Of a stretch of 64,000 nt of DNA, positions 1 through 64,000 are shown one piece after another. Below the pieces are notes generated by a model, which was not told where the DNA came from, did no database searches, and saw only the letters and a program-made list of their open reading frames with translations. The stretch covers positions 4,707,338 to 4,771,337 of the forward strand of contig NC_088302.1 of assembly GCF_032854445.1 (NCBI RefSeq), in the 5' to 3' direction. The first letter of the stretch is position 1. Each line of letters begins with the position of its first letter. A program made the position numbers and the translations under genes. Source of the stretch: Liolophura sinensis. Its lineage: Eukaryota; Mollusca; Polyplacophora; Chitonida; Chitonidae.

Positions 1-24
1 AAGCAGAATTGTCATAACTGTATC

Positions 25-334
25 ATGCCTCAAGCATATTGCTGTTTTGGTGACTTTCCTGTTTTTACCTGTATCATGCCCCAAGCATATTGCTGTTTTG
101 GTGACTTTCCTGTTTTTACCTGTATCATGCCTCAAGCATATTGCTGTTTTGGTGACTTTCCTGTTTTTACCTGTATCATGCCTCAAGCATATTGCTGTTT
201 TGGTGACTTTCCTGTTTTTACCTGTATCATGCCTCAAGCATATTGCTGTTTTGGTGACTTTCCTGTTTTTACCTGTATCATGCCTCAAGCATATTGCTGT
301 TTTGGTGACTTTCCTGTTTTTACCTGTATCATGA
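25..334 (+). repeat. 51-bp minisatellite, six copies
   Basis: Six nearly identical 51-bp units run head to tail and end about 40 bp before the first visible SHB-family exon. The only variation I see is a c/t change near the start of a unit. Because 51 is a multiple of three, the array is open in two forward frames, and one of them (MPQAYCCFGDFPVFTCI repeated) runs without a stop into the exon. A pyrimidine-rich tract and an AG at 375-376 separate array and exon, so I read the array as intronic and not as protein. Confidence 0.95.
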
Positions 335-376
335 ACCTCATTAATAGATTTCTTCCACCTCTTTGTGTGTTGACAG

Positions 377-3300
377 AGCTCCAGGCCCAGGCCTTGCTGC
401 AGCCAAAGGACGTGAGTGAGATAGCAGGAGGGGTCTATTCGGAAGCTTACATGGTTCCTGAAGTCCAAGCCTCTGTCTACAACCTCGCCAAAGATACCAG
501 CAGTGCCAAACTCGGAGGGGACAGGTTGAGCCGATTTAGAGCTCAGGGACGCAACTGGGCACAGGGTTCTGCTTCACGCGCACCTGCAAGTACCTCACGG
601 CTGACGTCCGCCTCAAGCGAAGACAAAGAGAACACAGACTCCGATTATGACAAGTTAGGTTACGCCTCCGGTTACGACCGCGTGGACGGAGCCAGTGGCG
701 AGCAGTACGGCAGCTTGTATGTGGAAGGGAGTGCCTTCCGGCCAGTCAAACCTCAGGCGCGTTCCCAGGGGGAAGTGACGTACCAGGACCCCTGGGACCG
801 CAGCACTGCTGAGAAGGACCTCGAGGAGAAGCTGAGCTCACCCAAGTCTCGTCTAGGTGGCACCAGAGGCATGTTGTCATCATCACATGACACAGACAAT
901 GGGGGTAAGGGTTTCTCCGAATCTGGGGCCCTCCCTAGTAACTACTGCCAGCCCTGGGATCTAAAGTCAGCCCAGCAGCAGTTCCAGGAGTCTATCCACT
1001 CCTCCAGATCCCCGCCCACTCAGAATTCCCCTGTCAAGCACAGTTCGGGTGTCAGCGGTGGGGCGCGACCCCGCAAGGGCAGTGGGGGACGTATTATAGA
1101 AGGTGGAGTATACGAGGCCCCATGGGACTCAGAAGAAAAACAAAAAGAACTTGAAGAGAAATTCAAAGCTGCCGAAATTCAGAAATCTCCTAAAAAAGAT
1201 GGCAGTAAGGAGAGTTCTCCAAAGTCTGGTGTGCGGTCTCGAGCCGTGGAGGACATTACTGTGTACGAGGAGCCATGGGATGTGAGCTCTAAGGGTAGAG
1301 CGATATCCTCCATGCTGTCTGGCACAGGTAAGGTGACAGGCTGACAGGTGACAGGTGCGAGAGCAGGTCATCCAGTTCCACGTTCTGTGATAGTTTCCAC
1401 GGAGTCCTGCTGTCCTGTAAAGTATCCATTATGAAACATATACATAAATATACATTAACTTTGTCAACAGTGTATATAAAATGAAAGACTTGCATTTATA
1501 AATAGTGAGAGAATAAATGTAAAATAGGACAACATGTAGGTTATATTAAATACGTTTCACACCTTTGCTTTGTTGAGGGTAAATACTCCAATGGCAAGTT
1601 CGTTTCAGATCCCTGTTTTCCTGCAGAAACATCAAATTTTTGCATGTATTTTATAACTTTCCATCCTGCAAGCTGAAATGTATTTGATGTCAGGTGGCTA
1701 CCTTGAGATAGTCGTGTTGTTTTTTGTGTGGTCTCATTTCTGGAAATGGCTTCATTGTCAGGGTAGACCCATGAGACCAACCAGAACCCGTGGGTTCTCC
1801 CTTACGCTGGGATTGTACTTTACGATCCATTGATTAACAAGATTGCCTGTATGAACTTAATAAAAACTGACCACTGGTGTAATATTGCAAACTGATAATC
1901 GGCACAAACTGCAGCTATTGTTGCATGTAAATATATTTAAGGTTGCCTTTCACGGCATAATGACCCAGGAGCCTCCCTACATTGCGGTCACTGTGAGTTC
2001 AAGTCCAGCTCATACTGGCTTCCTCTCCGGCCATACGTGGGAAGGTGTGCCAGCAGCCAGGTCTGTGGATGGTTGTGTGTTTCTCACGGGCTCTGCTTGG
2101 TTTCCTCCCACTATAATGCTGGCCGCTGGTGTATAAATTAAATATTGTTGAGTATGGTGTAAAATACCTGCCAAACAAATAAATGTATGTCAGAAAACCC
2201 TCAGTTGCATGTACCTGGCTGTACCAGACTTAAATATGAAAAACATATTAAAGCTAATGTACTTAGTATAACACCTTGGGACTGTATTTGTAAATCAGCT
2301 GTAATATTGGTTCGGTCCCTGTGAAAATAATGCAGTACTACTGATAAGGGGCGTGCAGGCATAAATAAAAATTAGATATAAACTTCTAAAAGTGTACTGT
2401 ATGCGCCAGAAGATTTGTGTGTACGCCTGTGCTCCTGAAAACTAGCGTAGATCTAAAGCAGACAGTCCTGTCAAGATCAAAAGTAAATCTCCACAGCAAC
2501 CCATGTGCTCAACGTTGTACACCATGTGTTAGTTTTTAGACACTCTAGGCTACAGGAAAAGCCCCTGTGCCCCTATTTCAATTCCCTACGAATCGTCAGT
2601 CTACAGTGTGCAAGTACATGTATCATCGAGGGACCAGTTCCTGACATACACATGTACCTATGATTTCATAAAGAGAGAAGCTAATGAAATGGAATAAAAA
2701 ATATCGTGAGAACAGCTAGCAACATATGCACAGAAACACATCAGATTTACACTATATACTGCCATTAATTAAAGCACAAAATATCAAATCTTCTAATGTA
2801 GGTCTTCTAATGTAGGCCCTGTTACCATCTTTTGACACAAAGATGGTCGTTGTTAACAAGGTTGTTGGGGCCAAGAAATGTTTAGACAGGTAAAAGTAAA
2901 TTTACCTGTTGCATTAGGCAGGTTACCACAGAGAAAAATAATACTGCAACTGCTGCTATCAAAGTGCAAGGAATGAAAAGAACAGAATAAAAATGTCCAT
3001 GAGTTCGATATTGAAATAAAACCCCACACAGGGTGATGCGAAATAAATAAATATATTAACTTCATTCAGATTAATGCCTCTTGTGGAAGAGCTGTAATTA
3101 CATTATTCTAGAGTGTATACCTTGTAGTCCTAGATAACTACAAAGGAAAGAATCTCTGTACATATCAGCTTGTGTATGTCTGTATGCAAATGTAGGCTTA
3201 TGTCTTTTCTTCACTCCCTTTCACTCGATCAACTTCACGTTTTCCATGTGTATTACTGGTGACCCAAAATAGTGAAGTGTTGAGTATTTCAAAAAAAATA

Positions 3301-6300
3301 TGTTCTGCAGTACCGCGTTTTTGGAAAGTCAGAAGTAATGTACGCCCTCTCGGGATTACCATGCTTCCTGTGAAAAAAAGTTATCTGTAGCACTGTAATG
3401 TATTTCACGTATATAAGGTTGGTATGTCAAAATGCCATTTCAGGAGCACATCAAGACTGTAAACTGACATTTTCGGTGTCAGCACAAGTTTTTCTGGTAA
3501 GACACTTATGAAACTTCACAAAGAACTCTTAAGTGACCCTATAGGGTTGATGAATCAAAGAAAATGTGCATTTGAAATATACAGAATTTAGTTGAAATAA
3601 ACTACTTTGTGTTATTGTAAAAAGTGTAAGAATTGTAGATGTGTTGGTTTTTAGGGGAACAAAAGGAATCCTCGGCTCCTAAAAGTCCTGGCTCCAAAGA
3701 CGGTACTAACACATCACCCAAGCAGAAGGCTGGCATCAAGGTGGACATAGGGGCACGAATACGCAGCGCCATTGGGGAGGTCATCGACCCCACAATAAAG
3801 CTAGAAAAACAAAGGTAAGGCAGAGGCTCGTCATTGTGGTGCATCGTACTTGGTGTACTGGCTGTTCCTGATGATATGGCTAAAAGTATTTGTGCTGAAG
3901 TTTCTGGTTTTAGGTTGGTCAGATGTCTTTAATTCGTTCCATGTTAGCACCACCCAGCACGCCTTGGCTGTTTGACAATATTATACGGCCACAAACCGAC
4001 TGGAATTCCAGGGTGAAATGAAAATGGCATGTGCAGTTCTAATAAATTGTCCTTTATATCACTTCATCTGAGTTAAAAGGTATCTCTCAAAATTCAGTAT
4101 TGAAAGCTTTTGACTTTGAACTTTTGCTATCCCCCTTATAGTATACCCTCAATGACCATAAATGTCTAACTTGCCAGTTTTTCCAGATTTTGAGAGTTAT
4201 ACTGATTTTAGAAAGGTGTTTTGATGTTTACTTGGAACATGGGATGATATTCTAGTGGAAAATGTAAGTTTCAGCACCAAAAATAATATTTTGTGACATT
4301 TATTTACCTCTAAAAATACTTTTTTGTGGGCAAAATTTTTAGGTCATTTAGGGTCTGGTACAGCCTGAGAATTTCCTGTTTATCCATATTTCCATAATCT
4401 GTGAGGTAAACATTTTTCTAAAAAGCCAGTTTTAATCCAAGCTAGCTACTATCCCAATCATTATAGGTCCATGAATTTCCTAGAATGCGCAGATTATTTC
4501 TCTGGCTCAGTTGACTCGTCTTGATTCTCTGTGTGCTCTGTTCCCCTCTCCTACAGCTGGTACCATGGTACTATTGGCCGCTCCGATGCAGAGGCTCTTC
4601 TCAGGGTCTGTAAAGAAGGCAGCTACCTAGTGAGGAATAGTGAGAGCACCAAAACTGACTACTCTCTCTCCATGAAGTAAGGAAAACTTGTATTCTGTAT
4701 GCACAAACTCACTTGTATTATGTCCACACAAACTCACTTGTATTCTGTCTACACAAACTCACTTGTATTCTGTCCACACAAACTCACTTGTATTATGTCT
4801 ACACAAATTGACTACTCATCCCCTATGAAGTAAAGAAAACTTTGTATTCTGTCTATACAAGTCCAGCTGATGCCGGCTTTCTCTCCGGCTGTATGAGGGA
4901 AGGTCTGCTAGCAACCTGTGGATGATCTTGGGTTTCCCCCCAGGCTTTACCCGGTTTCCTCCCACCATAATGCTGGCTGCCAGCGTATAAGCGAAATATT
5001 CTTATAAATACCAATGAAATATATAAATAAATATTTTGTCACACAAACTGACTACTGTCTCTCCATGAAGGAAGGAAAACTTTATATTCTGTCCGCACAA
5101 ACTGACTACTGTCTCTCCATGAAGGAAGGAAAACTTTATATTCTGTCCGCACACACTGAATACTGTCTCTCCATGAAGGAAGGAAAACTTTATACTCTGT
5201 CCGCACAAACTGACTACTGTCTCTCCATGAAGGAAGGAAAACTTTATATTCTGTCCGCACACACTGAATACTGTCTCTCCATGAAGGAAGGAAAACTTTA
5301 TACTCTGTCCGCACGAACTGACTACTGTCTCTCCATGAAGGAAGGAAAACTTTATATTCTGTCCGCACACACTGAATACTGTCTCTCCATGAAGGAAGGA
5401 AAACTTTATACTCTGTCCGCACAAACTGACTACTGTCTCTCCATGAAGGAAGGAAAACTTTATACTCTGTCCGCACAAACTGACTACTGTCTCTCCATGA
5501 AGGAAGGAAAACTTTATACTCTGTCCGCACACACTGACTACTGTCTCTCCATGAAGGAAGGAAAACTTTATACTCTGTCCGCACACACTGAATACTGTCT
5601 CTCCATGAAGGAAGGAAAACTTTATACTCTGTCCGCACACACTGAATACTGTCTCTCCATGAAGGAAGGAAAACTTTATACTCTGTCCGCACACACTGAA
5701 TACTGTCTCTCCATGAAGGAAGGAAAACTTTATATTCTGTCCGCACAAACTGACTACTGTCTCTCCATGAAGGAAGGAAAACTTTATACTCTGTCCGCAC
5801 ACACTGAATACTGTCTCTCCATGAAGGAAGGAAAACTTTATACTCTGTCCGCACACACTGACTACTGTCTCTCCATGAAGGAAGGAAAACTTTATACTCT
5901 GTCCGCACAAACTGACTACTGTCTCTCCATGAAGGAAGGAAAACTTTATACTCTGTCCGCACAAACTGACTACTGTCTCTCCATGAAGGAAGGAAAACTT
6001 TATACTCTGTCCGCACACACTGAATACTGTCTCTCCATGAAGGAAGGAAAACTTTATACTCTGTCCGCACACACTGAATACTGTCTCTCCATGAAGGAAG
6101 GAAAACTTTATACTCTGTCCGCACAAACTGACTACTGTCTCTCCATGAAGGAAGGAAAACTTTATACTCTGTCCGCACAAACTGACTACTCACTATCGGG
6201 GAAGCAAAGAAAAGATTGTATTCCTTCCTTACAAGTGGACTATTCACTCACTCTTCATGAAGTAAAAAAAGCATTCATGCTGAAGGGATGCAGAATCAGT

Positions 6301-7159
6301 GCTGGTTGGCAGGCAGACAGTGGAGATGGGATTTCCTGGGGTAAAGCCTGCTGTTTTGATCAAGCTTCAATAAATGCACCTGTACCGAAAAATTCAGCTC
6401 TACCTAGGCATAGCCTTACCCTGGGTTTTCCTCTTTTTCAGATCAGTCTATCACTGACAATTCTGTATGCCTTAAGGTCATGTTAAACGCTAGTTGTTAT
6501 TGTGTGACAGGTTTATTTCATGATTTCCTGGCTTATTTTATGTGATAAATGTATGGCATTGAACAATACAGTTTAAGCATTTAAACAGAAACCTTTACAA
6601 GGGCTATTCCATGTATAATGTGAATTTTTGGCAAAAAAATTGATATTCAGTAGTCAAATGAAGTTTTCCAAAAATAGCTCAAATTATTGCCTTTTAGTAA
6701 ATCAGATTTGCTCTTGTACTATTTATAGTGTAAAAATGATTCTAAAGTTTAAAAAGTTACAATGCATCATGTGTTTTAAATTTAAGCTACTGTTTTAAAA
6801 AATGAGGTCCATTTTATTTGCACTCATTGATTTTTTATGAGAAATCTCCAGTATCGCCTCTTTAAGTATTTTACAGCACTGGCACATTACTCTTGCGTGG
6901 ACTGTTTTTCATTTAATTGTTTTAAGAAATAGCTCCATTTCTACTAATATCCATTTGTTATTTTGTTTTCAGAAGTTCCCGGGGCTTTATTCACATCAAG
7001 ATATCACGTGACAAGGATTATAAGTTTATTCTTGGAGAAAACAGCCAGCCATTTGAAGCAATCCCAGAAATGATATTTCATTACAGTAGAAACCTTCTCC
7101 CCATCAAAGGAGCCGATCACATGATCTTGCTCCATCCAGTGATAAATGAGCTCTTGTGA
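377..7159 (+). CDS. SHB: SH2 domain adapter of the SHB/SHD/SHE/SHF family, C-terminal part
   Basis: Four exons: 377-1327, 3655-3814, 4557-4676 and 6973-7159 (stop TGA 7157-7159). Phases agree across all junctions and give about 471 codons. The 5' end lies before the window, since the first exon opens in phase 1 after an acceptor at 375-376. Family members are cytoplasmic adapters that bind phosphotyrosine and link receptor tyrosine kinases to downstream signalling. The first exon is polar and disordered and carries four P-W-D motifs (YQDPWD, NYCQPWD, YEAPWD, YEEPWD), spaced like docking tyrosines in the family. The SH2 domain starts at WYHGTIGR at the beginning of exon 3, has the phosphotyrosine-binding arginine in YLVRNSES, and ends with LLPIKGADHMILLHPV, a typical SHB-family ending. 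Introns are 2.3, 0.7 and 2.3 kb, and the last holds a 54-bp array derived from exon 3. The symbol is at family level; I cannot separate SHB from SHD, SHE or SHF. Confidence 0.9.
1328..3654 (+). other. SHB-family intron between exons 1 and 2
   Basis: Donor GTAAGG at 1328 and acceptor TTAG ending 3654. It contains a SINE at about 1955-2187. Otherwise it is A/T-rich sequence with no coding signal I can support on either strand. Confidence 0.75.
1955..2187 (+). mobile_element. tRNA-derived SINE, near full length
   Basis: It has a tRNA-like B-box (gagttcaagtcc), a conserved body (tggcttcctctccggcca, tttcctcccactataatgctgg) and a tail ending in aaacaaataaatg. The same body recurs at least ten times in the window in both orientations. 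The 5' head around ggcataatgacccagg is present here and missing in most other copies, so this is the most complete copy. Confidence 0.8.
4140..4330 (+). repeat. Dispersed repeat, family C (degenerate)
   Basis: The segment around gatgatattctagtggaaaatgtaag followed by tttcagcacc matches, with divergence, the reverse complement of 22050-22195 and of 52340-52480. Ends are uncertain and I see no clear terminal repeats. It lies in the SHB-family intron upstream of the SH2 exon. Confidence 0.45.
4677..4857 (+). repeat. Degenerate precursor copies next to the SH2 donor
   Basis: Directly after the exon 3 donor there are about five short units of roughly 25 bp (acaaactcacttgtattctgtcc) and then one full-length unit at 4802-4857 that still reads atgaagtaaagaaaac, that is, with a GTAAAG in place of the exon's GTAAGG. 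These look like older or intermediate products of the process that made the homogeneous array starting at 5041. Confidence 0.8.
4857..5036 (+). mobile_element. tRNA-derived SINE, 5' truncated
   Basis: Begins at the B-box-like caagtccagctgatgcc, continues through the shared body (ggtttcctcccaccataatgctgg) and ends in atataaataaatattt. It sits exactly between the degenerate array copies and the homogeneous 54-bp array, so it either inserted into the array or marks its boundary. Confidence 0.75.
5041..6195 (+). repeat. 54-bp minisatellite derived from the SH2 exon end and its donor site
   Basis: Twenty-one full 54-bp copies plus a diverging edge copy. The unit equals the end of exon 3 (actgactac..tctctccatgaa) joined to the first intron bases (ggaaaact..tattctgt). 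In the exon the junction is atgaa|gtaagg; in every homogeneous copy it is atgaaggaagg, so the donor GT is gone. The unit is 18 codons long and stop-free in one forward frame (TDYCLSMKEGKLYTLSAH) and two reverse frames, which produces long spurious open frames on both strands. I do not regard these as proteins, because the array is flanked by a working donor (4677) and acceptor (6972). Confidence 0.95.
6196..6972 (+). other. Rest of the SHB-family last intron
   Basis: Decaying edge of the array up to about 6260 (a further tactcactatcggggaag and tattcactcactcttcatgaag echo the unit), then A/T-rich sequence up to the acceptor AG at 6971-6972. No gene seen. Confidence 0.6.
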
Positions 7160-7980
7160 GATACATGGCTGTGGCCAAGTGTAAGGAGCCCTGCTATTGG
7201 CTGTAGTTGGAACTCACTGGATTCTGTGGATAACTTAAATGACATTATAGATCTTGTTGGATGATGTGTTTTGACCAAATAACTTCAGATCTCAGATTTC
7301 ACGTGGACAGCAAGTGATGTATTTTATTAACAGATGTCAAACTGCCTTCTGGCAGTGAGGACATGATCTTTTTTTTTTTTTTTTTTTGGTTGTTGTCCAA
7401 CATCAGCAGGTGTGTTACATTGGAGTGTGCAAAACCATGGATAAGACTGCCTCTGTTATTCTTTGTCAGCTGGTTTGTACGTTGTTGCTGGCCCTCTACA
7501 AATGGATCAAAGTCATTTACTGGTTCTTACAGGTCACTACTGGCCGTTCTTTACAGGATTTATTTATAAACTTGTTATGAACTGGGCTGTCATTTACCTA
7601 AATGTGGCCAGTAACAATTTCCAACCCAGCATAACTTCCATGATTCAAAGCGAGTCATGTTCACTGGACAGCAGATCAAAAACAGTTACACGTATTTACA
7701 TGGCAACAGTTTTAGTACCTTATCCATGTTACCTGCCCAGCTACATGTAAATTCAGACAGTTATACATGTTACCTGGCAGGAAAGGAGGAATAACTCCAG
7801 CCTTCATAGTGCAGAGAAAGTGTACATTATTTCAGTACTGTTTTGTATTTGTGAGGAGGGAAATGTGAAGTTTTATCGTGAACAGTATTGGAGGGTGGAA
7901 ATCAGCTTTACCATCTTCATTCTCACAGATTTCATATGTTTATCATTTGTAGACTTCAGTTTTTATGCTTTTTAAATACC
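7160..7980 (+). other. Probable 3' UTR and flank of the SHB-family gene
   Basis: The region follows the stop codon at 7157-7159. It contains a poly-T run near 7370-7388 and no convincing reading frame. I could not pick a unique polyadenylation signal; the first clear AATAAA in a suitable context is near 9628. Confidence 0.4.
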
Positions 7981-8630
7981 ATAAAGCTGCAGGGTTATGG
8001 TTGATGAAGACGATGTCAGTACCTTACCACAAAGCTTCAGGGTTATGGTTGATGAAGACAATGTCATTACCTTACCACAAAGCTTCAGGGTTATGGTTGA
8101 TGAAGGCGATGCCAGTACCCTACCACAAAGCTGCAGGGTTATGGTTGATGAAGACGATGTCAGTACCTTACCACAAAGCTGCAGGGTTATGGTTGATGAA
8201 GATGATGTCAGTACCTTACCACAAAGCTGCAGGGTTACAGTTGATGAAGGCGATGTCAGTACCTTACCACAAAGCTGCAGGGTTATGGTTGATAAAGACG
8301 ATGTCATTACCGTACCATAAAGCTGCAGGGTTATGGTTGATGAAGACGATGTCAGTACCTTACCACAAAGCTGCAGGGTTACGGTTGATGAAGGCGATGT
8401 CAGTACCTTACCACAAAGCTGCAGGGTTATGGTTGATAAAGACGATGTCAGTACCTTACCATAAAGCTGCAGGGTTATGGTTGATAAAGACGATGTCAGT
8501 ACCTTACCATAAAGCTGCAGGGTTTTATGGTTGATAAAGACGATGTCAGTACCTTACCACAAAGCTGCAGGGTTACGGTTGATGAAGACGATGTCAGTAC
8601 ATTATCATAAATCTGCAGGGTTATGGTTGG
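7981..8630 (+). repeat. 48-bp minisatellite, about 13 copies
   Basis: Unit of 48 bp (acaaagctgcagggttatgg, then ttgatgaagacgatgtcagt, then accttacc). Copies vary at a few sites (gaagac/gaaggc/aaagac, ccac/ccat). Being a multiple of three, it yields open frames in several frames. It lies about 0.8 kb beyond the SHB-family stop codon, possibly inside the 3' UTR, and resembles no exon in the window. Confidence 0.95.
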
Positions 8631-8639
8631 TAATACTTG

Positions 8640-10576
8640 TTCATAATTCTGTCACACAGTTAGCAGTATTATCATGCCTTTTTGTGAACTGTTTGATCCA
8701 TTCAAAATGATTTTGTGATCCCAACATTTGATAGCAAATAGATTGTGAATGTCATTCTGTAGAATTCATCATTTCTGTGTTTTCATCAATCACAGCTTCC
8801 CAAACTTAAGAATAATAATCCAAGTAGGATAAATTAACATTATTTACATCCGTTCCAACAAATGATGCAGGGTATGTATTTTTATGGACTTCGTTCCTTA
8901 CAAGGAAATGTGGACTAAAGGGAGATAATTTCTGGTGCAAGGGGAGACAAGTTTTGAGTTGACACCATGAAAGCGGCAGTTGTACGAGTTTGCCAGTTTT
9001 TAACGCTTTTTCCTCATTTTAACTGAGTATGTGTATGTGGATTGCAGATTGCACTTTGTTGGATTGCAGAATTACAGGTTTAGATATCTTTTTTTTTTTT
9101 GATTCTAATTTTTGTAAGTACAAACATTTCTTTTCCAGTAACGTGCTAGTATGTGAAAATTAATGATTTAAGATTATTCCTGCTGGTTGGCAGACAAGAC
9201 TGTGGTAGTAAGGCTACAGCTTGACATACCCTGACCAGCATTGTGAGCTGGTGAGCCCAGAGTTAGAGAATTTGTATTTCCAAAGTTTTCTGAAAAAGGT
9301 GTAAAACACAATGTGTACAAACAATACACATGTAGACTGTATTGCGTCAGTGTTTGGTACATAATCCTGAATACATGTAGAGGCCTGTGATAACTAAATA
9401 TGACATTATACTGAGATGGTTGTTTAGTTGAGGTCATAATTTGTAATAAATACATAATTAGAAGGCGAGGATATACTTTTGGATTCAGTATGTGGGACTT
9501 GTGATGGTGAGTCCTCCCTGCAGTGTCTTTGTGGTTAATGATTTGTATCCAACACGTGAAGGTTAAACTTTGTCTGACTGTGTAATTAGAACTGCAGTTT
9601 ATATTTGTAATATTTGTGCGACTAATGAATAAAAAATAATACTGGCCACCTAGATATTGGAAGAACTTTAGCAGTGAGATTTTGCTGTGGTACGGCTCCG
9701 AGATGGAGAGATTTCATGTTGCATCCACTCACTTGCCCTACCAGTGAAAATACAAAGAATTAAGTCCAAGAAGAAAGAAATCCTGTTTATGTTATAATTA
9801 TTTTCTGGCTTTGCTGTCAGGGGGGATTGCAATATTTGTCTTTTCATTTTTTTTTTCTTCAAAACATTGTATTAATCCATCTACACACTTGCAGAGATCT
9901 GTTACAGGTTATTCAAAATGTATTGGCAGTTCAGCCAGGTACTAACTGCAGTCTGAACATAAATCCCCTAAATCTCTTTATTACGACACAACTAGTATTG
10001 CCAGATCTGTCTTTACTTAGAATACATTTTTGGACAACTGGTCCAGGTGGTAACAAAGAGTACAGATCTGTACCAGAATGAACTCTCCCTGTTCCATATA
10101 AACATCAATCAAACGCATTATGACAAAGAACAAATCAAGGGAAGAGCAGCAGATATGGCACAGTGTGTCTTCAAAGTCAACAGTGTGTTATTTATAAGTG
10201 TTTTCGAGACTGTTTGTCACATTACATCTGACATGTCCATGATAATCAAAGTATGTGGATATTATCTTTTGTCTTGTAGATTTGTTCAGATTTACTAAGA
10301 TTTTATCCCCCAGGGTTGATGTTCCAAGTCCACCTACTTTGGACCCTATGTAATACAAGTGAAATAAATGTATGGTATGAATGATTCCGTGCTATTTGCA
10401 ATGGTTTTGTTGTATCTGGTGTAAGTAATGAGACAGACAATGGATATGTACATACATGTAAGAAGTTATTTTCAACCATTGGCGCTTTACATTATCACTA
10501 TTCAGCACACAACACAAACCAACGAGGAAAATCCTGAATAAAAGTGATGTATGGCAGCCAGATATAATTAGAAATA
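8640..10576. other. Intergenic or 3' UTR sequence
   Basis: A/T-rich, with short homopolymers and possible AATAAA signals near 9628 and 10362. I see no exon, RNA gene or recognisable element. Confidence 0.4.
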
Positions 10577-10780
10577 TTACCCTAATTCCTCAACTTTTTT
10601 GCATATGGCAGAGCAACTTTCCCTGCAGTTTATGCACATTTTTCATTTGAATTTGGAGACAAAACTACATTGGATGGATTGGCCAATTTCAGGGCTTCAC
10701 AAGAAGTATAATTTTGTCACTCATCACAGAAAATTGCCTTTAGAATAGGCTTGAATAGACACCTTGAAGAAATCCAGTAC
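10577..10780 (-). mobile_element. MITE-like element, family B, reverse orientation
   Basis: Read on the minus strand it starts tactggatttcttcaagg, has the shared core aattggccaatccatccaatg plus tagttttgtctcca, and ends aagttgaggaattagggta. The ends are inverted copies of each other (taccctaattcctcaact). The same element occurs at 15902-16122, 46468-46677 and 56365-56934. Confidence 0.7.
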
Positions 10781-12060
10781 AACATGCTTATCTGGTGTGC
10801 GGCTTTATTAAAAGCAAGCACTGTGTCTGTGCCTTTAAGACAGGTTTGTTTTGGGTTGGAAAACGGGCACTCTTTTTTTTTTCTTTTTTTTTTTTCCAAC
10901 AAATATCCTTATTTGTTCGCACAAGCCCAAATACACAGAGATTATTGCTGCAAAATTTCAATGCAATCTGTGAAACGGTCCAGACTGTAGTTGGGGTAAA
11001 TAAAATCAGTGGAATAAAATAATAATAATATGAATGAAAATAATACACCTTCCACATGGACTCCTGAATATGTAAGCATACTGAACATTAGTTCAAAGAG
11101 ACATCTTGATTAGCACAGTTTAGCATTTCTGAAAACTCTTCACTGCTATATAACTATAGCAGTGAACATTCTAGATTAAGGTGTTAAACAACAAAATCAA
11201 ATAAATATAAAGTATGGCCTTGGGATATTAACTCCTATCTATCACATTCATAACTGGAACAGTAAATCCTCATTAGGTGAAAAGAGATCCCTATTGGGAG
11301 ACTTGAAGACGAGCAACACAGAAGGTCCAAATGACGGGGAACATATTGTTGTCTTCTGTGATGTCGCAGTGCATGTGTACTTCATATATGTTTCATGTGC
11401 ACATGTACATCAAAAATTGTGATGTAATAAAGGAAAGAACAAATGAGTTCACACCTCTGGACCATCTTGATGCACGTGGGGATTACAAGACTGGTTTTTT
11501 ATTACAATTTAGAATAACCCTATTGAATCATACATTTTGTGGCATCTCTAACTCAAACGTATCAAGTTTCAAATACTGTGAAAATATTGGCTTTATTCAT
11601 ATTTCACCTACAACTAACTTTTCACCGCTTGTGTCAAAGTCAGTGTGAACAGTTCTGAATGCTGCCAATCTGAATTCCTGTTTTATATGCCAAGAGAACA
11701 AAAAAAAAAAAACAAAAACAAATATCAGAGCTGCAAAAATTCCATGGTAACTTGGGACTCTGTAGTGAAGGCAACCATCAGCAACTTGTTAGGAGTATCT
11801 GTTGGGCTTGGAAGTTAGAGGTACATTTTAATCCAATGGAAATATAGACCTGCAGACAAGCCCATAAAAGACTGCAGGAAGCGGTTCCTCTGCCACATGG
11901 GTCACAATGATCTGACACCATCACCTTGAGGCAGAATAACGTAAAGCTATTTCCACTGGTGTCATTTGTATGTCTTTGCCAGAAGTTGAGCAACATGCCA
12001 CGTAGTAACAATATTCAGTTCATGTTCATAACAATAATTTTTAAATAAATACTGCAGCTT
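10781..12060. other. Intergenic sequence between the MITE and the THAP gene end
   Basis: No gene supported. It holds a perfect 12-bp inverted repeat with a 4-nt loop at 11139-11166 and a poly-A run near 11700. Short open frames here have no recognisable content. Confidence 0.4.
11139..11166. other. Perfect 12-bp inverted repeat with 4-nt loop
   Basis: ttcactgctata and tatagcagtgaa are exact inverses around taac. It is in non-coding DNA and may form a cruciform or RNA hairpin. I see no tRNA or other RNA gene around it. Confidence 0.7.
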
Positions 12061-12067
12061 ATTAGGT

Positions 12068-14220
12068 TTACAACCCCTCACAGTTTGACTCATTTTTTCT
12101 TTTTTTCTTGTGCATGCTGATGTTTTTCCCCATGAACACATGAACAGATTCAAGAGCCTTCACACCTAAAACTATATTGTCTTTCTTCAAGGAGCTGGCA
12201 AGCTTTGGGATCCACTGATGTACAATTCTGCACACGGAAGTTTGGTGGATACCAAACCTATCACCGAGGTCCTCATCTACGTATCCTTGATTCAATTTCA
12301 TCATGACTAGCAGGAACTCTTCCTTCAGTGGCAGGGAGCGTTTGGGGCCCGGTTTCTTGTAGCATCGCTTAGTCCAGTCATGTTTCCTTGGCTTGGAGTT
12401 GAGAGATATGCACTCCATCTTCTTCTTCAGCATTCTCTCATATGTCCCATCGAAGGCGCTGTAGGTAGGAAATCCTGTATAAAACCTGGTTTTCTTGTCA
12501 TTGTTTTCAATGATGTGCAAACCGAAATACCTTGTAGAGTTTGCTGCTGTCAGCCTGCGAATCTGTAACATCCAAGTACAAATCATATCATAATATTCAA
12601 AACATTGCTGGCGCTTTGTACATTTACATAGGACGATTACTGCAGTACGGGATTAGCGAGAAAATGTCAACAAAAAGCAATCAACACATATCTGAAGTAA
12701 AATGGCCATATCATAAATGTATGTTATGACTAGGAAATAACTCTGCTCACATATTTTGTTCCAGACATTTTGAATAAGATTCTAACCAGGATGATTTACT
12801 ATAAAATGCACAATGTAAATATCGCCTTGTCATGCTGAATAAAAACCCTACTATGTTACCTTTTCATGCAAGATCTCTACTTTGAGTTGCAGAGAAGCTA
12901 TAATATCATCCTTGGACCTTTCTCCAACCACTGTGTCCTGCACCTTGCTATTTCTGTCAGTCTTGCCAGTGTCCTTCCGTTCAATGCTTCTATCAGTCTT
13001 GCCAGTGTCCTGCACCTCACTATTTCTGTCAGTCTTGCCAGTGTCCTTCAGTTCAATGCTTCTATCAGCCTTGCCAGTGTTCTTCATCACAATATTTCTG
13101 TCACTTTTGCCAGTGTCCTTCACCACAATGTTTCTGTCAGCCTTGCCAGTGTCCTTCACCATAATGTTTCTGTCAGTTTTACAAGTGTCCTTCACCTCAG
13201 TGCTTCCATCAGTCTTGCCAGTGACCTTCTCAAAGTTTCTGACACTCTTACTTATGTCCTTGACCTCATTGTTTCTTGCAGTGTTGTCTGTGATCTTCAC
13301 CTCAATGTTTTTGTCAGTCTGTGTGTTTTGGGACTTTATCTTCATCTGTAAGTTAGGCCGTAGCAAACTAACATAGGACATCTTTCTTACTAAGCATGAC
13401 CCAGGCAACTGTCTGGTGGAAAGTTTGTCTTGCCATTTGATATTCTGGACTTGTTGGCGGCAGCTGTCTTCAGAAAATGGCTTGGATGTATTATTGCTGG
13501 TGTTGAATACAGCAGCCCTGTAACATTCAAATGTAAACAATTAATACATCTTATCTGACAGCACAGTATCTTGGCTATTATATCATCAGAACACCCCAAT
13601 TTGGCTGAAATATTTCTGATAGGGCATTAAGCCATAATCATTCACTAATTCATTTATCAGATGGTTAAGCACAAAGCCAATTTAACAATTAAAATATTTC
13701 TAAAATACCTTCATTTATTTATTTTAGTTGTTTGTATGAACACAATATCAGTTAGGTTTATTGATAAAGGAAATCACACAGACGAAGCCCAGGGAAATCC
13801 TCCATTCTTCTCCACCAGGTATCTGACACTATATCCAGTAAGTATCTACCATATGTAATTTAATCATACCAACCCTGACAGCAATTCTGATTCCACTTTT
13901 TTCCTCCTTGTCTTGGGCACTGTTGAGCCTGGTTTGATTGTAGCATAAGGTTTGATGCGCCAACGAGTTTTAACAATGGATGTTGGATATCCCATGTTCA
14001 GGCATGGAACTGGGTGGTACACTGAGGGTTCCTTGTCAACAAAGTGCTCGTCGCAAACCCTAGAATGCTTTTTAGGGACAAAGTCAGCACGATTTATCTT
14101 TGCCATCCATTGTTTACGCATGCTGCTATCAGAGGGGATACGAAAAAATCTGTATCGTTGCCCATTTGCCTTCACATGATTGGAGTTATGTTTGCAACCC
14201 ACCACGCAACAGTTATGCAT
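12068..14220 (-). CDS. THAP-domain protein with transposase-type helix-turn-helix, no nuclease domain
   Basis: Three minus-strand exons: 14220-13874, 13517-12860 and 12562-12068 (stop TAA at 12070-12068). Together they make exactly 500 codons with matching phases (2, then 0). The first donor (AGG|GTTGGT) is weak but is the one that keeps frame. Residues 1-75 form a THAP zinc finger: CCVVGC near the start, W38, and C56-x2-H59 in RVCDEHF. Exon 2 is polar and contains a tandem 12-residue repeat (VKDTGKADRNIV type). Exon 3 has KKTRFYTGFPTYSAF followed by a helix-turn-helix (LPLKEEFLLVMMKLNQGY to CRIVHQWIPKLA), the combination found ahead of the DDE domain in PIF/Harbinger-related proteins. The DDE nuclease is absent: the frame ends about 30 residues later and I see no further exon downstream. 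It may be a domesticated DNA-binding protein or a truncated element relic. The start at 14220 is the first ATG and sits directly before the zinc finger. Confidence 0.75.
12950..13260 (-). repeat. 36-bp coding repeat inside the THAP gene
   Basis: About eight or nine imperfect 36-bp units within exon 2 encode a 12-residue motif of the form D-T-G-K-x-D-R-N-x-x-V-K. The unit length keeps the frame, and variation is mostly substitution, as expected of an expressed low-complexity linker. Confidence 0.8.
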
Positions 14221-14319
14221 CTTCTATCCTACAAACAAGTGAACATAATATAATTGATTTATGTTTTACACCATGCTATAGCCTGGTTCTACCTAAGGCT
14301 TTTGTAAAACATCTTTTGA

Positions 14320-14512
14320 GGGGCCCCCCCACCAATGCGGTTGCGATGAGTTCAAGTCCAGCTTATGCTGGCTTCCTTTTCGGCCATATGTGGGAAGGTC
14401 TGGACCAACCTGCGGATGGTTGTGGGTTACCCCAGGCTCATAATGCTGGCCACGGTCGTATAAGTGAAATACTCTTGAGTACGACGTAAAACACCAATCA
14501 ACTACATAAACA
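14320..14512 (+). mobile_element. tRNA-derived SINE
   Basis: Contains the B-box-like gagttcaagtccagct, the body (tggcttccttttcggcca, cataatgctggcc) and the tail gaaatactcttgagtacgac plus gtaaaacaccaatcaac. It lies about 100 bp upstream of the THAP gene start. Confidence 0.8.
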
Positions 14513-15200
14513 AAACTGCATGAATATAAAGTACCTTTTGTTCTATTATTAGACGGGAGAATTTCAAGGTGGGTTGACAATCAATCAGTATGATAATGTC
14601 ATTAATTTATCTAGTGAAAAAAGAAATTGATTAGGACAATCACATGTGAGATTATTCAGGTGTTCACAAAGCCGACGTACTGCCGAAGTGACTAAACCTC
14701 GAAATTTGATTAACCATCGCCTCACTTTAGAATACGAAGAAAATGGTGGCATTTCATTTACAGCATGCAACATGTATGTTCATTTATTCTGTAACAGAAT
14801 GAACTACCCCCACCCCCTACCCAGAAAGATTATACTTGCCTTTCTGGTACTTTCACAGAAAAAACATATAATATCAATAGGACGTATGAGGCGTTAACCT
14901 ATTCCTTCAACTTCCGGTACATGCGAGAGCGCCACCATGCGAAACTTCTATGAACGAGGAACCCGCATAAGGCACATCCTACTCTGCAAGAGGTGGGTGT
15001 CGGAAGAAGCGGTTCCCACATTCGCTTGGCAACATATAATTAGTAAATGCGCCAACGTAGTAAATGCACTTGAGGTCCTTTGTGACACACAGACACAGCA
15101 ATAACTCTCCATTTCAGACACACAAAAAAATCTTCACTCCAGCCCCGCCCCCACAAACCCGCCACAAAAAAAAAAAAAAAAAAAAATATCTATCACGTAC
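14513..15200. other. Interval between THAP start and TM6SF 5' end, possible shared promoter zone
   Basis: From about 14890 the sequence becomes richer in CpG than its surroundings and holds an ETS-like acttccggta at 14909-14918, suggesting promoter DNA. A short frame of about 54 codons begins at an ATG in a good context (gccaccatgc, ATG near 14937) and ends before 15110; I recognise nothing in it. A poly-A run occupies 15166-15186. Confidence 0.3.
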
Positions 15201-15204
15201 TCGC

Positions 15205-15320
15205 GAGCACCGGTGGCATGTGCTCTCGTTGTGGCGCGTACGAAGCCGCATATGAAGTCCAGTTAAAACCCGATCAGTGTCACCTTCCTCTGCATCGGTG
15301 CTTACTTTACCGGAGACAAA
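15205..15320 (+). promoter_or_regulatory. Candidate 5' non-coding exon and promoter of the TM6SF gene
   Basis: The first coding exon of the TM6SF gene starts 12 bases after a good acceptor (16900-16901), so an upstream non-coding exon is needed. The best donor I see in the CpG-rich stretch upstream is gacaaa|gtaagttgg at 15321. This is inference; transcript data would be needed to fix the exon start. Confidence 0.35.
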
Positions 15321-15901
15321 GTAAGTTGGTAAACGGATATCCGTATTGTTAGCATTGTAAGTTACGGCGTTTCAAGTTAAGCCACTTAATAGTTCCAAGA
15401 AGTGGCCTTAAGATCGATGTTTGCACGATATTGATACATGCTTTTACAGTTAATTCGGACTCAGTCCACTGATCACGTGTTGATCACGATTTTTACTCAA
15501 GTGCTTCTGCACGGTGTTTTTATGTAAGAAGGATGGGTTATAATGCTACTGTGCATATAGGCCTAATCAAAAACATTTAACATAAAAAATGAATTTTCGC
15601 CACAAGTGGAATTTTATGTAGGTTGGTCTAGGAATCATTGTGGGATTTTAAAATTAGCTATGTCGACTAATAAGCTCTTTATAAAATATCTATTAAATTG
15701 TTTATGGATGATGATTCGTTCATTCATTGGCTGTGACAGTTATCAAGCACTTGACCAGGATCTAATTATAAGCAGGGACATACTGCCAAAAGAAATTCAG
15801 AATTTTCATCCAAATAAGGCAGCACAAAGATTCCCAGAATGCAACGTTCGCTCTTGGATCGCACATTTATAAACATGATAGACCAAAAGCGATTTATAAG
15901 T

Positions 15902-16122
15902 CTACTGTAATTCTCCAACCTCTTAATATGTTTGCAAAGTATTGTTTCAAGCAAATTCTTAGGGCATTATTCTGTGTAGACTGATTAAATTATACTTTTT
16001 TTTGGAGTTTGCCAATTGGCCAATCCACCCAGTGTAGTTTTGTCACCAAAAGTCATAAATATGGATATACATATGCACATCAAGTTTCTTTTTCATATGC
16101 AAAAAGGTTGAGGAATATAGTC
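15902..16122 (+). mobile_element. MITE-like element, family B
   Basis: Starts tactgtaattctccaacc and ends atgcaaaaaggttgaggaat, an imperfect inverted pair. The core (gccaattggccaatccaccc, tagttttgtcaccaaaa) is shared with the copies at 10577, 46468 and 56365. Confidence 0.75.
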
Positions 16123-16913
16123 TTCCTTTCTATCCATAATGTCATCTAGGCAGCAAGAGGAGGTAACCCAGTCAAAAAAGTCATTGGCCATGTTTCTAAC
16201 TAAAGGGATCCAAGGGAAACCCCAAATAAAACTGAACATTCAATTTTTCACTCAGTCAGACACATGTCAGTAGACATCTGGAAGTCTCAACTTTTTGTAG
16301 ATGGCATCTAAAATAACAGCACAATTTTTTCTCATTCGGCGATATGCCTCGTTAATGAGTGTTAGAATCCACACTGAAAAGTCACCACCAAAAATGAAGG
16401 AGCTCATTTATGCAATTTGTTATGCATTCGATCGGTGATTGGCAAGCATTTTTTCTGAATGACCATTACAAGAAGTCCGTTTAGGACTATGGTGAGAGTG
16501 TTAGTCAACAATTCCAAGACGCTATTTTCAAATGTTTGACACCTTCTGGCCTATGGAAGTCCTGCTCATAACAATACCCCATACTGTAGTAAACCTACAG
16601 ATGGCAGACCTCACCAGATTATAGTCGGGTTTATTTGTTCTTACATGGCATACAGTATGTACATCTGGGTTGCCTTTACAAAATCACCGGTACCTCACAT
16701 TAGCCAGTGTTTTTGTGTGATGCAAGTCTGTTGTGTGTATAAAGTCACGCACATGTATAAATATTTTGTTCCCGAGTTTTTGCAGATTTATTTCAAGAAA
16801 CTGTAAGCTAGACCATATATTGTATCCCCAGATCTTCACTGACAAACCATCACAATATATCAGTTACATTTCTCATTTGTAGTATAAAACTACTGTTTCA
16901 GGAACAATCCACC

Positions 16914-23868
<6,955 letters not shown>

Positions 23869-24269
23869 ATCCTCACACAGAGCCCACAATTCCATGACAG
23901 TATTTTGATATTCCATCTTTTTAGCTGTAAGGTCGTGAAGATTTAAACACTGATTAATGAGCAGCTTTTACTGGATTTGATTTACACATTCACCTCGTAA
24001 TAGTCCATTTTTTCAGCCAAATCTAGGTCGTAAAATATTACTTTTGATGCTGAAACTTTTACTAAGACGTGATTCAACCTTCCAAATAGTGTGATTAAAT
24101 GAAAAGCAAAGGGAAACCTTTCTTGCCCAAAATGCCCTGGGTGTAAGCTGCCAGAGAACAATAGTCGAGTCAGCTTGGAACCAAGTAGCATATGGTGGGA
24201 AAAGCACCTCACATTGTTATACTCATTATAGCATGAACCACTACATACACATTAATCTATCCTGAAACA
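23869..24269 (+). other. Probable 3' UTR of the TM6SF gene
   Basis: Unique sequence after the stop codon with no strong polyadenylation signal before the MITE at 24270. An AATAAA occurs near 24754. Confidence 0.4.
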
Positions 24270-24492
24270 TACATGTAAATCTTCAACCTTTTCAACCACT
24301 ACGGCACTTTTTTCAGTGGAATTTCTGCATATAATTATTATGAAAATGACGCTGAAAATTATTTGCTTGTGTCATTAAAGATACAAGCTTTTTAAAACTG
24401 TGAAAATGGTTTTTTCGCACCCCATAATTCTCTCAGAATGTTTGAAAATGTTGTTTGCAAAGGCGGTTGAAAAGGTTGAAGAATTGGGGTAC
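24270..24492 (+). mobile_element. MITE-like element, family A
   Basis: Starts tgtaaatcttcaacctttt and ends ggttgaaaaggttgaagaat. The segment cttcaaccttttcaac and its exact inverse gttgaaaaggttgaag form 16-bp terminal inverted repeats about 190 bp apart. Related copies lie at 29985-30196, 39044-39152 (partial) and 48010-48129 (partial). Confidence 0.8.
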
Positions 24493-25775
24493 ATGGATAG
24501 GCGCTCTAATCTAAAGGCCATGCTTTTAAGGAAAGTGAAGATAGTTATGCCAAAAAAAAAAAAATCAACAAAAATTATTTTGGAGACATAGTTTATATTT
24601 CATAATAACTCTTTTATTTATGCATATTTTCTGTTAGACTTCTGACTACTTAGTTTCTAGATTAACATCTGGTGCCTTAAAAAACAAGAAGAAAGCTCAG
24701 AATCGTTTTTGCCATTTTGTGTGTTAGTACACATTCAAAACTCCTAATTAAGAAATAAACACCAATTGTTTCATGTGTACATTAAATGTGCATGGTTTTA
24801 ATGTGTAACAAGGTTTTAATGTGTAACTGGAAATGAAACAAGGATAATTGTTACACAAAATTATTGCAAGGTATAAATCTAAAAAGGTAATTAAATAATG
24901 TGCCAATTAATGTCATAATGACTAATTTTGATTAATATGCCAAAATGTTCAAAAGTGCTCAAATGAACACAGATGATTTAAAGTTTTCAACAAGCCAAGT
25001 CTTGTTCATTGTTCATAATGTGTGTAATTGATGTGAATTATGTGAATTCTTAAATGAAGTGCATTTTATGCAGGATGTGGTAAACTTTAGTTTTTATCCA
25101 GGGCGTACGGTATATTGTTTTTGTGTGGAAAGTGTAAAGATTGAAAAATAGAGGATTTTTCTTATGTACCATTGTATTACTGTTAGTTATTTAACTGTTT
25201 GTTTAACTCTGGTTAGTTATTTTTCCAAGACTTGGTAAACTTGATTTTAGTATTCTTAACAGCTAGTGCTCAGTTTGTTTGGACATAGATTATGTTTTGT
25301 GACATGGTTAGAATTAAGCATTTTCAGATTAGCTTATATGTAAACCTGAGATAGATTTAGATATAACTGGAACGGAGCACAGGTCCGTCCCCCTTTTGTG
25401 ATAATTCACAAGAAGTTAAGTAAGTTGCTTAAGTATTTGTTTTTTGTTCATATCCAACATAAATGTAGAGTTGTTGTCATAGAAAGTCAAACACTAATTA
25501 AATGTTGTATTGTGTTTGTTACAAGAACAGACCAGGCCAACTGTATATTTTCACCAGAAGTTTGAAAGGCATAACTTTTCAGATTTTGGCGATGCACAAC
25601 CCACATATAATAGTTTAAAGTAAGCAAAATATTGCACATTGAGACAATCAAAGTGCTGAAAAATTAACAACTTTATCCAATCAGACAAAAGTTATTGTTA
25701 CGACCCGAGGGTGTGTCATTTTCAGCTTACGTCACCCAAACTTTTCGACTGCAGTCGCGCCTTATTTTACAGGGC
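24493..25775. other. Intergenic A/T-rich sequence
   Basis: No gene, RNA gene or element recognised. Possible AATAAA near 24754. Confidence 0.4.
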
Positions 25776-26428
25776 ATATTACAGGGCATATGTGCTTAGG
25801 ACACTCTAACATGGCACATCACAGGGCATATGCGTTCAGGACACTCTAACATGGCGTATCACAGGGCATATGTGTTCAGGACACACTAACATGGCGCATC
25901 ACAGAGCATATGTGTTCAGGACACTCTAATATGGCGCATCAGGGCATATGCATTCAGGACACTCTAACATGGCACATCACAGGGCATATGTGTTTGGGAC
26001 ACTCTAACATGGCGTATCACAGGGCATATGCATTCAGGACACTCTAACATGGCACATCACAGGGCATATGCGTTCAGGACACTCTAACATGGCGTATCAC
26101 AGGGCATATGCGTTCAGGACACTCTAACATGGCGTATCACAGGGCATATGTGTTTGGGACACTCTAACATGGCGTATCACAGGGCATATGCATTCAGGGC
26201 ACTCTAACATGGCGCATCACGGGGCATATGCGTTCAGGACACTCTAACATGGCGCATCACAGGGCATATGCATTCAGGGCACTCTAACATGGCGCATCAC
26301 GGGGCATATGCGTTCAGGACACTCTAACATGGCGCATCACAGGGCATATGCATTCAGGACACTCTAACATGGCGTATCACGGCGCATGTGGATTTAGGAC
26401 ACTCTAACATGGCCCATCACAGGGCCCC
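25776..26428 (+). repeat. 40-bp minisatellite, about 16 copies
   Basis: Unit catcacagggcatatgcgtt followed by caggacactctaacatggcg, with changes mainly at cg/tg/ca sites such as gcgcatcac/gcgtatcac/gcacatcac, consistent with CpG decay. It is intergenic between the TM6SF and ADGRV1 genes and matches no exon in the window. Confidence 0.95.
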
Positions 26429-28004
26429 TTAAACATTCCTTATTAAAAGTTGATTTATAGAGTTACAAAGTACATCAAAAAAAATATCTTGCTGCAAAGG
26501 TGTGTTTTTGTTATTTGTTTTTCCTTTTACTTCATAAAAAAGTGTAGGAAGTTTCATGAAGCCAGTCGATTAAGTTGATTAACCATGGATTAATGTGGAT
26601 TAATGTTCCCTCAAACAGTAGGTCACTCTGAAAGGTTAGAGGAGCTCAAAACCTCGGGACAAATCATGCTATACAAGTACTGCTGTTTTCTACTTCAAAC
26701 TGTTATATAAAGATTTTGAAATTTCTGTACACACGAGCTTAAATGCCACAACAGAGTAAGACCACCCATGTATGTTTTTAAATGCTTCCCATTGATATTA
26801 ATTTAAAGTTATTTTTAAAAAGTATTCATTATTTAATTTTATATTCATTTATATAATGTTTAATTTAAAACCTGTGGCTTGGCATGGTTTCCAGATTTGG
26901 TATTGTCGTTACCATAGCAGTGGCCGATAACGAGAAGCCATAGTTTACATGTTTAATGATCAGTGCTAATGAAGTTATGTAAACTCAGGCTGTTCATTTT
27001 GCACTGTGTTAAAAAGAAAGTTGACTTTGGAATTTTGTTTATGATTATTGTGAAAAATTTCCCTTTGATGTCATCATGGTCAATTTGTGTCATGTTTGTA
27101 ACCAAATCTGAATTGTTATCTTTCATATTTTTAATAGCATGAAGTGCCTGTGCATGTAGATACAATAAAATTTGTTGCCATAGAAACACTTGGCTGAATT
27201 TACAGATGATTAGACTTATGGGGTCCAGGGAAGCAGTGAATATATAGGCAATTTTTTTTCTTTTTGAAAACAACTTTTTGATATAGTTTTGATTGATGCA
27301 TAATGATGGTTTATTGCATGTTTCATTTTCCTCTCCACGTGGAATATTAAAGGGGTATGAATTCCAGTGATGCATATTCAAGGATGCCTCAGTCAGGTGG
27401 AAATATGCTCTGTTTGATTATAATGGATGCGCACTGTGGAGATTACCGGTATCTGCATTCTGTAATGCAGATGTTTTCATTGACCATTTTATAAAACTGA
27501 TGATTTACCAGTGAATAATTTTAATAAAGTTTACCAAAAAGTCATCAGTTTATTCATCTTCTTGACTGTCATCTGTTAAATCTCATTAGGAGATATGTCA
27601 TAGTACGGCTGGAGTGCTGTATTTGGAGCTAGATTCTGGTACTCATGCGTGATTGGTGGAACAGCCAGTACAATTCTAGACTCTGATCCACCTGTCAGTT
27701 TTCCAAACCTCAGTGTCTAGGAACAATGTCATGTAAGAACAGAATAACATCTTCGTATGCTACAGCTGTGTACCTTGAACAAAATTTGCATGGCAAACAT
27801 CCGCCTCCCCCATCTGCGAGGGTTCTGTATACCTTGTTTACATAATATACTAAATTCATGAAACTCTGTTTGAATTTACATATGCATCAAAGATGGTTTA
27901 AGATTTGCAGTGAACATTTTCTGAAGCCAGGTATGAGCTTGAGTTGGCTTCTCACAGATTCTATGCCTCTGCTATATGGTTTATTATAGTCTACTGATGC
28001 TTCC
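26429..28004. other. Intergenic sequence
   Basis: A/T-rich with no supported exon. A 142-codon minus-strand open frame at 26953-27381 has no recognisable domain and a composition like the surrounding DNA, so I do not call it. Confidence 0.4.
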
Positions 28005-28158
28005 AGATGAAGGTTTGCCAACAACCTGCAGATGGTCATGAGTTTACCCATGGCTCAAACTGTTCCCTTTCCTATCATCATAATGTTGCCAACCGTTGGA
28101 TAAGTGAGATATTCTTGAGTACAGCATAAAACACAAGTCAAATAAATAAATAAATAAA
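28005..28158 (+). mobile_element. SINE copy, diverged
   Basis: Body gccaacaacctgcagatggt and catcataatgttgccaaccg, tail gatattcttgagtacagcat, then caaataaataaataaataaa. Confidence 0.7.
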
Positions 28159-29485
28159 ACTTACAGTCATACTACTATTTGTGCACTGTAGGTATGAAAA
28201 AGGACAAGGTCGGAAACAAAGTTTTAGCAATTTTAGAAACAAAGCATTTCTTAGTTTTTACTCTAATCTGTGCTTGGTTTTGTCCTGCGAGTCTTACACA
28301 GACAACAGTACGTCTGAATTCTCCATGATGAGGACAGAACCCATGGAAATGAGGAAACGCAGATTAGTGATTTATCTGAACACAGCACCACTGTCTTCTG
28401 TATATTCTATCCCATAATATGACAGGTGATATTTTGGGATAGAGCAAACAGAAAAGAACGGCACTGTGATTCAAATAAATCACTAATCTTCCTGTTCATA
28501 TTAGTGTTTTCATCGGTTCTGTCCAGATTGCTGATATTGTCAACTACTGGCTGTGTAACACTTGTAGGACACCAAGAATTGCATACGAGTAAAACTAACA
28601 GAGAAATGCTTGATATCTAAAACCAGTAAAATCGTGTTTCCGCCTGTCGTTTATAAGTACACTACTCATATAGTCGCATCACTGGGCTTGTACAATCCAT
28701 ATGACGGCCTGTGGTCCTATGTAGGCCACAGAGCAAACATGTAATGTACATAAAACAAATTGACAAACTAAGAGATAATTAAAATTAGAGGTATCATTTC
28801 TCCTGTTTTATTCATGTGATGAAGTTTAGTTAACATCTGTAAACTTGTCCGATGTGAATAAGTAGTAAATCTATTCTTTTAAATAAATAATGGATTGCCA
28901 GGTGAAGGTGGTGGCTTTTGGTCAAAGCAGAGATTTAGGCCTAATGTATGTGTACAAAGCCTCCATGAAGACACTGTTTTGATTTGTATTTAGACAAAAC
29001 CTTCAACAAATGCTAAAAGGAATTATTTTTTGAAAGATGGCACATTGTTAACTGATGAAATTGAGGCTGGATATTTTAAAGATAAAATATACAAAATTAT
29101 TCGTTTGAATCTTTGGTCTTTTTGGAAACAAAAATGGTAGGATGGATATAATGAGGTGACATATCTGGCTGAGATCAAATGCTATTATGTAGAATGAAAG
29201 AATGCGACAATTACAAAACGGCTCTAAGGCCTTATATACAGGACTAAAGTATATAACAATTTTTAAAAAGATACCTTACATGTATATGGACATGAAAAAT
29301 GTAAAACCGTGAATGTGCATGTAGAAAATCCAACACATTCAAGCAAATCAAGGAAGATGACTGATATTCAAATTATGTTCACAATGACTGCATCATAATT
29401 GTAAAAATACAGCTTAGACACTGATATACGTGTAAATGTTGTCATGGTAACAGATGTAACATACAAAGGCCGTGATCACTGTATG
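28159..29485 (-). other. ADGRV1 3' flank, possible 3' UTR
   Basis: Sequence beyond the ADGRV1 stop codon at 29488-29486. A minus-strand AATAAA occurs at 28812-28807 and could serve as a poly(A) signal. Nothing else recognisable. Confidence 0.3.
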
Positions 29486-32400
29486 TTACAAATGGGTGTC
29501 TGCTATAGAAATCCGCCTCATCTGGTAATTTCCAGCTTTACTGGACACTTCCGACACATTATCATAGTCTGGGTTTTTAGAAATATCACTGGGCGTGAAT
29601 GGGCCACCAGTCTTAAGGGCAAACAGGAGATCGTCAAAGTCCTGTGCATCAGGGTCCCGTGGCTGATGTAACAACACGGGCGGGGTCACGTAAATGTTGC
29701 CATTGGAAGGAAGAGTTCTCCTCACTTTCATCTGTGCGCTTGGTGTGACAGATGCTCTCTCCCAGCTCTGACAATGATAGAGACAAAAGTAAACTTAACA
29801 CAAAACCTAAAGTCCCACAAATGTAAAAAAAACTATTTCTAATATGTAGCATTCAAGACAAACAATGAAAATGGCACTTGTCTGCTTTATATTGCTCATT
29901 CCTACATGAACTTGAGTTTTGTTTCACCAGATGACTTCTGTCTTGTGCCTATTTCCATTCTACATGTAGGATGAAGCTCAAATTTACTGTAAATCTTCCA
30001 CCTTTTCAACTTCTAAAGCAGTTTTTTTCATACATACAATTATTATTGAAATGATAGTAAAATGATTTGTCTGTGTCACTTAGGATGAAAGCTTCCTAAT
30101 AATGTGCAAATTATTTCTTCACACCCTATAGTTCTCCTAAAATGTTGCAAAATATTCATTGCAGAGGCGATTGAGAAGATTAAAGAATTAGGGTGTAGGT
30201 GAGATGGAATCTGTTTCGACCATTACACTTGCCAGTACATTGTATCTGACAAACTTCTGGACCCAGAATCATGCTTGATGCAGAATCATGGTCGATTCAG
30301 AATCATGGTTGATGCAGTTGATGGGTTGAACAGGTTTATAAGCCTTTCATTTAATTGTTTTTAAGTTAGTTATCCTCAGCATACAAGTATATACAAGTGT
30401 TTCGAGTTAGAAAGCCCTAACATGCACACATCCATTGAGCCACTGATTCCAAGTGGACCTCAGGAAGCAGCAGAATTCTTTCTAAAAAGTTTCCTCATTT
30501 CACAACTCACAATTTAGGAAAGAAGAGTCAGTTGAGGTGTTGAGATTTGTAGGAGTCAGCTTTACACATACCTCATTGAGCAGAGATGCTCTGGAGCCCT
30601 TGGACTTTGGGGAGACTGGTTGTGAGTGGTAGGGGTGGGTGCTATCCTCCTGGGGCGCTCCGCTGAAGGTGTAGCTGGCCTTCTGGGGTCCCGCACAGGG
30701 CAGGCAGGGATGCCGCAGAATGGTGTACACGATCAGAGCATACAGGCCCTGGAAGAGGGGAGAAAACTCACCGTGACACACAACTCATAAATTTATTTTT
30801 TTATTTATCTGATTGGTGTCTTATGCCGTACTCAAGGATATTTCACTTATAGGACGGTGACCAGTATTATGGTGGGAGAAAACTGAGCAGAGCCCAGGGC
30901 AAAGAATTAAGTAAGATGTGATCAGAATGATTATACGTTTGAAAAACTTCAGAATGGCATTGTGATTTGTTTATTTATTTGATTGGTGTTTTATGCCGTA
31001 CTCAAGAATATTTCACTTATATGACGGCGGCCAGCGTTATGATGGGAGGAAACCTAGCAGAACCCGGGGGAACCCACGACCATCTGCAGGTTGCTGAACA
31101 TTCACAAACTGCATTGGTCAAGGGTTGGTGGGTTTCTGGAAACAGTCAGAAGGCCACTTCTGATTTCACACAGTGAAATCCACGTTCCCAGGCAGAGGTG
31201 GAGTCAACCAAGCCAGGGTCAAATTTGAAAACCTCACTGTTCTGGATGCAGTAGACCAATTGACCAGTGATGTATGACCCCTTTCCCAGGTCAAGTTTTA
31301 GTTAACCCAGACAGAGCTACCAGCCTAGCTGGCATGCCAGTGTCTCTCCAATAGCCGTTTTGACAGGGCTGGTGTAGTTAACCATGAAGCTCACCTGTGT
31401 GATGTTGAAGATACAGAAGAGGATGAGCATCCACAGGTGGCGGTAGGCTAGGTGTAAACCTCCCCACAGCCAGGTGAATACTATGATCCCCCAAAAGCCC
31501 AGCAGGATCCGCACCTCTGAAAACATAAGCAGACAGCCTCAGGTGAAGGGGAATTGTTCGATCTTGTCAGGATTGTACTGAAGACTTCAGCCAATAATCA
31601 CTATTGATAGTATTAGTTGGAAAGTCATGTTTGCTTGCGGCAATACAATCCTACAAGCATGCATACCAGTTTTTTTAAACAAATCTTGCTTCAAGTAGGC
31701 CAATAAATACATGCATGAAAATTTCTGTTCCATGTGCTTTGGAAATGTTTAAAATATTCTCTGACCTAGCCACAGGTAGATAATTTTACATAGTATCATT
31801 GCTTCCTTACTTCATATGTATGATGTAGTTATATACAGAGTATTTGACTTACCTTTGGCATTGTGCCTGCCCTTGTAGATGTCATCGTAGGCCTTCCATT
31901 GTGGGGTGAGCTGATAGGCCTGTACAAACACCACACAAACGGCAAGTAGCAGGAGTATACAGGGCAGGATCACCCCTCCCATACCCGCCAATGCATTTGT
32001 GATGAAACAGCTAAAAGAGGAGAAATAACATGCAAACAATGAGTTACCTTCCATCCACCCTAGCTAATGTTAGAATGAAGAACAACTCTGTGAAAAGTGA
32101 TTCTAAAAATATGAGGACTTCACAAGTTTCTCATCACTGACAGAAATGTTAATTTGAGACCATGTATTCTTTTCTGAGTAACTAAGACAACAAAAAAGAG
32201 GAATAAGTATGAAAATTCAGATTTTCTTGTTGAAAGTTATTTAGTATATTCAAATGGCAGGTACACTTGTTCAATCAAACAAATCACTTACATGTCTCCA
32301 GTGTTTCCCACATCTCCGTAGATGAAGTCAAATGGCATACTGTAGACATACTTGTACACATTGTAGACGATGATGTAAAATACAGCCACCATGACAGCAG

Positions 32401-35355
32401 GAGTGGCTGGAGAACAGAAAACATAACTGTATACAGAACAATATCAACTAGCAAAGTTCTAAATACATCAAGAACACTGTTATAAGATTACTCGTCTTTC
32501 AGCAACCTGCCGATGATCATGGATTTCTCCCTGCCCAGTTTGCTCCCACCACGATAATGCTGGCAAGCATCACCAACATGAAATGGTCTCGAGTTCAGTG
32601 TAAAACAACACTAAAAATCAATCAAATAAATACAAAAATTATTTCACGAGTAAGTAAGCTTTATATCAAAATGGCTGAAGGATTTATTCTGAGGATCATT
32701 CTGGGACCACACTCGGACCCCTACATCTGTAGTCAAGGGTGCAAGAAACTAAAGTACCCAGAGTAAACCAAACTTCATCTAAAGTCAAGGGTGCAAGAAA
32801 CTAAAGTACCCAGAGTAAACCAAACATCATCTGTAGTCAAGGGTGCAAGAAACTAAAGTACCCAGAGTAAACCAAACATCATCTGTAGTCAAGGGTGCAA
32901 GAAACTAAAGTACCCAGAGTAAACCAAACTTCATCTGAAGTCAAGGGTGCAAGAAACTGAAGTACCCAGAGTAAACCAAACTTCATCTGAAGTCAAGGGT
33001 GCAAGAAACTAAAGTACCCAGAGTAAACCAAACTTCATCTAAAGTCAAGGGTGCAAGAAACTAAAGTACCCAGAGTAAACCAAACTTCATCTGAAGTCAA
33101 GGGTGCAAGAAACTAAAGTACCCAGAGTAAACCAAACATCATCTGAAGTCAAGGGTGCAAGAAACTAAAGTACCCAGAGTAAACCAAACTTCATCTAAAG
33201 TCAAGGGTGCAAGAAACTAAAGTACCCAGAGTAAACCAAACATCATCTGTAGTCAAGGGTGCAAGAAACTAAAGTACCCAGAGTAAACCAAACTTCATCT
33301 AAAGTCAAGGGTGCAAGAAACTAAAGTACCCAGAGTAAACCAAACTTCATCTAAAGTCAAGGGTGCAAGAAACTAAAGTACCCAGAGTAAACCAAACTTC
33401 ATCTAAAGTCAAGGGTGCAAGAAACTAAAGTACCCAGAGTAAACCAAACTTCATCTAAAGTCAAGGGTGCAAGAAACTAAAGTACCCAGAGTAAACCAAA
33501 CTTCATCTAAAGTCAAGGGTGCAAGAAACTAAAGTACCCAGAGTAAACCAAACATCATATAAGACCACATGGAGGACCATTTGTGTTGGTTGCTTATTAA
33601 TTGCGACTAATATAAGGCCTCTAGCAAACTGAAGCCGGAGACCACTGCAATATTACTATAAAGAGAAGTAAACGTGTAAAAGACATGTTTCTCAATGAAT
33701 AAAGCCATCTCCGCATTTACAACTTACCCCAGCCCAGCAGGAAGAAAGCAGCATACTTCCTGTCTGTGTGCTCATCATTCATCACCAGGATTTTCCAGAA
33801 GTTCACAGACTACAAAAGAGAAAAACTCCCATCAATAAATAAAACAGACTACAAGGTGATAAAGTATACATTTTCAGTATGAATGACTGATATTATCTGC
33901 CACTTTTTCTGCTGAAATCTTTAGCTTGCCTAACTTTCACTCAGCATAAATGTCATTGTACCCATCAGCTATTAAAACATTCTGCTGAAGGCTTTTTTCT
34001 CTTGACCTTGCACATAATGTCTGACTCTGAGAACTAAACGATTCCCACTAAACGCTGTTCCTGGATGCAGTGCAGTACAGGTATACGTACAGGTGAAGAG
34101 TTTTCAGCCAAGAGCAGCCTAATATAATAATAACAAAAATAATTTACAAATGACTGATTTCAGATGTCTCTATCAGTAACAATGACATTTAACCTTCAGA
34201 CAGTCCTCTTCACAGCCTATACCAGGCACAAAGACCATACTAAAAGGGTATCAACAATGGAAATCTAAATTTATTTATTCAAAACCATTTTATCTATACA
34301 ACTGCTGAGATATTTTTCGAGGGAAGAAACCAGACATATCATGAAGGAATTCATCATAATTCAGGCAACAGATAAGCCTGTCCAGTTCATGCCCTTTAAG
34401 ATCAAGGGAAGTTGTACTTATTCTGATCATCTAGACGGTGAGATTCAGTGAGCAAGATCATGAAGGTCATGTGCTACCTGAGTCAAGATCCACGTGAACT
34501 GAGCCAAGAAAAAGTAGTGCAAAAAAAGCCCCATGGCGATACAGCGACCATTGTCCTGGTCCAAGCTGGATACCAGGATGTCTGTGGGGCTGAAGAACGC
34601 CGCTATCACGTAACATATCTGAAACATGAAGCGATGTATTGGACATAAACAGGGTGCACAATAGAAACTTGTCTCAAAGGGATATTAAATTAACATGTAT
34701 GAAATGATAGTAATATATCATAATTATCAAAGATACTTCACGTAAACTTCATTGAAACAGACAGAAACAAAACATACATCTGGAGAGAAAGACTTAAACT
34801 ACATGTATGTAAGTGTATGTGACATAGCAGAAACAACTATCATATAAAAATGTTACAACCTACAACGTCAACAAATTCAACCACATACAAAGTGCATGTT
34901 ATTTTAGCAGAGGTTACTTTGTAGCTTCTGTGTCCCTCACACGACTCCCTAACTGAAATTTACATTTTAGTTTACTAGTTTCAGAGTTTTAAACTTTAAT
35001 GAATTATATTTACAAACAGCATCTACAGCTATACTTTACTTGTCAGACTTGTTGAGGATGTACAGGGTGTGGTTTTGGGTTTCCCTTTTGCTTCGCCCGC
35101 CATAATGTTGGTTGTCTTTGTATAGTGAAATATTCTTGAGTGCGTCATAAAATACCAATCAAATAAATAAATGAATAAATCGGCACAGGGTGATACACAC
35201 AGCCAGAGAGTTATTGCTGTGGTTACCTGAGTAAGTTTATATAGACGTACCTGGGTTGCCATACAAGCAAAGCACATGTGCATGAGAAGACACACGGAAA
35301 ATCTGGGCAGGATGGCAAACACATGGTGGTTAATAATGGTAACAGCCATACAGAT
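29486..35355 (-). CDS. ADGRV1: ADGRV1 exons 33-40: membrane segments 2-7 and cytoplasmic tail with PDZ ligand
   Basis: Hydrophobic segments follow in order: [15 protein letters not shown] (35355-35251), [16 protein letters not shown] (34618-34478), [20 protein letters not shown] (split 33809-33728 and 32406-32292), [19 protein letters not shown] (32010-31853), [18 protein letters not shown] (31516-31395) and [19 protein letters not shown] (31516-31395 and 30748-30572). The tail is rich in Ser, Thr and Pro. The last exon ends [10 protein letters not shown] before the stop. DTHL is the class I PDZ ligand by which vertebrate VLGR1 binds whirlin and harmonin, so this interaction is probably old. 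Confidence 0.93.
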
Positions 35356-38300
35356 CTGAAAGCAGAATACACAAATGTCACCATAATACACAGACACTGT
35401 CACAGACATTATGCTTAATAGCTCAATTCATTGTTCCCACAAAAAATCGTCCAGTAAAGAGAATTATCTGAACAAAAAAATAAAAATCCACAAGGTGAAC
35501 TGAATCAAAATGAACAGGTGAGATTATTATTCAGGTCCCAAATAAGATACAGGTAAGTAATCTCTGAGGTTTATCTCGAACACATCTGGCTTAAACTGAA
35601 GTGATCCTGAAGTGGAAGGGTTCATTTTAGTTGCCATAATTACTTTTTCAGATCTGACATGAGCTTTTAAAGTGATATAACTTAAATAGTTTCCTGTTGT
35701 GTTCAAAGCATGTTTAAGAAACCTTTCTGAAATAAACACTACAGGTATATCATAACTCACAGAAATCAGCAGAGTTAGAATTCAGTATACTTACAATACA
35801 TATGAAACAGGCCACGTAGAACCAGACGATGTAGCCTGTGGTGTCGGAGACTCGCGCCTTGACGGCGTAACTGGTAAGATGTTGACAGGAACAGTCCACG
35901 TAGTCATCCACTGTCAGATCAAAGTTATTTGTCACCTGACAGATGTCCCCCGCACCTGTCCATGTCTGACTACTCTCATCAAAGTAAACACACCTGCACA
36001 AGTAAAAGCATGCTACTGTTAAACACAGCTAAACAAATGAAGGAACATTTTACAAAACCAGGGAAATGAATGTAGATCTTAAACAAACACAGTAGAGCCA
36101 TTATAGACAAAAATAAAATGTACACAATTTTTTAGATGAAAGGTAAACTATACTGGACACCTTTAAATGGATACAAGTAAACTGAAAACAAGCAATGAGA
36201 ATATAACAAGATGACTTAATAAGATACTTGTAAGGTTTGACAAGAGGGTTATTCTCCAATTTAAATTATAGTTCACGCTGGCTAGTACTGGAGGTAAACT
36301 CACTGTGATTGCCTGGGTGCTATGGCTCGGCTTGGGGTGTGGATACGGTACGTGGCTGGCGTGTCTGAGAAGCTAGAGTCACGCCCCTTGATTCCAAATG
36401 ACACCACCTGTATTCAAAGGTTACTGATTATCACACAAAGTTTAGTCATTATTTATCTAGGTAACTGATGTGTAACTCAATACACATTTTTCACTTACTT
36501 GTACACAAAGCTAGCCTGCAAGGATGACGGCCGGAAGAAAAGACTTAAAAAGACAAAAGTTGTATTAAAATGAATATTAGCATTATTAACAAGCTGAGCC
36601 CAAAAATGTGATACAGATGATGTAATGAGCTAATTACTGACCCTGCTGTTGAGAAGCTGTGGCTCTGTCTGACTCTCCTCGTAAAACCATTCCTCAGAGT
36701 TGTACTCTATCAAGTGGAAATCATGACAACCCTGAAAACATGAAAAAACATAACAGTGAAGGATTTCCACTTTACTCAGTGTCTTGCCACTTCAATCATC
36801 AAGTGACTACTAGATACAGAGATGGCGTCAGAATTCCATAGTACGACTCACTGTTGACAAGAAGTTGACATACCTGTTGACTGGCTAGTGCAGACATTCC
36901 ACTGATACTGGCTGGTACCACAAAGTTGTCACCGAATCTGAAGAGAGAAAATACACATACAATTTGATAAAAGATAAGATATCCATCTATATTTTAATTA
37001 ACAATTTACTTACACAAGCCAGTAAGCTAGGAGGTTAAAACCTCAGTACTGTATATGTTAATATCGATACCTTGCTTACATGAACATATAGAGGATATTC
37101 ATGCTTACTGAGCTCTGTAGAAGAAGCCTGTCAGATTAGTTTGGCCCCACCTGCCTGCGGAGATCTTCACATTCTGACACTGGTATGTCACCCTGTAACA
37201 TAAAAAAGGAATTACTGCAAACAATTTTATTTCACTAATCCTGTTAATGCCTTATTGGGAGGCACTAACCCTAAACTTCACCCCATCCTCAAATCTTGTT
37301 ATAATCACAGTATGAAAACAGCGTAAATTATCACACATTCTATGCATGGTTACATCGGTCATTTTGATTGGATCTGAGTGCTCAGTCTTAGAAACGATTT
37401 AGGTTTTTTAATGTTTGTTCAGAAAGTTGAATATTATCCAAATTTCAGTAAAAATGAAAATTTTATAACTTTTTTGAAAGACATTTTTTGAAAGAATTTA
37501 TGCACACAATTATTATAACTAAGCATTCAGAAGATCTCGCCAGCTATAGCAGTTCACTAGACCATGGAATCAGAATAAAGATAAAACCTGTAAAGGGTGG
37601 TGGTAAAAACCATCATTGTGCGTCATTGCGGGGAGTTTGTGCACAAAATTGAGACAGTGGTCTTTGATATGCAAACTGTGAACTGCATGCAGCAATCCAT
37701 GAACCAGCTGTGTGAATGGCTGAGCAAACATTCAGCTTTGGTAGTAAAAAAACTTCATTGTTGTGTATTCGAGCACCAACTCCTCACTGGTGTGGTTTTT
37801 GATATGCAAATCACTTCCCAAGATTGGATATCCATGCACTATGGGTGGCCACTGCAGCCCTCTGATTGGCTGAGCAAATACGAGAACAGTCACTGTCTGC
37901 GTGGATGGTTTAAACATTCCGTCACAGCACAGGAAGGCACATGCACCAGCCAGTGCCATAGGCTCCTAGTACTAATACAGATATGGAAAGCTTTCTACAG
38001 ATACTATTTATATCAGATAAATTGGTATACACCAAGGTAAATTCTTACACTCCAAAAATCTGGTAAAGTAGCTTGAGAGACAAAAAGTCTGTCTAGATAA
38101 GTGATTGCATAAGAAAGTGTAGCCCTACAAGAAAGGCTTGTAGACATCCGTGTTTACAGGAGAACAGAATGAAGTCAATCTGAATGTGTTTTCACAAAAC
38201 AGGAAATTGGTGACAAATCTGGTAAAATCGCCAGAGGAACCCAATACCCTTCTTGTTCTCCTACATGTAGGTCAGTGTGTGCATAAAAATTGTAACTGAA

Positions 38301-41300
38301 ATTTTTCTTCATTACAAAAACGGTAAATCTTGCTATAAAACCTCATAAGTAATAAAGTCAAAGAAACCCTGCATACAAGAAATGATTGCCCTGCATGGAG
38401 GCTTAATTTCTAGAGAACATGTTTACTACAGAAAACAAATTGAAGTTTATGTGACTGGTAAATTTTTTAATTGAAAGTCTATTAACTAAAATCATTAAAA
38501 AACATTCACAAAAACTTTAAAACTAAAACCTATAAAACAATTCAACACTCGATCAGAAGGCCCTCTGTAGATGTACACAGACGAAAAGAAATATATAAAA
38601 AAAAAAACCCAAACAAAACATAACTTTCTATCTCTGTATGTTGGAGATCGACGTATGATTGCCATTATACAGGAGCTAAAAACAAAAAAGCTTGACCTGC
38701 CGTCTGAGAATGTGCATTTACACACCATACCATAAATTAGGGAGCGAAAAAAACAAGCCTAACCTTCAATCCATATGAGATAACCCAATATACATCAGCT
38801 AAAAAAAAACAAGCTTAACCTTCCGTCCGAGTATGTGCAATTACACACAATACCTTACACGAGAGAGCTAAACAAAAAAGCTTAGCCTTCAATCAATGAA
38901 CGAGAGCCCATTATGCATGTACAGGAACTAAAAGAAAAAGCTCAACCTGCAATCCATGTATGAGAGCCCATTATACAGGAGCTAAAAAAAAAAAAAAGCT
39001 TAACCGGACACCAACACAGACACTGACACTTTTCTTCCCTCTCTGCAGAAAACTGTGCAGATTATTTCTCTACACCCTATAGTCCTCCAACAATGTTTCA
39101 AAATACTGGTTGTAGGGGCAGTTGAAAAGGTCGAAGAAATAATAGGGTAATATTTTTTTTTTTTATATGTATATAAACTACCAGTTTTAACATTCATGCA
39201 TTTGTCTTAGTATTCAATGTCAGATTCAAATTTCACATGGACAATGGCAGTCAGTTTTACACTTGGCAGAAACTGGATTGCACAGAGAAAAGTCCAGGGT
39301 GGGTACATATATAGGTCAACTTCATGATTTAAAGCCCCAGCTGAACCGTGAGAATTGCATTCAGCCAGCAATTTACATTTTTACATCTAACAAATCAGGA
39401 GATCTGACAGGACAAGGTAATAAATTGAGCTAAGCAGGTAGAGAGCACCATGATGTACTCACAGGGCTGGTGGGCTAGGGTAGGGACAGGGCTGGTCAGT
39501 CACTAAACCATAGGCAAACTTCTCCAACAGTTTGGTGTAAGAGTAATGTCCCCTTCGACTGTCCTGCTTCCTCGGGTCCAGCAGCTTACAGAAAATGTCA
39601 AACAGCTCAGGCTTTAAGGAAGGACCGGGAAACCTGAGGGAAGAAAATGAGGGAAAAGATTATATAATGTAAAGAAAAGAAGCTTTATCTTTACTTTCTC
39701 TGAAACACACAGATCACTTCTATCATATGTTTTGAACTCTATTTACATTCTTTCTAAATATCTGCCACATGTCCAGATGTTATGTTTTGGTGCATATACT
39801 CACTGGGTCTCCAATCCCTTGTCAGTCACATCTCTCAAAATGGCATCCACAAGGTTTCCTTCATTTTCACCCATCTGTTTAGACACTGTACGGTCCAACT
39901 TATCCAATAGCCTTAAATGGTATAAAAAGGGCATATACATTTCAGTTTCCACCAACCTTTTACTAGTTTTCGTAATTTTGTGTTTTTTTCAAACAAAATG
40001 TTTACTATTGAGAGAGAATTAACAGTATACAAGTGCAGCGGCTTTAGACTTTACAAACAGATGCCAAACAATTTTGAAACTTTTCAGATGTGTTCCCCAG
40101 ATTTACCATTATGATTTGAGGAAGACTGTCAAACCCTTGAAAACAAATCAACATATACAGTCACAAAGTTTGCCATGAAGTTTTATCAAGTCCTCTGTCC
40201 ACATTGAGGAAATGGTTGTACAAGGTACTGATGGATATACTCACTCCACCATACTCTCGTTATCTAGCGGTCCCGTCACAGAAATCTTCACCGCTTCCCA
40301 AATAGGTAGCTCTGTTTGGTCCACAATTCTCACCACAGCCTGGTAAAGATCCTTATGTAGTCTATAACACAATGCTAAATACTGTTACAACCCATATACA
40401 AAGCCACAGAAAATACATAGGCAATATTCCCTATATTGCATATATTTTGTTTCCTAACTTGCTTTCTCTTATGCACAAGACTGAGTAAATTGGTGTATTG
40501 TTAAGTTGTATTTGGTGAAAGTATTGTCTTTCTGGTGATCAAGGGTTTCAAAGTACAGGTACCACTTCCACAAATCCAGACTGACTTAGATGTGGTAAAT
40601 CTTAAGCCTAAAGTTGTAATCCTTAAATGACAAATAAATGTGCAGATTTTGCATTTTGTTAGGGCAGTTGTTCTCCTTACCGTGAGCCATTACTTGGTTT
40701 GCTCATCCTCAAGTATAACTGTTTGGGGTACTAGTTCGATGGAGATTAGAGCAGGTGATTGTCTCCTTACCCTGAGCTATTGGGTGGTTTGCTCACTCTC
40801 AAGTATAACTGTTTAAGGTACCAGTTAGATTGAGGTTAGAGCAGGTGATTGTCTCCTTACCGTGAGCCATTGGTTGGTTTGCTCATCCTCAAGTATAACT
40901 GTTTAGGGTACCAGTTCGATTGAGATTAGAGCAGGTGATTGTCTACTTACCGTGAGCCATTGGTTGATTTTTGCTCAGCCTCAAGTATAACTGTTTAGGG
41001 TACTAGTTAGATTGAGCAGGTGATTGTCTCCTTACCGTGAGCCATTGGCTAGTTTGCTCACCCTCAAGTATAACTGTTTAGGGTACTAGTTCGATTGAGA
41101 TTAGAGCAGGTGATTGTCTCCTTACCGTGAGCCATTGGTTGGTTTGCTCAGCCTCAAGTATAACTCTTTAGGGTACTAGTTAGATTGAGATCAGAGCAGG
41201 TGATTGTCTTACCGTGAGCCATTGGTTGGTTTGCTCAGCCTCAAGTATAACTGTTTAGGTTACCAGTTCGATTGAGATTAGAGCAGGTGATTGTCTCCTT

Positions 41301-44300
41301 ACCATGAGCCATTGGTTGGTTTGCTCAGCCTGAAGTATAACTGTTTAGGGTACCAGTTAGATTGAGATCAGAGCAGGTGATTGTCTCCTTACCCTGAGCC
41401 ATTGGTTGGTTTGCTCACCCTCAAGTATAACTGTTTAGGGTACTAGTTAGATTGAGATCAGAGCAGGTGATTGTCTCCTTACCATGAGCCATTGGTTGGT
41501 TTGCTCACCCTCAAGTATAACTGTTTAGGGTACTAGTTAGATTGAGGTTAGAGCAGGTGATTGTCTCCTTACCATGAGCCATTGGTTGGTTTGCTCAGCC
41601 TCAAGTATAACTGTTTAGGGTACTAGTTAGATTGAGATCAGAGCAGGTGATTGTATCCTTACCGTGAGCCATTGGTTGATTTTTGCTCAGCCTCAAGTAT
41701 AACTGTTTAGGGTACTAGTTAGATTGAGCAGGTGATTGTCTCCTTACCGTGAGCCATTGGTTGATTTTTGCTCAGCCTCAAGTATAACTGTTTAGGGTAC
41801 TAGTTAGATTGAGATCAGAGCAGGTGATTGTCTCCTTACCATGAGCCATTGGTTGGTTTGCTCAGCCTCAAGTATAACTGTTTAGGGTACTAGTTAGATT
41901 GAGATCAGAGCAGGTGATTGTCTCCTTACCGTGAGCCACTGCTTGGTTTGCTCATCCTCAAGTATAACTGTTTAGGGTACCAGTTAGATTGAGCAGGTGA
42001 TTGTCTCCTTACCGTGAGCCATTGGTTGGTTTGCTCAGCCTCAAGTATAACTGTTTAGGGTACTAGTTAGATTGAGATCAGAGCAGGTGATTGTCTCCTT
42101 ACCGTGAGCCATTGGTTGGTTTGCTCATCCTCAAGTATAACTGCTTAGGGTACTAGTTAGATTGAGATCAGAGCAGGTGATTGTCTCCTTACCCTGAGCC
42201 ATTGGTTGATTTTTGCTCAGCCTCAAGTATAACTGTTTAGGGTACTAGTTAGATTGAGATCAGAGCAGGTGATTGTCTCCTTACCGTGAGCCATTGGTTG
42301 GTTTGCTCAGTCTCAAGTATAACTGTTTAGGGTACTAGTTAGATTGAGATCAGAGCAGGTGATTGTCTCCTTACCGTGAGCCATTGGTTGGTTTGCTCAG
42401 CCTCAAGTATAACTGTTTAGGGTACTAGTTAGATTGAGATCAGAGCAGGTGATTGTCTCCTTACCGTGAGCCATTGGTTGGTTTGCTCAGCCTCAAGTAT
42501 AACTGTTTAGGGTACCAGTTAGATTGAGATCAGAGCAGGTGATTGTCTCCTTACTGTGAGCCACTGGTTGGTTTGCTCAGCCTCAAGTATAACTGTTTAG
42601 GGTACTAGTTAGATTGAGATCAGAGCAGGTGATTGTCTCCTTACCATGAGCCATTGGTTGGTTTGCTCATCCTCAAGTATAACTGTTTAGGATACCAGTT
42701 AGATTGAGATCAGAGCAGGTGATTGTCTCCTTACCATGAGCCATTGGTTGGTTTGCTCACCCTCAAGTATAACTGTTTAGGGTACCTGTTCGATTGAGAT
42801 CAGAGCAGGTGATTGTCTTACCGTGAGCCATTGGTTGGTTTGCTCAGCCTCAAGTATATCTGTTTAGGGTACTAGTTAGATTGAGATCAGAGCAGGTGAT
42901 TGTCTCCTTACCATGAGCCATTGGTTGATTTTTGCTCAGCCTCAAGTATAGCTGTTTAGGGTACTAGTTAGATTGAGATCAGAGCAGGTGATTGTCTCCT
43001 TACCATGAGCCATTGGTTGGTTTGCTCAGCCTCAAGTATAACTGTTTAGGGTACTAGTTAGATTGAGATCAGAGCAGGTGATTGTCTCCTTACCATGAGC
43101 CATTGGTTGATTTTTGCTCAGCCTCAAGTATAACTGTTTAGGGTACTAGTTAGATTGAGATCAGAGCAGGTGATTGTCTCCTTACCATGAGCCATTGGTT
43201 GGTTTGCTCAGCCTCAAGTATAACTGTTTAGGGTACTAGTTAGATTGAGATCAGAGCAGGTGCTTGTCTCCTTACCCTGAGCCATTGGTTGGTTTGCTCA
43301 GCCTCAAGTATAGCTGTTTAGGGTACTAGTTAGATTGAGATCAGAGCAGGTGATTGTCTCCTTACCGTGAGCCATTGGTTGGTTTGCTCAGCCTCAAGTA
43401 TAACTGTTTAGGGTACCTGTTCAATTGAGATCAGAGCAGGTGATTGTCTTACCGTGAGCCATTGGTTGGTTTGCTCAGCCTCAAGTATAACTGTTTAGGG
43501 TACTAGTTAGATTGAGCAGGTGATTGTCTCCTTACCGTGAGCCATTGGTTGGTTTGCTCATCCTCAAGTATAACTGTTTAGGGTACTAGTTAGATTGAGA
43601 TCAGAGCAGGTGATTGTCTCCTTACCGTGAGCCATTGGTTGGTTTGCTCAGCCTCAAGTATAACTGTTTAGGGTACTAGTTAAATTGAGGTTAGAGCAGG
43701 TGATTGTCTCCTTACCATGAGCCATTGGTTGGTTTGCTCAGCCTCAAGTATAGCTGTTTAGGGTACTAGTTAAATTGACGTTAGAGCAGGTGATTGTCTC
43801 CTTACCGTGAGCCATTGGTTGGTTTGCTCAGCCTCAAGTATAACTGTTTAGGGTACTGGTTAGACCGAGACTGGAGCGGTGTCAGAGTGAGATTGATGTA
43901 CTGTAGTTCCTGGAAACAGAAAATACAACTGAATTACTACTACATATGTGTCAACAGGTGTCACACTGCATGCTTGGGTTGGGTCAAGAAAGTGTCAAGA
44001 AAATCAGCACAACAGTGGAGACCACTGGTAGAAAAAGAGCAAGAGCAAAGGCAAATATTCTTTCTTTAAGTATTTTCAATCTTCAGTGTACTTATCTGGT
44101 GTTAGCAATGTGAAAACGTATGTCAGGTTTTAGTAGTAAATGATTGGGGTTTAAGGCCTCACGGGCAGTGTTCAGTATTTGATATAGTGATGATGAGATA
44201 CAAAAGTGATATAGTAAGTGTACCAAATAGGACAAATGAAGTAGCTCAGAACCCCGAAGACAGACTACCGTACCTTCGAAAAGGGTGGGAATATGAGGCG

Positions 44301-47300
44301 TCCTGAGACGGGTAGGTAATCCTGGTCAGGCAGTGCTGGGTGTACCTCCACTCCTGACACCCTGATGGGGGCGGGGAGCTGTACTGTAGAGAAGTCTACT
44401 TCTACATGGTACGCCTCTCCCTTCATCCTTGCCACCTCCAGTCTAACAGATTTTGTGTCCTTGTCCACATGAATTAGTCTGTCAACCAACATATGAGTTG
44501 TACAAAACTATTCATAAATTATGCAGTTGTGCATAAATATTCACACTTTAAAACTTCTGAGGAGACCATTAGAATGTATGCAACAAGAGAATATCTCTTT
44601 AACACTGGCTTCTCTACTGAATGGTCAGGCTAGAGTCTTATAAAGTTTAATTTCAGGCCGTTGTAAATCTGAGCCTTATCCAATGTTTTCAAGGGTCTGT
44701 CCTCATAAAAATCCATCTTTCAAGATATACAAGAAACTCATATTTAAAAAAATTTTCTTGCATGCAGATTTATATATTTGCTTGACTTATTGGTGCATTA
44801 CGCCATCAACAAGAATATTTCGCTTACATAAACAAGGCCAAGATTACGGTGGGAGGAAACCTGGCAGTGTCAAGGGGGAACCCACGACTATCCACAGGTT
44901 GTTGGCAGACCTTTGCACATACAACTGGAGCACTTATTCAGAAGACCTCCACAAAACGTCATACAACTGTCCTCTTAGCCGTGTGTTTAACGTCATGTTA
45001 ACAATGTCCCATCCAGTCTCAAAATATAAATGCACAAATTCTCACCATTGATTCTGATATGATTCATGGTAGTACAGTTATCATTAACTCAGCCAGGATC
45101 GTTCCTAACAAACTTCACAGGAAAAGTTTTACAGGTGAAAAAGTCTAAAGGGAATAGCCATAATGTTACCACGGGCATCTACTTACCCAAAGTCTGGTAC
45201 AAACTGTACGAGCCCCCTGACGTCATCACTCGGCCTGAGGGTGACATTGGCCACAGAGCGGTCGGTGTCCAGCACAGCATCTGTCCCCACCCGCTCCAGG
45301 ATGACCAGCAACCCCTGAGACTCCTCCGGGGTCTGTAACACATCAGGGTGTGTTATAGGTACTTCGTTTACCCTAAACTTTGGTATGGACAAATGCACTT
45401 TCAGAGGCAAATAATGGCCTTAAAATCTTTATGCTGTACAACTTATACATACTTTTGGCTGATCAAGAATGTAGAAAGCAGAGGATGTAAATTCCACATA
45501 AAACATTTCTAAGATCTCTCACCTGGTCATCTACCAGAGGAATTTCCAGGGAGCAGAACTCTCTCTGAGCAGGACAGGTAACAAATCCTGTGATCTGTGT
45601 CACCTGCTGACGGAGGCTTTCATCTTCACCTGTGGTGCTCGTTAGGGTCCGCTTTACCCTCCAGAACACCTGAGAACATGGCACACAATGACAGGTCAAT
45701 GAATTCACAATGTAATGTAAAGTGTGAGAGAGACATTATCTGTGTAGATTACTTTAAATCTTCCATTGTTTTACTGTTGTTCAAAATCAGAAGGTTTTGC
45801 AAGATGATGTATAGCTTAAACACAAACAGTTTACCTGAACTTGTCCATAGAAGGCATTACGTCTGCGCAGCTGAAGAGAGATAGCAGGAGAGGGGACATC
45901 CTCATCCGCAGTGACATAGAGGGAGGGGTCCGTGAATCCGATTAGACCATTAGAAAAGTCATTGGCTTGGATCGTCACTGCCACAAAACCCTGGAGATGA
46001 ACAATGAGCAAAACAGATTACATTAAATGTAAAAAAATCTGGGGTTTAATGAACTGTACTAATGTGAATAAAGCTAAAAGTTTCAAGCGAATATGATGGA
46101 CAAAAATGAAGTAGGCCTACACTAGCAGCATCAACAGTATGTGGCAAAAAGTATAACAGATAATTCACTTTTGAATGACTAGATTGACTAGACACCGGAT
46201 TTGGCTATATTAATTTACATTAACATCAGCAGCTCACATACCTTTAACCCTCCGTCAGCACTGCCTGTGGCGATTCTAGCACCCCCTTGTGGCTGGGTCA
46301 GGTATAAGTAGACAGCTTCTGCTGGCTCGGCCTCATTATCATCCAGGATTGTCAGCACCACAGTTTTCACAGCTTCCCCATCCTTCAAACACAATACAGT
46401 GTCATTAAACAACTTCATCAAAGATAACAATTTCTCTTCACAAAAAAGAATGTTTGAACCATCTAGATACTGTAATTCTTCAACTTTATTGCATGTTTGC
46501 AAGGTGTTAATTCAAGCATATTCTGAAGGCATTATTTTGTGTTCACTGATCCTTGAATTGGCCAACCTAACCGATGTAGTTTTGACTCCAAAATCTAACA
46601 ATCGAATAATACAAATGCGTATAAATTGCACTGACAATTGCTCTTTCATTTGCGAAAAGGTTAAGAAATTTGGGTAAATGCAGAAATATACGAGTCGCAA
46701 ATGAATGAATGAATGAAAATGGCCATCTCAATGCCTTTCAAACATAATATTTCTACTATGTCTATAACAGATCAGGGGCCGATTTCACAAAGCCATTTCT
46801 GACTTTAAATATGATCTTAAAGCTTTTCTTACAGTCAGAAATGCCTTTGTGGAATCTGTAGTGCAACATAAAGCTAAGTGCAGTTGCATTCAAAGTTTGT
46901 GTATTCATTACTCAGAGACAAATTACTGGTATATTTATTCCAGTATAAAAACACAAAATAAATTCTCACTGCAAAGTAGACAATGGTGTCCACGATTTCG
47001 TAGTCTCGACCCCCTGTGGCAGGGGAGGCTACTCTGTTGGCCAAGGCTTCTCCGATGGTGTTGGGGCCCTCTCCACCAGCCTGAACAGCAATCTCTGAGC
47101 TCCAGCGCTCATTCCCACCCACTGTACGCACTACCACACTAACTGGTCCAAAATAACCACCTTTTAAAAATCAGACAGGGAAGAAACATGGCTGTCACCC
47201 TTGTTCATGGGAATTCAAAACTAAAAATATACACTGAGGTGATAAAACTAGCTCTTACCACAGGATAATGTAAATAAATGTTTTTTTTTATTGGTGTTTT

Positions 47301-50300
47301 ACTCAAGATGTTTTCATTTTTTAGAAGGCAGAGGTATTAAAGGTTTATGGGTGAAGGAACCAAAGTGCCTGGAACTTCCAAACATAAGTACACTGAATTG
47401 GCCATTTTCTGCTCTTTGTAAATTAAGTCAAACAACTCAGAGAAATGAGTATTCAAGCTGAGAACGTTCAGAATCAAAGCAATGTAGAATAAATTCCCTG
47501 AAGAGATACCTGATCTCCTGACAGTGATGGTCATATCCTGGTCCTTCTCTTCCACAGCATCGGGAATCTCATCAAGGCTCAGCATCCCATAGGGATCATT
47601 GCTCTCCTTTATCACCACATGGGAGGTATTGTAGAGGGCGCTAATACGGGGAGACAACTCTGTGCAGGAAAACAATAGGACGAACATGGATGAATGTCAT
47701 ATTTTAGCATAGTACCTGAAACATCTAAATTTTAAGACCAAAAAGGCAAAAAAATAAATAATAAAATAAAAAATAAAAATTATTTTCAGTTATCCATTTC
47801 TCTTTTTGATCTGAATTACTAACATTATTCTTAGCCATTAGTGAAATGCAGGCATTAATAACAATATCATTTCATAGTTGGTGGGTTGGGATACTATAAC
47901 CTTGTCAGTTACAGATTAAAAGGCTCAAAAGTAGCTAGCACTTCTGGTCTACAAAGACACCTATAGAGGCATATTTTGAGGGTTAGTAATATCAATAAAA
48001 ATGTACATGTTTGTGTCATTACAGATGCTTCATAAAACTGTGCAAGTTATTTCTCCATGCCCCATAGTTCTCTCAGAATATATAAAAATATGGGTCACGG
48101 TGGTTGAACAGGTCTAAGAATTAGGGTACTTGCATGTCACGCTACCTACCTTTAGTGACCACAGTGGGGAATTTTTCCACCCGGGTCAGAACGAGGTAAA
48201 AATCTTCAGCTCTCTCCGGGAAACTGTCCTGTAGTAGCTGGAATCCCAGGTTTGTGGAAAACAACATGTAGAGACAAATGCAGTGAATGCTTACGGTAAT
48301 ACAGAACACAGAGACATAACAAATTATTTTTTCAAATGATGTCAGAGTTGGGCATAAAAATAAAACTGGAAAATCATCTCAGTTTTGGGAAATGTGGACT
48401 GTGAAAGCAATTGTTCCTATTAAAGACACATTTGTGTGATCAGATAGCTTAGAAAAACAGGAAAATCATAAAAACACTACAATCAAACAAAACAAAAAGG
48501 TGGATTTTCAATTTTATTTTTATGCCATTACTTTTATATTTGATTCCTTACCTCGATGGTAACATCAGTTGTCAGTTGTCTCGGCTCCATAACAACGGTA
48601 CTTCTAGAGAGACGAAAGTCTGTTGTGGATGAAGCATTCCCACCTCTAACATCTAGGTGAACCTCCACTCGATCTTGTGAGCCGTAGAGGCGCTCCACTC
48701 TCAGCGTTACCTGTAATAATGCATCTTCAACTCAAAACATAGACACATGATGTTTCTGATATCAATTATTCTGACATATCTGTTGGGTCATGCTTGAACT
48801 TGATACAGTGTTAAACAAAATGCCAAAGCTTTTATAAACAGTAAGCAAGACGTTTAAAAAATTTCTTTTATTCCTTACAATTATCTGTAAGGTTTTGCAA
48901 AAAAATTTATGTAACTACCCACATTTCCAGATTTAAAGACAGGACTCACATTTCCTGCCAGCTCAGAGCCAGTTTTCTCCCTTGATTCTGGTGCAAATCC
49001 CACAACACCAGAGGGCTCTATTACAGTGACCATCTTCCCCGCCCACAATCTGGCTCCACCCACAGCGGCTGTGGTGGGGGACTGTGGCAGGTAGAGGGCA
49101 AATACCTCAGGTACATCCCGTCTCCCAACAACCTATAACATTTACAGCCATAGAATGAGCATTTCAGCAGTTACACATACAACCAACCTCACCGTAATTT
49201 TCTAACGAACACCACAACACAGTGAGTTATTTAGTTATTTATTTGACTGATGTTTAACACCAAGCTCACAGTAAGTTAAGTTTTTTAACACTAAAATCAG
49301 TCACCTCAATCTGATTTGACAATAGTGGTCATTCAACATCCCCATATATTTCTGTATACCATTTATTACTGACCAAAATATGTCCCTATCTAGAACTGCA
49401 ACTGAATCTTGTTTCTCTCAAATAGTATGGCATTTCTACCAGTACATTTCTTGAACAATAAAAACATTTTAACTGAAACCAGAATTTATTCTGTACATTA
49501 TTCCATGCCACTGTAATCCACCATGTAATACCATGCACATTCCCCACCTACCTGAAAGCTGACAGTCTTTGACACCTGCCCTTGTGGCAGAGTGACCACA
49601 TCTGTATCAGGAGTTATCTCCCCTATGTCAAACCCGGTGATCTGCTGTCCTGGGGGAAGCCCCTTTTCAACCCGGACCTGGATAGTGCCATACAGGCCGC
49701 GTCTTGTCAGAGTCACAGATACCACGCTGGTCACTACAACAAGATGAATGGGTGTATAATCTGACAATGCATGAGGGTGACAAGACAAACAATATGAGAT
49801 CAGGAGCCTACCTCACACAGGTTCAAAATAGACCATTCATTTTAATTCTTTCTATGTTGATTTCATTTATTTGGCTGTACACCAAACTTGAGAACTTCTC
49901 ACTTACACAGTGATGGTCATTTTTATACGTGGAAGAGTACCCGAGTTAAACCACCAGCCTTTGGCAAGTTACTAAATAGCTTTCCCCTATGTATCATCCC
50001 AATAGTAAAAGCCATGTGGTCTTCAATAAATTTAAGGCTCCTCAAATAGCTACACAAGTGTAGCTGATTTTTGAGAGTCAATTGCTAATACATCTGATCA
50101 GATTTTATCAGGTAATCAGCTTGGCTACACAAGCTCTTGTTTCAGAACATACCTTCATCCACGGTGACAACATCTGTCAGGAAGCCCACCTCGGTGTTAG
50201 CGGCAGCCTCTGGTACAATCACCTTGGCTTCTGTCTGACCAGCTTGTAGAGACGGAGGTTGAGTCACTGAAATGTCAACGTGAATATCCACATTTAGTAG

Positions 50301-53300
50301 TATTTGGATGTTGAACAATGTTACAATAAAGTTGGCTTAATATAACAAAAACACATGAATCACCATCAACAAAGTTAAAACTTAAGATTGTGAATTCAAA
50401 AATTTTTTTAAAAATACACATAGAACTGTATCCGATAGTCTGAACTCAAACCTCTCCTAAACTGAAACTAGTCTGTCCATTTTGGTAAGGAAGTTTTCAA
50501 GTCCTGCTCCAAGTGAGCTTGCTATCCATTCCTTACCCTCTGAGCCCAGATAGACTGGGTCTGACACAAGGGAGAGAGAGAAGGTTGACCCTGCCTCCAA
50601 GAAGCCATCCCCAATGACCTTGACCTGAGCAACAGCCCAGCGTTCCCCATCCTGGAAGGTCACACTACCACTGCTGCGGTCTACGCCAATCCCACTCTGT
50701 AACTGTGGCTGAAATACCGCAAAAGTATCAGGAAAAATTCAATACATTTGCATATTTACACAATCACTGTTTATTTTCCTCTTTACTACTGAGACTGCAG
50801 AAATCTGGGCACTTAATTCGCACCAGGCAGTAGTAAGTTGATGACGAGGTGAAAGGTAACATGGGAATGTACAGGAAAATGAACACTGGATGATAAACTG
50901 AGAAGTACGGCTTGCAATAACCAGAAATTATAGCAGGTAAGACAAAAGAAGTATCTGCAGAGCATATGTAAATTGTAGACGTCAACAAAACCTCCTAGGT
51001 TAACTCTCATATTATTTAGACAATGTTTTCGCCACTGCGTGTGAGTGAGAAAAGAGAGTTGGCGAGAGTAAAAAGGCAAATGCCTGGGCGTCAGCGGTCA
51101 TGAATGCAAGAATACGTGATGATGCATGATATGGTCTCTAACACCTTTACTTTGAGGGATCTGACATTTAGGCCATCATATTTTTTCAAAGCTTCTAATT
51201 GTAACAGATAGTTGTAAACCATTTTAGCAGAGTAATCCATAATTACTACATCAGAAGAAATCTGCTGTTATTTTTCCAAATTTACCACCATTATTGACCT
51301 TATTAAAAAAAAAAACAGAACCTTAAATACCCAAAATAATTGTCTAAATCCAAACTGTTTTGTACCTTGTCATATCTTATGGAGTAGTACACCTGCACAC
51401 TGCCAAAACTCCCAGCATTCCTTGTAACGTTCAGCTGAAGTGTCCTCTGATTGGTCAGTGGGTCAACCAAAACTGTCTGGTGCTCTGTGACCACACCAAA
51501 CACACCGTGCGGGTTGTCGTTGTACCTGAGATGACAGCAAGGCCACACATTTGATATTCTAAATTTAACATTTCTCAATTTTATAAAAAAAACCTGGCAG
51601 TTAGGTATCAAATCTAATCAATGCTATAGGTGTAAACACAACAACAGAATGGTAAAAGTTATAGCATCATCTTGCCTGATCTGATAATGTGCTAAATACA
51701 TGTTTATCATTTCAGGAAGGTCTGAATTTTTCATGAGTGATTCTGCGATGATTTTGAGGAGCAGGAGGGGATAATTTTCATCAACAAATCAACATACATT
51801 TACACTTTAATAGTTTTTTGTATACTATAATTTAATGAGGACTGTGTGTGATATTAAATAATCCCCACATTCGTACCTGACACTGAAGGAGGAGGAGTTG
51901 TGGGCGGGGCTAACCTCTGCCCCTCCCTCCACACGAAGCAGCCTCAGCTGGAAGTTCTCTGTCAGCTCAGGTATGTCGTCAGGAAGTATCTGCAGGATTA
52001 TCTCGCCCGTGCGGACCCCGTTCTCCATGGCCACAGACCCCGACACAGGTAAGATGTCATTGTTCTCAGTAACTGGCCCTCTCACATCCCAGAACACCTG
52101 GTAATGTCAAGTGTACATAATACTGGCATAAAATAGACATTAAAGATTAATCTGGGCAAAATCTCGATATTTTTAAGTTGCTTTCTGACAATCACTAATA
52201 ATCTGAACACAGAAAAAATCCAAAAATAGTCTGTTTGCATGTACGTGCCTAATATGTCTTGTTGCAAAGATAGTTCTTAATGCTCAATGATATAATAAAG
52301 GCATTTGACCCAAATTTCTCCACAACTGACATTTTTGAGGCAAATAAAGATCGTAATAGACTAAATATGATACTGAAGCTTACATTATATTTCCAGTAGG
52401 ATATCATTCTACCTTCTAGACAAACCTTAAAACAGCTTTTGAAAATCAGAAGATCTCAGCAACAATCAGCAACTTATGCTCAAACAATTAGGTAATCTGA
52501 ACATCAGAACTAATGCAGAAACAATTGAGGAAAAACATGTATCCACAAAAAAGTTTTCGCCTCGAAGCTTTTTTTGCTTGTCTCACCATAATATTTCCTA
52601 CAACACCAGTATCCATTCGTCGTAAAATGGGGAAGCGTAAGGTAAACGTGGAACCTGTGGGCTCATCAACAGTTCGAGGAGACTGGGCTATTTGTCCAAA
52701 CAATATGATACCATTTGGGTCTCCATACTTCTGCACCTGTTCATATAAAGGAGATAACTGAGTTTAAAACTGAATAATTTCTTTCTGGCTAAAACTTAGA
52801 GTCTCCAGCTCACATTGAAATAAATCAAGACACCTGTTTGTCTTTAAAAAAGTTATTCTTACTTTATATCTGGCTGTTCTTAACGAGATAAATTAACTGT
52901 GACAGGATAGGGTTCACAGAAAAAGGCCTTCATGTACAGGTTAAATATAGCGGGTAACTATGTCTTACCCAGGCTTGACCATCTTTCCACAAGGTACGAG
53001 AAAATCAAATATACTTGTAACTGAAACTTAAATCTCTACTACTATTCTTTTGAATACAGGTTATGTTGTACATTTAGCAAAGGTTTAGCAAAGATTTATT
53101 CACTTGTGTCTACTGGATATCCGTGACAGAATCTGCTAATATTATCCCCCCAGCCAGCCCTTACAGTGAGAGTGAGTCGGGAGCGGTCAGGATCTGCCTC
53201 TCCGTCTCCAGCACCAGAGGGTGCTCCGGTAACACTGTAGATCTCTATGACAAACTGCTTCTGTATCTCCCAGCCACTGTGAGGTTTGATGTACATTGTT

Positions 53301-56300
53301 AGTCTCTTCTCCCCGCCCTCCCCATCACTCCACACCAGAGTCCCCTGGGTCAGGTCTACATTGTTCACCCTATAGGCAATGTCAGAGGTATCAGACAACA
53401 CCTGGCCAGGGTTGTTAGGGCCCAGGATTCTCCATGATACCTGCAAACACAACACAGATTTCGAAATAACTTTTCATGTTATTTGTGAATTCACACAGGC
53501 TGACAAATTACTCTAACCGATGTACATGTAGTTTCATTTTCTACTTCAATTTATTAAAATGCACAAATTGGATCTTATTATGCCTGTTTGTATAGAAAAG
53601 TTTTGTGAATCAAGTTGGACAGCTTCCTCTATTTAATTGCATTAATCTTGATATACCAACAGCATAATATACATGTAGCTACAACTACGCAACAGGTAAC
53701 TAAAATTGAATGGATATATACAGGCATTGAGAGATATACCCATGGTCCCCTGCTAACAACTGGAGAATACAGTGTATAGGACTTTTAAAGCACTGACCTG
53801 GAAATCACTAATTCTTACGAAAAAAAAAAAAAATTAAATGGAGAGAGGGAATCTTGTTACCGTTTGCTGTCCCAGCAGCCCTCCTGACCTCTGTACAATC
53901 ACTTCCTGGGTCACCTCTGAGGTAGGATTAGGCAGGGTGATGTCAATGGTGCCTTTGAAGTCAAACCTCCCATTGGGGTAATCTGACTTTGCAATGGTAA
54001 CCGTGGCTGTGGTGCTACTCCCCAACTGGGCCCCTCCTGTGATAACACAAAACAACGTACACAATGCTAAAGAGTTTCTATGAAATTATGAGAGGATACC
54101 GAGGGAATTAAAAATCCTATGTTTTTCACAATCACCAATTAACAATTGGTGACTCAGTGACCAAATTAAAAGAAAAACTCAATTTGGACATCAAGGCAAG
54201 ATAAAAGAACCTAAAATCATCACAAATAAATTTTTGAGTATACTGTCAAAAATGTCAAAACAAATTTCCAGATAGATTTTATACTTTAGCTGGTAAGCTG
54301 AAAGAAAATGATAAACAGAAAAAAAAATTACAACAAACATCACAAGCCACATACAAACATAATGGCGTCATTTAATTATAACAAGCTACAATATTGTCAT
54401 AAATGTGCAATATGAAGAAATTCCAAATCTATGTTCACCCTATGTTGATTTCAATACCAGATCAATACCTTATATATACTCAAGGTTTGTAAATACTGTT
54501 GAAGGCAAAGCTAACAATTGTTAGACAAGGATAATTTGAATTACCTTTTCTGACCATCATGAGAGTATACCAGATTTCATATATCACAATGACAGAGAAA
54601 ACCTGCATGATGCAAAGTCTAGGAGAGACACCAGTGAGACTGAGAGAGGGGCAGTCTGACAGCCCAGCCATGGCTGCATCTGTACGCTCTCACACCTCAG
54701 CCTGCCGCTATTGTCAGCCCTAGTCAGGCTACACCTGCATCATAGGGTCAAGTCAACACCCCAGTCAATAGGCGACCCACATAGGGTCGAAGCAGGTGTC
54801 AACATGTGAGTCCTCACATAAATAATTAAGAAAGTAATCACCAAGAAAACATACAGTTTATCATAATATGGCAGGCCTGGCTTTAAATGCTACAAGAACA
54901 ATTCAGCAATAACGGGACAAAATGGTTACACTATTTGATATCTACACTCTATAGATTCATATTTTCTATCCAAGAAAAAGGCTTATCCTTTAATTTCTAT
55001 AAAGCCTTTACTATGGAGATTTTGTTTACACTACAAAAAAAAACCATCAGTTCTAGAATGACTAATATTATTGATGATTCTAAGATGTTAATAAGTGCAC
55101 CTTCGGGGGATAAACACCTCAAAGGGCCACTCACAGAGTGATAACACATTGGTCTTTCTATATACACAAACCCCCCATCTGTTACATCAGTAGGGAAGCT
55201 CATGTCTGACAGCTGTGCCAGACGCATAATGACAATATCTATGTCTGGGGTACATATGTTCACAACATCGACACATGAAGTACATGACTGACAAGCCTAA
55301 TAGCTGAACAACAACCACTTACAGAAATCAAAGTTCTCATAGTCTTCTTATGAGCACTATTAATCACAAATTTTTAAATAAACAATGCACAGCGTATTCA
55401 ATTCTTACCACAGGACTGACACTGCCAGTCCTGTGGTGAGAACTAAACACTCCAGTCGTTGTTGTTTAAGGCTTTATTCAACATCTTGTTGAGCCATCAA
55501 TATGCTTAGCATAATGCCAAAAAATACATACTCCAAAAGGACTGGAAAGTCGCATATTTGATGGAAAAAAAGTATTTGTCATCTTCAATATATGTACTAT
55601 GCTATACTCTAGAATGGCATACATATATGTAGGCCACAATAATAATGCCATGTTTATTTATTTATTAATTTATCTTTAATACTCAGTACCAATAAATGCG
55701 ACCTCAATTCGATGTTCTGGATGACTGAATCAGTCATGACAACAAAGGATATGTCAAGTTCAATACAACCCACAAACCTACAAAATAAATACAGGTATTT
55801 ATCTGATTGTCCCCACAGATTGACTGGATCAATAAAATTCAGCTAGTAGAGTGAGGCAGGATTTTTCTTAGTTGATCACAATACTATGTCTGCCCAAGGT
55901 ATTTCTATATACACACCTCACCTGTAAGGTGAACAAAGTCAGGACAATTAAGAGACAAAGCGAATAAAAAAGAAAGAATAAAACTGGTAATTAAAAAGGC
56001 CAGACTACACAGTGTTAGAGTAACATCATCATGACAACTGAGTGAAGTCCCAATGCAAAATGACATCAATGCTTTATGGCATGGCAGGCCTCCGTCCCTA
56101 CCGTATAACATGATAGTATATCAGTTCATATTTAAATCAAATTACCAAGAGTATATCATTATTTTTGCACCAATGTGAACCCAAACCCACCCAAGAACAT
56201 AACTCAGAAGGCCCACCTAATGCTGTCTAATTAGTTCTATATATTTTGTATACTGTCCTAGTCTAACATTGGCAGATTGACTCCACTGTGCCGTAAATGA

Positions 56301-59300
56301 CAACGTCAGCTCTCAAAGGGACTTCACTCAGTTGTTACAAGGTCAAATCTCGAAACCTGCACATTACTGTAATTCTTCAACAATTTTGGTTGTTTGCAAA
56401 GTGTTTATTCAAGCATATTCGAAAGGCATTATTCTGTGCGGACGGACAAAATTATACTTTTTGTGAAACCCTGAAATTGACCAACCCGACCAATGTAGTT
56501 TTGTCTCCAAAATCCAATTTAAAATGTGTATATATAGTTCTAAAAGTTGCTCTGTCATCTGTCATATATGACCATGTTAAGAAGTTGCTCTGTCATATAT
56601 GACCAGCTTGAGGAGTTGCTCTGTCATATATGACCAGCTTGAGAAGTTGCTCTGTCATATATGACCAGCTTGAGGAGTTGCTCTGTCATATATGACCCGC
56701 TTGAGGAGTTGCTCTGTCATATATGACCAGCTTGAGAAGTTGCTCTGTCATATATGACCAGCTTGAGGAGTTGCTCTGTCATATATGACCAGCTTGAGGA
56801 GTTGCTCTGTCATATATGACCAGCTTGAGGAGTTGCTCTGTCATATATGACCAGCTTGAGAAGTTGCTCTGTCATATATGACCAGGTTGAGAAGTTGCTC
56901 TGTCATATATGACCAGGTTGAGGAAGTAGGGTAACCCTGATTGGAATGTATGAGTTCATCTATAAACTAATATTGGACCCATTATTGGCCTATCGTTTTA
57001 CCTACCTGAATACTGAGTACCCAAATAGTGATGTGAACATCAGATCAAACGCTTACACCTAAACTGACAAGATTTTGTCTTAACCTAATAAACTGGCACC
57101 ATCCATTGGCAAAATTATGAGCCACAGCCCACCATGTGTTTTGATTGACATACCGCAATGGAAACTAACAGACTTGTCATCTGACAGTCAAACTTTGACA
57201 TGTAAGAACCAGCTAATCTTGACATGCATTGATTTTTGTAATCAATTCTGGTTTTGTTTAATCTTGTGATAAAGTCCAATGTTGATACAAGTCTGGAGGA
57301 CTCATGTATGTGGCTACATGTAGCAGTATAAACTTGTATCAGCATGAGATTGTACGCCAGATACCGCTTTATTTCATTTTACACCTGATCTCAATATTTG
57401 CTGGTTTTGGCTTACAGAGGTATTATAGGAAATAGAAAAACATCAGGTCCAAAACATACAAGAAAAGTTCATCATAGACATCTCTAATCCATACTCTTGG
57501 ACTATGGCTCTCATCACAAAACATTGCTTCCTACTGTCACCAAATGAAATATTCTCAAGTACAGAATAAAACACCAATTAAATAGACAAATAACCATAAG
57601 GTAAACTTTTGAAAGCTTTCTTACTCAAGAGGAAATCAACACGTCCACTTAAGTTCATAAACATACATAAATTTGATAACAAGGCTTTTCTGCATTATTG
57701 GAATCGGATGGAAAAATGGACGAATTTATGGATGAAGACTGGAGACTTTGCCCATGGTGGGCAGATCGGGCAACAGTGTTCTTGATTGCGGCATAAACGT
57801 TTAGGCAGCAGAACAGAATCTTGACTTTGTGAGACACTCACCTGAGGCTAGGTAAACTTTTAGGCCGCAGAACAGAATCTTGACCTAGTGAGACACTCAC
57901 CTGAGACAGGGTAAATGTTTAGGCAGCAGAACAAAATCTTGACCTAGTGAGACACTCACCTGAGACAAGGTAAATGTTTAGGCCACAGAACAGAATCTTG
58001 ACCTAGTGAGATACTCACCTGAGACAAGGTAAATGTTTAGGCCACAGAACAGAACCTTGACCTAGTGAGACACTCACCTGAGACAGGGTAAATGTTTAGG
58101 CAGCAGAACAAAATCTTGACATAGTGAGACACTCACCTTAGACAAGGTAAATGTTTAGGCCACAGAACAGAATCTTGACCTAGTGAGACACTCACCTGAG
58201 ACTAGGTAAATGTTTAGGCCACAGAACAAAATCCTGACCTAGTGAGACACTCACCTGAGACAAGGTAAATGTTTAGGCCACAGAACAGAATCTTGACCTA
58301 GTGAGACACTCACCTGAGACAAGGTAAATGTTTAGGCCACAGAACAGAATCTTGACCTAGTGAGACACTCACCTGAGACAGGGTAAACGTATAGGCAGCA
58401 GAACAGAATCTTGACTTTGCGAGACACTCACCTGAGACAGGGTAAACATATAGGCGGCAGAACAGAATCTGGACTTTGTGAGACACTCACCTGAGACAGG
58501 GTAAAGGTTTAGGCCGCAGAACAGAATCTTGACCTAGTGAGACACTCACCTAAGAAAAGGTAAACTTTTAGGCAGCAGAACAGAATCTTGACCTAGTGAG
58601 ACACTCACCTGAGACAGGGTAAAGGTTTAGGCCGCAGAACAGAATCTCGACCTAGTGAGACACTCACCTAAGAAAAGGTAAACCTTTAGGCAGCAGAACA
58701 GAATCTTGACCTAGTGAGACACTCACCTGAGACAAAGTAAATGTTTGGGCCACAGAACAGAATCTTGACCTAGTGAGACACTCACCTGAGACAGGGTAAA
58801 CGTTTAGGCAGCAGAACAGAATCTTGACCTAGTGAGACGCTCACCTGAGACAGGGTAAACTTATAGGCAGCAGAACAGAATCTTGACCTAGTAAGGCACT
58901 CACCTGAGACAGGGTAAACGTATAGGTGGCAGAACAGAATCTTGACCTTGTGAGATACTCACCTGAGACAGGGTAAACTGTTAGGCAGCAGAACAGAATC
59001 TTGACCTAGTGAGACACTCACCTTAGACAAGGTCAACCTTTAGGCAGCAGAACAGAATCCTGACCTAGTGAGACACTCACCTGAGACAGGGTAAACGTAT
59101 AGGCAGCAGAACAGAATCTTGACTTTGCGAGACACTCACCTGAGACAGGGTAAACATATAGGCGGCAGAACAGAATCTGGACCTTGTGAGATACTCACCT
59201 GAGACTGGGTAAAGGTTTAGGCCGCAGAACAGAATCTCGACCTAGTGAGACACTCACCTAAGAAAAGGTAAACCTTTAGGCAGCAGAACAGAATCTTGAC

Positions 59301-62300
59301 CTAGTGAGACACTCACCTGAGACAGGGTAAACGTTTAGGCCACAGAACAAAATCTTGACCTTGTGAGACACTCACCTGAGACAGGGTAAATGTGTAGGCC
59401 ACAGAACAGAATCTTGACCTACTGAGACACTCACCTGAGACAAAGTAAATGTTTAGGCCACAGAACAGAATCTTGACCTAGTGAGACACTCACCTGAGAC
59501 AGGGTAAACGTATAGGTGGCAGAACAGAATCTTGACTTTGTGAGATACTCACCTGAGACTAGGTAAATGTTTAGGCCACAGAACAGAATCTTGGCCTAGT
59601 GAGACACTCACCTGAGACAAGGTCAACCTTTAGGCAGCAGAACAGAATCTTGACCTAGTGAGACACTCACCTGAGACAGGGTAAACGTTTAGGCCACAGA
59701 ACAAAATCTTGACCTAGTGAGACACTCACCTGAGACAGGGTAAACGTTTAGGCCACAGAACAGAATCTTGACCTAGTGAGGCACTCACCTGAGACAAAGT
59801 AAATGTTTAGGCCACAGAACAGAATCTTGACCTAGTGAGACACTCACCTGAGACAGGGTAAACGTTTAGGCAGCAGAACAGAATCTTGACCTAGTAAGAC
59901 ACTCACCTGAGACAGGGTAAACGTATAGGTGGCTTTGTGAGACACTCACCTGAGACAGGGTAAACGTTTAGGCCACAGAACAAAATCTTGACCTAGTGAG
60001 ACACTCACCTGAGACAGGGTAAACGTTTAGGCAGCAGAACAAAATCTTGACCTAGTGAGACACTCATCTGAGACAGGGTAAACGTTTAGGCCACAGAACA
60101 GAATCTTGACCTAGTGAGGCACTCACCTGAGACAAAGTAAATGTTTAGGCCACAGAACAGAATCTTGACCTAGTGAGACACTCACCTGAGACAGGGTAAA
60201 CGTATAGGTGGCAGAACAGAATCTTGACTTTGTGAGATACTCACCCGAGACTAGGTAAATGTTTAGGCCACAGAACAGAGTCTTGACCTAGTGAGACCTG
60301 AGACAAGGTCAACCTTTAGGCCACAGAACAGAATCTTGACCTAGTGAGACACTCACCTGAGACAGGGTAAACGTTTAGGCAGCAGAACAAAATCTTGACC
60401 TAGTGAGACACTCACCTGAGACAAGGTAAATGTTTAGGCCACAGAACAAAATCTTGACCTAGTGAGACACTCACCTGAGACTAGGTAAACTTTTAGGCAG
60501 CAGAACAGAATCTTGACCTAGTGAGACACTCACCTGAGACAGGGTAAACGTTTAGGCCACAGAACAGAATCTTGACCGCCTATATGTTTACCCTGTCCAC
60601 AGAACAGAATCTTGACCTAGTGAGACACTCACCTGAGACAAGGTCAACCTTTAGGCAGTAGAACAGAATCCTGACCTAGTGAGACACTCACCTGAGACAG
60701 GGTAAACGTTTAGGCAGCAGAACAGAATCTTGACCTAGTGAGACTCTCACCTGAGACAGGGTAAACGTTTAGGCAGCAGAACAGAATCTTGACCTAGTGA
60801 AACACTCACCTGAGACAGGGTAAACATTTAGGCAGCAGAACAGAATCTTGACCTAGTGAGACACTCACCTGAGACAGGGTAAACGTTTAGGCAGCAGAAC
60901 AAAATCTTGACATTGCGAGACACTCACCTGAGACAGGGTAAACTGTTAGGCAGCAGAACAGAATCTTGACTTTGTGAGATACTCTCCTGAGACAGGGTAA
61001 ACGTTTAGGCGGCAGAACAGAATCTTGACACCTTGTGAGACACTCACCGGAGACGGAGGTCAGGGTTACCCTGAAAGTTTCTGCTTGCTCTCTCTCTAGA
61101 TCGTCCACAATGGTGATGCTGATGTTGTTAAGAGTGACTCCATCCAGGAAGATGACTTCCATAGGTGTCAGGCTGTAATCCACCCCTGCTGTAGCCGTAA
61201 GGTTCTCTGCCCGGTAACCTACTCTCACCTCACCGTACGACCCTCCAACACGTGTAACGGCCAGTCGGGCTATTCCATCTTCCTCCCTGACTGCAAAACA
61301 GATCATTTGTGTTTCTATAACATCTCAGTTGACAAAGTCATAAACAAGAATAAGCCACACAGTGAGCTTGTTGGTTCACTCAACTAAAGTGTTTGATTAT
61401 TCAACAATTTAAATCATTTGAAAATTGCATGTACAATTTAGCATATATTTAAATTTCTCACCAACAGTCTGTAATGCACTTGAATCAAATAAGAGCGTTC
61501 CTTCAGCATTATCATTCTTGTTGATCACCACTGTCTTGAAGTTGATCGGTCCAACAGCTGGCCTCATGTCAATACTCAGTCCCCCCAAGTCTGTGTAGTT
61601 ATTGTCACTGTAAAACAACATGGATTGCAACAAGTTGTAAACAATGAACAAAATACATTATTACATAAATTCCATCATTATCACTTGACGATTTATTCTT
61701 TATATGCACACCCACCACACACCCTCCAAAACAAATCCACTGATCCAAACTTGGTAAAGTTTTTTTATTGGTTCTTCTTGGTGATGTTTAGGTTTCCCTG
61801 TTCACATTTGTTCAATCTCCATAGTCTTGTCACTTGATCCGACATTGAATAATATGGACGTGGGAAATCATATCCATGAAAAGTTTACCTAAATTGATTG
61901 ATCAAACAACTTTCTACTTAAATTTAAACCTGAACACACATTGTGAAATGACATCTACAATCAAAAGTTTTGATGCCACGATGTTAGTTACCTCGGAGAC
62001 AAAAGCTGTACCCCAGTGATATTGAGGTAGAAATCCTCTGGTCCCTCTGGCACAGAATCCTGCACCACATCCACTCTAACACTCTTACTCCTCTCCCCAT
62101 CCTCAAAGGTCAAGGTTCCTGCACTGGGTACAAAGTCCTGATTGGCCAGAGCTGTTCCAGCAGAGGTCACGTAGGTCACTTCTACTCGCCCTCGGTGACC
62201 ATACTCTCTAACCAGAGGAATAGTTACCTATAAACAAAACAGAAGAGAGGTTTCAACATAAAACCCATTGTTAAAATAATTTATACAAGTACTTATTTCT

Positions 62301-64000
62301 TTTCAAGAAAAAAGACAAATTTTAAACACCTGGTGGTGCACTGAGTACATTTATATGATATGACCACAATGACAGTCATAAGATGGGCTCAAAAAAGTCA
62401 TCTTGTCTAACAGGTGCATTGCAAAACAGTCTTGCTGCCCAAAATGACCTTTTTCTTATTCGTAAAGTTATGCAAAAATCAAAAGAGTGTAGAATTAAAG
62501 ACGAGTGAAGGTCGACTTACGATGGTAAGAAACTAGCTCCAAAGTTGACCAATGTGTAACACATGGTTGACAAAACCATGTAACCATAAGTAAACTGTAA
62601 CGAACAATTGTGTTTAACTAAGCAAGCATCACAGGACAGACGAAACTGTATACAGATGGATGCTTTGATTGGCAGAAAAGTACAACAAGTTCATTTCTGA
62701 GCAACTGCTGAGCCATGTAGATTGACTAAAAGCAGCACCCAATTTGATGCTCCACATTGCTTTCAGTTGCTCTGAGGCGCTCAAAGTTGCCAAAAACCAA
62801 ACTACACCCAGTCACATGGTCGATCTACATCCAAAATAATGATAAGTGTATACCTGACATCACCTCCTGCTATTTGAGTAGACTTTTCAAGCAAAGCTAT
62901 AAAATATTCCTTGGAGCATATAATTTTTATGTACTCTGAAACAAGAAATATGTGTTGTGAATGAACTTACAACGCCTTCATCTTCCGACACTTGCATTCT
63001 GTCAGGGGGAGGAAATTGGAAGAGCCCATGAGGGTAGTCACTAGAAACAAACACAATCTCTGACACGGCTGCTCCTGGCTCAGTGGAGATGACAGCACCT
63101 CCTGTTGCTGAGGTCAATTGTAGGCTGAACAAGGAAGACAGCTCTGGCTGAGCATCATCTCTTGCCTAAAAACAAAATGAAAGATGTAAAAATAAAAGAC
63201 AAATTGTTAAAATATTTTTTTTACTTCAAGCTTTATTTTTTTCTCCGTATACAAATCAAACTGAGACTGATAAACTTTTAGCTTGTGGGACCTCCCATTG
63301 GTTCAACTATTAGCTGGTGATGGCAGTACTCTCAAGTAATGACTGATCACCGGTAATTTGTTTTTCTAAACATAAACCAGACTGAAGTCATATGGTAGAA
63401 TGTTTTTGAGTATAGCATAATAAATTTATCAAATCAAATTAAACCAAATTTGCTATGATGTCACAGCTTCTTCAGGAGTGCTATAGTATCTGCACTCAAC
63501 ACAGAATGATGACATGTAAAATTGCTTCCCCAAACATCATGAAAACAGCCAAACATATCATTAAATTAATTAAAGATGGTCTTTAGTTTTTCTGATTACC
63601 TGTAAGGTGATAGTAGCCGTTTCCTGAAGTGTGGCAAACTCCAATGATCCTTCCAGTTGTGCAAATGCAGTAACAGAACGTGGTGTTATAGACCATGTGA
63701 CTGTGATGCCGCTGAAAATCCCTGCGCCTCGTGACAAAACAACGTCTGTCTGGCCTCTGTACGTAGGACTAGATTCCCCAGGTTCACCGATGTAAACCTG
63801 ACGATATGCAGGCAGAATGGAGACTGTACCACTAGATCCAGGATCAGGGGAGATAATCACAGTGGCATCCCCATTGTCATGGGAGATGTCAGCATCTTCT
63901 GCTGACACAAGGGACACAATGAATTCCTCCTCGCCTTCCAGAATCCCATCTGATTTTGTTGTCAGTGTGATTGTTTTCTGAGGCTCTCCCTGTGGAACAA
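29486..64000 (-). CDS. ADGRV1: Adhesion G-protein-coupled receptor V1 (ADGRV1/VLGR1), C-terminal third
   Basis: Forty minus-strand exons, 5' to 3': 64000(open)-63600, 63165-62971, 62227-61992, 61607-61462, 61290-61048, 54036-53861, 53440-53165, 52736-52587, 52097-51877, 51525-51366, 50708-50537, 50266-50153, 49733-49552, 49132-48950, 48710-48552, 48237-48150, 47659-47510, 47160-46970, 46382-46242, 45990-45835, 45669-45523, 45332-45187, 44478-44274, 43909-43806, 40361-40245, 39911-39804, 39633-39463, 37192-37109, 36937-36874, 36731-36642, 36407-36304, 35993-35795, 35355-35251, 34618-34478, 33809-33728, 32406-32292, 32010-31853, 31516-31395, 30748-30572, 29767-29486. Every junction has GT-AG and matching phase, giving about 2,150 codons. 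Known family role: in vertebrates this very large receptor forms ankle links of hair cells and the periciliary link complex of photoreceptors, and loss causes Usher syndrome type 2C. The sequence shows Calx-beta repeats, a GAIN region with GPS, seven membrane segments and a PDZ-ligand tail. The full vertebrate protein is about 6,300 aa, so about two thirds lie beyond 64000. Confidence 0.95.
29985..30196 (+). mobile_element. MITE-like element, family A
   Basis: Starts tactgtaaatcttccacctt, ends gagaagattaaagaattagg, and is colinear with 24270-24492 (gatttgtctgtgtcacttag, caccctatagttctcctaaa). Terminal inverted repeats are degraded. It lies in the last ADGRV1 intron. Confidence 0.7.
30797..30905 (-). 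mobile_element. SINE fragment, reverse orientation
   Basis: Plus strand reads tattgatt-like tgattggtgtcttatgccgt, actcaaggatatttcactta, taggacggtgaccagtatta. Followed 60 bp later by a second copy in the same orientation. Confidence 0.7.
30968..31110 (-). mobile_element. SINE copy, reverse orientation
   Basis: Plus strand reads ttatttatttgattggtgtt, ttatgccgtactcaagaata, gcggccagcgttatgatggg, acgaccatctgcaggttgct. This is the second SINE in the same ADGRV1 intron. Confidence 0.75.
32490..32640 (+). mobile_element. SINE copy, diverged
   Basis: Body cagcaacctgccgatgatca, tttgctcccaccacgataat, tail gagttcagtgtaaaacaaca and caatcaaataaatac. Lies in the ADGRV1 intron just before the 52-bp array. 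Confidence 0.6.
32730..33560 (+). repeat. 52-bp minisatellite, about 16 copies
   Basis: Unit gtcaagggtgcaagaaacta, aagtacccagagtaaaccaa, acttcatctaaa. Copies are nearly identical, differing mainly at act/aca and tctaaa/tctgta/tctgaa. It sits in the ADGRV1 intron between exons 33809-33728 and 32406-32292, about 170 bp after the donor. I see no similarity to either exon. Confidence 0.95.
35040..35182 (+). mobile_element. SINE copy (3' half)
   Basis: Body cgcccgccataatgttggtt, tail gaaatattcttgagtgcgtc, then caatcaaataaataaatg. In an ADGRV1 intron. Confidence 0.7.
35795..43909 (-). CDS. ADGRV1: ADGRV1 exons 24-32: GAIN region, GPS cleavage site and first membrane segment
   Basis: After the last Calx-beta module the sequence changes to a helical and then beta-rich GAIN-like region (exons 43909-43806 to 36407-36304). 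The GPS motif is in exon 35993-35795: the cysteines of CVYFDES, GDICQV and [12 protein letters not shown] and the tryptophan of QTWTG are in the normal positions. The tripeptide H-L-T is intact, so autoproteolysis between L and T is expected. The first membrane helix ([15 protein letters not shown]) follows within the same exon. Introns here include a 3.4-kb one (43805-40362) that is almost wholly a 90-bp array, and a 2.3-kb one (39462-37193) with a MITE fragment, a degenerate tandem repeat and a two-copy direct repeat. Confidence 0.9.
37595..37880 (+). repeat. Two-copy direct repeat of about 140 bp
   Basis: Copies near 37600 and 37740 share the order gtggtaaaaaccatcattgt / gtagtaaaaaaacttcattg, then tctttgatatgcaaa / tttttgatatgcaaa, then ggctgagcaaa in each. 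The second copy holds the octamer ATGCAAAT and a gattggctgag. Lies in the ADGRV1 intron 39462-37193; function unknown. Confidence 0.6.
38640..39005 (+). repeat. Degenerate tandem repeat of about 60 bp
   Basis: About five or six loose units of the pattern gagctaaaaacaaaaaagctt, aaccttcaatccatgtatga, gagcccattatacag. In the same ADGRV1 intron as the direct repeat. Not similar to any exon here. Confidence 0.65.
39044..39152 (+). mobile_element. MITE-like element, family A, 3' half
   Basis: Contains actgtgcagattatttctct, acaccctatagtcctccaac and gttgaaaaggtcgaag, colinear with the second half of the copies at 24270 and 29985. Confidence 0.65.
40660..43805 (-). repeat. 90-bp minisatellite derived from an ADGRV1 exon end and its donor
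   Basis: About 35 copies fill nearly the whole intron after exon 43909-43806. On the minus strand each 90-bp unit has about 58 bases equivalent to the exon's end (taccctaaacagttatactt, gaggctgagcaaaccaacca, atggctcacg), then the donor gtaaggag and about 24 further intron bases. Nearly every copy keeps GTAAGG; the base before it varies (acg, atg, agg). Some units have short deletions (gattgagcaggtgattg) or a small insertion (gatttttgctcag). The copy at the high-coordinate edge continues without a gap into the true exon. Confidence 0.96.
44274..64000 (-). CDS. ADGRV1: ADGRV1 exons 1-23: Calx-beta repeat region
   Basis: This extracellular stretch is built of Calx-beta type modules, the calcium-binding beta-sandwich repeats that make up most of VLGR1. 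Recognisable pieces are [20 protein letters not shown] with [17 protein letters not shown] (exon 61290-61048), [20 protein letters not shown] with [14 protein letters not shown] (62227-61992), [17 protein letters not shown] (52097-51877) and [17 protein letters not shown] with TQPQGGA (46382-46242). Several exons open with a short start such as VSWRILG, VFWDVRG or VFWRVKR, which is the first strand of a new module. Modules are split over two or three exons, and many junctions are phase 0, which would permit exon or module duplication. The longest intron (61047-54037, about 7 kb) holds the 59-bp array. Confidence 0.9.
44770..44925 (-). mobile_element. SINE copy, reverse orientation
   Basis: Plus strand reads caagaatatttcgcttacat, caaggccaagattacggtgg, gaggaaacctggcagtgtca, cacgactatccacaggttgt. 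In an ADGRV1 intron. Confidence 0.7.
46468..46677 (+). mobile_element. MITE-like element, family B
   Basis: Starts tactgtaattcttcaacttt, ends gcgaaaaggttaagaaattt plus gggta. The core gaattggccaacctaaccga and tagttttgactccaaaatct matches the other family B copies. In the ADGRV1 intron between exons 47160-46970 and 46382-46242. Confidence 0.75.
46773..46860 (+). mobile_element. Short palindromic element, about 85 bp
   Basis: cacaaagccatttctgact and agtcagaaatgcctttgtg form an 18-of-19 inverted repeat about 35 bp apart, preceded by ggggccgatt. It has the layout of a very small MITE or foldback element. Confidence 0.6.
48010..48129 (+). mobile_element. MITE-like element, family A, 3' half
   Basis: Shares tgtgtcattacagatgcttc, aaactgtgcaagttatttct, catgccccatagttctctca and ggttgaacaggtctaagaat with the other family A copies. 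It ends just before the ADGRV1 exon 48237-48150 donor. Confidence 0.65.
52340..52480 (-). repeat. Dispersed repeat, family C
   Basis: Contains gatactgaagcttacattat, tccagtaggatatcattcta and ccttctagacaaacct, parallel to the copy at 22050-22195. Ends unclear. Confidence 0.45.
54065..56364 (-). other. Unique part of the long ADGRV1 intron
   Basis: No exon found on either strand. It includes a 17-bp hairpin at 55402-55442 and short A/T-rich tracts. The phase-1 join of exons 61048 and 54036 (reading VSG|GGAQLG) argues against a missing exon here. Confidence 0.5.
55402..55442. other. Hairpin of 17 bp with 7-nt loop
   Basis: accacaggactg and cagtcctgtggt pair perfectly around acactgc, and the stem extends outward five more positions with one T-G pair. 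It is deep in the long ADGRV1 intron. Too short for a typical miRNA precursor. Confidence 0.7.
56365..56934 (+). mobile_element. MITE-like element, family B, with internal minisatellite
   Basis: The 5' end (tactgtaattcttcaaca) and core (gaaattgaccaacccgacca, tagttttgtctccaaaatcc) match family B, and the 3' end ggttgaggaagtagggtaa is the usual terminal inverted repeat. The element is about 570 bp instead of 210 because a 31-bp unit has expanded just inside the 3' end. Confidence 0.8.
56545..56932 (+). repeat. 31-bp minisatellite, 12 copies, inside a MITE
   Basis: Unit ttgctctgtcatatatgacc plus agcttgaggag. In other family B copies the same spot reads ttgctctttcatttgcgaaa plus aggttaagaa, so the array unit is the element's own 3' terminal part multiplied. 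Confidence 0.92.
57500..57595 (+). mobile_element. SINE tail fragment
   Basis: Contains tatggctctcatcacaaaac and the tail gaaatattctcaagtacaga, ataaaacaccaattaaatag. A second tail piece, ttcttgattgcggcataaac, occurs at 57778-57798 where the 59-bp array begins. Confidence 0.6.
57785..61047 (-). repeat. 59-bp minisatellite derived from an ADGRV1 exon end and its donor
   Basis: About 55 copies of a 59-bp unit abut the donor of exon 61290-61048. On the minus strand the unit reads gtttaccctgtctcag|gtga, gtgtctcactaggtcaagat, tctgttctgcctaaac. The exon and its intron start read taaccctg, six extra bases, gtctccg|gtgagtgtctc, acaaggtgtcaagattctgt, so the unit is the exon end plus donor plus about 40 intron bases. 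Most copies hold CAG|GTGAGT, a better U1 match than the real donor CCG|GTGAGT. The first copy after the exon has gagagt instead and is not a donor. Confidence 0.96.

Follow-up and report, generated by a model that had tools for sequence, protein, structure and literature searches.

The window analysed here is a 64,000-nucleotide stretch of a chiton genome (G000:C8:4707338-4771337; genome assembly of 609.46 Mb in 632 contigs). It carries three tandem arrays, with units of 54, 90 and 59 bp, that derive from 5' splice sites. TRF, the sequence and unit-to-boundary alignments agree on this origin, as the original prediction had proposed. The source exon is firm for the 54- and 59-bp arrays and probable for the 90-bp array.

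The 54-bp array lies on the forward strand in a gene with an SH2 domain, for which SHB is the label given by an earlier reader; the domain alone was tested in our analysis. The exon at 4557..4676 encodes the first half of the SH2 domain (Pfam, E 2e-12) and ends at the donor AA|GTAAGG at 4676/4677. The authentic boundary segment that founded the unit is located at 4652..4713 and consists of the last ~25 exon bases, the donor and the first intron bases. When the unit was compared with this segment by blastn (87%, E 1e-16), the alignment crossed the donor ATGAA|GTAAGG at 4676/4677. Downstream follow a sub-array of 25-bp units derived from the intronic portion of the segment (4686..4807; detected by TRF and matching the 54-bp array), a diverged copy of the segment with the GT still present (4788..4853; blastn and sequence) and a SINE-like piece. 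Because of these intervening elements, the array proper (5042..6190, 21.3 copies, 96% match; TRF and copy read-out) does not start exactly at the exon. The earlier statement that the arrays begin at the donor needs correction here, since the 54-bp array starts at 5042 instead of 4676. Of the 25 recovered copies, 21 have GG in place of the donor GT and two retain the GT, as read from the printed nonamers, since the script boundary was two bases off. The second half of the SH2 domain is encoded by the next exon (6941..7156, Pfam). When joined, the two exons score 70 bits and cover the whole SH2 profile (positions 1-77 of 77), compared to 47 and 15 bits when taken apart. Splicing therefore very probably uses the authentic donor adjoining the first exon, which makes the array intronic. 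Judged from the full SH2 domain, normal splicing would proceed undisturbed across the array.

The 90-bp array (40672..43881, ~36 copies, TRF) lies on the reverse strand and abuts position 43806. Its unit comprises ~76 exon bases, the donor GTAAGG and a remainder of intron sequence, and the donor GT is kept in all 34 recovered copies. The putative source exon at 43806..43909 is preceded by TTTCCAG, is followed by the donor TCACG|GTAAGG at 43806/43805 and has an open frame. Joined to its upstream neighbour, it matched no Pfam family; BLASTP provided no support, its similarity to the Calx-beta exon described below being unconvincing (E 0.50). Its coding score is unremarkable, with 719 of 2060 random open pieces scoring as high. 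Given splice sites and an open frame, yet neither homology nor coding-score support, we regard this segment as a probable exon only.

The 59-bp array (57794..61062, ~54 copies, TRF) is also found on the reverse strand and abuts position 61048, the end of a Calx-beta exon at 61048..61290 (Pfam, E 2e-17) with the donor CCG|GTGAGT. ADGRV1 is again the gene label of the earlier reader, with the domain alone tested here. The unit of the array consists of the exon tail (~15 bases cleanly), GTGAGT and intron bases. The donor GT is kept in 50 of 52 recovered copies, mostly as CAG|GTGAGT, and 50 of the 52 have a donor score at least equal to that of the authentic donor. Two introns of the window therefore each contain 30-50 intact decoy donors. 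The 90- and 59-bp arrays lie on the same strand, 17 kb apart, and may belong to one gene, in which case the three arrays stem from two genes.

The three units are unrelated in sequence. In a search of the 609-Mb genome, in which the best candidates were scored and very common words were skipped, the 54-, 90- and 59-bp units gave 22, 36 and 54 matches, respectively, in each case all in one region. This supports the view that a repeated local process, and not one shared element, is at work.

To avoid the selection bias of the window, we drew exons of three gene families from other parts of the genome. Sample 1 contained 190 listed Pfam exon matches, 81 to myosin head and 109 to SNF, from a profile search in which the best 65 of 213 (myosin head) and the best 82 of 489 (SNF) candidates were scored. 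With 750-nt flanks, it covers 119 stretches and 261,972 bases; one exon lacked a donor call. Sample 2 was a random selection of 55 of the 86 listed dynein heavy-chain exon matches with 190-nt flanks (30,986 bases). In both samples, splice sites were placed by script from the match ends, and a tandem copy was counted in self-BLAST if it spanned the boundary by at least 10 bases on each side.

In sample 1, 8 of 189 donors had tandem copies, as did 2 of 190 acceptors (P 0.11); in sample 2, they occurred at 2 of 55 donors and at none of the 55 acceptors. Before hand correction, the combined numbers were 10 donors and 2 acceptors (P 0.039). The hand check gave 10 of 243 donors (4%; interval 2.0-7.4%, computed on 244) and a single acceptor out of 244 (binomial P 0.012), whereas TRF alone yielded 9 donors and 3 acceptors (P 0.15). 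About one sampled exon end in 25 has been copied in this way, exon ends apparently more often than exon starts. If any local direct copy across the boundary is counted, tandem or not, the 190 exons show 10 donors and 5 acceptors, with 5 exon midpoints as control.

Several loci were adjusted by hand. L070, a weak match (25.5 bits, three stops), was removed from both counts. The L080 donor was shifted 38 nt upstream, where the array does not reach, and the L103 donor was reset to 889. L006 (31-bp unit) was added, as it had failed the adjacency filter and was confirmed by TRF. The non-adjacent copies at L037 (donor) and L095 (acceptor) were excluded from the strict 10:1 count, and the acceptor matches of L027 and L006 were attributed to duplicated alternative exons. 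The TRF count of 9:3 takes in L095 and L017 (9 exon bases); L110 is part of the BLAST count and absent from the TRF count.

The ten donor cases comprise seven in myosin genes, one in an SNF gene and two in dynein genes. Two of the myosin cases are close together on C12 and probably belong to one gene. L136 (58 bp) and L020 (104 bp) have two copies each and look like early steps or simple local duplications. L159 was considered as a further two-copy case and rejected, as it is composed of shorter sub-repeats. Junction homology comprises 11 extra bases at L136; the 13 arrays listed show no clear pattern. In the sampled arrays, the donor GT is kept in 41 of 45 recovered copies. Here and in the window arrays, recovery by similarity around the donor misses some copies (for example 10 of TRF's 18 at L114), a bias in favour of kept donors, and homogenisation of copies makes such counts non-independent.

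The window itself is not exceptional for donor-spanning arrays. Three of its 31 donors have one, which does not differ significantly from the sampled rate (P 0.13); at a rate of ~4%, three cases are unremarkable. The 31 donors are a hand count of script exons scoring above 6, minus 12860-13318 and 51942-52048 and plus the exons at 4557 and 43806.

Deep in introns, at least 60 nt from sampled exons, arrays cover 3,886 of 40,040 positions (9.7%). Coverage near donors is 4.2% at the boundary and 7-8% at 40-100 nt; near acceptors it is 1.1% at the boundary and 3-4% at 40-100 nt, so that the shadow upstream of acceptors is longer. The comparison of 4.2% with 9.7% at first suggested a depletion at donors. 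Coverage was discarded as a measure of where arrays originate: those in introns are long, while an array that spans a donor must have been founded no further than one unit length from it. Instead, the founding unit of each of 69 arrays with units of at least 25 bp was placed uniformly in the collapsed locus. This test gave 9 donor-spanning arrays where 4.4 were expected (P 0.025) and 3 at acceptors against 4.4 expected, a depletion that is not significant. At other margins, the donor P values were 0.033, 0.054 (10-nt exon margin), 0.038, 0.28 (20-nt exon margin) and 0.18; the samples taken separately gave 0.07 and 0.12, neither significant alone. Array 5' edges are denser close to donors, with 11 in 24,271 nt at -60 to +40 compared to 18 in 112,036 nt at +100 to +740 (P 0.012), whereas 3' edges near acceptors show no significant difference (9 vs 27, P 0.27); the bins of both edge comparisons were grouped after the data had been seen. 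An approximately two-fold, margin-dependent excess at donors is suggested by these values, but not established.

Minisatellite-like tandem copies spanning exon-intron boundaries are known from amphioxus, where they were named "mirages" (PMC3087553, PMC3902484), so that the phenomenon does have a name, contrary to the original prediction. These papers mention cases in Adh3, troponin C, the globins BflGb6 and BflGb9, and PGBD5, and argue that mirages leave splicing undisturbed; length and somatic instability is reported for the Adh3 mirage. The chiton arrays are the same thing. They share the boundary-spanning tandem copies, present at the three window arrays and 10 sampled donors. The gene-specific units of amphioxus (10-160 bp) have their counterpart in the locus-specific units of the window, and splice signals are found in many copies in both animals, with the exception of the 54-bp array (2 of 25). 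The amphioxus arrays described there occur in cephalochordate hosts at both 5' and 3' boundaries, whereas those of the chiton, a mollusc, are mostly at 5' boundaries and reach ~3.3 kb. A molluscan host is supported by 8 matches to molluscan haemocyanin in the genome; the GFP Pfam model and the mNeonGreen protein found no match, which, for want of a positive control, speaks weakly against amphioxus. Our literature searches, which covered mostly freely available journals, revealed no report of such boundary arrays in molluscs; within the literature searched, their occurrence in this phylum is new.

The process that generates boundary arrays is real and not rare in this chiton genome. As its cause, we favour an ordinary local tandem duplication that takes in a donor by chance, is followed by expansion and is tolerated better at donors than at acceptors (probability roughly 0.7). 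The duplicated piece would be short (30-140 bp) and contain a 5' splice site, leaving the exon and the first, authentic donor intact. The extra copy would thus fall in the intron, and the pair could then expand and be homogenised by slippage or unequal exchange, forming an array. Duplication of an acceptor would create a usable AG ahead of the genuine site and disturb the branch region, while a duplicated donor would lie beyond the exon and could be ignored. We infer this mechanism, and tolerance as the source of the asymmetry, from the boundary anatomy, the private local origin of the window units, the two-copy stages, the frequency of arrays, the asymmetry of donors over acceptors and the mostly intact donors of the recovered copies. 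Against it stand the nominal donor excess, which chance placement does not fully explain, the lack of significant depletion at acceptors, the P value of 0.15 for the TRF counts and the tally of all local copies, tandem or not (10 donors, 5 acceptors and 5 exon midpoints).

The same donor excess, the dense 5' edges with their post hoc bins and the hand-checked ratio of 10 donors to 1 acceptor speak for a different view, in which real donors act as hotspots of mutation, where U1-bound pausing, R-loops or co-transcriptional breaks promote tandem duplication. Such a hotspot is possible, although not shown, and we consider it the less likely account by a clear measure: its significance fades with the exon margin and in the single samples. 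While the predicted donor bias was borne out as a surplus of donor- over acceptor-spanning arrays outside the window, its hotspot component is weak (P 0.025-0.28). The R-loop and U1 ideas put forward earlier found no backing. GC skew does not differ between donor arrays and other arrays (P 0.53), and the values of the three window arrays (-0.22, -0.17 and -0.03) are negative, a poor fit to R-loops. Donor-like motifs are not in excess in other intron arrays, with 1 of 54 units containing one where 2.6 were expected, which suggests that a donor-like motif is not by itself sufficient to start an array. That working 5' splice sites are themselves duplication hotspots in amphioxus and chitons alike, in a widespread process continually seeding introns with intact decoy donors, is a tentative and rather doubtful proposal. 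Alternatively, the copies might persist because the additional donors are functional, serving as buffers, decoys or alternative donors in the tuning of splicing. The GT kept in all or nearly all recovered copies of the 90- and 59-bp arrays, and the high donor scores of the latter, would fit this idea, but the GT was lost in most 54-bp copies and homogenisation alone can maintain it, making such a function very improbable. Tandem arrays are prone to misassembly; the Liolophura japonica assembly was, however, built from PacBio HiFi reads at 14x with a mean length of 8,347 bp, according to its description (PMC11068029), a length that exceeds the longest array (~3.3 kb), and the copies are diverged and include short two-copy cases. 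An assembly artefact can therefore be practically dismissed. Equally hard to credit is a single mobile or satellite family targeting donors, for which nothing speaks beyond the recurrence, since the three window units have no shared sequence and each matched one genome region among the best candidates scored.

Two further systems are related. In the Rogers model of intron gain through duplication of AG/GT proto-splice sites (cited in PMC3087553), splice signals are duplicated as they are here; the chiton arrays differ in lengthening an existing intron, and no new intron was shown. The variable internal tandem repeats of human segmental-duplication genes are likewise minisatellites, some at exon-intron boundaries, but half are coding, many alter transcripts, and they are not described as donor-specific (PMC2812944). 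If a few percent of donors carry mirages in both a mollusc and amphioxus, the phenomenon may be general in animals and open to genome-wide counting. Boundary arrays may plausibly give rise to variation in intron length and to new introns, and natural introns with 30-50 intact donors beside the authentic one offer a direct test of splice-site choice. Should donors be hotspots after all, the spliceosome would have to ignore a supply of decoys, from which new introns might arise.

The remaining arrays of the window had been described as matching no visible exon, and none of them matched an exon that we consider reliable; we regarded script predictions that scored below 6 within the 48- and 59-bp arrays as spurious. 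A script-predicted exon at 377-1102 has its acceptor ~36 bases beyond the end of the 51-bp array, which does not enter the exon.

Most copies of the 59-bp array (window 57794-61054, minus strand), which repeats the donor boundary of a Calx-beta exon, were found in the copy read-out to carry the motif CAG|GTGAGT. Judged by consensus, this motif is a stronger donor than the authentic CCG|GTGAGT at the exon end, and by its sequence the array is a set of approximately 50 strong predicted decoy donors within a single intron.

Several reading frames are open on both strands across the 54-bp array derived from the SH2-exon donor boundary (window 5008-6486), with lengths of 492, 395 and 402 codons. 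They are probably a by-product of the unit length, which is divisible by three, and are open in part because the change of the donor from GT to GG also eliminates a TAA. A 25-base SINE-like tail occurs five times in the window (at 2099, 4953, 18715, 31030 and 44837), with one copy located between the SH2 exon and this array.

Among the sampled exons, the only clear 3'-boundary case was a tandem array across an acceptor (L012, a fetched genomic stretch, positions 1265-1561, sense), which features three copies of a 95-97 bp unit and a match that includes 48 exon bases.

In the window (22336-22515), a 64-bp segment of a predicted exon recurs 116 bp downstream with 88% identity and immediately precedes the 19-bp array at 22542. 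Two sampled stretches (L006 and L027) contain myosin exons that are duplicated 600-660 nt apart and are probably alternative exons; on the motor profile they cover positions 121-152 and 122-170.

Domain matches to THAP and HTH_Tnp_4 indicated coding remains of DNA transposons at window 12071-14223 (minus strand), amid which TRF detected a 36-bp tandem repeat within an open frame (12933-13320). Elsewhere in the genome, eight beta-sandwich matches fall within one haemocyanin gene region (G000:C8, the contig that also holds the window, 37880506-37891931); the haemocyanin unit used in the search has matches among the functional units of molluscan haemocyanins with solved structures.
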